Positions 1-59,840 of a stretch of DNA of 59,840 bases are shown here, in pieces. The position numbers and the translations under genes were made by a program. Source of the DNA: Bacteroidota bacterium (GTDB lineage: Bacteria; Bacteroidota; Bacteroidia; Chitinophagales; Chitinophagaceae). Location of the stretch: the NCBI GenBank assembly GCA_028876495.1, contig JAGWRO010000014.1, forward strand, positions 1 through 59,840, given 5' to 3'. How positions within the stretch are numbered: position 1 is the first letter of the stretch; each line of letters starts with the position of its first letter. Under the pieces are notes generated by a model. It ran no database searches and was not told the DNA's origin. It saw nothing but the letters and a program-made list of their open reading frames with translations.

Positions 1-129
1 AACCTGAGATATTATGAGGAAATGCCTTACGAAGAGATGAGTCATGTGTTGGAAACCAGTGAAGGCGCCTTAAAAGCAAGCTATCATCATGCTGCTAAAA
101 AAATTGAAAATTTTATTTTAAATAATTAA
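1..129 (+). CDS. ECF-type RNA polymerase sigma factor, C-terminal fragment (5' end outside window)
   Basis: The reading frame is open from the first base and ends with TAA at 127-129, giving the last 42 residues of a protein. The stretch EEMPYEEMSHVLETSEGALK followed by a positively charged helix resembles the region 4 helix-turn-helix of ECF sigma factors, which reads the -35 element. The next gene is a membrane-anchored soluble-domain protein 34 nt downstream and then a small exported protein, the usual layout of a sigma factor with its membrane regulator. Only region 4 is visible, so the subgroup cannot be assigned. Confidence 0.8.
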   Translation, partial: NLRYYEEMPYEEMSHVLETSEGALKASYHHAAKKIENFILNN

Positions 130-163
130 ACTAATTCAATTAAAAATCGTCTGAAGAAAGGAA

Positions 164-934
164 ATGAAAAAATCAACAGAAATATTGGATGAATTAAGAA
201 GCATAAGCCCTGTTCTGGCTGAAATAGAGAAGGTAAATGTATTCCATGTCCCGGAAGGATATTTCATTGATTTGGATGAAAAAATAGCTACCAACGTTTT
301 TCTTAAACAGGATGAAAAAAATAGCTTTCAAAAAGTTCCTGAAGGATATTTTGATTCTTTAAGTTCTAAAATCCTTTCCCGTATAAATGAAGGAGAAAGT
401 GCGGAAAGTGAAATAAAATCTATTTCACCGGCCTTACATTATCTAAAAGAAGAGAAGGTTTTTACTGTTCCAGAAGATTATTTTGACGATTTAAGTGATC
501 GGATTTTAAATAGAATAAATGGCCAAAATACCAAAATAATTTCTTTTGATTCACCTAGAAAATGGTGGAAATATGCAGCAGCGGCAATCATTACGGGAAT
601 TATTACCATCACTTCCCTGCAAATTTTCAAAACTACAAATTCAAATAGTGGGAAAAACATGGCAACTGCATCTGAAAATATCCCTGCTTATGTTCAACTG
701 GCTTCAAAATATAAAACACCAAAGCAACTAGACCAGGGAATTGCTTCATTGACTGACGATGAAATTGCTAGATATCTCGAAAAAAATACAACAATTTTGG
801 ATGACGAAGCACTGACTAAAAATACCGATACAAAGGAACTACCAACACCAGATGATTATTTAATTGATGATCATGCTTTAGATAATTATCTTCAAAAGAT
901 AAATGTAGAAAGCACCAATAAAAACACTCAGTAA
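164..934 (+). CDS. Single-pass membrane protein with three VPEGYF repeats, probable anti-sigma-type regulator
   Basis: A 256-residue protein with a cytoplasm-facing N-terminal part, one hydrophobic segment at about residues 136-156 and a C-terminal region ending in DDYLIDDHALDNYL. The N-terminal part holds three degenerate repeats built on VPEGYF (about residues 29-38, 58-67 and 102-111). Two of them are preceded by a similar SISP...L stretch, suggesting tandem duplication of a 30-50 residue unit. It lies directly after a sigma-factor gene and 2 nt before a small exported-protein gene, so the three are probably co-transcribed. The anti-sigma role is inferred from context and topology; I do not recognise a canonical zinc-binding anti-sigma domain. 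The start ATG has an AG-rich ribosome-binding sequence (GAAGAAAGG) just upstream. Confidence 0.75.
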   Translation: MKKSTEILDELRSISPVLAEIEKVNVFHVPEGYFIDLDEKIATNVFLKQDEKNSFQKVPEGYFDSLSSKILSRINEGESAESEIKSISPALHYLKEEKVFTVPEDYFDDLSDRILNRINGQNTKIISFDSPRKWWKYAAAAIITGIITITSLQIFKTTNSNSGKNMATASENIPAYVQLASKYKTPKQLDQGIASLTDDEIARYLEKNTTILDDEALTKNTDTKELPTPDDYLIDDHALDNYLQKINVESTNKNTQ

Positions 935-936
935 AA

Positions 937-1311
937 ATGAAAAAATATTTACTTATTATTTTAGCAATTTTTGGAAGTTTTTCGTTTGTAATGGCGCAGA
1001 ATGGAAATGGGCGGGAAAAGATCCAGGCTTTAAAGGTTGCGTTTATTACTCAAAAACTACACCTTACCGCCGCAGAAGCAGAAAAATTTTGGCCGGTTTA
1101 TAACCAATATGACAGCGAAATCATGCAACTGAGAGCGAATAACAGAAACGGTGACGTGCTTGACAATGAGCAAAAATTACTAGATATCAGAAAAAAGTAC
1201 AAATCTGCTTTTGAAAAAATTCTTGGTCCTCAAAGGGTAAATGATTTATATAATGCCGAAAGGGATTTCAGAAATGCACTGATACAACGGCTTAAAGAAA
1301 GACGACAATGA
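937..1311 (+). CDS. Small exported protein resembling the Spy/CpxP-like periplasmic sensors
   Basis: A 124-residue protein with a clear signal peptide (MKKYLLIILA through FVMA, cleavage before QNGNG). The mature part is helical and charged and carries LTAAEAEKFWPVYNQYDSEI, a pattern common in small Bacteroidota periplasmic proteins distantly like Spy/CpxP. It begins 2 nt after the preceding gene, so it is translated from the same mRNA as the sigma factor and its membrane partner. A plausible role is an envelope-stress sensor or chaperone for that sigma system, but this is inference from neighbours and size. Confidence 0.7.
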   Translation: MKKYLLIILAIFGSFSFVMAQNGNGREKIQALKVAFITQKLHLTAAEAEKFWPVYNQYDSEIMQLRANNRNGDVLDNEQKLLDIRKKYKSAFEKILGPQRVNDLYNAERDFRNALIQRLKERRQ

Positions 1312-1316
1312 AGAGT

Positions 1317-1350
1317 AAAATAAATATTCGACTTATTTGTTGCTTTACTG
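1317..1350 (-). repeat. Dispersed 34-nt element, copy 1
   Basis: Read on the minus strand: head CAGTAAAGCAA, CA, nine variable bases, AA, tail TATTTATTTT. It starts 6 nt after the stop of the small exported-protein gene and reads back towards it. The head has G and C at the two variable positions 8-9, as in the copies at 16556 and 53863. Confidence 0.75.
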
Positions 1351-1534
1351 TTAACTAACTCCCCCGCTTTTTCTGAATTTTAATATTATCGCTAATTCTG
1401 ATATAAAAATATTGTATTTCTTTAAATTGAAATTTCAGCAAAAGTTAGAAAAGTTTTTTCTATATAAATTGATTGAATATTAATAAATTTGACCTGAACA
1501 AGGTCATCTATATTATTAAAAAAAATAATTAAAC

Positions 1535-1564
1535 TTGGAGAAGTTAGTTTTTCTCCTATTTTTG
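1535..1564 (+). promoter_or_regulatory. Consensus Bacteroidota promoter with no gene downstream
   Basis: TTG at 1535-1537, a 19-nt spacer, and TATTTTTG at 1557-1564, an exact fit to the TTG-N19-TAnnTTTG consensus. The only thing downstream on this strand before the convergent gene is the hairpin at 1592-1627, so any transcript would be about 50-60 nt. Confidence 0.6.
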
Positions 1565-1591
1565 CAACGGTGTTTTTCATAGGTTAGCAAC

Positions 1592-1627
1592 GGCCAGCCC
1601 TTTTTAGGGCAGGCCTTTATTTTTTAG
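1592..1627 (+). terminator. Intrinsic terminator
   Basis: GGCC, A, GCCC pairs with GGGC, A, GGCC across a 6-nt T/A loop (a single A-A mismatch in a stem of eight pairs), followed on the plus strand by TTTATTTTTT. It could end either the sigma-factor operon, about 280 nt after its last stop, or a short transcript from the promoter at 1535. Confidence 0.75.
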
Positions 1628-1637
1628 AAATAATTTT

Positions 1638-2375
1638 TTATTTAAATGTGAAGACTGGTTCTTTAATATCGTGGTAAAATAAAAAAGTCCATTTTTCCTT
1701 CTCGCCTGCCTTCCACCATTTTTGCCTTAGTTCCATTGATGCTGCTCCATCAAAATCATATTTTGCTTTAAAACGATTTTTCATTTGCTGCAATTGAGGT
1801 GCTACATCACCTCCAAAAAAAATAATTTCATCACCATCAACTATCTTAAAAACCTGATGAAACGGGCTATGAGCTCCGGTAACTTCATAAAAAATGTAAT
1901 CATCTATAACACCTTCATCTTCTGTAAAAACAACTTTCCCTGTTTTCCCGAGTAGTAAAAAATCATTTATATGATAAGACGGCAGCCCCTTTTTTAAGGC
2001 ATACTCCCATTCGTTTTTATTGATATAATAGGTGGCATTTTCAAAACTCACAATTCTTTTGTTAGTCTGGGTTATACCGCCTGAATGATCTTTATGAAGA
2101 TGCGAAAGAAGCACTTTGGTTACATCAGTGGCATTAATTCCGTTTGCTGCTAAATTTTTATGAATTTGTAATTGTCCTTCTTTATCTGCGTAACCGAGCC
2201 CGGTATCCAGTAACAAAATATCTTTTGAAGTAATAACTACAAAAGGCTGTATTTCTACTAAAAGGCTTCCTTTATTTCTACCCTGAAGGTCATCGTTTTG
2301 TTTATTAAAAGGAACAAATTTTTTTGTTTGATCAACCGTAAAAGCACCTTCGCTTAAGGGAATTATTTTAGACAT
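1638..2375 (-). CDS. Metallo-beta-lactamase-fold hydrolase
   Basis: A 245-residue soluble protein of the MBL superfamily. The metal-binding motif is seen as SHLHKDHSGG (H92, H94, D96, H97), preceded by LLLDTGLG, and a later GAHSPFH and FFGGDV supply the further histidine and aspartate ligands. Family members are zinc-dependent hydrolases with very diverse substrates (lactones, thioesters, phosphoesters), so the substrate cannot be told. No signal peptide, so it is probably cytoplasmic. A good promoter (2380-2409) ends only 4 nt before the ATG, so the mRNA may be leaderless. The gene lies downstream of rodA but has its own promoter. Confidence 0.85.
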   Translation of the reverse strand: MSKIIPLSEGAFTVDQTKKFVPFNKQNDDLQGRNKGSLLVEIQPFVVITSKDILLLDTGLGYADKEGQLQIHKNLAANGINATDVTKVLLSHLHKDHSGGITQTNKRIVSFENATYYINKNEWEYALKKGLPSYHINDFLLLGKTGKVVFTEDEGVIDDYIFYEVTGAHSPFHQVFKIVDGDEIIFFGGDVAPQLQQMKNRFKAKYDFDGAASMELRQKWWKAGEKEKWTFLFYHDIKEPVFTFK

Positions 2376-2379
2376 GATG

Positions 2380-2409
2380 CAAATTTCGTTTGGAATTACC
2401 CAAAAGCAA
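2380..2409 (-). promoter_or_regulatory. Promoter of the MBL-fold hydrolase gene
   Basis: On the minus strand TTG (2409-2407), 19-nt spacer, GAAATTTG (2387-2380), one base off the TAnnTTTG box. The box ends 4 nt before the ATG at 2375. Confidence 0.5.
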
Positions 2410-2417
2410 AAAAGTAT

Positions 2418-3764
2418 TTACCGTAAAATCATTTGCCTGTCAGCATCCAGCCGGATTAAAATAAATATTAAGATGGTAAAAGTAAGCAAAGAGGAGCCAC
2501 CGTAACTCATAAGTGGTAATGTTATTCCAATTACAGGTGCAAGCCCGACGGTCATACAAATATTGATAGAAACATGAAAAAAGATAATAGCTGCCACACT
2601 GTAAGCATAAACGCGTGTAAAAGTACTTCGCTGTCGCTCCGCCAAAAAAACCACACGCAGCATAAAGAACAGGTATAGAATAACGACCAATAAGCTACCC
2701 CAGAAACCGAAGTTTTCGCCGACGGAAGTAAAAATAAAATCTGTATGCTGCTCAGGAACAAAATCTCCTTGTGTTTGTGTGCCTTTCAAAAATCCCTTTC
2801 CCCATAAACCGCCTGATCCAATTGCAATTTTTGACTGCTTTACGTTGTAATTTTCTTTAGCTTTTTTTGCTTTATGTTGTTGTAACTGATCTTTTTTACT
2901 CAACCCTGCTGTTCCTGCCTCCGGAACATAATCTACTCCAAAAGTGTTCATAATTCTTTCTACCTGGTACTGATGCAATACATGTTGAAAAATATATGGA
3001 ACCGCAAACCTTTGAATACCTACACACAACATCCAAAGGCCCAATATAATTGCCAAAACAGCTTTATCGCGTTTAATGGTTCTTCTTAAAACATAAATAA
3101 CGATGGCAGCAATTATCGTAAGGATGAGTGCCAACAAATTCTTTTCTACCAAAATAGTAGCCACAACAAGTATTGCAAAAGAAAATCCAATGATAAGATA
3201 AACAGGTGGCAAACCTTCCCGGTACATCGGAATTAAAAAAGCGAAATATACCAGAGCCAGGCCTGTTTCATTTTGCAAAAGAGAAAATGCTGCCGGGGTT
3301 AAGGCAATAGCTGCTGCTATTAACTGTGATCGTGGGTTTTTAAAATTGGTCTCCGGCCGGGATAAATATTTTGAAAGTGCCAGGGCTGTAAATATTTTAC
3401 AGGTTTCCACAGGTTGAAGATTAAAAAAACCGAGTGGAATCCATGAGCGCGAACCATTAATATCTTTGCCCAGGACAAAAGTGGCCATCATCAACAAAAT
3501 GCCAAAAGCATACCCGAGATTGGCTGTGGCAGTAAAAAATTTACTGTCGGTAAGTAATATAAACGTAGCAACAACAGCGGACATGCTGATGAATAACAAC
3601 TGCCTTGAATAATTTTTTTTGAGACCAATAATATTTTGCCAGATATTTCCGTCATTGTGATATTCAACAGAAAAAATACAGAGTACCCCAATAGAAACAA
3701 GAATAATGTACAACCAAACACTTACCCAATCTATACCCTTAGATATCATAGCCTGATCGCGCAT
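2418..3764 (-). CDS. rodA: Rod shape-determining peptidoglycan polymerase RodA (SEDS family)
   Basis: A 448-residue polytopic membrane protein of the FtsW/RodA/SpoVE family, the glycosyltransferase that polymerises lipid II during side-wall growth together with PBP2. Family marks are GSRSWIPLGFFNLQPVE, QSKIAIGSGG, PEQHTDFIFTSVGENFG and, near the C-terminus, PLMSYGGSS. The large extracytoplasmic loop carries a lysine-rich stretch (about residues 282-305, AKKAKENY) that looks longer than in enterobacterial RodA. It lies 30 nt downstream of mrdA as the last gene of the mreBCD-mrdA-rodA cluster, which supports RodA rather than FtsW. Confidence 0.95.
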   Translation of the reverse strand: MRDQAMISKGIDWVSVWLYIILVSIGVLCIFSVEYHNDGNIWQNIIGLKKNYSRQLLFISMSAVVATFILLTDSKFFTATANLGYAFGILLMMATFVLGKDINGSRSWIPLGFFNLQPVETCKIFTALALSKYLSRPETNFKNPRSQLIAAAIALTPAAFSLLQNETGLALVYFAFLIPMYREGLPPVYLIIGFSFAILVVATILVEKNLLALILTIIAAIVIYVLRRTIKRDKAVLAIILGLWMLCVGIQRFAVPYIFQHVLHQYQVERIMNTFGVDYVPEAGTAGLSKKDQLQQHKAKKAKENYNVKQSKIAIGSGGLWGKGFLKGTQTQGDFVPEQHTDFIFTSVGENFGFWGSLLVVILYLFFMLRVVFLAERQRSTFTRVYAYSVAAIIFFHVSINICMTVGLAPVIGITLPLMSYGGSSLLTFTILIFILIRLDADRQMILR

Positions 3765-3794
3765 TAATTTTGTAAATAGATTTTAGTGAACTGA

Positions 3795-5912
3795 TTATTT
3801 TTTTGTTTTTCCTTTTTGTTCCTCGGGCAATAGAGCGCTGTTGGTCCGGTCTTTTAATGTTTGCTTTTTCGCCGGAACTGAATTTGGCTTTTGCTGCTCA
3901 TTTGTATCTGGCTTATTAAGCTCATCCATTGTACCAGAACTATCTTCATCTTCAATTCCCGTGGTATCTTTTATTGACTTAAGGTATTCCTTTGCCAAAG
4001 CCTGTTTTTGATTTTTGGCATGAGCAATTGAATCTCTTTCACGCATCGCATCAAGCATTTTTGCCGGAATCAAGTTCAATTTTGAAATCGTTTCAATTAA
4101 AGCTTTCCTGTCTGGTTCAGCAATTGAATCCTTTAAATATTTCTCTATCATCAGGCTTGCAATAGGAGCAGATGAATTCGCTCCGAATCCCGCGTTTTCA
4201 CATATAACAGCAATAGCTATACGTGGATTTTCCCGTGGCGCGAAAGCCGCGAAAAAAGCATGGTCCTTTTGTTTTACGCCTTTATAATAATTTTCAACCG
4301 TTCCTGTTTTTCCGCAAACCACAATACCGGGAACTTTTGCTGCAACACCGGTTCCTCTTTCCATTACACCCTGCATTCCATCTGCCACCGCTTCAAAAAT
4401 TGAATCAGGAATATTCAAAGGATGATGCCGTAACTTAAATGAATCCAGTAAATGAAACTTGTCTCCTCCATCAATGGAGTCGATCATGTGAGGAGTAATA
4501 AACCAACCACGATTAGCAAGATAGGCCATTTCGTTGGCTACCTGCAATGGTGTTACGCTCACTTCTCCCTGTCCGATACTTACCGAACGAAATGTACAAA
4601 AATTCCAATGTCCGTCGCCATACATTCTGTTATAAGTTCTTGGAGTTGGAATAATACCTCCCTTCTCAAAAGGCATGTCAATTCCCAACCTGTTTCCAAG
4701 CCCAAAAGCATACATGTACCTGTCCCATACTCTTAAGGCGCTATCTGCCGAACCAAATTGTGGATTATTAATAACCCGTTGCATCACATTTGCAAAGTAA
4801 GTATTGCACGAAACGGTTATCGCCTCTTTCAAATTAAAGTTACCAGGATCAAGACAACCCATAGGCCTGCCGCAGCCATAAAAGGCGCCTGTGCATAAGA
4901 ATCTTGTAGATGGAGAAATGACCCCTTCCTGCAAACCAATAAGCGCCTGCAACGTTTTAAATGTTGAACCGGGAGAATAAGTGCCACTAATGGCTCGATT
5001 GTACATTGGCAACCGGGGGTCTAAATATAATTGCGAAAAATGTTTTCTTCTATCTGCTCCGGTTAATAAGTTGGGTTCATAAGTTGGGCTGCTTACCATT
5101 GCAAGTATTCCGCCTGTTTTAGGATCTATGGCGACTATTGCCCCCACTTTGTTTTCCATCAGGTGTTCACCAAGCTTTTGAAGGTCAATATCCAAAGCCA
5201 TATGAAGATTTTCCCCGGGGACTGCAGCAGTATCATATTTCCCATTTTCAAGGTGGCCGGTAAGTCTGTTTTTATTGTCACGTTTCCAGTATTCAATTCC
5301 CCGACGTCCCATTAACACTCTTTCATAGCTTCTTTCCAGCCCTGTCTTCCCGGCATAATCTCCCATTTGATATCCTTCTCCCTCATGTCTTTTTAAAAAA
5401 TTCGAATCCACTTCTGATAAATAGCCAAGAATATTTCCTGCAGCATCAAAGGGATAATCACGAACCGGCCTTTCCTGTAAATAAAATGCAGGCACAAATT
5501 TGTACATACTTTCATTTAGACGTGCAATTTTTTCTTCAGAAAGAGAAGTTTCAAAAACAGAAGGCCTGTAACTACGATTTTTAATAATTGCCGTTATAAT
5601 TCTTTTCCTGAATTCTGCCGTATCAATATTCAAAATCCGGCAAAGGTCTGCAGTATCAAGATGCATTCTATAAAGTTTTGATGGAGTAACCATCAAATCA
5701 TAGATAACAGTATTTCTTAAAACTGCTTTACCATTTCTGTCGAACAATATTCCCCTGTTAGGATACACCACCATCCTGAACCTTCCCTGCTCATTTGCCA
5801 TGATGGAATATTTTTTATCTACCACCTGGAGAATGAAAAGCCGCAAAATAATGATCAGTCCCATGAGCAGGAACATAGCAATTATTATATTTTTACGGGA
5901 TTGATTAAACAC
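3795..5912 (-). CDS. mrdA: Penicillin-binding protein 2 (cell-elongation transpeptidase)
   Basis: A 705-residue class B PBP with an N-terminal membrane anchor (about residues 8-30), a dimerisation domain and a transpeptidase domain. The catalytic motifs are S316-T-F-K319, S368-C-N370 and K535-T-G-T538. It cross-links new peptidoglycan in the elongasome with RodA. After the transpeptidase domain there is a charged, low-complexity tail of roughly 110 residues (from about 595) that many PBP2 proteins lack. The ORF starts with GTG at 5912; the following MFNQSRKNIIIAMFLL fits a normal anchor, so GTG is probably the true start. It sits between mreD and rodA. Confidence 0.95.
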   Translation of the reverse strand: MFNQSRKNIIIAMFLLMGLIIILRLFILQVVDKKYSIMANEQGRFRMVVYPNRGILFDRNGKAVLRNTVIYDLMVTPSKLYRMHLDTADLCRILNIDTAEFRKRIITAIIKNRSYRPSVFETSLSEEKIARLNESMYKFVPAFYLQERPVRDYPFDAAGNILGYLSEVDSNFLKRHEGEGYQMGDYAGKTGLERSYERVLMGRRGIEYWKRDNKNRLTGHLENGKYDTAAVPGENLHMALDIDLQKLGEHLMENKVGAIVAIDPKTGGILAMVSSPTYEPNLLTGADRRKHFSQLYLDPRLPMYNRAISGTYSPGSTFKTLQALIGLQEGVISPSTRFLCTGAFYGCGRPMGCLDPGNFNLKEAITVSCNTYFANVMQRVINNPQFGSADSALRVWDRYMYAFGLGNRLGIDMPFEKGGIIPTPRTYNRMYGDGHWNFCTFRSVSIGQGEVSVTPLQVANEMAYLANRGWFITPHMIDSIDGGDKFHLLDSFKLRHHPLNIPDSIFEAVADGMQGVMERGTGVAAKVPGIVVCGKTGTVENYYKGVKQKDHAFFAAFAPRENPRIAIAVICENAGFGANSSAPIASLMIEKYLKDSIAEPDRKALIETISKLNLIPAKMLDAMRERDSIAHAKNQKQALAKEYLKSIKDTTGIEDEDSSGTMDELNKPDTNEQQKPNSVPAKKQTLKDRTNSALLPEEQKGKTKK

Positions 5913-5971
5913 TCTTTGGGGTTGATTTTGAGATATAGGTAAGCAAATATTTCAGCACAAAAATACTTAGT

Positions 5972-6505
5972 CTAAATCGTATTTGTCCTAAATCTTTGTT
6001 TCCTCGGAAATAATAATTCTAATAACAATATTAACAGTAAACTTATTGCGGTAGAAATTAAAGATTTTAAAAAGAAATAGAAATATCCACCGGTTTGCAA
6101 AGCTTGCAAAAAGTAAAGAAAAGTGTGGTGAATAAACGTTAAAATTGTAACATAAGTGAGATAAGGGGTAAATCCCATACTCTGAATAGAAGGTTCATTA
6201 TAATTACTTTCTGCACCCTCCTGTGAAATAAGAAGATTAATAAGAAATGGACGTAAATAAGCAATAAGCACACATGCAGCAGCATGCATTCCATAAGAAT
6301 TACTAAAACTATCAAGAGCAAAACCTAATCCAAATGCCAGCAACATTTGCATTCTTCTTCCGATCTTAAAAGGAAGCCATAAAATAAAGAGAAAATAAAC
6401 ATAAGGCGTTACCAACTGGTGCAAAGGCGGAATCTGGTTAAGAATAAAAACCTGCGCCAAAATAAAAAGGCAAAAACGGATTATATTTTTAATTAAGTTA
6501 CTCAT
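5972..6505 (-). CDS. mreD: Rod shape-determining membrane protein MreD
   Basis: A 177-residue, strongly hydrophobic protein with about five to six membrane segments, the size and profile of MreD. MreD sequences are poorly conserved, so the call rests on position: its ATG overlaps the stop of mreC by 4 nt, and mrdA follows 59 nt downstream. The overlap suggests translational coupling with MreC, its elongasome partner. One recognisable stretch is AFGLGFALDSFSNSYGMHA. Confidence 0.9.
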   Translation of the reverse strand: MSNLIKNIIRFCLFILAQVFILNQIPPLHQLVTPYVYFLFILWLPFKIGRRMQMLLAFGLGFALDSFSNSYGMHAAACVLIAYLRPFLINLLISQEGAESNYNEPSIQSMGFTPYLTYVTILTFIHHTFLYFLQALQTGGYFYFFLKSLISTAISLLLILLLELLFPRKQRFRTNTI

Positions 6506-7353
6506 TTACTTTTCACCTTATTTAAAAGTTGTTGAGGTTCTTCTTTTTGAAGATTGTTTATTATATAGGCATATTGCAGCTTTTCAAAATCAACAGCTGG
6601 CTTTAACCTTACAGTATAAGTACTACTGCTCTTGTCATTAATAATATCCTTTACATATCCCACCAGTAATCCCCCAGGAAATTTATCTGAAAAACCGCTG
6701 GTAATAACAGTATCACCTGCATGAATTTTAGCTGATTTGGAAATATCTTTTAGGTACAAAATACCGGGTGTTTTACCATCATAACTTACAATACCTGTTT
6801 CTCCGCCTTTTTTAAGCCGGGCACTCAGGTTGCTTTGCTCATGCAACAAACTCATTACAACGGAATAATTATTACTCACATCAACTACAGTTCCTACTAC
6901 CGCGTTATTTACATCAATTACACCCATATCAGGCAGAACTCCCTGCAACTTACCGCGATGCAATTCAATATAATTGTTTAAAAGATTTACTGTGTTGCTG
7001 ATTACTTTCGCCTGCATGTACAAATATTTTCTTTGCTTATGGGACGAATCAAAATTCATCGTATCAATAGCAATTTTGTTTACACTATCAGGTATTTCAA
7101 AATCCTGCCTTAGTTTATTGTACAACACTTCATTTGCTTTTACAAGCGAATCATTTGTTCTTTTTAATTGAAAATAATATTCAATGCTGTTGTACCTTTT
7201 ACTGATGTTGCCTGTTATTTCATTGGCTGCTTTTGAGTAAACTGCATGATGATAACGATTATAACTGAAGATCATATAAAATGATAATCCCATCAGAAAT
7301 AAGAAGAAAATAAATGTAAAATAAATACGGATAAAGAGAAAAATGTTTCGCAT
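6502..7353 (-). CDS. mreC: Rod shape-determining protein MreC
   Basis: A 283-residue protein with an N-terminal membrane segment (about residues 5-29), a coiled-coil-like stretch rich in N, L and K, and a C-terminal beta-barrel region with VISNTVNLLNNYIELHRGKL, GVIDVNNAVVGTVVDVSNN and GDTVITSGFSDKFPGGLLVG, which match the MreC core. MreC links the cytoplasmic MreB filament to periplasmic PBP2. It follows mreB by 118 nt, with a possible internal promoter in that gap, and overlaps mreD. Confidence 0.95.
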   Translation of the reverse strand: MRNIFLFIRIYFTFIFFLFLMGLSFYMIFSYNRYHHAVYSKAANEITGNISKRYNSIEYYFQLKRTNDSLVKANEVLYNKLRQDFEIPDSVNKIAIDTMNFDSSHKQRKYLYMQAKVISNTVNLLNNYIELHRGKLQGVLPDMGVIDVNNAVVGTVVDVSNNYSVVMSLLHEQSNLSARLKKGGETGIVSYDGKTPGILYLKDISKSAKIHAGDTVITSGFSDKFPGGLLVGYVKDIINDKSSSTYTVRLKPAVDFEKLQYAYIINNLQKEEPQQLLNKVKSK

Positions 7354-7415
7354 GATTTCATCCGGGCTGCATTAAAGAAACAGCCATTTATTAGAAGTTG
7401 AAATAATTATTCCTG

Positions 7416-7423
7416 CAAATTTA
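7416..7423 (-). promoter_or_regulatory. Possible internal promoter for mreC-mreD-mrdA-rodA
   Basis: TAAATTTG on the minus strand (an exact -7 box) in the mreB-mreC gap, 62 nt before the mreC ATG. No TTG lies at the expected -33 distance, so it may be weak. Confidence 0.4.
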
Positions 7424-7471
7424 ATTATTGATCAAATGATAAGCTGATCAGTGCAATAAATAATCCAAAAC

Positions 7472-8497
7472 TTATCTCATTACAAAAGGATAACGGTCAT
7501 AATGTTTTAAAGCGAGGCCAGTTCCGCGAACAACACTTTTCAACGGGTCATCCGCAATATGAACCGGTAATTTAATCTTTGCAGCTAATCTTTTATCAAG
7601 TCCCCGAAGCAATGCACCACCACCGGTTAAATACAATCCTCTTCTGTAGATATCGGAAGCAAGCTCAGGCGGAGTTGTTTCCAATGCTTTTAAAATCCCT
7701 TCCTCAATTTTGAAAATAGATTTATCAAGCGCTTCTGCAATTTCCTGGTAGCTTACCATTATTTGTTTCGGAATGCCTGTTACAAGGTCACGGCCATTTA
7801 CGGGCATGTCATCCGGAGGATTGTCAATATCTTTCATAGCTGCTCCAATTTGAATTTTAATTTGCTCAGCAGTACGCTCTCCAATTAGCAAGCTATGGTA
7901 ACGACGTAACGCCTCCATGATATCAGCCGTAAATTCATCTCCTGCAACCCGAATCGATTGATCGCAAACTATACCCGCCAATGCAATTACGGTAATACCT
8001 GTTGTACCACCGCCAATATCAATGATCATATTTCCAACCGGTTCTTCTACATCAATTCCAATTCCTAACGCTGCTGCCATTGGCTCATGCAAAAGATAAA
8101 CTTCTTTAGCTCCCGCCTGTTCAGCACTATCTCTTACGGCACGCTTTTCTACTTCAGTAATGCTACTGGGGATGCAGATCATCATTCTCCAACTTGGAGG
8201 AAATAAAGGTTTTTTTGGATATATTTTTTTAATCATCTCACGAATCATCAACTCTGCTGCGTTAAAATCAGCAATTACACCATCTTTCAAGGGGCGGACC
8301 GTGCGGATGCTTTCATGGGTTTTTTCATGCATCATCAATGCCTTTTTACCCACAGCCAGTATATTTTTGGGATTGTTGCGATCCAACGCTACAATCGAAG
8401 GTTCATTTACAACTACAACATCATTATGGATTATAAGTGTATTGGCAGTTCCAAGATCTATCGCAATCTCCTGTGTGAAAAAATTAAAAAGGCCCAT
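7472..8497 (-). CDS. mreB: Actin-like cell-shape protein MreB
   Basis: A 341-residue actin-fold ATPase. The phosphate-binding motifs are seen as IAIDLGTANTLI near the N-terminus and NMIIDIGGGTTGITVIALAG in the middle, and the adenosine motif as GLYLTGGGALLRGLD near the C-terminus. It forms membrane-associated filaments that direct side-wall synthesis through MreC, MreD, RodA and PBP2, whose genes follow on the same strand. A promoter with the correct spacing lies at 8533-8562. Length is normal for the family. Confidence 0.98.
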   Translation of the reverse strand: MGLFNFFTQEIAIDLGTANTLIIHNDVVVVNEPSIVALDRNNPKNILAVGKKALMMHEKTHESIRTVRPLKDGVIADFNAAELMIREMIKKIYPKKPLFPPSWRMMICIPSSITEVEKRAVRDSAEQAGAKEVYLLHEPMAAALGIGIDVEEPVGNMIIDIGGGTTGITVIALAGIVCDQSIRVAGDEFTADIMEALRRYHSLLIGERTAEQIKIQIGAAMKDIDNPPDDMPVNGRDLVTGIPKQIMVSYQEIAEALDKSIFKIEEGILKALETTPPELASDIYRRGLYLTGGGALLRGLDKRLAAKIKLPVHIADDPLKSVVRGTGLALKHYDRYPFVMR

Positions 8498-8532
8498 GTT
8501 TTATTTGAGGTATTGAAAATTACTAATGCCTG

Positions 8533-8562
8533 CAAAGTTGTGGAAATAATTTGGAATTACAA
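8533..8562 (-). promoter_or_regulatory. Promoter of the mreB operon
   Basis: On the minus strand TTG (8562-8560), 19-nt spacer, CAACTTTG (8540-8533), one base off TAnnTTTG. It leaves a leader of about 30 nt before mreB. Confidence 0.55.
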
Positions 8563-8648
8563 CCTATTACTATTGAAGGTTTTTATATGAAACGCAATTA
8601 AAATTTGTAAATTGTTTTAAAGGAAAAATATTATAATATAACGCTACC

Positions 8649-8674
8649 ATTTACTGCAAAGAAATACAGTAAAT
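8649..8674. repeat. Inverted repeat ATTTACTG-N10-CAGTAAAT
   Basis: Perfect 8-bp arms at 8649-8656 and 8667-8674 with a 10-nt spacer, in the divergent mreB/AraC-MGMT region. The right arm is also the head of a 34-nt dispersed element. The arms are about 1.7 helical turns apart, plausible for a dimeric regulator. Confidence 0.6.
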
Positions 8675-8700
8675 CAACAAATTTAATTGATTTTTATTTT
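8667..8700 (+). repeat. Dispersed 34-nt element, copy 2
   Basis: CAGTAAATCAA, CA, nine variable bases, GA, TTTTTATTTT: a full-consensus tail. It reads towards the AraC-MGMT gene, 87 nt before its ATG, and lies upstream of the promoter box at 8757. Confidence 0.75.
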
Positions 8701-8756
8701 GAACAAATTATGCAAAAAATAGCAACTTTCGGGTAGGAAAAAGATTTTACGGTTTT

Positions 8757-8764
8757 TACATTTG
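8757..8764 (+). promoter_or_regulatory. -7 promoter box of the AraC-MGMT gene
   Basis: TACATTTG, an exact TAnnTTTG match, 23 nt before the ATG at 8788. No TTG at the expected -33 position. Confidence 0.5.
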
Positions 8765-8787
8765 TATCCGAATAATTAAAAATCTAT

Positions 8788-9660
8788 ATGGAAGAGCAGC
8801 AAAAGATCAATTATGAACGCATCGCAGCCGCAATTAGTTATATAAAAGAAAATTTTAAATCACAACCCACTTTGGAGGAGATTGCGCAACAGATTCATGT
8901 TAGCCCACATCACTTTCAACGTATGTTTACGGAATGGGCGGGAACAAGCCCAAAGAAATTTCTTCAATATATCAGTGTGGAATATGCTAAAAAATTGCTG
9001 AAAGAAAAAAATGTCTCGCTGTTTGATGCAGCAATTGAATCCGGGCTTTCAGGCAGCAGCCGTCTTCACGATCTTTTCATCAACATAGAAGGAATGACAC
9101 CTGGAGAATTTAAAAATGGTGGCGAAAACCTTATCATTAATTACCACTTTGCTGAAAGTCCGTTCGGAAAAATTATTGTGGCTTCCACCACTAAGGGAAT
9201 TTGTCACCTTGCTTTTGCTGATGATGAACCAGATGCTTTTAATTCCTTAAAAAACAGATTTCCAAATGCACATTTTCAACAGGTTTCAGATCCATTTCAG
9301 GAAAACGCGCTTGCAATTTTTAATCATGACTGGAAAAATTTGCATTCAGTAAAACTTCATTTAAAGGGAACCCCTTTCCAGGTAAAAGTTTGGGAAACAT
9401 TATTAAAAATACCTGTCGGTCGACTTACCACTTATGGTAAAATTGCGAAACAAATTCAAAAACCGAAAGCCTCAAGAGCAGTAGGAACAGCAATTGGCGC
9501 CAATCCTGTTGCATTTTTAATTCCCTGCCACCGTGTAATTCAATCTTCAGGAATCTTCGGAGGTTATCATTGGGGAAGTAGCAGAAAGGCTGCTATTATT
9601 GGCTGGGAAGCAGCAAAAGAAAATGAATCAACTATAATGAGTAAACGAAAAGAGAATTAA
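8788..9660 (+). CDS. AraC-type regulator fused to O6-methylguanine-DNA methyltransferase (Ada-like)
   Basis: A 290-residue two-domain protein. Residues about 8-110 form an AraC-family double helix-turn-helix (TLEEIAQQIHVSPHHFQRMF). Residues about 118-280 form a methylated-DNA-protein cysteine methyltransferase with the acceptor motif IPCHRV (C247). It transfers alkyl groups from O6-alkylguanine to its own cysteine. Unlike E. coli Ada it lacks the N-terminal zinc domain that senses methyl-phosphotriesters, so how methylation damage would switch on its regulator half is unclear. Its 3' end overlaps the convergent purD by 4 bp. Confidence 0.92.
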   Translation: MEEQQKINYERIAAAISYIKENFKSQPTLEEIAQQIHVSPHHFQRMFTEWAGTSPKKFLQYISVEYAKKLLKEKNVSLFDAAIESGLSGSSRLHDLFINIEGMTPGEFKNGGENLIINYHFAESPFGKIIVASTTKGICHLAFADDEPDAFNSLKNRFPNAHFQQVSDPFQENALAIFNHDWKNLHSVKLHLKGTPFQVKVWETLLKIPVGRLTTYGKIAKQIQKPKASRAVGTAIGANPVAFLIPCHRVIQSSGIFGGYHWGSSRKAAIIGWEAAKENESTIMSKRKEN

Positions 9661-10970
9661 TCAACAAATTCATACCCGATATCTCCACGGTAATACATCC
9701 CTTCAAAATGAATTTCTTCTAAAATTCTTTTTGAAAGCTCAATTGCATCTCCCATATCTGAAGCCATGGCAGAAACGGCAAGCACTCTGCCACCGTTAGT
9801 AACCGTTTTGTCGTTTACATTTTTAGTTCCTGCATGAAAAACCATGGCACCCACTCCGTCATCATCAATATGTTTAATTACTCCCGGATTTTCAAGGTAT
9901 AAAAATTCAATTGGTATGCCTTTTTCATAATTTCCGGGATAACCGCCACTTACCGCTACTATGGTCACTGCATTATTTTTTTCAACAGAAATTTTTTGAG
10001 AATCTAACTTTTGCTGATCCATCGCCACCAGTAATTCAACCAGGTCGTTCTGTAAACGAATCAAAACCACTTCAGTTTCAGGGTCGCCCATGCGACAATT
10101 GTATTCAATCACCACCGGTTCTTCTTCCACCTTTATTAAACCCAAAAATATAAATCCTTTATAATCTATGCCGTCTTCCTGCAAACCTTTTATAGTGGGC
10201 TCAATAATTTGATCGGTAACTTTTTTCATAAAATGTTCGGTAGCAAAAGGCACGGGGCTTATGGCTCCCATACCGCCTGTGTTAGGCCCCTTATCACCTT
10301 CTCCTATTTTTTTATAATCTTTTGCTTCCGGAAGAATAACATAATTTTTCCCATCAGTGAGCACAAAAACACTTAACTCTATTCCATCAAGAAATTCTTC
10401 TACCACCACTTTTTTTCCTGCGCTACCAAATTTTGCCTGTTGAATCATCAATTCAAATTCACTCAATGCTTCAACGTAATTAGTGCAAATAATTACCCCT
10501 TTTCCGGCAGCCAAACCATCAGCTTTTAAAACAATTGGTAATGGATGGTTCTGAATATATTCAAGTCCATCATCAAAATTTGAATTATCAAACTCTCTAT
10601 ATTTTGCTGTTGGAATCGAATATTTGTTCATGAAACTTTTTGCAAAAGCCTTGCTTCCTTCCAGCTGTGCTCCGGTTTTTGAAGGCCCGGTGATTATTAT
10701 ATTCTGAAGTTTTTGGTCTGCTTTAAAAAAATCATACATGCCATTTACCAAAGGTTCTTCAGGGCCCACCACCACCATTTCAATTTCTTTTGAAAGACAA
10801 ACTTTTTTTACCGCTTGAAAATCATTGATATCAATGTCAATGTTTTCACCCAACCCTGCTGTGCCTGCGTTTCCCGGTGCAATAAATAATTTTGAGCACA
10901 AAGAGCTTTGGCTAATCTTCCATGAAAATGCATGTTCTCTGCCACCTGATCCAAGTATAAGAATGTTCAA
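9657..10970 (-). CDS. purD: Phosphoribosylamine--glycine ligase (GAR synthetase)
   Basis: A 437-residue ATP-grasp enzyme that joins glycine to phosphoribosylamine in the second step of purine synthesis. Diagnostic stretches are ILGSGGREHAFSWKI at the N-terminus, LPIVLKADGLAAGKGV, EEFLDGIELSVF, PNTGGMGAISP and EYNCRMGDPETEVV. Length is typical. The only start that fits the conserved N-terminus is TTG at 10970; no ATG is available upstream in frame. It stands alone and is convergent with the AraC-MGMT gene. Confidence 0.97.
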   Translation of the reverse strand: MNILILGSGGREHAFSWKISQSSLCSKLFIAPGNAGTAGLGENIDIDINDFQAVKKVCLSKEIEMVVVGPEEPLVNGMYDFFKADQKLQNIIITGPSKTGAQLEGSKAFAKSFMNKYSIPTAKYREFDNSNFDDGLEYIQNHPLPIVLKADGLAAGKGVIICTNYVEALSEFELMIQQAKFGSAGKKVVVEEFLDGIELSVFVLTDGKNYVILPEAKDYKKIGEGDKGPNTGGMGAISPVPFATEHFMKKVTDQIIEPTIKGLQEDGIDYKGFIFLGLIKVEEEPVVIEYNCRMGDPETEVVLIRLQNDLVELLVAMDQQKLDSQKISVEKNNAVTIVAVSGGYPGNYEKGIPIEFLYLENPGVIKHIDDDGVGAMVFHAGTKNVNDKTVTNGGRVLAVSAMASDMGDAIELSKRILEEIHFEGMYYRGDIGYEFVD

Positions 10971-11054
10971 ATTATTGGTATTTAGAATTACTAAAAAAGG
11001 TTCGGCAAGTTAGGAAACTTAAAGGGTTATTGCCTAATATTTAGGATGAAAGGT

Positions 11055-11088
11055 TATTTTAAAAATCAAGAAATTTATTTGTTTACTG
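11055..11088 (-). repeat. Dispersed 34-nt element, copy 3 (degenerate tail)
   Basis: CAGTAAACAAA head on the minus strand, then AT-rich sequence with the GA and T-run shifted by one base relative to other copies. It lies in the purD/POT divergent gap, reading towards purD. Confidence 0.55.
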
Positions 11089-11260
11089 TAAATCAAAAAA
11101 ATGAAAATCCTTCTTATTTGTTTTTTTACTGCAAAAAACTTTTGAAAGATTTGAGCAAAATTTTTAATGAAAAAAATAAACATAGTTTTAAATTTCTACT
11201 TACTTTACAACCTGATAAAAAATCTGTTCCCAATTTTTTTAACTCAAAATCAAAACAATT

Positions 11261-13021
11261 ATGGAAGACCAGGTGATACCGGCAGATCTTGCCGAACATA
11301 AAAAAGGCAAACATCCGAAAGCGTTGTATGTGCTTTTTATGACTGAAATGTGGGAGCGCTTTGCTTACTATTTGATGGTTGGGATTTTACTTCTTTACCT
11401 GATTGATGATAAAACAGGTGGTAAAGGGATGACTGAAAAAATGGGCGCAGATATAGTAGGAAGTTTTATTGCGCTTGTTTATCTCACTCCTTTTATCGGT
11501 GGTTTGTTGGCCGACAGGTATTTAGGTTATATCAGATCCATATTTATTGGCGGCACATTAATGGCTCTCGGTTATTTCGGGCTTGCATTTCCGGGTAATA
11601 CAGCTCTATATCTTTCTTTATTATTGATCATTGTAGGTAATGGTTTTTTTAAACCGAATATTTCCACTCTTCTCGGAAATATTTATAACCGTGAAGATCT
11701 GAAACCATTAAAAGACAATGCTTACAATATTTTTTACATGGGTATAAATATTGGTGCGCTGTTTTGCAATTTTGTTGCCGCTTATTTAAGAAATCAATAT
11801 GGCTGGGGTTACGCCTTTGCTGCCGCTGGCGTAGGATTGGTAATTGGAATGATTATTTTGGCAAGTTCATTAAAGGGCGTTCGTATCGGTGAAATAAAAA
11901 AAGAAAAAAGGGCGGAAGATATGCCGCTCAGCAAAATTTTTGGCTACGTTTTTTTGCCGGCCATTATTGCTGCAGCTATTGGCTGGATCGTACCTTCTTC
12001 AATATTTGGTACAACCATCCTGGGTAGCAAATCAAATGATGCTTTTATTTTTGCATGCCTTCCTATTATTGCATTTTATGTTTCGCTTTATATAAAAGCA
12101 ACCGGAACTGATAAAAGAGCAATAGGTGCGCTACTATTTATTTTTGGAATCTCTATTATTTTCTGGACCATTTACAATCAGAATTCAACAGGCCTTACTT
12201 TGTGGGCGCAGGTACACACGGACAGAACTGTATCTCCAACAGCTAGAAAAGTTGCCGGTTCTCTTGGCTTCCTTCAAACCGTAAGTGATACACCACGACT
12301 GGTAGATAAAGTAGATAAACATTTTGTTGCTATAAAAGACGAAGCCTTAGTGGCAGGGCCTTATGGTGAGAATAATGTAAAATTGGTAGATGGCAACATC
12401 GTTGATAAAAAAACAAAAATAGTACAGGTAATGGGACCTGACCCCTATTTTAATAATGTTCCAAAAAGCGACTGGCCAGCAGGAGGTAGTGAGGAAGTAG
12501 CGAATACAGAATTATTTCAATCGATAAATCCCCTATTTATTATTATTATCACACCGTTGCTGGTTATGCTTTTCAGCTATTTGCGAAAGCGAAATAAAGA
12601 ACCTTCAACAGCCAGTAAGTTTGGAATGGCGTTATTTATTTCAGGACTTTCTGCATTGGTAATGGTATTTGCAATCATGTCGGTTTCATCAGTATACCAG
12701 GACAAAACCTCGCCTTATTGGTTATGGGGAACCTATTTTGTATTCACCATCAGTGAATTGTTACTAAGCCCGATTGGATTATCACTCGTATCAAAACTTG
12801 CACCCGCGCGACTTACAGCGCTCCTGATGGGAGGCTGGTTTTTATCAACAGCAATTGGTGGCAAACTGGCCGGAGTAATGACCAGTTTCTGGGACGATTT
12901 TACAGATAAAAAAGTTTTCTTTTTAATACTTGTGGTTGCAGCTTTTATTGGTGGAATTTTAATTTTCAGCCGTTTAAAATCTTTAAATTCAATTGTTAAA
13001 GACAAAACCGGATCAAACTGA
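11261..13021 (+). CDS. POT-family proton-dependent oligopeptide transporter
   Basis: A 586-residue transporter of the POT/PTR2 family, which imports di- and tripeptides with protons. Family marks are TEMWERFAYYLMVGILLLYL, GGLLADRYLGY and FYMGINIGALFC. About 12 to 14 membrane segments are seen. Between two late helices (about residues 320-415) is a hydrophilic insertion with VHTDRTVSPTARK and GPDPYFNNVP, likely an extracytoplasmic domain, seen in Bacteroidota members of the family. A strong terminator follows 15 nt after the stop, so it is probably a single-gene unit. Confidence 0.93.
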   Translation: MEDQVIPADLAEHKKGKHPKALYVLFMTEMWERFAYYLMVGILLLYLIDDKTGGKGMTEKMGADIVGSFIALVYLTPFIGGLLADRYLGYIRSIFIGGTLMALGYFGLAFPGNTALYLSLLLIIVGNGFFKPNISTLLGNIYNREDLKPLKDNAYNIFYMGINIGALFCNFVAAYLRNQYGWGYAFAAAGVGLVIGMIILASSLKGVRIGEIKKEKRAEDMPLSKIFGYVFLPAIIAAAIGWIVPSSIFGTTILGSKSNDAFIFACLPIIAFYVSLYIKATGTDKRAIGALLFIFGISIIFWTIYNQNSTGLTLWAQVHTDRTVSPTARKVAGSLGFLQTVSDTPRLVDKVDKHFVAIKDEALVAGPYGENNVKLVDGNIVDKKTKIVQVMGPDPYFNNVPKSDWPAGGSEEVANTELFQSINPLFIIIITPLLVMLFSYLRKRNKEPSTASKFGMALFISGLSALVMVFAIMSVSSVYQDKTSPYWLWGTYFVFTISELLLSPIGLSLVSKLAPARLTALLMGGWFLSTAIGGKLAGVMTSFWDDFTDKKVFFLILVVAAFIGGILIFSRLKSLNSIVKDKTGSN

Positions 13022-13035
13022 TTTATTCTAAAAAG

Positions 13036-13072
13036 AAAAAAGCCGCGGCAACTCATGCCGCGGCTTTTTTTT
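13036..13072 (+). terminator. Strong intrinsic terminator, nearly symmetrical
   Basis: AGCCGCGGCA and TGCCGCGGCT pair perfectly around a 5-nt loop, flanked by an A-run before and a run of eight T after. It ends the transporter gene; the A-run could extend the stem or make it work in both directions. Confidence 0.9.
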
Positions 13073-13218
13073 GGCAATTTTGAATGTATAACAGTTACAG
13101 GTAAGTGCTTTTTGTTTCAGAAAGAAGTTATGCCAATGTTTTAAACTTAAGCATTTATATTTTGTCCAACTTACTGTAACAAAAAATTTACTATTCATTT
13201 CACCAAAAAAACATTTTT

Positions 13219-13689
13219 ATGAAAAAAATACTTTTACTTATAGTTCCCACTTTCCTGATTTTTTCTTCCTGTAAAAAAGAAGTAACAAAAGTCCAGCAAG
13301 TGGCCCAGGCCTATTCAGCAGTCTATACAATTCAACCAGGCGACTGGACAACCAACAATAATGGATTAAGTTATACAGCAGAATTAAATGTTCCTGAACT
13401 CGATAATATCATTTATCAAAACGGAGCTGTTTTGGTCTATCTTTCCTTTTCAGGAACCTCTTATTACGAAGCAATTCCTGAAGTTTTTGACGGTATTACT
13501 TATGGATCCATTCACTCAACCGGTTATGTAAGTATCGATATTAGTGCCATATCCGGAAATCTGATCAACCCTCCATCGCAAACGATTTCTGCAAAAGTGG
13601 TGCTGATTGATGCAACTGCCTTAGCAATGCATAAGGATGTAAATCTGAATGATTTGGGTGCCGTGCAGAAGGCCTTTAATATTCATTAA
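13219..13689 (+). CDS. Hypothetical lipoprotein
   Basis: A 156-residue protein with a lipoprotein signal (FLIFSSC, acylated Cys at about residue 18), followed by KKEVTK. The mature part looks all-beta, with VQPGDW-like, YTAELNVPELDNIIYQNGAVLVYL and TISAKVVLIDA, and ends in LNDLGAVQKAFNIH. Similar small lipoproteins are common in Bacteroidota, but I know of no assigned function. It is flanked by terminators on both sides, so it forms its own transcription unit. Confidence 0.8.
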   Translation: MKKILLLIVPTFLIFSSCKKEVTKVQQVAQAYSAVYTIQPGDWTTNNNGLSYTAELNVPELDNIIYQNGAVLVYLSFSGTSYYEAIPEVFDGITYGSIHSTGYVSIDISAISGNLINPPSQTISAKVVLIDATALAMHKDVNLNDLGAVQKAFNIH

Positions 13690-13721
13690 TCAGTTAAAAC
13701 ATTTTAGACACAAAATGCAAA

Positions 13722-13746
13722 AAGTCCTTCAATGAAGGGCTTTTTT
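13722..13746. terminator. Bidirectional intrinsic terminator between convergent genes
   Basis: AAGTCCTTC pairs with GAAGGGCTT (one T-G wobble) across a 3-nt loop, followed by six T on the plus strand and, on the minus strand, by five T. It serves the lipoprotein gene and the convergent DUF1501 gene. Confidence 0.8.
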
Positions 13747-13771
13747 AGTATCCGGCTTATGCGAGATGCAA

Positions 13772-14965
13772 TTAAACAAAATCCAATAAGTCATATCTTT
13801 TCCCAAGAATCTTTTCATCATCTGCACCCAGCCAATTATGTAACAGGGTAGCATAAACGCTTTTAAAATCTACTTTATGTATCAGGTCGCCTTCCTTAAG
13901 ATTGTTTAGGTCAGGCATTGCGTTTAACAGTCCTTTTTGTTTTAATCCGCCGCCTATAAAAAACATATTATTAGCTGTTCCGTGATCTGTCCCTCCGCTT
14001 GCGTTCTGTACAACTCTTCTTCCAAATTCACTAAATGTTATCATAGCTACATCCTGGAAACGATTGTTCTTTTTCAAATCAGTTACAAAAGCACTTACTG
14101 CATCGTTCAGTTCAGTAAATAACCGTTTCTGCTGATTTTCCTGGTTTACATGGGTATCAAAACTACCAAGACTTACATAATAAACTTTTGTGTTTATATC
14201 ACTTAAAATAAGGGAAGAAATAGTTTGTAAATTTTTGCCTAATTCAGTAGCAGGATACGTTTGAGAAGAAGGGTGTTGCCGGCTTTCCTCATAAATATAA
14301 TCGGCACTGCTTAATGTTTCACTCAACGTTTTGTAAAGATAATCTGCAATTGGTTCTTCCTCTTCGTGAGCAGCATTGATTTCTTTAAAATATCTTTCAT
14401 TGCTTGAATTGAACAACCTTTTGGGATCGCGCAAAGCAAGCCCTTTTATATTTTCTCCTTTTAATGCAAGGCTTAATACATCATCAATCTCAAGTGCCTG
14501 GGTTGGTTTTTCACAACCGTTGCATTGTGCATCCAGATAACGGCCCAGCCAACCTGTATTTAAATATTGATCACTGTTACTCGCACTTTGCCAAATGTCC
14601 ATACTGCGGAAATGTGAACGGTCGGGATTAGGGTAACCAACACTATTCATAATTCCAAGATTTCCTTCATCAAAAAGACTTTTAAAATAAGAAAGAGCAG
14701 GATTGATACCAGCTTCCTCCGTTAGTTGCAACGCTTTATCTCTTTCTATTCCAAGCTTAGGCCGCGACTTGTAATATATATCATTCCTGATTGGAATTAC
14801 GGTATTTAGCCCATCGTTTCCGCCGCTTAATTGCAAAACCACCAATACTTTATTTCCTGGTGGTACCAAAGTTTTCTTCTCCAAAGCCTTTAAAAACTTA
14901 GGCATCATTAACGAAGCAGAAGCCAATGAACCAATCTGTAAAAATTCTTTTCTTTTTATTAGCAT
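13772..14965 (-). CDS. DUF1501 family protein
   Basis: A 397-residue protein with an N-terminal KRKEFLQIGSLASASLMMPK segment that looks like a Tat-type export signal without the full twin-arginine. Family marks are LSGGNDGLNTVIP, SHFRSMDIWQSAS, GWLGRYLDAQ, TFSEFGRRVVQNASGGTDHG and FIGGGLKQKG. The fold is related to alkaline phosphatase/sulfatase enzymes, but no activity is established for the family to my knowledge. It follows a DUF1800 gene by 45 nt; the two families are very often adjacent, suggesting a shared complex or pathway. Confidence 0.9.
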   Translation of the reverse strand: MLIKRKEFLQIGSLASASLMMPKFLKALEKKTLVPPGNKVLVVLQLSGGNDGLNTVIPIRNDIYYKSRPKLGIERDKALQLTEEAGINPALSYFKSLFDEGNLGIMNSVGYPNPDRSHFRSMDIWQSASNSDQYLNTGWLGRYLDAQCNGCEKPTQALEIDDVLSLALKGENIKGLALRDPKRLFNSSNERYFKEINAAHEEEEPIADYLYKTLSETLSSADYIYEESRQHPSSQTYPATELGKNLQTISSLILSDINTKVYYVSLGSFDTHVNQENQQKRLFTELNDAVSAFVTDLKKNNRFQDVAMITFSEFGRRVVQNASGGTDHGTANNMFFIGGGLKQKGLLNAMPDLNNLKEGDLIHKVDFKSVYATLLHNWLGADDEKILGKRYDLLDFV

Positions 14966-15010
14966 AAGGTATTTTTTCGTATGTTCATGATCGTTATTTA
15001 AAAAGCATGA

Positions 15011-16441
15011 TCAACATAATTGATACTCGGGAGTACTCATTAGTTCAATGATGGTTGATTTAATAAATCCTTCTCTTGATGTATTGTCGATATATCTTTT
15101 TAAAATATTCGGGTTGATAGAATTTTTTGTCTGTAAAACAATTTCGTTCACTTTTTGCAAAAGATCATCTTTCGGAATTTTTTCAAAAACCTTAAAAACT
15201 GAATTCCAGTCAACTGCAACAGATAGCCGACGTGCATTGTTATTTTCCATTCCTTCTCTTCCCATCGATACATCATCATCCTCTTTTGGCCTTACTAAAA
15301 ATTGTTCAGAATTGGTAAGAAGTTGAGGAAGTTTCATCCTGAACATCAAAGCACTACTATCTATCCAGTTTTTACCACCAGGCCAGCCTGCAACATTCGG
15401 GGGGAAAAATAAAACCTGTCCCAATACTTTTTGAAACAGCATTTGTACTTCGGGACGATCAAGTTCCATCGGGATCAATCTTCTTACGCCTACCAATAAT
15501 TCAACAGGCGATTTAATTCTGGTACCGATATTTTTTTCTTCATAAAACCAATCACTGGTAAAAATATCATTGAGTAATTGCTGAGTGTTATAATTGCTTC
15601 GATAAAATCCTGCAGAAAGAATTTCTAATTTTTCATCATCAACCTCTTCGTTTACAAAAAAATTATACATCTTTTTTGTGATAAATTTTGCAGTTGCTTT
15701 TTGTTCCAGAATAATATCAATGATGTCATCGCCATCAAAATTACCTGTCTTGCCTAAAAAAGTTTTAGTGCCATTATCATGCAGGAAAGGCCTTTCAACA
15801 AATTCGCCATGCAGGTTAAAACCCCATCCTGTAAAGGCTCTTGCTCCTTCTTTTACATCTGTTTCTGTATAATTTCCTCTTCCCATTGTAAAGAGTTCCA
15901 TCACTTCCCGCGCAAAATTTTCATTGGGATGTTGTTTTTTATTTTGCTGGTTATTGAGAAATGCAAGCATAGCGGGACTCTTACTGACCGCACGAAGAAG
16001 ATCGCCAAAATTTTCAAAGGCATTTCTCCTGATGACTTCCAATAATTGCTGTTGAAAATAAATGTTGAGGACGCGGCAAGCGAAATGTCCATGCCAGAAG
16101 AGGCTCATCTTTTCTCTCAACTGGTCTTCGCTGTTGATCATTTCATCAAGCCATAAAATATTTAGGTTCTTAATTCCTTCTGCCGATTGCTTGCGGAACT
16201 GCATTTTCTGATCTTTTGAAAGTTGCTGCATTTTACCAATGTCCTGCAATCCTTTTATCAAACCGTCATACATATTTCCTGCGACATTTAAGGCTGCAGG
16301 TTCTTTGGATGATGTTTTTATCAAAACCTGGTACAAATCTTTTTGCGAAATTTGGCTGAGTTGGTTGGCATTTTCAGCCATTGGGCCAAAGGCAGCACGC
16401 CAAAGCAGGTGCTGGTTTTTTTGTTGATTAGTAACAGGCAT
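15011..16441 (-). CDS. DUF1800 family protein
   Basis: A 476-residue protein with the DUF1800 marks HLLWRAAFGP, REKMSLFWHGHFACR and NENFAREVMELFTMGRGNYTETDV (the last split here by its own context at about residues 170-200), plus GARAFTGWGF. It has no clear signal peptide. It is the first gene of a two-gene unit with the DUF1501 gene. Function is unknown; the constant pairing is the main clue. Confidence 0.9.
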   Translation of the reverse strand: MPVTNQQKNQHLLWRAAFGPMAENANQLSQISQKDLYQVLIKTSSKEPAALNVAGNMYDGLIKGLQDIGKMQQLSKDQKMQFRKQSAEGIKNLNILWLDEMINSEDQLREKMSLFWHGHFACRVLNIYFQQQLLEVIRRNAFENFGDLLRAVSKSPAMLAFLNNQQNKKQHPNENFAREVMELFTMGRGNYTETDVKEGARAFTGWGFNLHGEFVERPFLHDNGTKTFLGKTGNFDGDDIIDIILEQKATAKFITKKMYNFFVNEEVDDEKLEILSAGFYRSNYNTQQLLNDIFTSDWFYEEKNIGTRIKSPVELLVGVRRLIPMELDRPEVQMLFQKVLGQVLFFPPNVAGWPGGKNWIDSSALMFRMKLPQLLTNSEQFLVRPKEDDDVSMGREGMENNNARRLSVAVDWNSVFKVFEKIPKDDLLQKVNEIVLQTKNSINPNILKRYIDNTSREGFIKSTIIELMSTPEYQLC

Positions 16442-16555
16442 AATTAATCTATTGTTGAGAAAGGAGATAAATATTTTTATCCGAAAAAATGATAGACTAA
16501 TTGAAAAATTAAAAGTTTAAAAGCAATAAAAAAAACTCTGTAAAAGAAATTTTAC

Positions 16556-16589
16556 AAAAGAGAAATTACGGTTAATTGTTGCTTTACTA
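16556..16589 (-). repeat. Dispersed 34-nt element, copy 4
   Basis: TAGTAAAGCAA, CA, nine variable bases, AA, TTTCTCTTTT on the minus strand. Its first three bases are the TAG stop codon of serS, so the element begins exactly at the end of that gene and reads away from it towards the DUF1800 gene. Confidence 0.7.
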
Positions 16590-17852
16590 AATCTTGCCGC
16601 CCCCAAAATAGGAATGCAAAATCTGCGGCAATAAAATTCCATCTTCTGCCTGGTTATTTTCAAGCAAAGCTGCTACAATTCGCGGAAGCGCTAAAGAAGA
16701 ACCATTTAACGAATGAACAAGTTGCGTTTTGCCATCCGCTTTAAAACGGATCTTCATACGATTAGTTTGAAACGCCTCAAAGTTGCTTACAGAGCTTACT
16801 TCAAGCCATTTTTCCTGCGCAGCGCTGTACACTTCAAAATCGTATGTAAGCGCAGATGTAAAACTCATATCGCCGCCGCACAAACGAAGAATTCTATATG
16901 GAAGGTTTAAGGATTGTAACAGTTTTTCAACATGCAAAAGCATTTCTTCAAGCACCTCGTAACTTTTATCGGGATGAACTAATTGAACGAGTTCTACTTT
17001 ATCAAATTGATGAACACGATTCAATCCGCGAACATCTTTTCCATAGCTTCCTGCTTCGCGACGAAAGCAAGGCGTGTAAGCAGTCATCTTCACAGGCAAT
17101 TCATCTTCTTTCAAAATTTCATCGCGATAAATATTGGTAAGAGGCACTTCCGCTGTCGGAATTAAAAATAAATTATCGGCAGTTGCATGGTACATCTGGC
17201 CTTCCTTATCGGGCAACTGTCCTGTGCCATAAGCGCTCGCTTCATTTACCATGAAAGGTGGTTCATATTCTGTGTAACCTGCTTCTGTATTAAAATCAAG
17301 AAAATAATGAATTAATGCGCGTTGCAATTTTGCCCCTTTGCCTTTATAAAAAGGAAAGCCTGCGCCGGTAACTTTATTTCCTATTTCAAAATTGATAAGG
17401 TCGTATTTTTTGGCAAGATCCCAATGCGCCAAAGCGCCTTTTGGAAGCGCAGGTTTTTCGCCGCCTTCTCTTACGATCTCATTTTCTTCTGGCGTTTTTC
17501 CTTCGGGAACTGAAGTGTGTGGAAGATTTGGCAATTTTATAAGATCGTCATGGAGCGACTTTTCAACAACGTTTAACTGTTCGCTCACTGGTTGCAGAAG
17601 GCCTTTCAAGCTGGCAACTTCCATTTTTTTTTCTTCAGCCAAACGTATTTCACCCTTTGCCATTAGCTGCCCGATCTCTTTGGAAAAAGTATTTATTTTC
17701 GATTGCCTTTCATCGAGTTCAAACTGCAACTTCTTTCTTTCATCGTCTAATGCTATAATATTATCAATCAATGAAGTTTCTAAAAAATTCTTTTTCTTAA
17801 GTCCTTTTAAAACTTCTTCCCTGTTTGCCTTTATAAAATTTACCTGTAACAT
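16587..17852 (-). CDS. serS: Seryl-tRNA synthetase
   Basis: A 421-residue class II aminoacyl-tRNA synthetase with the N-terminal coiled-coil tRNA-binding arm (about residues 25-105) and a catalytic core with the motif 2 region TPCFRREAGSYGKDVRGLNRVHQFDKVEL (read as two parts, FRREAG and RVHQF) and motif 3 LNGSSLALPRIVAALLENNQ. The frame stays open to 17996, but the family N-terminus MLQVNFIKANREEV begins at 17852, and a promoter box at 17873-17880 would lie inside the longer version. I therefore use the ATG at 17852. Confidence 0.97.
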   Translation of the reverse strand: MLQVNFIKANREEVLKGLKKKNFLETSLIDNIIALDDERKKLQFELDERQSKINTFSKEIGQLMAKGEIRLAEEKKMEVASLKGLLQPVSEQLNVVEKSLHDDLIKLPNLPHTSVPEGKTPEENEIVREGGEKPALPKGALAHWDLAKKYDLINFEIGNKVTGAGFPFYKGKGAKLQRALIHYFLDFNTEAGYTEYEPPFMVNEASAYGTGQLPDKEGQMYHATADNLFLIPTAEVPLTNIYRDEILKEDELPVKMTAYTPCFRREAGSYGKDVRGLNRVHQFDKVELVQLVHPDKSYEVLEEMLLHVEKLLQSLNLPYRILRLCGGDMSFTSALTYDFEVYSAAQEKWLEVSSVSNFEAFQTNRMKIRFKADGKTQLVHSLNGSSLALPRIVAALLENNQAEDGILLPQILHSYFGGGKI

Positions 17853-17872
17853 CTGCCTGTTATTATTTGTTG

Positions 17873-17880
17873 CAAATATA
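17873..17880 (-). promoter_or_regulatory. -7 promoter box of serS
   Basis: TATATTTG on the minus strand (exact TAnnTTTG), 20 nt before the serS ATG. It supports the shorter gene start. Confidence 0.55.
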
Positions 17881-18042
17881 ACAAGGTGCAAGGAGTTTGA
17901 ATGGGGAATAGTGAATGGAGATTGAGAAATGAAATTCAGTGAAAAAGTTGATAAAAACCCGGTTAAAAAAAAGAGGCGAGTGAGAGATTTTATCAAAAAA
18001 TTATATTCTTAAACTTCTAATCCATTTAACCAATTAACTTTT

Positions 18043-18050
18043 TACTTTTG
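18043..18050 (+). promoter_or_regulatory. -7 promoter box, start codon 4 nt downstream
   Basis: TACTTTTG, exact TAnnTTTG, ends 4 nt before the ATG at 18055. Transcription would begin at or within a few bases of the start codon. Confidence 0.55.
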
Positions 18051-18054
18051 CTGC

Positions 18055-18420
18055 ATGGAGGCACAAGACGATCTGCAATCACGCTGGTGGAAACTGGAAA
18101 GTAATTTCTTTGAGAAATTTAATAAAAAGCCGGATGTAGAAACCATATTATTTTTAATTGGTATACAGGAAATTGGTAATTTCAGCAGTCAAAAAAAATT
18201 TACAAAAGAACAAAAACAAGATCTGATGCATGTGGCTGTTTGTACGTTGCTAAGCCAAAGCGGATACTATGAATTGGAAGGGTATGATGAAGATAAATGG
18301 CCACATTTTAAGCAATTAAAAGATTTGCCTCAATACAATATGGCCGAACAAGAAAACTTTTTAAAAGATCACATTTTACTATATTTTGAAGGGATCGGTG
18401 AACCATTTAAAAATTTTTAG
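18055..18420 (+). CDS. Conserved small protein of unknown function
   Basis: A 121-residue soluble, acidic protein rich in aromatic and charged residues, with VETILFLIGIQEIG and KQDLMHVAVCTLLSQSGYYEL as the best-conserved-looking parts. I do not recognise a named domain; similar short proteins occur in Bacteroidota. It is the first gene of a plus-strand run with a lipoprotein cyclophilin (1 nt after its stop), gcvH and VanZ. The start codon lies almost on the predicted transcription start, so the mRNA is probably leaderless. Confidence 0.8.
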   Translation: MEAQDDLQSRWWKLESNFFEKFNKKPDVETILFLIGIQEIGNFSSQKKFTKEQKQDLMHVAVCTLLSQSGYYELEGYDEDKWPHFKQLKDLPQYNMAEQENFLKDHILLYFEGIGEPFKNF

Positions 18421-18421
18421 A

Positions 18422-19117
18422 ATGAAATATTTACTCTACCTGCTTATTTTTGTATTCTTTATTTCGTGCTCGGCCTTAAAAGGTACCAACTCAGCCAGTA
18501 ACTCAAGCCGCTTTGTTAAGATAGAAACTGATTCCGGAATGATAGTTATAAAGCTATCCGACAAAACGCCCCAAACTACAGCCAACTTTTTAAAATTGGT
18601 AAAGGAACATTTTTATGATGGCCTTTTGTTTCATCGGGTGATTAAGGGATTTATGATACAGGGTGGCGATCCGGATAGTAAAAATGCCGCTCCCGGGAAA
18701 GTGCTTGGCGAAGGAGGTTTGAAATATACTATTCCTGCAGAGTTTGACACTTCGCTTTTCCATAAAAAAGGAGCTATAGCGATGGCGAGGGAAAATGATG
18801 ATATAAACCCCAAAAAGGCAAGCAGTTCCACTCAATTCTACATTGTAGAAGGACGAACTTTTACGGATGTTGAAATGAACCAAATTGAACGCAAATTTAA
18901 TATTGTAATTCCTGAAAGTCACAGAGAAATTTATCGTACAGTTGGGGGCGCGCCCTTCCTGGATATGAACTATACTGTTTTTGGCCAGGTAGTTAGCGGT
19001 CTGGATGTAATAGATAAAATTGCGCAAACTGCAAAAGATGGTCACGACAGGCCACTTAATGACATTCACATGAAAATTTCAATCATGAAAAAGAAGGAAT
19101 ACAGGAAGTACCAATAA
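18422..19117 (+). CDS. Peptidyl-prolyl cis-trans isomerase, cyclophilin type, lipoprotein
   Basis: A 231-residue protein with a lipoprotein signal (FVFFISC, Cys at about residue 16) and a cyclophilin domain. Domain marks are VKIETDSGMIVIKL, PQTTANFLKLV, GLLFHRVIKGFMIQGGDP, GAIAMAR and SSTQFYIV. The catalytic arginine and the FxMQGGDP-like site (FMIQGGDP) are present. It probably helps fold exported proteins at the outer or inner membrane. The frame is open from 18386, but the lipoprotein signal starts at the ATG at 18422, 1 nt after the previous stop, so translational coupling is likely. Confidence 0.93.
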   Translation: MKYLLYLLIFVFFISCSALKGTNSASNSSRFVKIETDSGMIVIKLSDKTPQTTANFLKLVKEHFYDGLLFHRVIKGFMIQGGDPDSKNAAPGKVLGEGGLKYTIPAEFDTSLFHKKGAIAMARENDDINPKKASSSTQFYIVEGRTFTDVEMNQIERKFNIVIPESHREIYRTVGGAPFLDMNYTVFGQVVSGLDVIDKIAQTAKDGHDRPLNDIHMKISIMKKKEYRKYQ

Positions 19118-19159
19118 AAATATTAATTTGCGATACTATTTAAGAAAAAAAATAATCGA

Positions 19160-19537
19160 ATGAATTTTCCAAAAAACTTAAGATATACTAAAGACCACGA
19201 GTGGATCTCAATTGAAGGAGACATAGCAACTATTGGCATTACTGATTTTGCACAACATGAATTGGGCGATATTGTTTACGTTGATATTGCAGCAAAAGAT
19301 AAGAAACTGGAAGCCGAAACGGTTTTTGGGACTGTGGAAGCGGTAAAAACGGTAAGCGATCTTTTTCTACCGGTTGCCGGCACCGTAACAGAAGTAAACC
19401 CTTTGCTGGATAGTGAGCCTGAAAAAGTAAATAGTGATCCTTATGGTGAAGGATGGATGGTAAAAATGAAAATAAACAATCCTGAGGACGCAAACCAGTT
19501 AATGGATGCAGAAGCTTACCAGGCAATGGTTTCATAA
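19160..19537 (+). CDS. gcvH: Glycine cleavage system H protein
   Basis: A 125-residue lipoyl-carrier protein. The lipoylated lysine is K63 in GTVEAVKTVSDLF, and LRYTKDHEWI at the N-terminus and GEGWMVKM near the C-terminus are typical. It shuttles the aminomethyl intermediate between the P, T and L proteins of glycine cleavage. The other gcv genes are not in this window. It lies 42 nt after the cyclophilin gene and 8 nt before the VanZ gene, so it is likely in an operon with unrelated neighbours. Confidence 0.97.
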   Translation: MNFPKNLRYTKDHEWISIEGDIATIGITDFAQHELGDIVYVDIAAKDKKLEAETVFGTVEAVKTVSDLFLPVAGTVTEVNPLLDSEPEKVNSDPYGEGWMVKMKINNPEDANQLMDAEAYQAMVS

Positions 19538-19545
19538 ATATTAAA

Positions 19546-19959
19546 ATGGAAGGTAAAAAAATCCCTTTTAAATACTTTTTACCAGGCATTGCCTGGTTTT
19601 TTGTTGTGTGCATATTAACGCTCATGCCGGCTAAAGATGTTCCTCAAGTTGGATGGATGGATAACATCCCCAATTTTGACAAGTTGGTCCATGCAGGCTT
19701 ATTTGGCGGGCTTGCATTTTTATTTGCCTTGCCACTTTTAAAATCGCACTTTTCTCAAAAGCAAAAACTCAATTATTCGATAAGAATAAGCCTTGCCGCG
19801 ATTGTTTGGGGCATTACAATCGAATTTCTACAAAAATTTTATGTACCCAGCCGCGATTTCGACCTTCTGGATTGGGCGGCCGATATTGTTGGTGTAATTA
19901 TTGCTTTATGGCTTATAATCAGTATTTTAAACTACCTGAAAAAGAAAAATTTACAGTAA
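19546..19959 (+). CDS. VanZ-like membrane protein
   Basis: A 137-residue protein with four predicted membrane segments and the VanZ-family stretch IPNFDKLVHAGLFGGLAFLF, followed by EFLQKFYVPSRDFDLLDWAADIVG. VanZ of enterococci gives low-level teicoplanin resistance, but most family members are unconnected to glycopeptides and have no known role. It is the last gene of the 18055-19959 run. Its TAA stop lies inside the head of a 34-nt dispersed element. Confidence 0.85.
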   Translation: MEGKKIPFKYFLPGIAWFFVVCILTLMPAKDVPQVGWMDNIPNFDKLVHAGLFGGLAFLFALPLLKSHFSQKQKLNYSIRISLAAIVWGITIEFLQKFYVPSRDFDLLDWAADIVGVIIALWLIISILNYLKKKNLQ

Positions 19960-19987
19960 ACGAACTTTTAAAAAAGATTTCTGTTTT
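19954..19987 (+). repeat. Dispersed 34-nt element, copy 5
   Basis: CAGTAAACGAA, CT, nine variable bases, GA, TTTCTGTTTT. The head contains the TAA stop of the VanZ gene (19957-19959). It reads away from that gene towards the next unit. Confidence 0.7.
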
Positions 19988-20063
19988 AGAAAACCTTAAC
20001 CTCCTTTTAAGAATAGTTTGAACAATAGTTCATATCATACTTCCAACCTAATTTTATTATTTA

Positions 20064-20071
20064 TACATTTG
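20064..20071 (+). promoter_or_regulatory. -7 promoter box of the DUF4290 gene
   Basis: TACATTTG, exact TAnnTTTG. It ends 4 nt before an ATG at 20076 and 22 nt before the ATG at 20094; the family start is the second one. Confidence 0.55.
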
Positions 20072-20093
20072 CTTAATGAAAAATGTTGACAAC

Positions 20094-20756
20094 ATGGAAT
20101 ACAATACAACCCGTAACCATCTTACGATTAGAGAATACGGTCGCCATATTCAAAAAATGGCAGAGTATGTGTTGACGATCGAAGATCGTGAGAAGCGCCA
20201 AAAAAATGCAGAAGCGCTCGTTGAATTAATGGGCTTTTTGAACCCGCAACTTAAAAATGTAGAAGATTTCCGCCATAAACTCTGGGACCATCTTTTTTTA
20301 ATAACGGATTTCAAACTTGATGTAGACAGTCCATACCCTATTCCTACCCAGGAAACTTTAAGGCCAAAACCTGATCCACTTCCATATCCAAAAAGATATC
20401 CCAAATATAACCACCTTGGTAAAAATATTGAGATCATAATTGATAAGGCCTTGAATGAAGAAGATGCTGAAAAACGCCAGGGGTTTGCCAATTCAATTGC
20501 CTATTACATGAAACTTACTTACAGCAACTGGCATAAAGAACTGGTTCATGATGATAATATTCAAACTGAACTTTCTGCTATCACCAAAGGTGAACTTGAA
20601 TTTAATAATCGTCCGTTTATAAAACATCGTGTAGAAAATATCCGTGAAGAATTTGGTGGCGGCAGGCGTAAAAATTTTGGCCCAAGAAACAACCGAAACC
20701 AGGGCCGCGATAACAGGAATAACAGTAACAGGAAATATGGCAAGAAAAGATATTAG
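20094..20756 (+). CDS. DUF4290 family protein
   Basis: A 220-residue soluble protein with the N-terminal block MEYNTTRNHLTIREYGRHIQ, which is how this Bacteroidota-specific family normally begins; the upstream ATG at 20076 would add six residues and lies on the predicted transcription start. The body is helical (about residues 15-175). The last 35 residues are rich in R, N, G and K (GGGRRKNFG, then NNRNQGRDNRNN), a disordered basic tail that may bind nucleic acid. Function is not known to me. Confidence 0.88.
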   Translation: MEYNTTRNHLTIREYGRHIQKMAEYVLTIEDREKRQKNAEALVELMGFLNPQLKNVEDFRHKLWDHLFLITDFKLDVDSPYPIPTQETLRPKPDPLPYPKRYPKYNHLGKNIEIIIDKALNEEDAEKRQGFANSIAYYMKLTYSNWHKELVHDDNIQTELSAITKGELEFNNRPFIKHRVENIREEFGGGRRKNFGPRNNRNQGRDNRNNSNRKYGKKRY

Positions 20757-20841
20757 GAGCTCAGTTTTTTGAGAAATGCCAAAATATTTTCGGCAAATGA
20801 AATATGAATAATAGATTTATAAAATAATCAAATACGTTTGC

Positions 20842-20882
20842 AACCCTGGCACATCAAAAAACTGCCGGGGTTTTATTTTTTA
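20842..20882 (+). terminator. Intrinsic terminator
   Basis: AACCCTGGCA pairs with TGCCGGGGTT (one G-T wobble) across an 11-nt A-rich loop, followed by TTATTTTTTAA. It separates the DUF4290 gene from murA. Confidence 0.8.
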
Positions 20883-20902
20883 ATTTACACATATCATTTT
20901 TG

Positions 20903-22210
20903 ATGGGGTCATTTGAAGTAACAGGAGGCAAAAAGTTAAAGGGAGAAATAACACCACAGGGCGCTAAAAATGAAGCTTTGCAGGTAATTTCTGCAGTTTT
21001 GCTTACCGGCGAAAAAGTAGTGATCCACAATATCCCTGACATAATAGATGTAAATCTTCAGATCGAGTTATTACAGGAACTTGGTGTAACTGTGGAAAAA
21101 ATTGATTCACACACCTGGGCATTTAAAGCGGATAATGTAGATGCAAATTATTTATCTTCCCCTTCCTTTCAAAAAAAGACCGGTCGTTTACGCGGAAGCG
21201 TAATGCTTGCCGGCCCTATGCTTGCCCGTTTTAAAACCGCTTATATTCCAAAACCAGGTGGAGACAAAATCGGTCGGCGAAGGCTGGATACCCATATTAT
21301 CGGCTTTAAAAAATTAGGTGCAGAGTTTGATTTTTTCACTGATGAATCCTTTTTTCATTTGCACACTTCCCAATTAAAAGGCGCTTATCTTTTGTTGGAA
21401 GAACCAAGTGTAACAGGAACCGCCAATTTAGTAATGGCAGCAGTTTTAGCGGAAGGAATTACCACTATTTATAATGCAGCCTGTGAACCCTACATCCAGC
21501 AGCTTTGTAATATGCTGAACCAAATGGGCGCTAAAATTTCAGGCATTGGCAGCAATTTGATCACGATTGAAGGAGTTGATGAATTGCACGGAACCAATCA
21601 TACGATTCTTCCCGACATGATTGAAGTTGGTTCTTTTATTGGTCTGGCTGCGATGACCCAAAGTGATCTTGTTATAAAAAATGCAGGCGTTGCACATCTT
21701 GGAGTTATTCCTGAAAGATTTCAGCAGTTAGGAATTAAATTAAATTTTTCAGGCGATGACATTCATATTCCTGAGCAGGAACTTTATGAGATTGAAACTT
21801 TTTTAGATAGTTCTATGCTTACCATATACGATCATCCATGGCCAGGACTTACCCCTGACTTGTTGAGTATTATTTTGGTAGTAGCCACACAGGCAAAAGG
21901 AAGCGTTTTGGTTCATCAAAAAATGTTTGAAAGCAGGTTGTTTTTTGTAGATAAAGTAATTGAAATGGGAGCCCACATTGTTTTATGCGATCCCCACAGA
22001 GCTGTAGTAGTAGGGCTTGCCAGGAAGTTTCCGCTTCGCGGGATTACAATGAACAGCCCCGATATCAGGGCGGGGGTTGCGTTGCTAATCGCAGCATTAA
22101 GTGCTGAAGGTAAAAGTACCATTCAAAATATTGAACAGATTGACAGGGGCTATCAAAATATAGACGAAAGATTAAGAGCGCTGGGAGCAGAGATAAAAAG
22201 AATGAGCTAA
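20903..22210 (+). CDS. murA: UDP-N-acetylglucosamine 1-carboxyvinyltransferase
   Basis: A 435-residue enzyme of the EPSP-synthase fold that transfers enolpyruvate to UDP-GlcNAc, the first committed step of peptidoglycan synthesis. Family marks are GAKNEALQ near the N-terminus, GRLRGSVMLAGPMLAR and IPKPGGDKIGRRRLDTHI. In the last motif an aspartate (D121) stands where E. coli has the fosfomycin-alkylated Cys115, a known change that makes the enzyme insensitive to fosfomycin. The open frame begins with TTG at 20900, but the ATG directly after it (20903) is the natural start. gmk follows 9 nt downstream. Confidence 0.97.
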   Translation: MGSFEVTGGKKLKGEITPQGAKNEALQVISAVLLTGEKVVIHNIPDIIDVNLQIELLQELGVTVEKIDSHTWAFKADNVDANYLSSPSFQKKTGRLRGSVMLAGPMLARFKTAYIPKPGGDKIGRRRLDTHIIGFKKLGAEFDFFTDESFFHLHTSQLKGAYLLLEEPSVTGTANLVMAAVLAEGITTIYNAACEPYIQQLCNMLNQMGAKISGIGSNLITIEGVDELHGTNHTILPDMIEVGSFIGLAAMTQSDLVIKNAGVAHLGVIPERFQQLGIKLNFSGDDIHIPEQELYEIETFLDSSMLTIYDHPWPGLTPDLLSIILVVATQAKGSVLVHQKMFESRLFFVDKVIEMGAHIVLCDPHRAVVVGLARKFPLRGITMNSPDIRAGVALLIAALSAEGKSTIQNIEQIDRGYQNIDERLRALGAEIKRMS

Positions 22211-22219
22211 TTAAGAATA

Positions 22220-22795
22220 ATGGAAAAAAAATATAAAAAGATCATTTTAATAACTGCCCCTTCAGGATCAGGGAAAACTTCTATTGTAAACCATCTAATG
22301 AAGAAATTTCCTGAGCTTGCTTTTTCAGTTTCTGCTACTACAAGAGAGCCAAGAAAAAATGAAATTAACGGGCATCACTACTATTTTATTAATGAAAATG
22401 AGTTTCGTGAAAAAATCCATAACAAAGAATTTCTTGAATGGGAAATGGTGTATGAAGGCAAATATTACGGCACCTTAAAATCAGATATTGAACGCATCTG
22501 GAAAGAGAATAAAGTGCCGGTGTTGGATATTGACGTGCAGGGTGCTATTCACGTACAACAGCAATACCCGGTAAATACAATTGCCATTTTTATCCAGGCG
22601 CCTTCTACTGAAGAATTGAAAAGAAGGCTAAAACTGCGTGGCTCTGAAACTGATGAATCATTACAGGCACGCCTTGATAAATCGAGCTATGAAATGACTT
22701 TTAAAAAGCATTTTGAAAATATCATCACCAACGAAAATTTTCAAACAGCTTGCAAGGAAGCAGATAAGATTGTGGGGGATTTTCTAAATAATTAA
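22220..22795 (+). CDS. gmk: Guanylate kinase
   Basis: A 191-residue kinase that makes GDP from GMP. The Walker A loop is APSGSGKT (residues 13-20). The GMP-binding region has SATTREPRKNEINGHHYYF and FLEWEMVYEGKYYGT, and the lid has RLKLRGSETDE. Length is typical. It lies 9 nt after murA and is probably co-transcribed with it. Confidence 0.98.
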   Translation: MEKKYKKIILITAPSGSGKTSIVNHLMKKFPELAFSVSATTREPRKNEINGHHYYFINENEFREKIHNKEFLEWEMVYEGKYYGTLKSDIERIWKENKVPVLDIDVQGAIHVQQQYPVNTIAIFIQAPSTEELKRRLKLRGSETDESLQARLDKSSYEMTFKKHFENIITNENFQTACKEADKIVGDFLNN

Positions 22796-22817
22796 AGTTT
22801 TCCTGCTTTTGTATTTA

Positions 22818-22825
22818 TAAATTTG
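22818..22825 (+). promoter_or_regulatory. -7 promoter box of gldE
   Basis: TAAATTTG, exact TAnnTTTG, ending 6 nt before the ATG at 22832; the mRNA would have almost no leader. Confidence 0.5.
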
Positions 22826-22831
22826 TAAGAT

Positions 22832-24097
22832 ATGAACTGGTTATCTATTGTTCCAATAATGATTGCCTTGCTTCTTATCGGTTTTTTTTCCGGGTTGGAA
22901 GTGGTGTTTAATTCGGCCAATAAATTATCCATTGAATTAAGAAAAAAGCAGGGAATTTATAGCGGCAAAACATGGTCCTTATTTTTAGAATCACCCGCCC
23001 GTTTTATCGTAACGTCACTCTTAATTACTAATATTCTACTCGTTATTTATGGATTGCTGGCAAGTAGTGAATTAGCAGAAGTCTGGAAATATTGGTCGAT
23101 CGAAAATCAATTTATCATCCTTGGGTCTGAATCCATTATAACCACAATCATTCTCATCTTTTTTGAATCTGTTTTCAAATCTATCTTACGGGCCAGCGGC
23201 AATTCCGTTACTTCAAGTAATTTTTTAAGTTTCTGTATAAAAAGCTTCTATTCTCTTTTTTCGGGAGTTGCCCGGTTTTTTGTAAATATTACTGAATGGT
23301 TATTAAAATATCTTTTCAATGTAAAAATCCAAAGCAAAACGCAATCTTTTACCAAAATGGATCTTGACCATTATGTACAACAATTGAACATGACCGATAG
23401 CGATGAGAATCTTGAAATGAACAATGAAATTTTTGAAAACGTCTTGTCTCTTTCAGAAACACGAATACGTGAATGTTTAATCCCAAGAAAAGAAGTGGTT
23501 GCGGTAGATATAAATTTAACGCTTGAAGAAATAAAAGAGCGCTTTATTGAAACCAAACTAAGTAAGTTGGTAGTTTATGAAAATAATGTAGACAACGTTC
23601 AGGGTTATGTTCATCAACTGGATCTGTTTAAAAATCCTGAAACACTGCGTTCCATTTTATTACCAATTCCGGTGATCCCTGAAAGCATGAACGCATCAGA
23701 TCTCATAAAAAAGTTTACCAAAGAGAGAAAAAGTATTGCCTGGGTTATTGATGAATTTGGAGGCACAGCAGGAATAGTAACTATGGAAGATCTGCTGGAA
23801 GAAATTTTCGGGGATATTTATGATGAATATGATGTGCAGGAAGAATTTGTTGATAAACAAATCGCTTCCAATGAATTTCTTTTAAGTGGCCGGCTTGAAT
23901 TGGATTACCTGGCAGAAAAGTACAAACTTAATTTCCGTAAAAATGAAGAATCAGAAACCCTTTCAGGCTATATCATTAACCTGCATGAATCTATTCCGCG
24001 TGAAAGAGACCGGATCATAATTGATGATTACCAATTTGATGTTTTGAAAGTAAGCCAGACAAGAATTGAAACCGTAAAACTCAAAGTGCTGCGATAA
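22832..24097 (+). CDS. gldE: GldE-like CNNM/CBS-domain membrane protein
   Basis: A 421-residue protein with an N-terminal membrane domain of the DUF21/CNNM type (three or four segments within residues 1-160), a pair of CBS domains (about 185-310, with IPRKEVVAVDINLTLEEI and SIAWVIDEFGGTAGIVTMED) and a C-terminal CorC/HlyC domain. In Bacteroidota this family carries the name GldE, a gliding-motility-associated protein, but it is present in non-gliding species too and may act in ion transport. No other gld gene is in the window. Confidence 0.85.
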   Translation: MNWLSIVPIMIALLLIGFFSGLEVVFNSANKLSIELRKKQGIYSGKTWSLFLESPARFIVTSLLITNILLVIYGLLASSELAEVWKYWSIENQFIILGSESIITTIILIFFESVFKSILRASGNSVTSSNFLSFCIKSFYSLFSGVARFFVNITEWLLKYLFNVKIQSKTQSFTKMDLDHYVQQLNMTDSDENLEMNNEIFENVLSLSETRIRECLIPRKEVVAVDINLTLEEIKERFIETKLSKLVVYENNVDNVQGYVHQLDLFKNPETLRSILLPIPVIPESMNASDLIKKFTKERKSIAWVIDEFGGTAGIVTMEDLLEEIFGDIYDEYDVQEEFVDKQIASNEFLLSGRLELDYLAEKYKLNFRKNEESETLSGYIINLHESIPRERDRIIIDDYQFDVLKVSQTRIETVKLKVLR

Positions 24098-24136
24098 ATA
24101 AGAATTGATTGAAGCAAATATAAATAGTGTACCCGC

Positions 24137-25231
24137 ATGCGAATCGCAGTAAATGCCACCTCTTTAAAAAACAACCGTTATCAGATATTTTTAGAATTGG
24201 CAGCACTCCACCCGGAACATACTTTCCTGTTTTTTTTTGATAACGAAAAAAGGTTAACAGATTTCCCGGAAAATATAATTCCTGTTGTAATAACCCCACA
24301 GGCAACCAATTTATTAAAACGCCGTATTTGGTACCATCTTAAATTACCTGCAGTCTTTAAAAAAAATAAACCCGATATTTTTATTTCTGAAAGATTCATT
24401 TCCCTGAAAACAAAAGTGCCTCAAATATTGATGCAGCCTGATCTTACTTATATTCATCAACCGGCATTTATTGAAAAAAAAGAAATTGGTTTTTTTAAAA
24501 AAAATTCCAAAAAGTTTATTGAAACAGCGAATGAAATTGTTGTTAGCTCTTCTTCTTTAAAAAATGAAATCGTTAACCGGTTTAAAACCGACGATAAAAA
24601 AATAACGGTAATTTATCCTTCAATAAAAGAAGAGTTTGACGCGACGACTTATGAAGAAAGAGAAATAGCGAAAGAAAAGTATGCAGAAGGAAATGAATAT
24701 TTTATTTATAAAGGAATTATAAGTCCGCAACAAAATCTTACCAACTTGCTGAAAGCATTTTCTTTTTTTAAGAAACGGCAAAGAAGCAAAATGCAATTAA
24801 TTATAACAGGAGAACGCGGAGAAAAATATGACGAATTTGTTCGTTTACTGCAATCTTACCGATTTAGAAATGATGTAAAGCTTTTAGAAGAAGTTACGCC
24901 AAATGAAACTGAAAAAATTCTGGCTTCTGCTTATGCTTTTTTATATGTTCCCTTTTACGAAAGCGAGGGAGATGAAGTAATAGAAGCAATGCAATCAGGA
25001 GTCCCGTTGATTGTTTCTAATACCCAATTTTTAAAAGAATATTGTGCCGATTCCGCTTTATATGTTGAACCGGAAAAGATAAATGACATTTCTGAAAAAA
25101 TGATGTTGCTTTTTAAAGATGAGCAAAAAAGAAAAGAATTGATTGAAAACGGAAGAATACAAATAAAGAAATTTTCTGAAGCAAAAAATACAGATAGTTT
25201 ATTAAAGAGAATTGAAGAAACTGTAGTATAA
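24137..25231 (+). CDS. Glycosyltransferase, GT4-like
   Basis: A 364-residue GT-B fold glycosyltransferase. The C-terminal donor-binding half has YFIYKGIISPQQNLTNLLKAF, LIITGERGEKYDEF and FYESEGDEVIEAMQSGVPLIVS, which includes the E-x7-E pattern of group 1 enzymes. No membrane segment. The acceptor cannot be told, but a role in surface polysaccharide is likely. A copy of the 34-nt dispersed element lies inside its coding sequence (24817-24850) without breaking the frame. Confidence 0.88.
   Translation: MRIAVNATSLKNNRYQIFLELAALHPEHTFLFFFDNEKRLTDFPENIIPVVITPQATNLLKRRIWYHLKLPAVFKKNKPDIFISERFISLKTKVPQILMQPDLTYIHQPAFIEKKEIGFFKKNSKKFIETANEIVVSSSSLKNEIVNRFKTDDKKITVIYPSIKEEFDATTYEEREIAKEKYAEGNEYFIYKGIISPQQNLTNLLKAFSFFKKRQRSKMQLIITGERGEKYDEFVRLLQSYRFRNDVKLLEEVTPNETEKILASAYAFLYVPFYESEGDEVIEAMQSGVPLIVSNTQFLKEYCADSALYVEPEKINDISEKMMLLFKDEQKRKELIENGRIQIKKFSEAKNTDSLLKRIEETVV
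24817..24850 (-). repeat. Dispersed 34-nt element-like sequence inside a gene
   Basis: On the minus strand CAGTAAACGAA, CA, nine variable bases, TA, TTTTTCTCCG. The head is a perfect consensus and the spacing fits, but it lies in the glycosyltransferase coding sequence (encoding part of YDEFVRLLQ). It may be chance. Confidence 0.4.
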
Positions 25232-25331
25232 AGCACTTTAGGTTCAAGGACTTTTATTTATTTTGCCATCGCAAATAGTTCCCTTTCTAAACAAAACTGA
25301 TTCATTCTTATTGCCTGATTACATATTCCAA

Positions 25332-26624
25332 ATGATGCAGCAACAAAAAAAAACCAACTCTACATTCCGCATTCTTATTGCCAGTCTTGCGGGAACCACT
25401 ATTGAATTTTCCGATTTTTATATTTATGCTACTGCTGCGGTGCTGGTATTTCCGCAAATGTTTTTTCCCACCTCTGATCCTACAACAGGTACGCTGGAAT
25501 CTTTGGCCACCTTTGCGCTGGCCTTTTTTGCTCGCCCGGTGGGTTCAGCTTTATTCGGGCATTTTGGAGACAGGATCGGGAGAAAAGCCACGCTGGTAGC
25601 TTCGCTTATGACGATGGGAATTTGTACGGTAGCTATAGGCTTGCTTCCCGGTTACATGTCTATTGGTGTTACCGCACCATTATTACTGTGTCTTTTCCGG
25701 TTCGGTCAGGGCGTAGGGCTTGGCGGAGAATGGGGAGGCGCTGTATTGCTGGCTACCGAAAATGCACCGGAGGGTAAAAAAGCGTGGTATGGCATGTTTC
25801 CGCAATTGGGAGCGCCGCTTGGTTTTATACTTTCATCCGGTGTGTTCCTGGTTATAGGGAACATTTTTACGAAACAGCAATTTTTTACCGTCGGGTGGAG
25901 AGTGCCTTTTATTGCCAGCGCGCTGTTGGTGGGATTAGGTTTATATGTAAGATTAAAAATTGTTGAAACACCAGATTTCGTAAAAGTGTTAGAGAACAAC
26001 GAACGTGCAAAATTCCCGTTAGGAGATGTGTTTACCAAATACGCAAAGGCGCTTATTCTCGGCACACTCATTACTATCCTGGTATTTTTATTTTTTTACC
26101 TGCTTACAGTGTTCACCTTAAGTTGGGGCACAACCGTTCTCGGTTATTCACGTTCCGGATTTTTATTGGCTCAAATACTTTCGATGCTATTTTTTGCAGC
26201 AGGCATCATTTTATCAGCTTGGCTTGCAGGGCGTTATAGTCCGCTGAAAATGCTGCTGCTGTCATCTGTGGTTATCTTCTTTTTTGGATTATTTATCGCG
26301 CAATTGTTTGTTGCCGGCCACTGGCCGTTACTCGTTACTTTTCTCTCCGCCGGCATGTTCCTTATCGGGTTTAACTACGGGCCGCTTGGCACAGCGCTTG
26401 CCGCACTCTTTCCCGCGCCGGTGCGCTACACGGGGGCGTCGCTTGCATTTACTCTGGCCGGCATTTTGGGCGGATCGCTTACGCCGTATTTTGCCACCAG
26501 TATTGCAAAAAATTATGGGCTGACGTATGTGGGATATTATCTCTGCGCCGCAGCATTGCTTAGTTGTGTTGCGCTCATCTTTGCCAAATCATTTATGAAA
26601 AGACAAACAGGTATTGCACGATAG
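25332..26624 (+). CDS. MFS transporter of the metabolite:H+ symporter (MHS) family
   Basis: A 430-residue, 12-segment major facilitator protein. The MHS marks are SLAGTTIEFSDFYIY, GHFGDRIGRKATLVASL, RFGQGVGLGGEWGGAVLLA and AWYGMFPQLGAPLGF. Relatives carry proline, betaine, citrate, shikimate or ketoglutarate; the substrate is not evident. The open frame begins with TTG at 25263, but the protein N-terminus (MMQQQKKTNSTFRI) and membrane start favour the ATG pair at 25332/25335. Its 3' half is much richer in GC than its neighbours, hinting at acquisition from another genome. Confidence 0.9.
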   Translation: MMQQQKKTNSTFRILIASLAGTTIEFSDFYIYATAAVLVFPQMFFPTSDPTTGTLESLATFALAFFARPVGSALFGHFGDRIGRKATLVASLMTMGICTVAIGLLPGYMSIGVTAPLLLCLFRFGQGVGLGGEWGGAVLLATENAPEGKKAWYGMFPQLGAPLGFILSSGVFLVIGNIFTKQQFFTVGWRVPFIASALLVGLGLYVRLKIVETPDFVKVLENNERAKFPLGDVFTKYAKALILGTLITILVFLFFYLLTVFTLSWGTTVLGYSRSGFLLAQILSMLFFAAGIILSAWLAGRYSPLKMLLLSSVVIFFFGLFIAQLFVAGHWPLLVTFLSAGMFLIGFNYGPLGTALAALFPAPVRYTGASLAFTLAGILGGSLTPYFATSIAKNYGLTYVGYYLCAAALLSCVALIFAKSFMKRQTGIAR

Positions 26625-26658
26625 TTTTCTGCCAATCCTGTTTACCCGCTCTGTATTT

Positions 26659-28173
26659 CTAAAATTTCGCACCCTCCCCTTTTTTAGGAATTGACGAAAG
26701 AATAAATTGCCTTAATTGTTCGTTTGCTGTAGCCCTGTCTTCTTTTCGCATATACACCATATGCCCGGTGCGCAGACCTTTCCATGTGATTCGATCTTTT
26801 AATTTTCCGCTGGGGTCCATTTGCCACAAACTATATTTCGCATTAAAAAAATCACAAGCGCCATCATAATATCCTGATTGAACCATTAGATGCAAAAATG
26901 GATTTTGTGCCATTGCCTGCCTGAGGTTGTCTCCCGTGTTGTTGTTCTTTTCATCCCACGGCCAAACATCACCAAACATGTTATACTTCAAATCTGTTTT
27001 ATAATGCAGTTCGTCCCGCATGTAAATGTTTATCGAAGGAGTAAAGGCGTGTAACCATGCCGTTAGTTCCGCATTATAATCAGGAGAGTTTCCTGCAGCT
27101 TCCTTATCAATTCCGCGATATCTTGAATCTAATCTTCCAATGGTATATCCTTTATCGCGCAATAATTCCTTCCAGAAAAAATTAGCAGGAATGATTAAAT
27201 TATGTTGTAAAATTACTTTTTGTGATAGGCCTGAATAACGTGACATTTTAGCGGCAATATCTTCTTTTTCTGCATCAGTTAAAGTGTTTCCTTTTGCCAA
27301 CGCAGGTATTAAATCGTTGATGGTAAAATTTTCAACTTCAGGAAGCATGTCTGTAAGATCTTTACTTTGCAAATCAGCAGCAAGTGCTTTATGATACCAG
27401 GCAGTAGCCGCAAAGTAAGGTAACATCAACGCTTCGCCAACAGGGCCATCACGCTTAATTCCTAAATCAGTAGGCGAGACAAGGATAACGCCATCCAGGT
27501 ACATCCAATCCTGGTTTTCCAACGCCAATGCAAGTCCTGAAACTCTTGTGGTACCATAGCTTTCACCAATTAAAAATTTGGGAGAAGCCCAACGGTTATT
27601 TCGTGTTACAAAAGTATTGATCCAATCTGCCAGGTATTTGATGTCTTCATTAACACCAAAAAATTTTGAACCGGGAACGTCTTCATTTATTTTTCTGGAA
27701 TACCCGGTATTTACCGGATCAACATAAACGATATCCGCAACATCCAAAATAGAATTCGGATTATCATGCAACCCATAAGGCTCAACCGGATACCCTTCAT
27801 CATCCACATTTAAAATTCTCGGACCGGTATACCCGATTTCCATCCATACAGAAGGCGTTCCCGGTCCTCCATTAAAAGAAATTACCAAAGGCCGTGACGC
27901 ACGATCTTTTACATCGCTTCTTTCATAATAGGTGTAAAAAACAGAGGCTATGGGTTTTCCGCTTTCGTCCCAAACAGGCAATGTGCCTGCCTTTGCGGTA
28001 TATGGAACCGTTTGACCATTTATAGTAATGGTGTTTTTAATGGTAACTGAAGAATCGACAATCACCATAGGATTAACCCCAGTATTTTGGTTGTCTTTTA
28101 CATCTGTTTTTTGTGCAAGCAGAGTAACATTAAAAGCAAATAAAAATAAGGCAATAGGAAGTAGTGTTTTCAT
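26659..28173 (-). CDS. Exported serine carboxypeptidase (peptidase family S10)
   Basis: A 504-residue protein with a signal peptide (MKTLLPIALFLFAFNVTLLA, cut before QKTD). The S10 marks are SFNGGPGTPSVWM (oxyanion region), LIGESYGTTR with the nucleophile serine, YYDGACDFFNAKYSLW with the aspartate and LRTGHMVYM with the histidine. It would remove C-terminal residues from peptides in the periplasm or outside the cell. It follows the GH3 gene on the same strand but is separated by 120 bp that include a dispersed element. Confidence 0.9.
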   Translation of the reverse strand: MKTLLPIALFLFAFNVTLLAQKTDVKDNQNTGVNPMVIVDSSVTIKNTITINGQTVPYTAKAGTLPVWDESGKPIASVFYTYYERSDVKDRASRPLVISFNGGPGTPSVWMEIGYTGPRILNVDDEGYPVEPYGLHDNPNSILDVADIVYVDPVNTGYSRKINEDVPGSKFFGVNEDIKYLADWINTFVTRNNRWASPKFLIGESYGTTRVSGLALALENQDWMYLDGVILVSPTDLGIKRDGPVGEALMLPYFAATAWYHKALAADLQSKDLTDMLPEVENFTINDLIPALAKGNTLTDAEKEDIAAKMSRYSGLSQKVILQHNLIIPANFFWKELLRDKGYTIGRLDSRYRGIDKEAAGNSPDYNAELTAWLHAFTPSINIYMRDELHYKTDLKYNMFGDVWPWDEKNNNTGDNLRQAMAQNPFLHLMVQSGYYDGACDFFNAKYSLWQMDPSGKLKDRITWKGLRTGHMVYMRKEDRATANEQLRQFILSSIPKKGEGAKF

Positions 28174-28266
28174 AAACTTCTTTTTCTTTTTATTTTAAGG
28201 ATAAACAAATTTTATATGGAGAGATAGTTGCCACCAATCAGGAGGAATTCAGGGTAGCTTGTTGAA

Positions 28267-28300
28267 CAGTAAACGAACAAATAATGAATATTTTCATTTT
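28267..28300 (+). repeat. Dispersed 34-nt element, copy 6
   Basis: CAGTAAACGAA, CA, nine variable bases, TA, TTTTCATTTT. The tail overlaps the last codons of the GH3 gene on the opposite strand, and TTGC follows immediately. Confidence 0.75.
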
Positions 28301-29811
28301 TGCAAATCAGCGATTACTAAAATTTCTTCAATCATTTTTCTTTCATTATTTAGTCTGGGTACTTTATGTTGCCCGCCTAATTTTCCTTTACTTTTTAGCC
28401 ACTTATTAAAAGTATCCTTTTGCAAGGAATGTACAACCGGCAAACTTAAAGCTATATTTTTATAACGCTTGGCTTCATAATCGCTGTTAAGTGATTTTAA
28501 TGCTTCATCCAATTCAAAAGTAAAAAGTTTGATATCTTCAGGAGGTGTTTCAAACTCAATAAGCCATTGATGAGCGCCGTTATTTTCTTCGGTAAAAAAA
28601 ACAGGTGCTGCTGTATAATCTTTAACAATGGCATTGGTTTTAGCTGAAGCAATGGCAATAGCATTATCAGCATTATCAACAATTACTTCTTCTCCAAAGG
28701 CATTCATATAATGCTTTAATCTTCCGGTTACTCTTATTTTAAAAGGTTTTAGTGAAGTAAACTGAATCGTATCGCCAACCAAATAGCGCCAAAGGCCACC
28801 ATTGGTAGTAATAACAAGCGCATAGTTCTTATTCAGTTCTACCTGTTTCAGCCCGATAGTTTTTGCATTTTGCTTTCCATATTCTTCAACCGGAAGGAAT
28901 TCATAAAAAATTCCATGATCGGTATAAAGCAAAAGCCCTTCATCATCAGGCATATTTTGCGCAGCAAAAAATCCTTCACTGGCATTGTACATTTCCAAAT
29001 AATTGATAGGCTCTCCGATCAGTTTATTTATTTGTTCACGGTAAGGCGTAAACGAAACTCCTCCATGCATATATAATTCCAGGTTGGGCCAAACTTCTTT
29101 CAATGTTTTTTTTCCTGAAATCTGAAGAATTCGTTTGATCAATATGATTGTCCAGGTTGGTACGCCGGCGAGCGAGGTAACATTTTCATTTACTGTGGTA
29201 TTTGCCAGTTGTTCAATTTTGCTTTCCCATTCATCAAGCAGAGCAATTCTAAGTTCCGGCGTTCTTATCCAATGTCCCCAAAAAGGCGTATTCTGCATCA
29301 GCACTGCACTCAGATCTCCATATTGAATATCCTCATCAAGGCTGTACACCTGGTGGCTTCCACCAACCACCAAACTTTTCCCCGTAAGTAAATCGCTATC
29401 AGGAAAATTTTTGTAATAATTGGAAACCACATCTTTCGATCCTTTAAAATGAATGTCTTTCAAACTTTCATCACTGATAGGAATAAATTTACTTTTATCA
29501 GAAGTGGTGCCACTGCTTTTGGCAAACCAGTTGATGGGCGTATTCCATAAAATATTTTGTTCGCCTTCCATCATTCGTTTGATGTATGGCTTCAGGTCAT
29601 CATATTCATGAATGGGGATTCTGCTCTTAAAATCTTTTACTGTAAAAAGCCGTGAGAAATGATACTTCCTGCCAAACTCAGTGTATTGTGCCTGTGTTAC
29701 CAAATGCTGTAAAACATTCCGCTGCGCTAATATTGGATAGCTAATCCAATTTTCTACACCCCATAATCGCATCCTTGCTAAGTGTGATATGACAGGACTC
29801 AGGAGTTTCAA
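28294..29811 (-). CDS. GH3 auxin-responsive promoter family protein (acyl-adenylate/amide synthetase type), paralogue 1
   Basis: A 505-residue protein of the GH3 family, firefly-luciferase-like enzymes that adenylate a carboxylic acid and, in plants, join it to an amino acid. Marks are WFAKSSGTTSDKSKFIPIS (ATP loop), LELYMHGGVSFTPY, YLEMYNASEGFFAAQ and LVITTNGGLWRYLVGDTI. The bacterial substrate is unknown. It lies 37 nt after lptB and is likely in the same unit. The frame starts with TTG at 29811; an ATG exists at residue 14 as an alternative. A second member of the family is at 52328. Confidence 0.9.
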   Translation of the reverse strand: MKLLSPVISHLARMRLWGVENWISYPILAQRNVLQHLVTQAQYTEFGRKYHFSRLFTVKDFKSRIPIHEYDDLKPYIKRMMEGEQNILWNTPINWFAKSSGTTSDKSKFIPISDESLKDIHFKGSKDVVSNYYKNFPDSDLLTGKSLVVGGSHQVYSLDEDIQYGDLSAVLMQNTPFWGHWIRTPELRIALLDEWESKIEQLANTTVNENVTSLAGVPTWTIILIKRILQISGKKTLKEVWPNLELYMHGGVSFTPYREQINKLIGEPINYLEMYNASEGFFAAQNMPDDEGLLLYTDHGIFYEFLPVEEYGKQNAKTIGLKQVELNKNYALVITTNGGLWRYLVGDTIQFTSLKPFKIRVTGRLKHYMNAFGEEVIVDNADNAIAIASAKTNAIVKDYTAAPVFFTEENNGAHQWLIEFETPPEDIKLFTFELDEALKSLNSDYEAKRYKNIALSLPVVHSLQKDTFNKWLKSKGKLGGQHKVPRLNNERKMIEEILVIADLQK

Positions 29812-29848
29812 TTTTATGGTTATTTAGTTGGTAAAATTCAATAACTGA

Positions 29849-30610
29849 TCATTTAAAAGCATCTGAATGTAAATAATCTTTTCTTTTCAATTCAAAGTTT
29901 CTTCCAAGATACAAACGCCGCACCTGTTCATCTTTAGCCAATTTCTCTGCACTACCCTCTATAAAAATTTTTCCTTCGATCAGCAAATATGCCCTGTCGC
30001 AGATAGAAAGCGTTTCATTTACATTGTGATCAGTGATTAAAATCCCGATGTTTTTATAGCGTAATTTGGTAACAATTGATTGAATGTCTTCCACAGCAAT
30101 AGGGTCAATGCCCGCAAATGGTTCATCCAGTAAAATAAATTTTGGATCTACCGCTAGCGCTCTTGCGATTTCAGTCCTTCTTCTTTCGCCTCCACTTAAT
30201 ACGTCTCCGTTGCTCTTACGCACATGTTCCAGGTTAAATTCTGAAATTAGTGTTTCCAGTTTTTCTCTTTGATCTTTTTTTGAAAGTTTGGTCATTTCAA
30301 GAACTGCAGCAATATTATCTTCCACCGTAAGTTTCCTAAAAACGCTTGCTTCCTGCGGCAAATAGCCCAAACCCATTTTTGCTCTCTTAAACATCGGGAG
30401 TTTGGTGATTTTTAAATCATTTAAAAACACATCGCCTTCGTCAGATTTTACCAACCCTACCACCTGGTAAAAAGAAGTGGTTTTTCCAGCGCCGTTTGGC
30501 CCAAGTAATCCTACAATTTCGCCCTGGCTCACCTGGAACGAAACCTTATCATTAACTGTACGTTTCCCGTATTTTTTAGTTAGATCTTTTGCAAAAATTG
30601 TCTGGTTCAA
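29849..30610 (-). CDS. lptB: Lipopolysaccharide export ABC transporter, ATP-binding protein
   Basis: A 253-residue ABC ATPase. Walker A is GPNGAGKT (37-44), the signature is [15 protein letters not shown], Walker B is [18 protein letters not shown] and the switch histidine is in [12 protein letters not shown]. The pattern GERRR and FAGIDPIAV is characteristic of LptB, which powers LPS extraction from the inner membrane with LptF and LptG (not in this window). The conserved N-terminus begins at a TTG codon (30610); an in-frame stop lies close upstream and no ATG is available. Confidence 0.95.
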
Positions 30611-30678
30611 AAAAAAATATTTTTATAAAAATACGTGAATGAAAATAAATGAAAAATGCATGTGTTAATTCAGTAAGA

Positions 30679-33498
30679 TTAATGAGCTTCAAGCCAGTTT
30701 TCTCCAACACCAATCTCAGCCTCAACCGGCACTTCGTTAGGCAAAGGAAGTGCATTTTTCATCCCTTCAATTATTATGGGTTTTATAATTTCAATTTCAG
30801 ATTTGTGAGCGTCAAAAACCAATTCATCATGCACCTGCATAATCATTTTTGATTTGAATTTATTTTTCTGAAATTCTTCGTGAATATTAATCATGGCCAG
30901 TTTTATCATATCAGCCGCTGTTCCCTGTATCGGCGAATTAATTGCATTTCGTTCTGCATAACCACGCACTGTAAAGTTGGAAGAATTGATATCTTTAAGC
31001 CAGCGTTTTCTTCCCATCAGCGTTTCAACATATCCGTTAGTTTTACAAAACCGGATACTTTCGTCCATATAATTCTGAATATGTGAAAATTGCTTCTTAT
31101 AGTTATCAATAATTTCTTTTGCTTCCGTACGGCTTATTCCCAAATTCTGCGAAAGTCCGAAAGCACCCTGCCCATAAATAATTCCAAAATTTACACTTTT
31201 AGCCTTGTACCTCATTTCTTTGGTTACGTCTTCTTCTGATACGTTAAACACTTTGGATGCAGTTGCGGTATGAATATCTTTTTGCTGACGAAAGGCTTCT
31301 GACATAGCCGGATCGCCGCTTATAGCAGCAACAATTCTTAATTCTATTTGAGAATAATCTGCTGAGATAATTAAATGATCGCTGTTGCGTGGGATAAACG
31401 CTTTTCTTATTTCACGGCCTCTCTCAGTTCTTACCGGTATATTTTGCAGGTTAGGATTATTACTGCTCAGCCTTCCGGTAACAGCAATTGCTTGTCCATA
31501 AATGGTGTGTACTCTACCTGTTTTTTTATTGATCAATTGCGGCAAGGCATCCACATAAGTTGATTTTAATTTGGTAAGCTCACGAAAGTTCAAAATATTT
31601 TCAACGATAGGGTTTTCTTTTGCCAGTTTAAGCAATACATCTTCACCTGTTGAATATTGTCCGCCTTTGGTTTTTTTAACCTTATCGCCCAATTGCATTT
31701 TTTCAAACAATACTTCCCCGAGTTGTTTTGGTGAAGCAAGATTAAATTTTATACCGGCTTGCTCATACACACTTTCTTCACAACGTTTAGCGTCGGTTTC
31801 CAATTCTTTTGAATAAAGATTTAAAAATTCAACATCTACATTCACCCCTTCAAACTCCATATCCAGCAGCACTTTTATCAAAGGTGACTCCACCTTCTCA
31901 AATACTTTCTCTACTTCTTTGGATTTTAGAAATGGTGTAAAAGCCTCCTTCAACTGGAGCGTAATATCAGCATCTTCTACGGCATATTCTTTCGCTTTTT
32001 CAATTTCAACATCGCGCATATTTCCCTGGTTCTTCCCTTTTTTACCAATCAATTCTTCGATAGAAACAGGAACATAACCAAGATATTGAGCACTCAACAA
32101 ATCCATATTTCTTCGACCTTCACTCTCTATTACATAATGAGCAAGCATCGTATCAAACAACTTTCCTTTGAGCTCAATACCATACCATTTCAAAACCAAC
32201 AAGTCATATTTAATATTTTGCCCGATCCATATTTTTGATTCATCGCTAAACACCGGTTCAAAATGCTTCAACAATTTAACCACCTGTTCTTCATCATCAG
32301 TACATGGAACATAATACCCTTCTCGGGGTTTAAAGGAAAAACTTAATCCTACCAAATCAGCATCATTTGCATCCACGTTGGTAGTTTCTATGTCAAATGA
32401 AATTTCTTTTTGTACAGTAAGCTTTTTAACAAGATCGCCGATCGCTTCTTCTCCTTCTACGAGATAATAATTGTGCGGCGTATTGGAAATATTTTTTTCA
32501 GCAGAAAGTCCGGGCTTTTCCTCATTTTCCACTTTTTCTGCTTTCGGTTCAGGCGCAGACATTTCCATAGCATTTCCAAACAGATCGGTTTGAATTACCT
32601 TTTTTTCAACCACAAAAACGTTGTATTCTTCACCCAGTACTCTTCTTCCTAATCCTTTAAATTCAAGTTCTGCAAAAAGCTCTCTTAAAACTTCAGTGTT
32701 GTATGCTTTTACCCTAAAATCTTCCTCATGAAACTGGCAGGGAACTTCTGTAATTATTGTTGCTAATTTTTTACTCAGGATGGCCATTTCTTTTCCTGCT
32801 CTTATCTTTTCGCCCAAAGCGCCTTTTATATTTTCTGCATCCTCCAACACTTTTTCCACTGATCCATATTGTGCCAATAGTTTAGCAGCCGTTTTCTCCC
32901 CAACTCCTGCAATACCGGGAATGTTATCACTCGCATCTCCCATCAGCCCTAAAATATCAATTACCTGGTTTACATTTTCAATCCCCCATTTTTCACATAC
33001 TTCTTTTTCACCTAAAATTTCTACTTTTCCGCCCTGATAGCCAGGTTTATAAATCTTAATGTTTTTGGTAACCAACTGACCAAAATCTTTATCAGGTGTA
33101 ACCATAAAAACTTCATATCCTTCTTTTTCTGCTTGTTGCGCAAGACCCCCGATAATATCATCAGCTTCATATCCATCACATTCTACAACAGGCAAATTAA
33201 ATCCTTCAATTATTTTTTTTATATCAGGAATAGCAGCCAGCAGATCCTCGGGAGCGTCTTGCCTTTGAGCCTTGTAGGCGGCAAAATCGGTATGCCTTTC
33301 TGTGGGTGCATAAGTATCAAATGCTACCGCGAGATGAGTAGGATTTTCTTTGCTGAGAAGATCAAACAACGTGTTGGTAAAACCATATTGCGCATTGGTA
33401 TTTTTTCCTTTTGTGGTGATTATCGGGCTTCGGATCAATGCATAATACGCGCGATAGATCAACGCCATTGCATCAAGCAGAAATAACTTTTTTTCCAT
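30679..33498 (-). CDS. polA: DNA polymerase I
   Basis: A 939-residue family A polymerase with all three domains: 5'-3' exonuclease (about 1-290, VAFDTYAPTERHTDF, DGYEADDIIGGLA and GDASDNIPG), 3'-5' exonuclease with the active DIETT motif (ISFDIETTNVDAND), and polymerase with SADYSQIELRI, RYKAKSVNFGIIYGQGAFGL and MQVHDELVFD. It fills gaps in repair and replaces RNA primers. The open frame begins with TTG at 33522, but MEKKLFLLDAMALIYRAYY at 33498 is the family start, and a promoter box lies between the two. Confidence 0.98.
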   Translation of the reverse strand: MEKKLFLLDAMALIYRAYYALIRSPIITTKGKNTNAQYGFTNTLFDLLSKENPTHLAVAFDTYAPTERHTDFAAYKAQRQDAPEDLLAAIPDIKKIIEGFNLPVVECDGYEADDIIGGLAQQAEKEGYEVFMVTPDKDFGQLVTKNIKIYKPGYQGGKVEILGEKEVCEKWGIENVNQVIDILGLMGDASDNIPGIAGVGEKTAAKLLAQYGSVEKVLEDAENIKGALGEKIRAGKEMAILSKKLATIITEVPCQFHEEDFRVKAYNTEVLRELFAELEFKGLGRRVLGEEYNVFVVEKKVIQTDLFGNAMEMSAPEPKAEKVENEEKPGLSAEKNISNTPHNYYLVEGEEAIGDLVKKLTVQKEISFDIETTNVDANDADLVGLSFSFKPREGYYVPCTDDEEQVVKLLKHFEPVFSDESKIWIGQNIKYDLLVLKWYGIELKGKLFDTMLAHYVIESEGRRNMDLLSAQYLGYVPVSIEELIGKKGKNQGNMRDVEIEKAKEYAVEDADITLQLKEAFTPFLKSKEVEKVFEKVESPLIKVLLDMEFEGVNVDVEFLNLYSKELETDAKRCEESVYEQAGIKFNLASPKQLGEVLFEKMQLGDKVKKTKGGQYSTGEDVLLKLAKENPIVENILNFRELTKLKSTYVDALPQLINKKTGRVHTIYGQAIAVTGRLSSNNPNLQNIPVRTERGREIRKAFIPRNSDHLIISADYSQIELRIVAAISGDPAMSEAFRQQKDIHTATASKVFNVSEEDVTKEMRYKAKSVNFGIIYGQGAFGLSQNLGISRTEAKEIIDNYKKQFSHIQNYMDESIRFCKTNGYVETLMGRKRWLKDINSSNFTVRGYAERNAINSPIQGTAADMIKLAMINIHEEFQKNKFKSKMIMQVHDELVFDAHKSEIEIIKPIIIEGMKNALPLPNEVPVEAEIGVGENWLEAH

Positions 33499-33502
33499 CT
33501 GG

Positions 33503-33510
33503 CAAAAATA
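33503..33510 (-). promoter_or_regulatory. -7 promoter box of polA
   Basis: TATTTTTG on the minus strand, exact TAnnTTTG, ending 4 nt before the polA ATG. It suggests a leaderless mRNA and rules against the upstream TTG. Confidence 0.55.
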
Positions 33511-33580
33511 ACGATTAGCCAACAGTATATAAGCCGGTGTTTGTAAAGGTGTGGTTAAGTTTTTAAGGGATAATTATTCT

Positions 33581-34312
33581 CTAAAATCTGGTTTCTAAAT
33601 AATAAGGAAGCATGTCGCGCCAGGTCGGCCAATCATGGCGCATATCGTTTCCCCAAATATCCAGTTCATAATTAATTCCTTTATCATACAATACTTTGGC
33701 TAATCTTCCGGCAGCGGCAGGATCTTCGTGATCACCACTTCCCGAAAGAATGTGGATGTGATTGCTTTTCCTTATGTTATCAAGATACCAGGTATCAGTA
33801 AGATTAGGCATGTAATTCATTGGAGAATTGTAATACACTTGTTCGTCATCAAATCCTTTTGTGTATTCATGAAGATCATAAACGCCACTCATCGCAATAA
33901 CGCCGTTGATAATATCCGGCCGTTTTAAAAATAAATTCATGCTGTGCAAAGCCCCAAAACTTGCACCGCAAGTGATAATAGGAGTTTCAGCGGAAGTGCT
34001 GTTTTTTATAAAAGGAATCACTTCATTAAAAACATATTGGTTAAACTCATTGTGGCGTATGGCTTTATGTTCGCCCCACATCGCAGGATGCATCCAGCTT
34101 TCATTATTAAGGCTGTTGATGGAAAAAACTTTCACTTTTCCCGAATCAATAAAAGGTGCAATAGAATCGATCAATTGAAAACGTTCATATTCCAGGTAAT
34201 CCGCTGCAGCAGTAGGTATCAGCAACAGCGCAAAACCATAATCGCCATAAGTTACTATAGGCATATCTTTATTTACAGAAGGGCTGTACCATGAAGTAAG
34301 TTCTCTTTTCAT
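33581..34312 (-). CDS. Alpha/beta-hydrolase fold esterase
   Basis: A 243-residue cytoplasmic protein of the putative esterase (Fes/esterase D-like) group. The nucleophile elbow is CGASFGALHS, and likely acid and histidine positions are SGSGDHEDP and RHDWPTW. No signal peptide. The natural substrate is unknown. It stands between polA and a GNAT acetyltransferase on the same strand, 96 nt after the latter. Confidence 0.85.
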   Translation of the reverse strand: MKRELTSWYSPSVNKDMPIVTYGDYGFALLLIPTAAADYLEYERFQLIDSIAPFIDSGKVKVFSINSLNNESWMHPAMWGEHKAIRHNEFNQYVFNEVIPFIKNSTSAETPIITCGASFGALHSMNLFLKRPDIINGVIAMSGVYDLHEYTKGFDDEQVYYNSPMNYMPNLTDTWYLDNIRKSNHIHILSGSGDHEDPAAAGRLAKVLYDKGINYELDIWGNDMRHDWPTWRDMLPYYLETRF

Positions 34313-34408
34313 TATCTGTTCTGAAATTTATTACCCGAATTAAAGCGAATGACACGAATGACAAAAAGACCAATAATGCTGAAATTAAGAAAATCTGTAG
34401 CGAAAAAG

Positions 34409-35014
34409 TCAAACTATTTTTTTAGCCAGGTTTTCCTTTACTCCGCCAAACCATTCATCTTTTAAAATGCTCAAAACAATACTGTCTCGCCTTACATTCG
34501 AATCTCTCGTGGGCATGTGGTTTCTTAAAACACCTTCTACTTTGCAGCCGATAGATTTCATTGCCGCTATACTTCTTTCATTGCTGTTATCAGCCCGAAA
34601 TTCTACTCTTTCCATTCCCAAATCTTCAAAGGCAAAAGAAAGTAAAAGAAACTTGCAATGCCTGTTAAGGCCTGTCCGTTGAAATTTTTTACCATACCAT
34701 GTGTAACCCAATTGAAGGCTTTTAAAAGCCGGATTAATATCATAAAATCTTGTACTGCCGGTATATTCATTTGTTTGTTTATCAAAAACAATAAAAGGAT
34801 ATTCCTTGCCCGTCGTTCGGGCTTCAAGTGCTATTTCCATGTAATTGGCAAGGCCTTCTCCTCCGGCGGCTGTTATCAATGAATATTTCCAAAGCTCTGG
34901 TTCATTCAATGCCATTGGCAAAAGATTTTCATAATCTTCCAGTTTCAAAGGACGAAGCAACACGCGATCATCTTCTAAAATATATTCTTCGGTTGGATCA
35001 AATTCTACAGGCAT
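34409..35014 (-). CDS. GNAT-family N-acetyltransferase
   Basis: A 201-residue acetyltransferase of the RimJ/RimL-like group: LRPLKLEDYENLLPMA at the N-terminus, NPAFKSLQLGYTWYGKKFQRTGLNRHCKFLLLSFAFEDLG (in shorter parts YTWYGKKFQRTG and LLSFAFEDLGMERV) and ERSIAAMKSIGCKVEGVLR. It probably acetylates a protein N-terminus or a small amine. The frame is open from 35083, but the family N-terminus MPVEFDPTEEYILEDDRVLL starts at 35014, immediately after a dispersed 34-nt element. Confidence 0.88.
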   Translation of the reverse strand: MPVEFDPTEEYILEDDRVLLRPLKLEDYENLLPMALNEPELWKYSLITAAGGEGLANYMEIALEARTTGKEYPFIVFDKQTNEYTGSTRFYDINPAFKSLQLGYTWYGKKFQRTGLNRHCKFLLLSFAFEDLGMERVEFRADNSNERSIAAMKSIGCKVEGVLRNHMPTRDSNVRRDSIVLSILKDEWFGGVKENLAKKIV

Positions 35015-35048
35015 AAAATAAAAATCGATTAAGATTGTTCGTTTACTG
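35015..35048 (-). repeat. Dispersed 34-nt element, copy 7, abutting a start codon
   Basis: CAGTAAACGAA, CA, nine variable bases, GA, TTTTTATTTT on the minus strand, a full consensus. The next three bases are the ATG of the GNAT gene, with no base between. Confidence 0.8.
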
Positions 35049-35121
35049 GTTCTTTCCAAATAAAGATAATCACCTCTTTCCAATTTTATTTAATTTCAAT
35101 TCTTTTTTAAAAACAAAGTAT

Positions 35122-35679
35122 ATGGAGAAAGCAAAATCTTATTGTGAAGCAATCACCCACATGGATAAAATGAATGTTCACCGTATTTACCATGATAATT
35201 TTTACGGCTTCCCGATTGAAGATGACAATGAACTTTTTGGAAGATTGGTTTTGGAAATAAACCAGGCAGGATTAAGCTGGTCAACGATCTTAAACAAACA
35301 AGAAAACTTTAAAAAAGCTTATAAAGATTTCAACATAAAAAAAGTGGCTTCTTTCAAAGAGAAAGATTTTGAACGGCTGATGAATGATGCGGGAGTTATT
35401 CGTAATCGTTTAAAAATAAACGCCGCTATTGAAAACGCTAAAACCATTTTGCAGCTTAAAAAAGAATTTGGTTCATTTAAAAAATGGATAGAACATCATC
35501 ATCCGAAAACAAAAGAAGAATGGGTAAAAATTTTTAAAACACATTTTAAATTTACCGGCGGAGAAATTGTAAATGAATTTTTGATGAGCACCGGATACTT
35601 GTCCGGCGCTCACATTGAAAGTTGCCCGGTTTATAAAAAAGTGTTGAATGCAAAACCACCTTTTATTAGTAACAGTTAG
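35122..35679 (+). CDS. tag: DNA-3-methyladenine glycosylase I
   Basis: A 185-residue base-excision repair enzyme that removes 3-methyladenine. Family marks are YHDNFYGFPIEDDNELFGRLVLEINQAGLSW (notably the LEINQAGLSW part), NDAGVIRNRLKINAAIENA and STGYLSGAHIESCPVYKK. The frame is open from 35035, but the family start is the ATG at 35122. It is divergent from the GNAT gene and convergent with mazF. A 34-nt dispersed element begins right after its TAG stop. Confidence 0.93.
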   Translation: MEKAKSYCEAITHMDKMNVHRIYHDNFYGFPIEDDNELFGRLVLEINQAGLSWSTILNKQENFKKAYKDFNIKKVASFKEKDFERLMNDAGVIRNRLKINAAIENAKTILQLKKEFGSFKKWIEHHHPKTKEEWVKIFKTHFKFTGGEIVNEFLMSTGYLSGAHIESCPVYKKVLNAKPPFISNS

Positions 35680-35713
35680 CAGTAAACGAAGATTTATTGA
35701 GCTTTTTTATTTT
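35680..35713 (+). repeat. Dispersed 34-nt element, copy 8 (left flank of the mazEF pair)
   Basis: CAGTAAACGAA, GA, TTTATTGAG, CT, TTTTTATTTT. It starts directly after the tag stop codon. It matches the copy at 36434 at 30 of 34 positions, including the normally variable nine-base middle. Confidence 0.8.
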
Positions 35714-35740
35714 CGCTTTTATCATGTAATTACAGTTAAG

Positions 35741-36079
35741 TTATTCCGGCTGAAAAATGAAAGAAAGCATTTCTAGCAGATCATCGCTTTCAGCTTTTGT
35801 AATCACACCAATCTTTTTTTTCAATCCTGCCTTATCAAAACACTTAATCTGATCAACTGCAATCTGTCCGCCTTTATTTTCAAAACTTGTATCTATTCTT
35901 GAAGGATAATTTCTAAAAGTACTTGTAAGAGGCGCCACAATTACCGTGGCATAGAGATCATTAATTATGTTATTTGACACCACAACTGCCTGCCGTGATT
36001 TTTTGATCTCAGAACCAACAAACGGATCGAATTCTACTACCCAAACTTCGAATTGTTTAATTTTTTTCACCATGTCCAT
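35741..36079 (-). CDS. MazF/PemK-family toxin (endoribonuclease)
   Basis: A 112-residue protein of the PemK/MazF fold: FEVWVVEFDPFVGSEIKKSR at the N-terminus, QAVVVSNN, TVIVAPLTST and GGQIAVDQIKCFDKAG. These toxins cut mRNA at short sequences and are held inactive by the partner antitoxin. Its start overlaps the end of the upstream AbrB-like antitoxin gene by 13 nt, the normal coupled layout. A second in-frame Met two codons later (36073) could be used instead. Confidence 0.92.
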   Translation of the reverse strand: MDMVKKIKQFEVWVVEFDPFVGSEIKKSRQAVVVSNNIINDLYATVIVAPLTSTFRNYPSRIDTSFENKGGQIAVDQIKCFDKAGLKKKIGVITKAESDDLLEMLSFIFQPE

Positions 36080-36345
36080 TCCTTTTCTTCCGAAGATGAA
36101 AGTCTATTTCCCCATACACTTTTTTCGGGTTTTTTCCCTTGCTTAATAGCGGATTTTATTTGATTTCGCCAGGTACTTAAGTCTCTGTTCAAAGGTCTCC
36201 TTTTAGTATGGGACGTAATGATAATTGCATTGCGTCTCGCTTCTATAGTAATATCGGTAGTGGTGGTAATTCCGGCTTTGCTAAGAAGCTTTTTATTTAT
36301 GATGACGCCAAAAGAATTGCCGATCTTTTTTAAATTGGTTTGCAT
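36067..36345 (-). CDS. MazE/AbrB-type antitoxin
   Basis: A 92-residue protein with an AbrB/SpoVT DNA-binding beta-fold at the N-terminus (QTNLKKIGNSFGVIINKKLL and TTTDITIEARRNAIIITS) and a charged C-terminal tail (EKSVWGNRLSSSEEKEWTW) that in this family wraps round the toxin. The frame is open from 36384, but the fold begins at the ATG at 36345. It should neutralise the MazF-type toxin and repress the pair through a site just upstream. Confidence 0.9.
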   Translation of the reverse strand: MQTNLKKIGNSFGVIINKKLLSKAGITTTTDITIEARRNAIIITSHTKRRPLNRDLSTWRNQIKSAIKQGKKPEKSVWGNRLSSSEEKEWTW

Positions 36346-36433
36346 AAGAAAACGTTTTAACAAAAAAAAATGTAATAACGACAACCAAATTAAAATATCA
36401 AAGCCACATTTGCGTTTGCTAAATAAAAGTGTG

Positions 36434-36467
36434 CAGTAAACGAATTTTTATTGAGGATTTTTATTTT
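36434..36467 (+). repeat. Dispersed 34-nt element, copy 9 (right flank of the mazEF pair)
   Basis: CAGTAAACGAA, TT, TTTATTGAG, GA, TTTTTATTTT. The tail overlaps the stop codon of uvrB on the other strand. With the copy at 35680 it forms direct repeats around the toxin-antitoxin pair. Confidence 0.8.
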
Positions 36468-38496
36468 ACCCTTTCATTTCCTTCAACTCTCCCTGCATCC
36501 TGAACATTTCATCTCGCAGTCTTGCCGCTTCCATAAAATCCATATCCTTAGCCGCTTTTTCCATCATGCGCTTTATTTGTGAAATGGCTTTTTCCATTTG
36601 AGGAATGGTTTTATACTCCACCTGTTCTTCTGCAGCGATGGTATTTAAATTATCATCAATTGCGTAAGGCGAATCGGTAGTTCCTTTTATATCCAGCACA
36701 GAAGTTTGTCCCATTATTTGTTCAATGGATTTCTTAATAGTCTTTGGTGTAATGTTGTGTTCAATATTATACTGAATTTGTTTTTCACGCCGGCGATCGG
36801 TTTCATCAATTGTTTTTTGCATACTCTCAGTAATCTTATCTGCATAAAAAATCACCAGCCCTTCCACATTACGGGCAGCCCTACCCGCAGTTTGTGTGAG
36901 CGATCTTTCATTGCGCAAAAAGCCTTCTTTATCGGCATCCAAAATGGCTACCAACGACACTTCCGGCAAATCCAAACCTTCACGCAACAGGTTTACGCCA
37001 ACCAATACATCAATTTCTCCCAAACGCAATTCGCGCAAAATTTCTATCCTGTCCAAAGTGTGTACTTCGCTATGAATATATTTGGATTTGATGTTGATGC
37101 GATGTAAATATTTATCCATTTCTTCCGCCATCCGCTTCGTCAAAGTAGTTACCAAAACTCGATCACCTTTGGTTACTCTTTTATCAATTTCATCCAGCAA
37201 ATCATCAATTTGGTTTACCGAAGGACGAATTTCTATCGGAGGATCTAACAAGCCTGTAGGCCTTACCACCTGCTCCACTACTATGCCTCCTGATTTTTCC
37301 AATTCATAATCGCCGGGCGTGGCACTTACATAAACCGTTTGATTCAACATGGATTCAAATTCATTAAAATTCAAAGGTCGGTTGTCCAAAGCTGAAGGCA
37401 AGCGAAATCCGTAATCCACTAAAATTAGTTTCCGCGAACGATCTCCGCCATACATGCCACTCACCTGTGGAATGGTTTGATGACTTTCATCTATAATGCA
37501 CAAAAAATCACTAGGGAAATAATCGAGCAGGCAAAACGGGCGCGTTCCGGGTTCTCTTCTGTCAAAAAACCTGGAATAATTTTCAACACCGTTGCAATAA
37601 CCCAGTTCACGGATCATTTCAACATCATAATTCACTCTTTCAGAAATGCGTTGAGCTTCAATATATTTTCCTGTTTCTTTAAAATATTCTGTTTGCCTTG
37701 CCGCTTCGTCTTGGATTTCATACAGAATTTGTTGCAGTTTATCTTTTGGTGCGATGTATAAATTAGCAGGAAAAATCGCCGCGTTATCTACTTTTGAAAT
37801 TCTTTTTCCTGAACTCAATTCCAGTGTCTCGATGCTTTCTATTTCATCACCAAAAAAAGTAATGCGGTAACCATTGTCCATGTAGGGAAGATTGATATCC
37901 ACTGTATCTCCTTTTACGCGAAAAGTGCCTCTTGCAAAATCGCCTTGTGTTCTCGAATACAAACTGTTTACCAAAGAATGTAAAAATCCCTGGCGGCTGA
38001 TAACCTGTCCTTCTTCAATACGCACGACACCTTCGGCAAAATCTTTTGGGTTACCGATTCCATAAATACAACTCACACTGGCGACTACAATTATATCTCT
38101 TCTGCCGGTTAACAATTGTGAAGTTGCCGCTAATCTTAATTTGTCTAATTCTTCATTGATGCTTAAATCTTTTTCGATGTACGTATCACTGACAGGCATA
38201 TACGCTTCCGGCTGATAATAGTCATAATACGAAACAAAATAGCCTACAGAATTATCGGGAAAGAATTGCCTGAACTCGCCATAGAGCTGGGCAACCAAAG
38301 TTTTATTATGTGTAAGAACCAACGTCGGCCGCTGCACATTCTGAATCACATTGGCCATGGTGAAGGTTTTACCGCTTCCGGTTACGCCCAGCAAAGTCTG
38401 GTATTTTTCACCTTCAAGAATGCCGCGCGTAAGCTGTTCGATCGCCTGCGGCTGATCTCCTGCGGGTTTATATGATGAATTGAGTTGAAAAGGCAT
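36466..38496 (-). CDS. uvrB: Excinuclease ABC subunit B
   Basis: A 676-residue helicase-like subunit of nucleotide excision repair. Walker A is GVTGSGKT (37-44); the damage-probing beta-hairpin has YYDYYQPEAYMP; helicase motifs include DESHQTIPQVSGMYGGDRSRK and GVNLLREGLDLPEVSLVAILDADKEG (in parts NLLREGLDLPEVSLV). The C-terminal UVR motif (AAKDMDFMEAARLRDEMF) binds UvrC. Full length. Confidence 0.99.
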   Translation of the reverse strand: MPFQLNSSYKPAGDQPQAIEQLTRGILEGEKYQTLLGVTGSGKTFTMANVIQNVQRPTLVLTHNKTLVAQLYGEFRQFFPDNSVGYFVSYYDYYQPEAYMPVSDTYIEKDLSINEELDKLRLAATSQLLTGRRDIIVVASVSCIYGIGNPKDFAEGVVRIEEGQVISRQGFLHSLVNSLYSRTQGDFARGTFRVKGDTVDINLPYMDNGYRITFFGDEIESIETLELSSGKRISKVDNAAIFPANLYIAPKDKLQQILYEIQDEAARQTEYFKETGKYIEAQRISERVNYDVEMIRELGYCNGVENYSRFFDRREPGTRPFCLLDYFPSDFLCIIDESHQTIPQVSGMYGGDRSRKLILVDYGFRLPSALDNRPLNFNEFESMLNQTVYVSATPGDYELEKSGGIVVEQVVRPTGLLDPPIEIRPSVNQIDDLLDEIDKRVTKGDRVLVTTLTKRMAEEMDKYLHRINIKSKYIHSEVHTLDRIEILRELRLGEIDVLVGVNLLREGLDLPEVSLVAILDADKEGFLRNERSLTQTAGRAARNVEGLVIFYADKITESMQKTIDETDRRREKQIQYNIEHNITPKTIKKSIEQIMGQTSVLDIKGTTDSPYAIDDNLNTIAAEEQVEYKTIPQMEKAISQIKRMMEKAAKDMDFMEAARLRDEMFRMQGELKEMKG

Positions 38497-38554
38497 AAGG
38501 AATATGCAATTTACAACTGAAAGCCTGAATCAAGAATTGAGAAACTCTTAAATT

Positions 38555-39013
38555 CTAATCAATCAATTTCCTCGTTAGATAACCCGAATAATCCGGAACA
38601 ACAGCGGGATAATCCTGCTGCATCAATACAGAAGTAAGAATAAAATCGGCAGTAGTACGATTGCAAGCCATTAAAATATTCCAGGCAACGGCCAGGCGAA
38701 GTAAGGCTTTTACATCACTGTCATGAGGTTGCGCTTCCATCGGATCCCAAAAGAAAACCATCATATCGAGTTTTTCTTCTGCTATCATCGCACCCATTTG
38801 CTGATCGCCGCCAAGCGGGCCGCTTAGTAATTTTTTTACCGGCCTTCCCAATTTTTCTTCCAATAACCTGCCGGTAGTTCCTGTTGCAATCAGTTCATGT
38901 TCTGATAAAACGGTTTTGTTATAGATCGCCCATTCAATCAGGTCTTTCTTTTTATTATCGTGCGCAACAAGGGCAATTCTTTTTTTGCCGGAAAGTATTC
39001 TTATGTGTTCCAT
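38555..39013 (-). CDS. mgsA: Methylglyoxal synthase
   Basis: A 152-residue enzyme that turns dihydroxyacetone phosphate into methylglyoxal, a bypass that relieves sugar-phosphate build-up. Marks are IALVAHDNKKKDLIEWA, GTTGRLLEE, LSGPLGGDQQMGAMIAE and FFWDPMEAQPHDSDVKALLRL (here the aspartate and histidine of the active site). A 34-nt dispersed element lies 23 nt upstream, in the position of a promoter. Confidence 0.96.
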   Translation of the reverse strand: MEHIRILSGKKRIALVAHDNKKKDLIEWAIYNKTVLSEHELIATGTTGRLLEEKLGRPVKKLLSGPLGGDQQMGAMIAEEKLDMMVFFWDPMEAQPHDSDVKALLRLAVAWNILMACNRTTADFILTSVLMQQDYPAVVPDYSGYLTRKLID

Positions 39014-39036
39014 TTTATAATTTATTGGGTTGTATT

Positions 39037-39070
39037 AAAATACAAATCCGGATTATTTGTTTGTTTACTG
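39037..39070 (-). repeat. Dispersed 34-nt element, copy 10
   Basis: CAGTAAACAAA, CA, nine variable bases, GA, TTTGTATTTT on the minus strand, reading towards mgsA and ending 23 nt before its ATG. Confidence 0.75.
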
Positions 39071-39146
39071 CATACCTTGCATCTCCAGTTTTCCAACAAA
39101 TCTTTACCCTGTCTATTTTAGATAAAAATCTAAATATCATATTTAT

Positions 39147-39722
39147 TTATTCAAGTAATTTCTTATTGAACTTCTTAAGGAGCCATTCAAGCACAGCTTC
39201 CTGATCGTTAATTGTAGCTCGCCTGATTTGAGCAAGAAGGTGTATACGATCGGGTTTTGGTAATGCCGTATTTTGGAGTCCTTCATTACAGTTTGTGCAA
39301 ATAGCTCGTAAATTTTGAGCAGAGTCATCACCTCCTTTTGATTTATCAATAATATGCCCCATTGTTAATCTGACTGTTCTCCCTGAATGAAAAGGATCAA
39401 GATCGCCGGCAGCAAGTCCGCACATCTGGCAAGTGTATCCATTTCTTTCTAACACCCATGCCCTAGTTTCCTTAGAAATGTTACGAGCAAACGCAGGAAT
39501 GCGCTTTGCAGTTTCCATACGATATTGATTGGGCTTTAAATCTACCCTATCTTTATGCGTTAAAATTTGATATCCTTCTTCATTTCTTAATTCGCGGACA
39601 CGCCGGGCCCATTCAGAAGCCCCTCCGCTTGCAGCTTGTATCTCTCGTGATTCAAGAACTTTTCCTATATTGTTCAAAAAAAATTCTAGAATTAGCTGTT
39701 TTGAACCAGGCTTTCTTGCCAT
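39147..39722 (-). CDS. HNH endonuclease, probable restriction enzyme
   Basis: A 191-residue protein with an N-terminal winged-helix-like part (about 5-65, SREIQAASGGASEWARRVRE) and a C-terminal HNH nuclease. Zinc ligands are C98, C101, C142 and C145, and the HNH residues include H123 (MGHIIDKSKGG) and N137 (QNLRAICTNC). The gene starts 1 nt after the stop of a DNA methyltransferase gene, which strongly suggests a compact type II restriction-modification system. The recognition sequence cannot be read from the protein. Confidence 0.85.
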   Translation of the reverse strand: MARKPGSKQLILEFFLNNIGKVLESREIQAASGGASEWARRVRELRNEEGYQILTHKDRVDLKPNQYRMETAKRIPAFARNISKETRAWVLERNGYTCQMCGLAAGDLDPFHSGRTVRLTMGHIIDKSKGGDDSAQNLRAICTNCNEGLQNTALPKPDRIHLLAQIRRATINDQEAVLEWLLKKFNKKLLE

Positions 39723-39723
39723 A

Positions 39724-40587
39724 TTATATTTGATTAATTACTGAAGGAAAAGACTGAAACTGAGGTTGAATAGAGGCACCTCTCGTAATTGCAATTTCAG
39801 CGTAGGTTGGATTTAACTCTATAATAATTGCTTTACGGTTAAGCTCATTGGCCACTACTCCTGTCGTTCCTGAACCACCAAAAGGGTCAAGAATAATTTG
39901 CTCTTCTTTTGACCCAAGTAAAATGCATCTTCGTGCTAATTCACGCGGAAAAGCAGCCGGATGACCGTATTTCCCGGCTTCTTGATTTAATATCCAATAA
40001 TTTCGAAGATTTGCTCCACTTTCTTCCCTTACACCTTCCTGATTATAAAAGTAAGCAGATGATTTTGCAAAAAGAAAAATTTCTTCCGTTGCACTGGTTG
40101 GTCGATTCTTAACACTTTCTGGCATTGGGTTTTTCTTTACCCATGTAATTCTTGAACGCAGAATCCATCCATCTTCCTGAAGGGCAAATGCTACACGCCA
40201 GGGAATCCCCATAAGGTCTCTATCTTTCAATCCCCAGCATTCCGGTACTTTACAATTTCTTTTTTGGATTAATTTTTTTGTATTTCCAACTATCGCATTC
40301 GGACCGTGTTTTCCAATACCTCCATTTCTCGCATAACCATCTCCAATATTTAACCACAAGGTTCCATCACTCCTTAAGACACGTTTTACTTCTCTAAAAA
40401 TACTTACAACATTATTAACATAATCAACCGGGCTAGATTCAGAACCAATTTGCGCCGAATTTTCATAGTCTCTTAATCCCCAATAAGGTGGAGAAGTAAT
40501 GCAACTTTGCACTGACTCACTTTCTATTTTAGGCAAAATTTTTAAGCTGTCTCCGGTCAATACATTTAAGCCTTTTTTCATATTCAT
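39724..40587 (-). CDS. Site-specific DNA methyltransferase (beta class, N4-cytosine or N6-adenine)
   Basis: A 287-residue enzyme with the catalytic motif IV SPPYW (32-36) before the AdoMet-binding motif I DPFGGSGTTG (from 234), the order of beta-class enzymes. The S in SPPY is more typical of N4-cytosine methylation, but N6-adenine is possible. Other marks are DGTLWLNIGDGYARNGG and KAIIIELNPTYAEIA. It is followed by the HNH nuclease gene and probably protects the host from it. Confidence 0.9.
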   Translation of the reverse strand: MNMKKGLNVLTGDSLKILPKIESESVQSCITSPPYWGLRDYENSAQIGSESSPVDYVNNVVSIFREVKRVLRSDGTLWLNIGDGYARNGGIGKHGPNAIVGNTKKLIQKRNCKVPECWGLKDRDLMGIPWRVAFALQEDGWILRSRITWVKKNPMPESVKNRPTSATEEIFLFAKSSAYFYNQEGVREESGANLRNYWILNQEAGKYGHPAAFPRELARRCILLGSKEEQIILDPFGGSGTTGVVANELNRKAIIIELNPTYAEIAITRGASIQPQFQSFPSVINQI

Positions 40588-40619
40588 TTCTCAATTTACA
40601 ACTTTATTATTTTTCAGAT

Positions 40620-42842
40620 TTATTTGCCAATTACTTCTGTAAGGTAATCAGCAAGATCATTGATCCTCTTTGCATCAACTTCAATCTGATCCTGCGCTTC
40701 TTTCCAATTCCTTTGCTCAATTGCTTCGCGAATGCCAGGCATTGTTTTTACGCCATAACCTGTATAAAAGCCAGGCGCATAAATGGTATGCTTGTACCAA
40801 GGCCTGCGTGGCAGCCCATCTTTACTAAGCAATTGCTGTTCTGCCTGGTAAAGAGATTGGTTAAAACCTGCCGATACAGAATTATTTTTAATTTTATTCT
40901 CATAAACCACTTTTAAACTATCTGCGCTTTTTTTCAAATTAACCAATGCATTTTGCAATGGAGAAAAATCAAGATAAGGAACATCCGCTTTTACTTCCGG
41001 CGCTATTAAATTTTTGGTAGGATCTTCACCTACTTTGTAATCTCCGGATTTAATTAATTGATTTTGCACTTTGGTAGATTGTCTTTCATTTTTCAAAAGG
41101 CTGGTTAATTCATCAGCATAACCATTTATCGTTTTATACAAATGCGTAAAATCAAAAGGTAACACATCAGCCTCTGCCATCCTCAATACTGCATGCCCTG
41201 CTGTTTGTGCCAGGGCCACTTCATAATGAAAACCCGGATCTTTAAAAGTAGAAAAATCATAATAAGAGTCATAGATTGAATGATATTCGCCGCCACTGCC
41301 TTCACCGCCATAACCCAGGTTTAATGCAGGGATGCCGGCATGTTGAATAAAAGAAGAATAATCAGAGCCCGAACCCATTGCGTATAATTTAAGATGGTTC
41401 TGTGCCAGTATTTTTTCTCTTGCTTCCGTATTGGTTGTTGAAATAGCTTCATGCGCTTTTGCACGCTCGAAAACACTTACACCTGTTTGAGGATCGATAA
41501 CTGATTTGGCAATTTCATCCATCAGCGGTTCCAATGCATGCGAACCTTCTGCAAATAAAAATCCACGTTCATTATTATCAGAATTAATATAAACTACTGC
41601 TTTTTGCTGCAATTCTTTTTCATGCTCTTCCACCCATTCGGTAGAGCCAAGCAAAGCAGGTTCTTCTCCATCCCATGCACAATAAACCAAAGTACGATCT
41701 GGTTTCCAGCCGGATTTTAGAAGGTTCCCGATAGATTTGGCTTCTTCCAACATCGAAGCTTGTCCGCTTATCGGATCATCTGCACCATTTACCCACGCAT
41801 CCTGGTGATTACCTCTAATCACCCATTCATCAGGATATTTGGCACCTTTTATTTTTGCGATTACATCATAACATGGAACAATATCCCAGTTAAATAACAC
41901 TTTCAAATGAACGGTTGTTTTGCCCGGGCCAATGTGATAAGCAAATGGCAAACCTCCATGCCAGCTCGCGGGAGCCAAAGGTCCGCCGAGCGATTCCAGT
42001 AAAGGAGTGGCATCATGATAACTTATCGGAAGAACAGGAATTTTTAAGAGATTCGGCGCCTGCAATCTGTCTAATCTTTTTGCATCTTCGGTCGCACCAA
42101 TTCCCGGAGTAAGCGGGTCGCCGGGATAAATAACCATATCCATTACTGATCCTCTTTGCACGCCATATTCGTTTTTGAAAGGGCCTTTCGGATAAACGTC
42201 TCCTGCAAAATAGCCATCATCTATCGGGTCGCTGTAAATAATGCAGCCGATAGCGCCATGTTCCTGTGCCACTTTCGGTTTGGTGCCGCGCCAGCTACGG
42301 CCGTATTTTGCAATCACAATTTTCCCTTTTACAGAAATTCCCATTTGATCCAAAATTTTATAATCGTCCGGTAAACCATAATTCACAAAAACCAATTCCC
42401 CGGTAACATCACCATCGGCACTATAAGCATTGTAAGTAGGCAACTGCCCTGATTGGCCGCTGGTAGGATCTTCTTTTAAAGCCGGTTCTTTTAAAAGAGC
42501 TTTATAAGTAGTTGGCGAGGTCATTTCAAGCAGCCTGGTTTTAGGCGTAGGAAACAACACATGAAAAGTTTCAATTTGCGCATCCCAACCCCATTTTTTA
42601 AACTGGCTAAGAATAAATTCAGCATTTTTCCTGCTCCCGGGCGAACTTAAATGATGCGGATAGGCAGAAAGTATTTTCATGGTTTCGCCGATATTTTCGG
42701 CACTCAAATTTTTATCAAAAGAATTTTCAAGATTCAATTGATTATGAACGTTTTTTTCAAAAAAGCCGGTAATTTTTTGCGCCTGAGTAAAAGTTGATTG
42801 CAAAATAAACAACGATAAAAAAGTGAGGCTTAGTTTGGTCAT
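40620..42842 (-). CDS. Exported M28 zinc peptidase of the glutamate carboxypeptidase II type
   Basis: A 740-residue protein with a signal peptide (MTKLSLTFLSLFILQSTFTQA), a PA domain (about residues 110-270), the M28 catalytic core and a C-terminal helical dimerisation-like domain. Zinc and catalytic residues are in RGNHQDAWVNGADDPISG, CAWDGEEPALLGSTEW and GYGGEGSGGEYHSIYDSYYDF (in the last, the HSIYDS histidine). It resembles glutamate carboxypeptidase II and would trim peptides outside the cytoplasm. The frame is open from 42887; I prefer the ATG at 42842, where the signal peptide begins. Confidence 0.92.
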   Translation of the reverse strand: MTKLSLTFLSLFILQSTFTQAQKITGFFEKNVHNQLNLENSFDKNLSAENIGETMKILSAYPHHLSSPGSRKNAEFILSQFKKWGWDAQIETFHVLFPTPKTRLLEMTSPTTYKALLKEPALKEDPTSGQSGQLPTYNAYSADGDVTGELVFVNYGLPDDYKILDQMGISVKGKIVIAKYGRSWRGTKPKVAQEHGAIGCIIYSDPIDDGYFAGDVYPKGPFKNEYGVQRGSVMDMVIYPGDPLTPGIGATEDAKRLDRLQAPNLLKIPVLPISYHDATPLLESLGGPLAPASWHGGLPFAYHIGPGKTTVHLKVLFNWDIVPCYDVIAKIKGAKYPDEWVIRGNHQDAWVNGADDPISGQASMLEEAKSIGNLLKSGWKPDRTLVYCAWDGEEPALLGSTEWVEEHEKELQQKAVVYINSDNNERGFLFAEGSHALEPLMDEIAKSVIDPQTGVSVFERAKAHEAISTTNTEAREKILAQNHLKLYAMGSGSDYSSFIQHAGIPALNLGYGGEGSGGEYHSIYDSYYDFSTFKDPGFHYEVALAQTAGHAVLRMAEADVLPFDFTHLYKTINGYADELTSLLKNERQSTKVQNQLIKSGDYKVGEDPTKNLIAPEVKADVPYLDFSPLQNALVNLKKSADSLKVVYENKIKNNSVSAGFNQSLYQAEQQLLSKDGLPRRPWYKHTIYAPGFYTGYGVKTMPGIREAIEQRNWKEAQDQIEVDAKRINDLADYLTEVIGK

Positions 42843-42950
42843 AAAAAAATAATTTAGATTTTTAAAACTACTTATTTTTTGTTGCAAAGATTGCTTTGGT
42901 TTCAGGAGAACAAAAAACCTTCGAACTCTATCAAAAATATTTAAACCCGG

Positions 42951-42984
42951 AAAAGAAAAATCCTTTGTTTTTGTTGGTTTACTG
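42951..42984 (-). repeat. Dispersed 34-nt element, copy 11
   Basis: CAGTAAACCAA, CA, nine variable bases, GA, TTTTTCTTTT on the minus strand, in the divergent gap between the M28 peptidase gene and typA, reading towards the peptidase. Confidence 0.75.
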
Positions 42985-43009
42985 CAAGTGTTAAGTTTCT
43001 GTTTTATAC

Positions 43010-43039
43010 TTGCTAAGAACCTTAATTAACGTACCTTTG
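43010..43039 (+). promoter_or_regulatory. Promoter of typA, full consensus
   Basis: TTG (43010-43012), 19-nt spacer, TACCTTTG (43032-43039): an exact match to the Bacteroidota primary promoter. It gives a leader of about 40 nt. Confidence 0.75.
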
Positions 43040-43086
43040 CAGCCTTAAAAAATTTAGGGCACACAACGCCCCGTTTAAAACAAATT

Positions 43087-44895
43087 ATGGATATTAGAAA
43101 CATTGCAATTATAGCTCACGTTGACCATGGAAAAACTACCCTGGTTGATAAAATTTTGCACAGCACAAATATTTTTCGTGAGAACCAGGAGTCGGGTGAA
43201 TTGATTATGGATAACAATGATCTTGAAAGAGAACGAGGCATCACTATTTTCAGTAAAAACATTTCTGTTACTTATAAGGGAGTAAAAATAAATGTAATTG
43301 ACACTCCGGGCCATAGTGACTTTGGAGGAGAAGTGGAACGTGTATTAAAAATGGCTGATGGCGTGCTTTTATTGGTAGATGCTTTTGAAGGCCCCATGCC
43401 ACAAACACGTTTTGTGTTGCAAAAAGCCTTGCAGTTAGGCCTTCGCCCGATTGTGGTCATCAATAAAGTTGACAAACCCAACTGCCGCCCTGATGAAGTT
43501 CATGACGCCGTTTTCGAATTGTTTTTCAACCTTGATGCAACAGAAGAACAACTTGATTTTTCTACCATTTATGGTTCCAGCAAGCAAGGTTGGATGAACA
43601 CAACTCTCGAACCAACTGATAATATTTTCCCCTTATTAGATACCATTCTTGAAAAAGTGCCCGAACCTTCTGCAGAAGAAGGAACGCTGCAAATGCAAAT
43701 AACTTCCCTGGATTATTCTTCATTTTTAGGAAGAATTGCGATTGGAAAAGTAGCAAGAGGCACTATAAAAGATAATCAGCCATTATCGCTGATGAAGCTG
43801 GACGGAACCATACAAAAGACACGTGTAAAAGAATTATATGTATTTGAGGGTTTGGGGAAAAAGAAAGTAACTGAGGTGGCCGCCGGCGATATTTGTGCAG
43901 TGGTTGGAATTGAAGGCTTTAATATTGGAGAAACCCTCGCAGATTTTGAAAATCCCGAAGCATTGCCTGTTATCAGCGTAGATGAACCAACGATGAACAT
44001 GCAGTTTAGCATTAATAATTCTCCTTTTTTCGGTAAAGACGGAAAGTTTGTAACCTCCAGGCATTTAAAAGACAGGCTGGAGAAAGAATTGGAGAAAAAC
44101 CTTGCGCTTCGCGTGTCAGAAACCAGCAGTGCAGATAGTTTTATGGTATATGGAAGAGGGATTTTACATTTAAGTATTTTGGTGGAAACCATGAGGCGAG
44201 AAGGATATGAAATTACTGTAGGTCAGCCGCAGGTAATTACCAAAGAAATAAACGGTCAAAAATGTGAGCCATACGAAAACCTGGTAGTAGACGTTCCTGC
44301 TGAATATAGTGGAAGGGTGATCGACCTGGTTACACAAAGGAAAGGTGAGATGACCATCATGGAAAGTAAAGGCGAAATGCAGCATCTTGAATTTGAAATT
44401 CCATCGAGAGGTTTGATAGGGTTGCGCTCCAACATGCTTACGAATACTGCAGGAGAAGCAGTGATGGCACATCGTTTCCTCGAATATAAACCCTGGAAAG
44501 GATTTATTCCGGGCCGCAACAATGGTGTTCTCATTTCAAAAAACCAGGATAAAACAACAGGATATTCAATAGACAAATTACAGGACCGTGGAAGATTCTT
44601 TGTAGATCCGGGAGAAGAGGTATATATAGGACAGATAATTGGTGAACACATTAAGCCCGGAGATTTGGTAGTGAACGCGACTGAGCCTAAAAAATTAACC
44701 AACCACCGCGCAAGTGGCGCTGATGAGGCATCGCGCATTGCTCCCAAAACATTGATGACTTTGGAAGAATGTATGGAATACATCCAGCAGGATGAATGCA
44801 TAGAAGTAACGCCGAAATCTATCCGCATGCGTAAGGTAATTTTAAATGAAGACGATCGAAAAAAATCGCAAAAGACGCAGAAAGTAGAAGCTTAG
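43087..44895 (+). CDS. typA: Ribosome-associated GTPase TypA/BipA
   Basis: A 602-residue translational GTPase. G motifs are [36 protein letters not shown] and [11 protein letters not shown]. The C-terminal part has [19 protein letters not shown] and the TypA-specific stretch [13 protein letters not shown]. It assists ribosome assembly and stress or cold adaptation. A consensus promoter precedes it and an intrinsic terminator follows, so it is a single-gene unit. Confidence 0.98.
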
Positions 44896-44938
44896 AAGCC
44901 GGGGAATATTGAAATAGAATTTTGAAAGAAAATAGTGA

Positions 44939-44969
44939 AAATCCGGCTTCAATGAATCCGGATTTTTTT
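44939..44969 (+). terminator. Intrinsic terminator of typA
   Basis: AAATCCGG pairs perfectly with CCGGATTT around an 11-nt loop, and the T-run continues to seven T. Confidence 0.85.
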
Positions 44970-45057
44970 ATAAGAGGCAGTAATTCTTGTTAAAGTAATG
45001 ATCCAAAAGGTAAGAGAACCTAAGGGTTTAGCGAAACCATAGAAAGAGAGATTTGAA

Positions 45058-45090
45058 TAGTAACCCAACAAATATTGCGATTTCTTATTT
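45058..45090 (+). repeat. Dispersed 34-nt element, copy 12 (divergent, 1 nt shorter)
   Basis: TAGTAACCCAA, CA, eight variable bases, GA, then TTTCTTATTT. It fits the pattern with two head substitutions and one missing base in the middle. Confidence 0.5.
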
Positions 45091-45279
45091 TTCTGTTAAC
45101 AACCTGTGGTTTTAAAGCTTCTGCCTTCATTTGGAAACTGTAGTTCTTTCTACACCAAATGCTTTGCTGGCAAGCATTTGAAAATAAATAAAAGAAGTTG
45201 CCAATTGTAGAATCAACCTATATTTTATTTTATTTACAAACTTTTTAAAGATAATTTCAGCAGCATTTGCCTTGTAAAG

Positions 45280-45287
45280 TAATTTTG
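45280..45287 (+). promoter_or_regulatory. -7 promoter box of gltB
   Basis: TAATTTTG, exact TAnnTTTG, 81 nt before the ATG. No TTG at the usual distance. Confidence 0.45.
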
Positions 45288-45368
45288 CAAAAAACAAACA
45301 ATAATTTAATACTTTCAGGGAACTGCAATAACGCGGAAATAAGAATTGTACAAACGAGCTAATAGATT

Positions 45369-48300
45369 ATGGAAAATAAAGGTTTATACTCTCAGGAATT
45401 TGAACATGACTCATGCGGAATAGGATTTGTTGCCAATATAAAAAGCAATAAAAGCCATCGCATCGTCTCTGATGCACTAACCATTCTTGAAAATATGGAG
45501 CATCGGGGTGCGTGCGGTTGCGAAATGAATACAGGCGATGGGGCAGGTATTTTAATCCAAACTCCTCACGAGTTTTTCTTTGATGAATGTTTAAAATTAG
45601 GAATTCATTTGCCTTCTTATAGTAAATATGGAGTAGGGGTTTTGTTCTTTCCTAAAGATATCAGGCTGCGTGAAGAATGCAGGGATATTTTTAATCGCTG
45701 TGCCGAAACTCTTGGGCTTGAAGTAATGGGATACCGGCGTGTGCCTGTAAATGCAGAAGACATTGGATCTTCCGCATTATCAGTTGAGCCTGAAATTGAG
45801 CAGGTTTTTATTGCATGCCCTGATCATATAAATAACCCGGATGAGTTTGAAAGAAAATTATTTGTTTTAAGAAATTACGCTACAAAAACTATTAATAATA
45901 CGGTTAAAAAAGACGCCATTGGATTTTACGTAGCCTCTCTTTCTTATAAGACTATTATTTATAAAGGCCAGCTCACCAGCCTTCAGTTGCGCGGCTATTT
46001 CCCTGACCTGAGTAACAAGAAAATCGTCTCTGCCTTTGGTTTGATCCATTCACGTTTTGCCACCAACACTTTTCCATCATGGAAACTGGCACAACCATTC
46101 AGATACATTGCGCACAATGGCGAGATCAATACCTTACAAGGAAACTTAAACTGGCTCCGTACCAGTGAAAAAGATTTTATTTCCGAATTCTTTACAAAAG
46201 AAGAAATGGAAATGCTTTTGCCGGTGGTAGACAAAGGACAATCTGATTCTGCCTGTTTAGACAACATGATCGAGTTATTGCATTTATGCGGACGTTCTCT
46301 GCCACACGTAATGATGATGCTGATTCCTGAAGCATGGGACGGAAACGAACAAATGGATCCTGTAAAAAAAGCTTTTTACGAATTCCATGCTTCCTTCATG
46401 GAGCCATGGGATGGCCCGGCTTCTATTTCATTTACTGATGGGAAATTGATTGGCGCTACTTTGGACAGAAATGGCCTGCGTCCATCGAGATATTGTATTA
46501 CTACTGATGACCGGGTAATTATGGCTTCCGAAACAGGAGTACTTCCGGTTGACCCTAAATTAATTAAAGAAAAGGGAAGGCTACAACCGGGAAAAATGTT
46601 TGTAGTAGACTTAGAAGAAGGAAGAATCATTAGTGATGAAGAAATAAAACAAAAAATCTGTTCGCAGAAACCTTATGCCGAGTGGTTGAATAAATACAAA
46701 ATCCGTTTGGAAGAATTGCCTGCTCCACGCGTAATGTTTACCCATCTTGAGCACGATCAGATTTTTAAATACCAAAAAGCTTTTGGCTATTCAACTGAAG
46801 ATCTTGAGCTTATTATTTCACCAATGGCACTTACCGGTAAAGAGCCGATCGGTTCTATGGGAAACGATGTTCCGTTGGCTGTTTTAAGCGATGAACCACA
46901 ACATTTAACCAGCTATTTCAAGCAACTTTTTGCACAGGTTACCAACCCCCCGATCGATCCTATCAGAGAAAGATTGGTAATGTCCCTGGCAACTTTCGTA
47001 GGAAATAACGGTAATTTATTGGAAGACGATCCTTTGTCATGCCACACACTGGCTTTGAAACATCCTGTGCTTTCCAATACCGAACTGGAAAAAATCAGAA
47101 GTATAGATACCGGTATTTTCCAGGCCCATACTTTACAAACTTATTTTATGGCTGATGGCAAGCCTGGGTCCCTTCAAAAAGGAATTGAGCGCTTATGCCG
47201 TTATGCTGCCGAAGCTGTAGAAGATGGCTTTGAAGTTTTGATCTTATCAGATAGGGCAATCGATTCAGAACATGCTGCCATTCCTTCATTATTAGCCACT
47301 TCAGCCGTTCACCATCACCTTATTAAAAAAGGATTACGTGGGCAGGTAGGGTTGATCATTGAAGCAGGAGACGTTTGGGAAGTTCATCATTTTGCATGCC
47401 TCATTGCATTCGGCGCAACAGCAATTAACCCTTACCTGGCACTTTCAACCATCAGGGATTTAAGAATACAGGGAAAATTAGGAAATGAACTGGATTCCAA
47501 TCAGCTTAAAAAGAATTATAAGAAAGCCGTTAATGATGGTTTATTGAAAGTATTTTCCAAAATGGGAATTTCAACCTTGCAGTCTTACCAGGGAGCGCAG
47601 ATCTTTGAAATTCTTGGAATCAATAAATCAGTAATAGATAAATATTTTATCGGAGCCACTTCAAGAATTGAAGGAATGGGCCTTGATGAAATTGCAAAGG
47701 AAATCCTGGTAAAACACTCTTTTTCGTTCAGTAAAAAAGACATTCCTTTCGATCGGCTTACAGTTGGTGGCATCTATAAATGGAGAAGGAAAGGAGAATT
47801 CCATCTGTTCAACCCGGTAACTATTCATTTGCTTCAGCATTCTACACGAATGGGTGACTACAAAATTTTCAAGAAATATTCGAAAGCAGTAAATGAGCAA
47901 AGTGAAAAAGCGGTTACTTTAAGAAGTTTATTCCAGTTTAAGAAAAACAGGCCGTCTATTTCAATTGATGAAGTAGAACCGGCTGAAAATATCTATAAAA
48001 GATTCGCGACAGGAGCGATGTCCTTTGGCTCTATTTCATGGGAAGCTCATACTTTGCTGGCAATTGCAATGAACCGTCTTGGTGGCAAAAGCAATACAGG
48101 AGAAGGAGGAGAGGATGAAATCAGGTATGAAAAATTACCAAATGGCGATTCCATGAGAAGCGCTATCAAGCAGGTAGCTTCAGCCAGATTTGGTGTTACG
48201 AGTTGGTATTTATCTGAAGCGGATGAATTACAGATAAAAATGGCGCAAGGCGCTAAACCCGGCGAAGGTGGACAATTGCCCGGTTTCAAGGTAGATGAAT

Positions 48301-49889
48301 GGATCGGGAGAGTGAGACATGCAACTCCGGGTGTAGGATTAATCTCACCACCACCACACCATGATATTTATTCTATTGAAGATCTTGCACAGTTAATATT
48401 TGATTTGAAAAATGCCAACAGGGCAGCAAGAATAAATGTAAAGTTAGTTTCCAAAGCGGGGGTTGGTACTATTGCTGCCGGCGTTGCAAAAGCAAAAGCA
48501 GATGTTATATTAATCTCTGGCCACGATGGAGGAACCGGCGCTTCACCAATCAGTTCCATAAAGCATGCGGGATTACCATGGGAATTAGGGCTTGCTGAAA
48601 CACACCAGACTTTGGTAAAAAATAAATTACGCAGCCGCGTGGTAGTTCAGGCTGACGGACAGTTAAAAACAGGACGGGATATCGCCATTGCAACTTTACT
48701 GGGCGCTGAAGAATGGGGCGTTGCCACCGCTGCATTAATTGTAGAAGGTTGCATCATGATGCGTAAATGCCATTTGAACTCTTGCCCTGTAGGGGTTGCT
48801 ACACAAGATCCTGAATTGCGCAAACGCTTTACCGGTGATGCCGACCATGTAGTAAACCTCTTTAAATTCTTAACCCAGGAATTAAGAGAAATTATGGCTG
48901 AACTTGGTTTCAGAACCATTAATGAAATGGTGGGCCAGTCAGATTTTCTTGAAAAAAGAGAAAACATTGATCATTGGAAATTCCGCAAACTCGATCTTTC
49001 ACCAATATTATATAAAGAACCTGCTCCCAAATATGTAGGTCTTTATAAATCCGAAGAACAAGATCATGGCTTAAATGGAATATTAGATTGGGAATTATTG
49101 AAGATTGCTCAGCCGGCGTTGGACAATTTGAAAAAAGTAAAAGCTTCTTTTAATATCATTAATACCGACAGGACCACCGGAACTCTATTATCAAATGAGA
49201 TCTCTAAAAAATATAAAGCGGAAGGATTGCCGGATGATACCATCCATTTTAAATTTACCGGCACCGCAGGGCAAAGTTTTGCTGCGTTCAATACCAAAGG
49301 GGTAACGATGGAGCTGGAAGGCGATGCTAATGACTATTTTGGCAAAGGGTTAAGTGGCGCAAAGATCATTGTATACCCTTCAAAAGATGCTGGCTTTGTT
49401 CCTGAAGAAAATATCATAATCGGTAATGTGGCTTTTTATGGAGCTACTTCCGGAGAAGCTTTTATTCGCGGGAAGGCAGGGGAACGTTTTTGCGTTCGTA
49501 ACTCAGGCGCCAACGTAGTAGTTGAAGGTGTTGGAGATCATGGCTGCGAATACATGACCGGCGGTAATGCAATTATTCTGGGCCATACAGGAAGAAATTT
49601 TGCTGCAGGAATGAGTGGAGGAATTGCTTATATCTATGATGTACAACACAATTTTGACGCGTTGTGCAATAAAGAAATGGTAGACCTGGATGAACTTGAC
49701 GAAAATGATGAAAAGTTTTTGCAACAAATGATTAGCAAACAATACAAATTAACAGGAAGTTCTGTGGCAAAATTCATTTTAAATGATTTTGAAAATCAGT
49801 TAAAATCTTTTGTGAAAGTATTTCCTAAAGATTATAAAAAAGTACTGCAGGAAAAAGTTGCAGGCAAAGAAGTGAACATTAATAAATAA
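45369..49889 (+). CDS. gltB: Glutamate synthase (NADPH/ferredoxin) large subunit
   Basis: A 1506-residue enzyme with an N-terminal class II glutaminase domain whose nucleophile is probably C16 ([10 protein letters not shown]) after a short propeptide, a central domain, the FMN-binding synthase domain ([21 protein letters not shown], in two parts) with the 3Fe-4S cluster site [11 protein letters not shown], and a C-terminal beta-helix ([19 protein letters not shown]). It makes two glutamates from glutamine and 2-oxoglutarate. gltD follows 23 nt downstream. Confidence 0.98.
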
Positions 49890-49912
49890 TCAAAGAAATA
49901 ATAATTACAGGA

Positions 49913-51385
49913 ATGGGGAAAGTAACCGGATTTATAGAATTTACAAGAGAACTTCCTAAAAAAAGGCCACCAGAAAAAAGGGTGAAAGATTATAAGGAAT
50001 TTGTCGAGAGATACTCAGATGAAAAACTAAATCAACAATCTGCAAGATGTATGGATTGTGGTACACCCTTTTGTCATGATGGTTGCCCCCTGGGCAACCT
50101 GATACCTGAATTTAATGATGCAGTTTACCGTAAGAGTTGGGGCCAGGCTTATGAAATACTATCTTCTACCAATAATTTCCCCGAGTTTACAGGTAGAATT
50201 TGTCCTGCGCCCTGCGAATCTTCCTGCGTTTTAGGTATTAACCAGCCTGCTATCACTATTGAAGAAATTGAAAGGCATATAATAGAAATTGCTTTTGAAA
50301 AAGGATTGGTAACCCCGAAAATCCCGGCCGTAAGAACAGGCAAAAAAATTGCAATCATTGGCTCCGGGCCAGCAGGGTTGGCTGCCGCAGCTCAATTAAA
50401 TTCAGCCGGACATACAGTTACTGTTTTTGAAAGAGATGATGAACCAGGAGGACTGCTACGTTATGGAATTCCAGACTTCAAGCTTGAGAAATGGGTGGTG
50501 GAGCGTAGAATTAATTTAATGAAGGAAGAAGGGGTGGAATTTAAATGCAATGCCAATGTGGGGTTTAACATAAGCATTAATGATCTTTTAAGAGAATATC
50601 ATGCAATTATTTTAGCTGGCGGTTCAACTATTCCGAGAGACCTTTCTATTCCCGGCAGAGAATTAAAAGGAATTCATTTCGCAATGGATTTTTTAAAACA
50701 GCAAAATAAAAGAGTTTCTCATAAAGAAGTAAAAGACGAAAATATTTTCGCAACTGACAAAAATGTAGTGGTAATTGGAGGTGGGGATACAGGAAGTGAT
50801 TGCGTTGGAACTTCAAACCGACAGAAAGCGGTTTCAGTTACCCAATTTGAACTAATGCCAAAACCGCCGGGAAGCCGCACTCCTTTTATGCCGTGGCCCA
50901 CTTACCCAATGGTTTTAAAGACTACCAGTTCGCATGAAGAAGGCGTAAAAAGGCATTGGGCTGTTGCCACAAAAGAATTTATTGGAGATGAGAACGGAAA
51001 CCTGAAGGCCTTAAAAATTGTTGACCTGGAATGGAAATTTACAGAAGAAAACAAACCTGCCCAGTTTGTAGAAGTCGCAGGCAGCGAAACTGAAATCCCG
51101 TGTGAACTGGCTTTACTTGCAATGGGATTTCTGCATCCGCAACACGAAGGGCTGTTGAGCCAATTGGATGTTGAATTGGATGAGAGAGGAAACATTAAAG
51201 CATCTGACAAAGAATTTCATACCAATATCTCTAAAATATTTACTGCCGGAGATATGCGCCGGGGCCAGTCACTGGTAGTTTGGGCAATTTCTGAAGGAAG
51301 GGAATGTGCAAGAAAAGTGGACGAATACCTAATGGGTTTTTCATTATTACCATCGAAAGATCAGAATATTCTTCATCAGGTCTGA
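49913..51385 (+). CDS. gltD: Glutamate synthase small subunit
   Basis: A 490-residue flavoprotein that passes electrons from NAD(P)H to GltB. The N-terminal cysteine clusters (CMDCGTPFCHDGCPLGN and CPAPCESSCVLG) bind 4Fe-4S centres. IIGSGPAGLAAAAQL binds FAD and VVIGGGDTGSDCVG binds NAD(P)H. It closes with the FAD loop FTAGDMRRGQSLVVWAI. Full length and co-transcribed with gltB. Confidence 0.98.
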   Translation: MGKVTGFIEFTRELPKKRPPEKRVKDYKEFVERYSDEKLNQQSARCMDCGTPFCHDGCPLGNLIPEFNDAVYRKSWGQAYEILSSTNNFPEFTGRICPAPCESSCVLGINQPAITIEEIERHIIEIAFEKGLVTPKIPAVRTGKKIAIIGSGPAGLAAAAQLNSAGHTVTVFERDDEPGGLLRYGIPDFKLEKWVVERRINLMKEEGVEFKCNANVGFNISINDLLREYHAIILAGGSTIPRDLSIPGRELKGIHFAMDFLKQQNKRVSHKEVKDENIFATDKNVVVIGGGDTGSDCVGTSNRQKAVSVTQFELMPKPPGSRTPFMPWPTYPMVLKTTSSHEEGVKRHWAVATKEFIGDENGNLKALKIVDLEWKFTEENKPAQFVEVAGSETEIPCELALLAMGFLHPQHEGLLSQLDVELDERGNIKASDKEFHTNISKIFTAGDMRRGQSLVVWAISEGRECARKVDEYLMGFSLLPSKDQNILHQV

Positions 51386-51418
51386 GTTTGACTAAAAATA
51401 AAATCAACTGATAAACCG

Positions 51419-51452
51419 GGAATCGGGATCTTAATTATTTGTTTGTTTACCG
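51419..51452 (-). repeat. Dispersed 34-nt element, copy 13 (degenerate tail)
   Basis: CGGTAAACAAA, CA, nine variable bases, GA, then a GC-containing tail TCCCGATTCC on the minus strand. It lies between the convergent ends of gltD and the small unknown gene. Confidence 0.5.
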
Positions 51453-51467
51453 GTAGAAATTCGAATT

Positions 51468-51782
51468 TTATTCGACGTTTTTTACAGTTAGCTGAAATTT
51501 GGTATTTAGACTAACTTCAAAATTATGTTCATTCAGAATCTCCCGGGCAGAATCATCTTCCATGATAACCTGTGCAAGATGCATAGCGAGTGGAGAGCCG
51601 CTGATCACGTTCCCAACCTTACCATCAGTAAAATCTATCTTAAATTTGTACCCGGCTTTCCTTCCTGTTCCAGCTCTTTCAAAATCAATTCGGTTAAGGT
51701 CCAAAACCTGCTCGTCAGAAACAGACTTCTTCATTAATATCCTGATAATAGGTAAATATTTTTTCCAGATGTGATTGTACAT
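51468..51782 (-). CDS. Small conserved protein of unknown function
   Basis: A 104-residue soluble protein: KSVSDEQVLDLNRIDFERAG, GRKAGYKFKIDFTDGKVGNV, then an AMHLAQVIMEDDSAREIL helix and a short beta end. It contains no domain I recognise. It is convergent with gltD and has 545 bp of non-coding DNA upstream. The first Met is used here; a Met at residue 17 is an alternative. Confidence 0.65.
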   Translation of the reverse strand: MYNHIWKKYLPIIRILMKKSVSDEQVLDLNRIDFERAGTGRKAGYKFKIDFTDGKVGNVISGSPLAMHLAQVIMEDDSAREILNEHNFEVSLNTKFQLTVKNVE

Positions 51783-51986
51783 TTTTAAATAGAGAGTTTA
51801 ATTGAGAAGTGATACCAACATCCGGAGATCAGACGCCGTAAATATTGAATAAAATTTTACTGTTAAGTATATAAAATTAACGGAAATTTTTTATCATGAA
51901 AAAAATTTAAGTTTTTATAGCTGTTAATCATCCAAAAATCGGATACAAAAATGAATTAAAACAAAAAAGTTTTATAATTAGCATTT

Positions 51987-52013
51987 AAAAAAATCCCTCA
52001 CAAATGCGAGGGA
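51987..52013 (-). terminator. Minus-strand intrinsic terminator with no gene upstream
   Basis: On the minus strand TCCCTC pairs with GAGGGA around an 8-nt loop and is followed by a run of seven T. No minus-strand gene ends near here, so it would stop an unannotated transcript entering from the right, or be an attenuator far upstream of the gene at 51782. Confidence 0.5.
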
Positions 52014-52295
52014 CATCCTGATTAAAAACTACACACACTATATTTATTGAAGAATTATCGTAAGAATAATAAGAAAAAGAGTTTTTCAATATTATGTTCC
52101 TAAATTTCATTCTTTTTTTATTTTTATTTTTCGTTATTTAGCAGGTGGTGTATTTTAGTTATTAAATGGCTATAAGAACCTGCCAGGCGTATATTCGGTA
52201 TGAGATACTTGCAACAGGTGCGTTTTGAGTTAAGTAAAATAAGTCGACGAAAAAGCCATTCATAAATTTATGACGGGTGTCGATTAACAATTCAT

Positions 52296-52303
52296 TAAAT
52301 TTG
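52296..52303 (+). promoter_or_regulatory. -7 promoter box of the second GH3 gene
   Basis: TAAATTTG, exact TAnnTTTG, 24 nt before the ATG at 52328. Confidence 0.45.
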
Positions 52304-52327
52304 TTATTGTCAACAACTTTCTAAGGA

Positions 52328-53854
52328 ATGGCATTTATTGATATTAAATTTCCAAAATCATTATACCGGGCATTGCGTATTCCTGTAAGTTCTACCAAAA
52401 GGCAACAATTAAAAGTTTTACAAAAGTTATTAAAAAGAGCACGTTTTACTGAGTTTGGCCAAAAATATCTTTTCGATCAAATTCTCTTAAGTAAGCATCC
52501 GGGTAAGAATTTTCAAAAAGTTGTACCTACGTTTACTTACGAAAAAATATTTAAGGAATGGTGGGTTCGTGCACTCGAAGGTAAACCAGACGTATGTTGG
52601 CCGGGAACCATTAAATTTTTTGCACTCAGCAGCGGCACCAGCGAAGCTTCCAGTAAATATATTCCTATTACTAAAGAACTCATCAGAGCTAATACACTCA
52701 CCAGTTTCAGGCAATTAATCAGCCTCGCATCTTATAATAATGTACCTAAAAAGTACGTAGGCAAAGGCTGGCTGATGCTTGGTGGCAGCACCCATCTTCA
52801 AAAGACTGCAACCTATTATGCCGGCGATCTTAGTGGCATACAGGCTAAAAATATTCCTTTCTGGTTCCAGGGAATGTATAAACCGGGAAAGAAAATTGCC
52901 AGAGAAGTAGATTGGTCTAAAAAGTTGGATGAAATTGTGGAAAAAGCCCCTGAGTGGGATATTGCTTTTTTAGTGGGTGTTCCGGCCTGGGTTCAGCTAT
53001 GTATGGAAAAAGTGATTGAAAGATACCAACTCAATAATATTCATGAAATTTGGCCTAATCTCGCTTTTTATGTTCATGGAGGTGTAGCATTGGAACCTTA
53101 TAAAAAAGGCTTTAATAAACTTTTAGGCAAACCGATAACTTATATTGAAACTTACCTTGCCAGTGAGGGTTTTCTTGCCTATCAAAACCGACAAAATGCA
53201 AAAGGGATGAGGCTTGCGACGAATAATAATATCTTTTTTGAGTTTGTTCCTTTTGATCAAAACAATTTTGATATCGAGGGTAATATGGTTGAAAACCCTC
53301 AAACCTTTATGGCTCATGAAGTAGAAAAATGTAAGAACTATGCAATATTGATCAGCACCAATGCGGGAACCTGGCGTTACCTGATAGGCGATACTGTTCA
53401 GTTTGTAGATGTGGAAAAATCAGAGATCATTATTACTGGCCGCACCAAACATTTTTTAAGCCTGGTTGGCGAGCACTTAAGTGTAGACAATATGAATAAA
53501 GCGATAAACCTGGTAAGTGATGAATTAAATATTTCCATTGGGGAATTTACGGTTGCCGGAATTCCGTGTGGAGATTTTTTTGCACACCATTGGTTTATTG
53601 CTACAAATGATAAAGTAAATTCGGAAACGCTAAAGTTTCTACTCGATAAAAAATTAAAAGAATTGAACGATGATTATGAAGTAGAAAGAAATCATGCTTT
53701 AAAAGAAATTTTTGTAGATGTGTTAAGCGAAGAAACCTTTATGAGTTTTATGAGATTAAAAGGCAAAGTAGGTGGCCAACATAAATTTCCCCGCGTTTTA
53801 AAAGGTAAAATGCTTGATGAATGGCAAAAATTCCTAAAAGAAGTAAGAGCCTAA
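52328..53854 (+). CDS. GH3 auxin-responsive promoter family protein, paralogue 2
   Basis: A 508-residue member of the same family as the gene at 28294, with the ATP loop FFALSSGTSEASSKYIPIT, LAFYVHGGVALEPYKKGF, YIETYLASEGFLAYQ and ILISTNAGTWRYLIGDTVQF. The two proteins align along their whole length but differ clearly, so they are old paralogues rather than a recent copy. The reaction is expected to start with adenylation of an acid; substrate and product are unknown. It stands alone between a long non-coding stretch and a dispersed element. Confidence 0.9.
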   Translation: MAFIDIKFPKSLYRALRIPVSSTKRQQLKVLQKLLKRARFTEFGQKYLFDQILLSKHPGKNFQKVVPTFTYEKIFKEWWVRALEGKPDVCWPGTIKFFALSSGTSEASSKYIPITKELIRANTLTSFRQLISLASYNNVPKKYVGKGWLMLGGSTHLQKTATYYAGDLSGIQAKNIPFWFQGMYKPGKKIAREVDWSKKLDEIVEKAPEWDIAFLVGVPAWVQLCMEKVIERYQLNNIHEIWPNLAFYVHGGVALEPYKKGFNKLLGKPITYIETYLASEGFLAYQNRQNAKGMRLATNNNIFFEFVPFDQNNFDIEGNMVENPQTFMAHEVEKCKNYAILISTNAGTWRYLIGDTVQFVDVEKSEIIITGRTKHFLSLVGEHLSVDNMNKAINLVSDELNISIGEFTVAGIPCGDFFAHHWFIATNDKVNSETLKFLLDKKLKELNDDYEVERNHALKEIFVDVLSEETFMSFMRLKGKVGGQHKFPRVLKGKMLDEWQKFLKEVRA

Positions 53855-53862
53855 ATTTAAGG

Positions 53863-53896
53863 CAGTAAAGCAACTTTCTATCATTAATTTTATTTT
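53863..53896 (+). repeat. Dispersed 34-nt element, copy 14
   Basis: CAGTAAAGCAA, CT, nine variable bases, TA, ATTTTATTTT. It begins 8 nt after the stop of the second GH3 gene and reads towards the LysE gene. Confidence 0.7.
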
Positions 53897-53940
53897 TTTG
53901 TGTCTTATCTTAATTAAAAATATAAATTCCTTTTTTATAA

Positions 53941-54582
53941 ATGGTTGATGTTATTGAAGCAATACTAAAAGGAATAGCAATGGGATTATTGCTCGTGATA
54001 TCTGTAGGTCCTGTAATATTTACAATAATTAAACAAAGCATCAATAATGGTAAAGGAGGCGGTTTTAGTTTTGTGATTGGTGTTTGGATTAGCGATTTTT
54101 TATTGGTGGTTTTAAGTAATCTTTTTTCAGAGCTGGTAACTACAGTAATGGACTTCAAAATGCAGATTGGCATTGCCGGAAGTATTTTTTTGATGGGAAT
54201 GGGAATCTTTTATATTTTTTTTAAAAAAGTTCATATCCACCCTGAAGATGTTTCCATGCCAATGAAGACAAGCGACCATGCAAAAATTGTCTTGCAGGGC
54301 TTTTTGCTAAACACCTTAAATCCGGCAGTTATTGCTTTCTGGCTTACTGCCGCAACAGCCATCGCCGTTTCGCATAGTATCCGGGATCGCATTATTATTT
54401 TTGCTACTGCTCTTATTTTAAATATGTCGGCCGACGTTGCAAAAGTAACTCTGGCAGGTAAATTGCGTAAAAAATTAACGGTAAAAAACATTCGGTTGAT
54501 CAACAAAATTTCAGGATTAATACTGGTTATTTTTGGTACCGTATTGCTGTTTGGGGTTTTGTTTTTGGTAAGAAAAATCTAA
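53941..54582 (+). CDS. LysE-family amino-acid exporter
   Basis: A 213-residue membrane protein with about six segments. The N-terminal GIAMGLLLVISVGPVIFTII and the KGGGFSFVIGVWISDFLLVVLS stretch (read as GFSFVIGVWISDFLL) fit the LysE/RhtB superfamily, which exports amino acids or similar small molecules. The substrate is unknown. It opens a three-gene run with an unknown exported protein (4 nt later) and mtgA. Confidence 0.85.
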   Translation: MVDVIEAILKGIAMGLLLVISVGPVIFTIIKQSINNGKGGGFSFVIGVWISDFLLVVLSNLFSELVTTVMDFKMQIGIAGSIFLMGMGIFYIFFKKVHIHPEDVSMPMKTSDHAKIVLQGFLLNTLNPAVIAFWLTAATAIAVSHSIRDRIIIFATALILNMSADVAKVTLAGKLRKKLTVKNIRLINKISGLILVIFGTVLLFGVLFLVRKI

Positions 54583-54586
54583 TAAT

Positions 54587-55138
54587 ATGCGACTGATCTT
54601 TATTTTATCCGTTGCCTTTTTATACGCTACCTCCTGTGTGGCTCAAAATGATTTGATCATTCTAAAAAAGAACCATCGTACCATACAATCTTTCTTTCCC
54701 GGCAGTGAAATAAATTTTTCAACTAACGTTCGTTATTATGAAGGTCAGATCACCGATATCAAAAGGGATTCTGTTTTTATGGTTCAATACGATATCAGGC
54801 ATATATATTCCCCCAACCTTGGAGTTTTCGTTTTAGATACCGTATCAGAATACCATTTTGCGGTAAATTATAAAAACATCATTTCATTAGGTAAAAGCCA
54901 TAGCAATTTCGACTGGAATGCATCAGGTGCGGCACTTTTTGGAGGAGGCACCTTATTAACAACCGCCGGATTAATTACCTGGATCTTCGCTAAACCTAAC
55001 ACAAGATATTATGCAAGGCCGGCATTGGTAATTAGTTCGGCAGCGCTTGCAGCAATCGGTTATGTCCTTTTAAAATCAGGCAATAAGTCAATGAAGTTGG
55101 GAAAAAAATATACATTGCACTATATAAAACTGAAATAG
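54587..55138 (+). CDS. Exported protein of unknown function with two C-terminal hydrophobic segments
   Basis: A 183-residue protein with a signal peptide (LIFILSVAFLYATSCVA, cut before QNDL), a beta-rich middle (INFSTNVRYYEGQITDIKRD) and two hydrophobic segments near the C-terminus (about 113-133 and 143-161), so it may be membrane-inserted. I recognise no named family. It lies 4 nt after the LysE gene and 15 nt before mtgA. Confidence 0.75.
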   Translation: MRLIFILSVAFLYATSCVAQNDLIILKKNHRTIQSFFPGSEINFSTNVRYYEGQITDIKRDSVFMVQYDIRHIYSPNLGVFVLDTVSEYHFAVNYKNIISLGKSHSNFDWNASGAALFGGGTLLTTAGLITWIFAKPNTRYYARPALVISSAALAAIGYVLLKSGNKSMKLGKKYTLHYIKLK

Positions 55139-55153
55139 TAAAATTCTTTTTTC

Positions 55154-55867
55154 TTGGACAAAAAGCCCTACTTTAGAAAACGTGGTTTATTCAGAAGGCT
55201 TGGCCGGAGTTTCTTAAAAATCATTTTATATGGATTCCTTCTTTCCATCGTCTACATTCTTTTTTGCAAATGGATCAATCCTCCCGTTACGCTAACCCAG
55301 TTAAATAGCTTGATAACAGGGCACGGCCTTCATAGAAACTACATTAGCTATAACGAGATGGGATCAAATATTAAGTTGGCTGTAATGGCCGGAGAAGACC
55401 AATTATTTCCTGATCACAATGGCTTTGATTTTAAAAGTATCCAAAAAGCCATGAAACATAATCAAAAAAGCAAATCATTACGAGGCGCAAGCACCATCAG
55501 TCAACAGGTAGCCAAAAACGTCTTTCTTTGGCAACATGGAGGTTATTTTAGAAAAGGCCTGGAAGTGTATTTTACTTTTATGATTGAGCAATTATGGGGC
55601 AAAAAAAGAATCCTTCAAATGTATCTGAACGTGGCCCAAACAGGGCCCGGAGTTTTTGGTGTTGAAGCGGCTGCAAAATATTATTTTGATAAAGATGCTA
55701 AAAATCTGTCCCGTAAAGAAGCCGCAATGATCGCTTCCTGCCTTCCGAATCCCGTTTTATTTACCATCCATCCCATCTCCCGCCGTGTGGCTTACCGATA
55801 CCCCTGGATCATGCGCCAAATGAATAACCTGGAAGCAGATCCTGATATACAGGATCTTTTAAAGTAA
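55154..55867 (+). CDS. mtgA: Monofunctional peptidoglycan glycosyltransferase
   Basis: A 237-residue GT51 enzyme with an N-terminal membrane anchor (about 18-38). Family motifs are VMAGEDQLFPDHNGFD with the catalytic Glu, RGASTISQQVAKNVFLW, KRILQMYLNVAQTGPGVFGVE (read as ILQMYLNVAQTG) and RKEAAMIASCLPNP. It polymerises glycan strands without a transpeptidase domain. The start is TTG at 55154; no ATG exists before the anchor. Confidence 0.95.
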   Translation: MDKKPYFRKRGLFRRLGRSFLKIILYGFLLSIVYILFCKWINPPVTLTQLNSLITGHGLHRNYISYNEMGSNIKLAVMAGEDQLFPDHNGFDFKSIQKAMKHNQKSKSLRGASTISQQVAKNVFLWQHGGYFRKGLEVYFTFMIEQLWGKKRILQMYLNVAQTGPGVFGVEAAAKYYFDKDAKNLSRKEAAMIASCLPNPVLFTIHPISRRVAYRYPWIMRQMNNLEADPDIQDLLK

Positions 55868-55884
55868 AGCTAAAGGGAAGTTTA

Positions 55885-55918
55885 TAGTAAACAAACAAAA
55901 AATGATTATTTCCCTTTC
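55885..55918 (+). repeat. Dispersed 34-nt element, copy 15
   Basis: TAGTAAACAAA, CA, nine variable bases, TA, TTTCCCTTTC. It lies between the convergent ends of mtgA and the VCBS lipoprotein gene, with the tail overlapping the latter's stop codon. Confidence 0.65.
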
Positions 55919-57492
55919 CCGATATTTTTTAATACAATAAAGGGAGGAGAAAGTTTCCAATCAATTATATGTTTCATCATGCTCGGTTTAATCGAAAAGT
56001 TGCCTAAAATCAGGTCTGTTTTTCCATCTCCGTCAATATCGCCTGCATCCATTGTAATCCAGCGGCCTACTTGTGTTCCCTTCAACGAATAGGGGATGAA
56101 GTTAAAATTCCCGGTATTTTCCAGGTAAACAAAACCTTCTTCAGGCTGCTTTTCATAATCAGCAAAAAAGGAAATAGTCGCTATATCAAGATCGCCATCG
56201 CCATCGTAATCTCTTGCAATGGCCTTATAACAGCCATTTATAGGGTAAAAATATTTCTGTGTAAAATGATTTTTTTTGTCATTCATAAAAATATAAACGC
56301 CGTGGTATGGTTTTAAAATCGCAGAAAAATCAGCATTGTCGCCACAGGTATACAAAATATCCGGGTAACCATCCTTATTAAAATCATCCAGTTCAAAATA
56401 AGACGAACCATAGCTTGGGGGAAATCTCAACACTTGCTCCTGGTCAAAGTTGCCATTACCCTTATTGGTAAAAAGGAAAACACCTTCATCTCCCTGCGCA
56501 AATAAGACCCATAAATCAGGTAAACCATCATGATTATAATCCTGCACATATGCTTTGATTGCACCTGGTACATTTCTTAATACATGCTTTTTAAATTGCC
56601 CATTCCCTTCATTTTCAAACCATGATAAACTACCGGTTAAATAACCAAATTCACAAACCAGATAATCATGCTTACCATCATTATTAAGATCAACAGTAGT
56701 AATCTGAACCGGCCTTTGTAAATTCTCAATTAGTGGAACCGAATCATTATAAAGATGCCCTTTTGAATCAAAATTGATTACCTCCGCTTTCCCGAATTTG
56801 CCGTTATTAGGATTTAGAATCCCTATATCGCAGGCAAGCATATTATCTTTATCAAAGTCAATATCTACAATGGGTCCTCCCGTTTTTACAGAATCTTTTA
56901 CCTGCAGATTTTTATTAAGGAAAAGGAGTTCTTTCTTCATAGCATCTGCTATTATAATAGAATGCGATGAATCTGAAGGAAGAATTTTTACATAACAGGT
57001 AGCAGAATTTTGGTAATTAATTGCGGGGTTTTCAACTTTAAAAAGCGACAGACCGTCTCTTATGGGCTGGTTCCTTTTTTGAGGAGGTAAAGAATCAGGA
57101 GAAGTTGCCTCGTAATAGTCAAGAATGTTTTGCCAATCAAGGAAGCTTAAAACAGGGTAAGCGGGATAAAAATCAGCTCCAATATTAAAGTCACCCGATC
57201 TTGGATAAGCTTGAAAACCGTAATTAAAAATACCTAACCTGGGCCCCATTTGAGGTAGCACGCCTTTTTCCCAACTCCTTGCATCTAACAATGAAGGGTC
57301 AGGCAACATATGACAAGATTGGCAATAGATTTTTGCCAACTTTTGTCCTTTCTCTATGCTTTCTGTAGAAACATTTTTGTGGGTACTGTTTCTGTGGAAA
57401 GTTTTACTCATACAGGAGGATATAAGAAGTACAAAGAAAAGAAATGTCCATAAGACCTTTATTGCCTTTGTGATTTTATGAACTGTTTTCAT
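55906..57492 (-). CDS. Lipoprotein with a haem-c motif and VCBS/FG-GAP repeats
   Basis: A 528-residue protein with a lipoprotein signal (LLISSC, Cys27), one haem-binding CXXCH motif (C57-Q-S-C60-H61, followed by MLPDPSLL) in a short cytochrome-like region, then a beta-propeller of VCBS/FG-GAP repeats with calcium loops such as DLNNDGKHD, DYNHDGLPD, DFNKDGYPD, DYDGDGDLD and DIDGDGKTD. It is probably anchored at the outer face. The gene follows the ASPIC/UnbV gene by 11 nt, so the two are co-transcribed. The role is unknown; the haem motif suggests redox chemistry or a structural haem. Confidence 0.88.
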   Translation of the reverse strand: MKTVHKITKAIKVLWTFLFFVLLISSCMSKTFHRNSTHKNVSTESIEKGQKLAKIYCQSCHMLPDPSLLDARSWEKGVLPQMGPRLGIFNYGFQAYPRSGDFNIGADFYPAYPVLSFLDWQNILDYYEATSPDSLPPQKRNQPIRDGLSLFKVENPAINYQNSATCYVKILPSDSSHSIIIADAMKKELLFLNKNLQVKDSVKTGGPIVDIDFDKDNMLACDIGILNPNNGKFGKAEVINFDSKGHLYNDSVPLIENLQRPVQITTVDLNNDGKHDYLVCEFGYLTGSLSWFENEGNGQFKKHVLRNVPGAIKAYVQDYNHDGLPDLWVLFAQGDEGVFLFTNKGNGNFDQEQVLRFPPSYGSSYFELDDFNKDGYPDILYTCGDNADFSAILKPYHGVYIFMNDKKNHFTQKYFYPINGCYKAIARDYDGDGDLDIATISFFADYEKQPEEGFVYLENTGNFNFIPYSLKGTQVGRWITMDAGDIDGDGKTDLILGNFSIKPSMMKHIIDWKLSPPFIVLKNIGKGK

Positions 57493-57503
57493 AACTTATT
57501 AAC

Positions 57504-59840
57504 TCATTGAAAATTCAAGCTTCTCGTTTGGCCCTTATTATTTTTTATATCAACAGAAACCACGTTGTTATCAATTGTTAAGAACCTGCCTGATTGTGAT
57601 AAAAATGATGATCCATAATCAATTTCATGTAGCTGGTTTTTACCATCCTTATAATGAATTATTGCACTTTCATCAAAAGGTAACAATGGTATTATTCTTT
57701 CATTTCTTCTTAGCTCAAATACTTTTAAAGGTCCTTTATTTTGGCTTGCCGCAACCAAAAGTTTTCCTTTACTGCTTCTTAACTGAACCAACGATTTCCC
57801 ATCTCCCGGAATATAGATTCCGCTTTTTAATATAGATAAAGGCGTAAAGTTACCTTTTCCATCTCCTTTCATTAATAAGCCGTTTAGGGCATCATATCTG
57901 CCAATAATCGGTTCTGTACCATAATCATTTCCATTTATTAAAACATCCAAATTCCCGTCTCCATCATAATCACCCACAGTAATACCATTAAGAACAGAGA
58001 ATTGCGCCGGCGTAGGTAATGGAACAATAGTAAACCTACCTTTACCGTCATTTCTTATAAAGGCGGAAGAGAAATAATTGGCATGTAGTTGTAAAGCTCC
58101 TTTACGTTCATTGGCTGGAAATAATGAATCCATAGCAGATACCGCAAAGGATTTATAATTCGGGTATCTTTTTCTTAATCCCGGCATCTCCTTAATTATA
58201 TCGTCGCGTGATTCTGAAGGAAAATCTTTTTTGGCTGTATCGGTTTGCGAAGCAGGAAGGTATAGAGATAAAATCGCATCGTAGGTTCCATTATTATCAA
58301 AATCCTTGGCAAGTATACTTACCGGGTATTTATCACTTGCCTGGTAATAGGAGTTCAGTCCAAGATTACCAACGATATAATCAATGTCGCCATCGTTATC
58401 AAAATCTCCGGATGCAATAGTATTCCACCAGCCAATTTTATTTCCAATTCCGGTGGCAGATGTTACATTTTTGAAAACGCCTTTATCATTTTCAAGAAAA
58501 GTGACCGGCATCCATTCCCCTGCAAGAATCAAATCTGGCCAACCATCGTTATTAAAATCTGTAAAGATAGCATCCGATACCAACCCTATATTCTTTAAAG
58601 CAGGCGCAACAGATTGGGTTACATCCGTAAATTTAATATGCCCGTTTTTAGAATCATTTCTAAAAATAAAGCTGGATACCGCTTTAGGATAATTTTTGGG
58701 ATCCACTCTTCCCGAAACAAAAAGGTCCAGATCTCCGTCTCTATCATAATCTATTGCCCGCACGCAAAATTTACTGGTATAATTAATAGGCAACGCAGAA
58801 GTATCTTCTGTAAAATTTCCTTTACCATCATTGATGTATAATTTATCCTGGTAAGATGGGCTGCCAGGTATTCCCTCAACTCCCCCGCTGGCTACATAAA
58901 GATCTAAATCTCCATCTCCATCTGCATCAAATAATAACAAACCTTCATCCTCCCTGTTTTTATTGAGCGTGTCTTTGCCTCTTAATAAACTTTTCTGAAT
59001 GAATTTCCCATTTGGCTGTTGGAGAAATTCTTGCGCAGAATAATTAAAAGAACCACCACTAATTATATCATCAAGCCCGTTACCATCAATATCCCCGACA
59101 GCAAGTGCAGGCCCATATTCCGAGAATTTATGAGGTAGCAGCATTTGCCGGCTAAAATCATTGAAATCTTTATCCTGGTGAACATAGTGTATATTTAATG
59201 AATCGGTAACCTCTTTAAATAGTGCACTACTATCTACTTTTTGATTTGTCCATGAATAAGAAAGTTCAGCATCTTTTTGATTTACAACTATTGTTTGATT
59301 AGCTTTTACATTTTTTAGAACCTGCTCTTTCCCGTTCTGCCATTTCACAATCACAGAATCTACCACTGTAGTATTTCCTAAACCAAAGTGAGGTTCCAGT
59401 TGAACGGTAGAAAGATAACCCCGGTAAGGAGTTTCTTCATATACCTGTTTCTTTCCCTGGTAATGCAATTCTATCCAGGCTCCCAGTCCGTTTATATTTA
59501 ATGAATCTCCTTTTAATTTTACCGCTAAATAATTAGGATGATTCTTTGAATTATTCATGGTTGTATTTTCATAAATGGATGCTTCATCGTTAATGTTATT
59601 AACAATCATATCCATGTCTCCATCATTATCCAGATCTGCATATACTGCACCGTTAGAAAAAGATGGTTTAGTAATACCCCAGTCCTTAGTGACATTAGTA
59701 AAAGTAAGGTCACCATTGTTACGAAAGGCGTAGTTAGTCAATTTCACCTGGGGGATCTGCCCCAGAACAAATGCCGTGCTGGCTATAGTAGATGCCTCCT
59801 GGCGAAAGCTTGTAAAATCATGGTCAGTAATATCTCTTGG
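57504..59840 (-). CDS. VCBS-repeat protein with ASPIC/UnbV domain (CRTAC1-like), 5' end outside window
   Basis: The frame is open to the window edge, so at least 778 residues are present; a GTG at 59747 is internal and not the start, since codons before it encode a typical repeat (FTSFRQEASTIAST). Order: FG-GAP repeat (DLDNDGDMD), ASPIC/UnbV domain (about 90-180 of the visible part, GAWIELHYQGKKQVYEETP to VDSVIVKWQNGKEQVL), then at least seven more repeats with DIDGNGLDD, DADGDGDLD, DYDRDGDLD, DFNNDGWPD, DFDNDGDID and DYDGDGNLD. An extracellular or surface beta-propeller protein. It is the gene upstream of the haem-c lipoprotein. Confidence 0.88.
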   Translation of the reverse strand, partial: PRDITDHDFTSFRQEASTIASTAFVLGQIPQVKLTNYAFRNNGDLTFTNVTKDWGITKPSFSNGAVYADLDNDGDMDMIVNNINDEASIYENTTMNNSKNHPNYLAVKLKGDSLNINGLGAWIELHYQGKKQVYEETPYRGYLSTVQLEPHFGLGNTTVVDSVIVKWQNGKEQVLKNVKANQTIVVNQKDAELSYSWTNQKVDSSALFKEVTDSLNIHYVHQDKDFNDFSRQMLLPHKFSEYGPALAVGDIDGNGLDDIISGGSFNYSAQEFLQQPNGKFIQKSLLRGKDTLNKNREDEGLLLFDADGDGDLDLYVASGGVEGIPGSPSYQDKLYINDGKGNFTEDTSALPINYTSKFCVRAIDYDRDGDLDLFVSGRVDPKNYPKAVSSFIFRNDSKNGHIKFTDVTQSVAPALKNIGLVSDAIFTDFNNDGWPDLILAGEWMPVTFLENDKGVFKNVTSATGIGNKIGWWNTIASGDFDNDGDIDYIVGNLGLNSYYQASDKYPVSILAKDFDNNGTYDAILSLYLPASQTDTAKKDFPSESRDDIIKEMPGLRKRYPNYKSFAVSAMDSLFPANERKGALQLHANYFSSAFIRNDGKGRFTIVPLPTPAQFSVLNGITVGDYDGDGNLDVLINGNDYGTEPIIGRYDALNGLLMKGDGKGNFTPLSILKSGIYIPGDGKSLVQLRSSKGKLLVAASQNKGPLKVFELRRNERIIPLLPFDESAIIHYKDGKNQLHEIDYGSSFLSQSGRFLTIDNNVVSVDIKNNKGQTRSLNFQ

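Follow-up and report, generated by a model that had tools for sequence, protein, structure and literature searches.

What a short DNA element scattered between the genes of a Bacteroidota genome might do is the question raised by this locus. The element is 34 bases long, with the consensus YAGTAAACnAAyAAATAnnnnnRATTTTTATTTT (~29 bits) and a rigid spacing between head and tail. A scoring matrix was built from 860 kb of the element's own genome, including the window (the whole stretch of 59,840 nt analysed here). It recovered every one of the 16 copies listed in the original prediction at precisely the expected position and strand, scoring them between 21.8 and 40.8 bits, and added two more; the number by which a minus-strand copy is known is its low coordinate. 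A wider scan of the genome and a check of the head-tail spacing had been proposed, and both spoke for the element. Sites of at least 20 bits numbered 315 in 1,211,597 bases, mostly in gaps between genes, against 0 when the letters of that DNA were read backwards, and a single offset accounted for 58 of 62 head-plus-tail pairs (control, 0). Across the whole genome, the fixed-spacing pattern AGTAAA-N15-GATTTTTATTTT, with at most one mismatch, gave 268 matches and the control none. The two comparisons, by matrix and by pattern, exclude a chance origin, and extrapolation from 315 sites in 1.21 Mb suggests about 1,200 copies in the genome of 4.7 Mb. When sites were picked by their other positions, 163 had a perfect 8-nt head core and 73 a single mismatch; such a sharp consensus, strongly over-represented genome-wide, is what characterises the uptake sequences USS of Haemophilus and DUS of Neisseria. 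In the stretches tested, the flanks (100 nt on each side) held no information comparable to that of the 34 nt (maximum 0.044 bit). The window had no Rfam match at the gathering threshold, and the exact consensus pattern had 0 matches in viral contigs.

Within the window, convergent gaps contain the copies at 1317-1350(-) (36.2 bits; kept by a sister genome at 36.8), 35680-35713(+) (32.6 bits), which adjoins the stop codon of 35035-35679(+), 51419-51452(-), whose tail is eroded (23.3 bits), and 55885-55918(+) (30.2 bits), which overlaps the end of 55906-57492(-). Divergent gaps are occupied at 8667-8700(+), between mreB and an ada-like gene (36.0 bits; sister 32.2), at 42951-42984(-) (37.9 bits) and at 11055-11088(-), a weaker copy (24.6 bits) that has decayed in the sister by a 21-nt deletion and substitutions. 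In tandem with the latter stands the first of the newly found copies, 11098-11131(-) (37.3 bits), which the sister keeps at 35.9. The copies in tandem gaps often touch the neighbouring gene: the initial three bases (TAG) of 16556-16589(-) (30.5 bits; sister 29.5) are the stop codon of 16587-17996(-), the TAA in the head of 19954-19987(+) (35.4 bits) is that of 19546-19959(+), the tail of 28267-28300(+) (38.4 bits) overlaps the stop of 28294-29811(-), and the tail of 36434-36467(+) (34.2 bits) shares 2 nt with the end of the uvrB-like gene 36466-38496(-). The strongest copy, 39037-39070(-) (40.8 bits), and that at 45058-45091(+) (31.3 bits) are also in tandem gaps, and 53863-53896(+) (21.8 bits) lies 3' of the stop of 52328-53854(+). 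The copy at 35015-35048(-) (29.2 bits) falls in the GNAT acetyltransferase ORF 34409-35083(-), where an in-frame ATG abuts the end of its tail. Two copies are genic: 24817-24850(-) (27.1 bits) within a glycosyltransferase gene (24137-25231, +), where the encoded peptide aligns without gaps to a non-carrier homologue of 48% identity, and the second new copy, 26696-26729(-) (29.8 bits), within a Peptidase_S10-like (serine-carboxypeptidase-like) gene, 26659-28173(-).

Comparison among genomes bears on how such copies are acquired and kept. Within the genus, 5 of the 20 genomes, all of one clade, carry the element in abundance, and it was not abundant in the other genomes sampled from the family (147) and the order (396); the three other carriers sampled have a similar density of 22-25 copies per 100 kb. 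A sister genome of 88% identity retains 31 of the 32 strong copies compared, and changes affected 33 of 621 informative positions, 35 of 162 spacer positions and about 12.5% of the flanks. The rate of change at informative positions is therefore a quarter of that in the spacer, and the copies seem to be held intact by selection. High copy number, a mostly intergenic location and restriction to a clade recall REP and MITE sequences, and a high-copy small repeat was among the original suggestions, taken here to mean a miniature mobile repeat that a transposase once spread and that has since been decaying. In none of 41 comparisons with the sister was the whole element absent (the largest deletion took 16 of the 34 positions), a count that large deletions could escape by breaking the alignments. 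Five comparisons of gap length with non-carriers gave one gap, that of G163 at C27 16228, that is 32 nt shorter, but this is not specific to insertion because the other four differ by varied lengths (+17, +62, -25 and -77 nt). Against a mobile repeat also speak the purifying constraint around a free spacer, the mutual repulsion of copies described below, and a consensus that is neither palindromic nor bounded by terminal inverted repeats. Moreover, 56 copies lie in long open frames, and 5 of them have a non-carrier homologue covering the site. In this small sample, the three homologues of at least 47% identity align gap-free, which argues that genic copies arose by substitution and not by insertion, as in USS and DUS; of two at 24-27% identity, one is gapped and one mixed. 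The mobile repeat is thus strongly disfavoured and very improbable, and the element is not a fresh one. What these data do support is the original description of a two-part site, presumably bound by protein, as opposed to what is left of a single transposon: the spacing is fixed, both parts are constrained and the spacer is free.

The position of the copies relative to genes narrows the possibilities further. Of the 315 copies, 243 are non-coding, 21 lie over gene ends and 51 are in genes, 37 (about one in eight, under a simple gene model) being well inside and forming the confident genic subset. Transcription units were predicted from the lengths of gaps and the directions of genes. Occupancy of tandem gaps rises from 15 of 421 below 80 nt to 27 of 123 at 80-120 nt and 98 of 239 at 120 nt or more, so that the claim that no copy lies within an operon stands as a strong tendency and not as an absolute rule, short tandem gaps and genes being occupied as well. 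Two copies share a gap in 13 of 1080 cases. Orientation is unbiased, as it is for USS and DUS: neighbouring pairs agree in 105 of 205 cases, and in tandem gaps 77 copies point the same way and 68 the opposite way. A replication-polar motif of the KOPS or Chi type was considered and rejected, as the orientation alternates at random. Random orientation also bears on the proposed alternative sigma factor promoter, a reading that a few window copies upstream of genes (35015, 39037) had favoured. The element keeps no preferred distance to gene starts, only 28 of the 211 start codons flanking occupied gaps are within 40 nt of it, and no further conserved block is found within 100 nt; such a promoter is barely credible.

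Stop codons are much closer, with 204 of the 309 that flank occupied gaps lying within 40 nt of the element, and in tandem gaps of at least 200 nt 25 of 53 copies sit in the first fifth, so the attachment to stops persists in long gaps. A 3'-end function would give the same, and this observation was counted against an uptake reading. A factor-dependent 3'-end signal had been proposed, and it is taken here as an orientation-independent element, either a protein-bound roadblock or a bidirectional terminator at the ends of transcription units. Besides stop-codon proximity, it gains from the occupancy of 44 of 64 convergent gaps of 50-180 nt, and in those of 40-120 nt hairpin terminators occur at 0.14 of the ends with a copy (n=44) against 0.28 of those without (n=32). 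In the other gap classes, however, the proportions are 0.11-0.43 with and 0.15-0.50 without a copy (small samples). Copies also occur in 28 of 79 divergent gaps of at least 180 nt, where no gene has its 3' end, 37 copies lie deep in genes, orientation is random, and such a function would not lead one to expect that neighbouring unit ends repel each other. RNAalifold paired no bases on either strand in a sample of 80 of the 315 copies, nor in shuffled controls. An intrinsic terminator or other RNA element was discarded as a candidate: there is no GC-rich hairpin followed by a U run, the consensus forms no pairs and the middle is variable. Overall, a 3'-end element is improbable, stop-codon proximity being the part of the proposal that stood.

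The regularity of spacing constitutes a separate line of evidence. The coefficient of variation (CV) of inter-copy spacing is 0.71 against 0.92 +/- 0.05 after shuffling, a value as low being reached in 0 of 1000 shuffles; this is more regular than random, as in USS and DUS. Of 442 boundary-like gaps, 28 were dropped for being close to contig ends or more than 9 kb from any copy; in the other 414, the median distance to the next copy was 1368 nt for empty and 2506 nt for occupied gaps (p=5.5e-13). The repulsion appears in every gap class (convergent, p=0.00016; tandem, p=9e-8; divergent, p=0.0017). For genic copies, the distance to other copies did not significantly exceed that of random positions in genes (a trend, p=0.2), which was counted against an uptake reading. 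In the first 860 kb, each of the three longest stretches without a copy of at least 20 bits carries TraG-type or coupling-protein conjugation genes.

Even spacing and repulsion, together with constraint and random orientation, are also what a binding site for a clade-specific chromosome-organising protein would show, be it a bender of the IHF type or an anchor for loops, recurring every few kb. An IHF site spans about 35 bp and combines an A-tract at one side with a consensus at the other, and the rigidly spaced, bipartite 34-bp element with its AT-tracts is likewise footprint-sized and AT-rich. The original suggestion of a boundary or nucleoid-protein site survives in this form as the main rival. 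Its consensus, however, differs from that of IHF or HU sites, and the number of HU/IHF-family genes (2-3 per carrier, 1-4 per non-carrier) does not track the element. A gain of HU-family genes as its cause was rejected, since carriers and non-carriers do not differ. A chromosome-organising site comes with no candidate protein, and it requires an extra assumption to account for the lack of copies in the stretches with conjugation genes and for the sharp onset in one clade. It is a rather unlikely explanation; if it applied, the site would be unusually dense, long and regularly spaced for bacteria.

The best fit to the genome-wide pattern is a reading that had not been considered originally, an uptake-sequence-like tag of self-DNA akin to Haemophilus USS and Neisseria DUS. 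Taking the analyses together, the element is quite possibly, if not quite probably, such a tag, which would be new for the phylum Bacteroidota. To a sequence-specific DNA receptor of the clade, the 34-bp site would present a rigid core, YAGTAAACnAAy, and after it the AT-rich tracts AAATA and RATTTTTATTTT, whose centres are about 14 nt apart. Fragments bearing a copy would be favoured in uptake and recombination, which would keep copies sharp, and a second copy close by would bring no gain, which would result in even spacing. Copies would settle where genes are least disturbed, just after stops and off promoters, and occasionally in genes in tolerated frames. What the data show is the sequence with its fixed spacing, its constraint, its restriction to a clade, the even distances and placement of the copies, and their lack in the three conjugation-gene stretches; we infer a protein that reads the element, its membership of a DNA-uptake system, and upkeep of the copies by drive, not ordinary selection. 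Genes for DNA import and processing are present, as in organisms with USS and DUS: ComEC was found in 4 of 5 carriers (the exception being a genome 72% complete) and DprA in all 5. Each also occurs in 14 of 15 non-carriers and hence does not account for the restriction to one clade. The ATPase of type IV pili and type II secretion (PF00437) had no match above the cut-off in the 20 genomes of the genus, with weak sub-threshold matches in 18; the pilus machinery typical of USS and DUS organisms was thus not detected, which counts against the uptake reading. The DUF5689 family, associated with uptake in Riemerella, was absent from all 5 carriers, a further point against this reading. That the element represents the first DNA-uptake-sequence system of the Bacteroidota, read by a putative receptor, with no detectable type IV pilus and a single origin within one genus, is conceivable from these analyses but somewhat doubtful. 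If true, it would be a young third uptake code with near non-carrier relatives, in a phylum without a confirmed motif, and comparing carriers with the nearest non-carriers could reveal the receptor and how an uptake code is born. A k-mer search of 200 kb from each of two non-carriers found no comparable high-copy motif that might be a second 'dialect', and this was counted against the uptake reading. A k-mer candidate from G150 turned out to be partly an unrelated REP-like palindrome.

The best-characterised uptake sequences come from two proteobacterial families, and the ComP protein mentioned below is a pilin. In the openly accessible journal literature, none of the matches listed described an element of this kind or a Bacteroidota uptake motif that had been confirmed. 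According to the available part of one article, DNA uptake in Neisseria and Haemophilus runs through type IV pili, and a preference for its own DNA has been reported for Riemerella columbina, also of the Bacteroidota, where AT-rich k-mers are candidates only and untried in that part of the source (PMC7965970). The proteins essential for Riemerella transformation differ from known machinery, as stated in a portion of another (PMC8459023). The portion of Redfield et al. (2006, PMC1626085) at hand lists as traits of USS and DUS no orientation bias, super-random regularity and more perfect copies than single mismatches, with a preference for non-coding DNA despite many coding copies.

The DUS of the Neisseriaceae resembles the element in being clade-specific, in occupying permissive sites of the core genome and in its tie to gene ends, as described in the section of PMC3630211 consulted. 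In contrast, DUS measures 10 nt, has no flanking motifs (PMC1626085, in part) and often forms inverted pairs at terminators (PMC3630211, in part), while pairs of the element are rare and no hairpin is predicted; the DUS receptor ComP (same section of PMC3630211) is part of a pilus system that went undetected in the element's genus. The USS of Haemophilus and the Pasteurellaceae, as portrayed in the same portion of Redfield et al. (PMC1626085), shares high copy number, random orientation, regular spacing, a non-coding preference and genic copies made by substitution. Differences are the unrelated, AT-rich core of the element, its 34-nt length, which exceeds that of the USS core, a density of about 1 per 4 kb against about 1 per kb (about four times sparser), and its mostly non-coding location, compared with 65% genic copies in H. 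influenzae (PMC1626085, in part); moreover, uptake by way of the element is putative, and no type IV pilus ATPase was detected in its genus. The closest likeness of detail is in layout: in USS the sharp core is followed by two AT-rich 3' motifs, the second mostly T, with centres 12 nt apart (PMC1626085, in part), compared with about 14 nt here.

The 16 copies of the 34-nt element that the original prediction had named in the window (59,840 bases, 37% GC) were all found at their positions, together with two further copies that its list lacked. The window is contig C95 of G000, a 4.70-Mb draft genome. Judged by MreB, this genome is most closely related to MAGs carrying the labels Chitinophagaceae, Chitinophagales or Bacteroidetes, above all to DAHXOZ010000002.1 (locus L031), with which it shares 88% DNA identity across 18.5 kb. 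A matrix trained on 860 kb of G000 gave the consensus YAGTAAACnAAyAAATAnnnnnRATTTTTATTTT, a core followed by two AT-rich 3′ tracts, with 28.7 bits in total over 34 positions. When 1,211,597 bases (26% of G000) were scanned with this matrix, 315 sites reached at least 20 bits and none did so in the reversed sequence, which upheld the prediction that the motif exceeds chance expectation; at 12.5 bits or more the numbers were 372 and 11. By extrapolation, the genome holds about 1,200 strong copies. The predicted constancy of head-to-tail spacing was also borne out, a single offset accounting for 58 of 62 head-plus-tail pairs (control 0). No conservation comparable to that of the element was seen in the 100 nt on each side of the copies.

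Alignment of about 172 kb with G161, the 88%-identical sister genome and apparently the one to which L031 belongs, made 41 copies of at least 20 bits comparable. A counterpart of at least 20 bits was found for 36 of them, and for 31 of the 32 copies of at least 25 bits. In 27 gap-free pairs, 33 of 621 informative positions had changed (5.3%) and 35 of 162 spacer-type positions (21.6%), the flanks, coding sequence included, having changed at about 12.5%; because the comparison was ascertained on G000, it somewhat favours conservation. Together with the retained copies, these rates point to selection on the element and speak against a mobile repeat of recent spread. The five copies below 20 bits in the sister comprise window 11055, decayed and with a 21-nt deletion; C27 11943, altered through substitutions and small indels; the genic copies C9 15653 and C27 171799, altered by substitutions; and C24 219247, at the border of a stretch free of copies, where the G161 gap is longer and rearranged. 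Deleted positions never exceeded 16 of 34 in the 41 copies, a count that deletions breaking the alignment would escape. In an anchor-based comparison, 18 of 26 copies were intact in G161 (2 degraded, 5 absent, 1 elsewhere), 4 of 7 in G160 (1 degraded, 1 absent, 1 elsewhere) and 1 of 1 in G156, and none in the non-carriers G163 (0/3) and G150 (0/2); several of the 'absent' rows rest on poor or paralogous alignments, and the row for C27 172367 does show a copy, short of one base. Among 56 copies lying in open frames of at least 180 aa, a covering non-carrier homologue was available for five. The three with at least 47% identity (window 24817 and two others) all aligned without gaps, and the other two had only 24–27% identity, with some alignments gapped. 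To judge from this small sample, substitution rather than insertion seems to be the origin of genic copies.

The element has a narrow distribution. A fixed-spacing pattern allowing one mismatch matched 268 times in G000 and at most 4 times in any other of 147 family genomes (G000 counted among them), and a stricter exact pattern matched one of 396 order genomes, G000 itself, in a sample without the other carriers. Within the genus, the element is numerous in 5 of 20 genomes, with 628 (G000), 540 (G161), 404 (G156), 245 (G160) and 185 (G155) matches at up to two mismatches. The remaining 15 had 0–24 each, mostly equal to their controls, with a mild excess in G159 (24 vs 10), G163 (21 vs 9) and G158 (17 vs 8). 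The five carriers form a single clade (support 96/94) in a PBP2 tree of 19 of the 20 genomes, some rows being partial and G147, which has a distant paralogue only, being left out. Sampled densities were similar: per 100 kb, G161 had 22.1 copies, G160 24.1 and G156 24.9 (control matches 0, 1 and 0), and 200 kb from each of the non-carriers G163 and G150 held no copy. Contig C13 of G150 carries, at loci L219–L228 (e.g. 64799, 70803 and 189617), several copies of a REP-like palindrome, TTTTGCAGTAGCC...GGCTACTGCAAAA, unrelated to the element.

Relative to 1,089 genes (87.6% coding) called with a simple codon-usage model, 243 of the 315 copies are intergenic, 21 lie over a gene end and 51 inside genes (37 confidently). 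A single 1,249-codon gene (C26 121430–125176) holds three of the genic copies, at 122017, 122301 and 124861. Convergent gaps of 50–180 nt were occupied in 44 of 64 cases, tandem gaps in 15 of 421 (<80 nt), 27 of 123 (80–120 nt) and 98 of 239 (≥120 nt), and divergent gaps in 3 of 68 (<180 nt) and 28 of 79 (≥180 nt). Flanking stop codons lay within 40 nt of a copy in 204 of 309 cases, flanking start codons in only 28 of 211, and the preference for stop codons persisted in long tandem gaps, where 25 of 53 copies fell in the first fifth. Orientation was random, both in tandem gaps (77 same, 68 opposite) and between neighbouring copies (105 of 205 pairs alike). In a weak test, hairpin terminators were similarly frequent with and without a copy; only in short convergent gaps did the shares differ, at 0.14 where a copy was present (44 ends) vs 0.28 where there was none (32 ends). 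A roadblock at the 3′ end of transcripts is an improbable explanation, ranking second among the rivals.

Copies are also spaced more evenly than expected. The coefficient of variation was 0.71 vs 0.92 ± 0.05 when counts were permuted among gaps of similar type and length (0 of 1000 shuffles as even), and evenness held in the 442 boundary-like gaps alone, where none of 1000 shuffles reached the observed CV and 2 the observed share of short distances. In 414 of these gaps, 28 near contig ends or more than 9 kb from any copy being dropped, the median distance to the nearest other copy was 2,506 nt for the 194 occupied and 1,368 nt for the 220 empty gaps (p = 5.5e-13), so a nearby copy tends to leave a gap empty. 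The repulsion was seen separately in convergent, tandem and divergent gaps; genic copies gave no significant repulsion (p = 0.2). It is unpredicted by a signal acting per transcription unit, terminator or promoter, and predicted by one needed once per few kb. The chief rival of an uptake-like tag, a dense sequence-specific nucleoid site, is rather unlikely, if less so than the roadblock.

The search for long copy-free stretches (first 860 kb of G000, threshold ≥20 bits) gave C78 20–60 kb, where the sequence analysed stops, C24 112–135 kb and C24 219–241 kb as the longest, with further ones of 18 and 15 kb on C24. Each of the three longest contains TraG-type or coupling-protein conjugation genes (10 proteins examined), which suggests that at least a part of it came by horizontal transfer. 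Judged from sequence, the element has the pattern of a self-DNA tag: a sharp and constrained motif whose copies are regularly spaced, lie for the most part between genes, are confined to one clade and are missing from the stretches with conjugation genes. Perfect head cores outnumber singly mismatched ones (163 vs 73, at sites picked via other positions), as in the Haemophilus (USS) and Neisseria (DUS) uptake sequences, and the core with two AT-rich 3′ tracts resembles the USS (Redfield et al. 2006; PMC1626085). For both USS and DUS the same paper lists a lack of orientation bias, spacing more regular than random and a preference for non-coding DNA alongside many coding copies. DUS are located in permissive core-genome regions, near terminators, according to Frye et al. 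(2013; PMC3630211). Compared with known uptake sequences, the element is sparser, 34 nt long and less often genic, and pairs are rare. No type IV pilus ATPase exceeded the family cut-off in the 20 genus genomes. In Riemerella, transformation is reported to require ComEC, DprA, ComF, RecA and four proteins unlike known machinery (PMC8459023), and R. columbina donor DNA, at equal amounts, is reported to be competed by its own DNA only (PMC7965970). ComEC was detected in 4 of the 5 carriers, missing only from a genome that is 72% complete, and in 14 of 15 non-carriers. DprA was present in all 5 carriers and likewise in 14 of the 15 others, and DUF5689, the family associated with Riemerella, in no carrier and in 1 of the 15 non-carriers. 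The element is a candidate uptake-like tag: the sequence features examined agree with those of an uptake sequence, the exception being that the usual uptake pilus was not detected.

The C78 stretch also contains, alongside its conjugation genes, a 1,352-aa ORF joining an AcrB-type RND pump to an HlyD/CusB membrane-fusion part (L149:6009-10067, about 26–30 kb on the contig) and an ORF with an SCO4226-like domain and an AraC-type HTH (L149:391-1497). In the window itself, 28294–29811 and 52328–53854 both encode GH3-family proteins.
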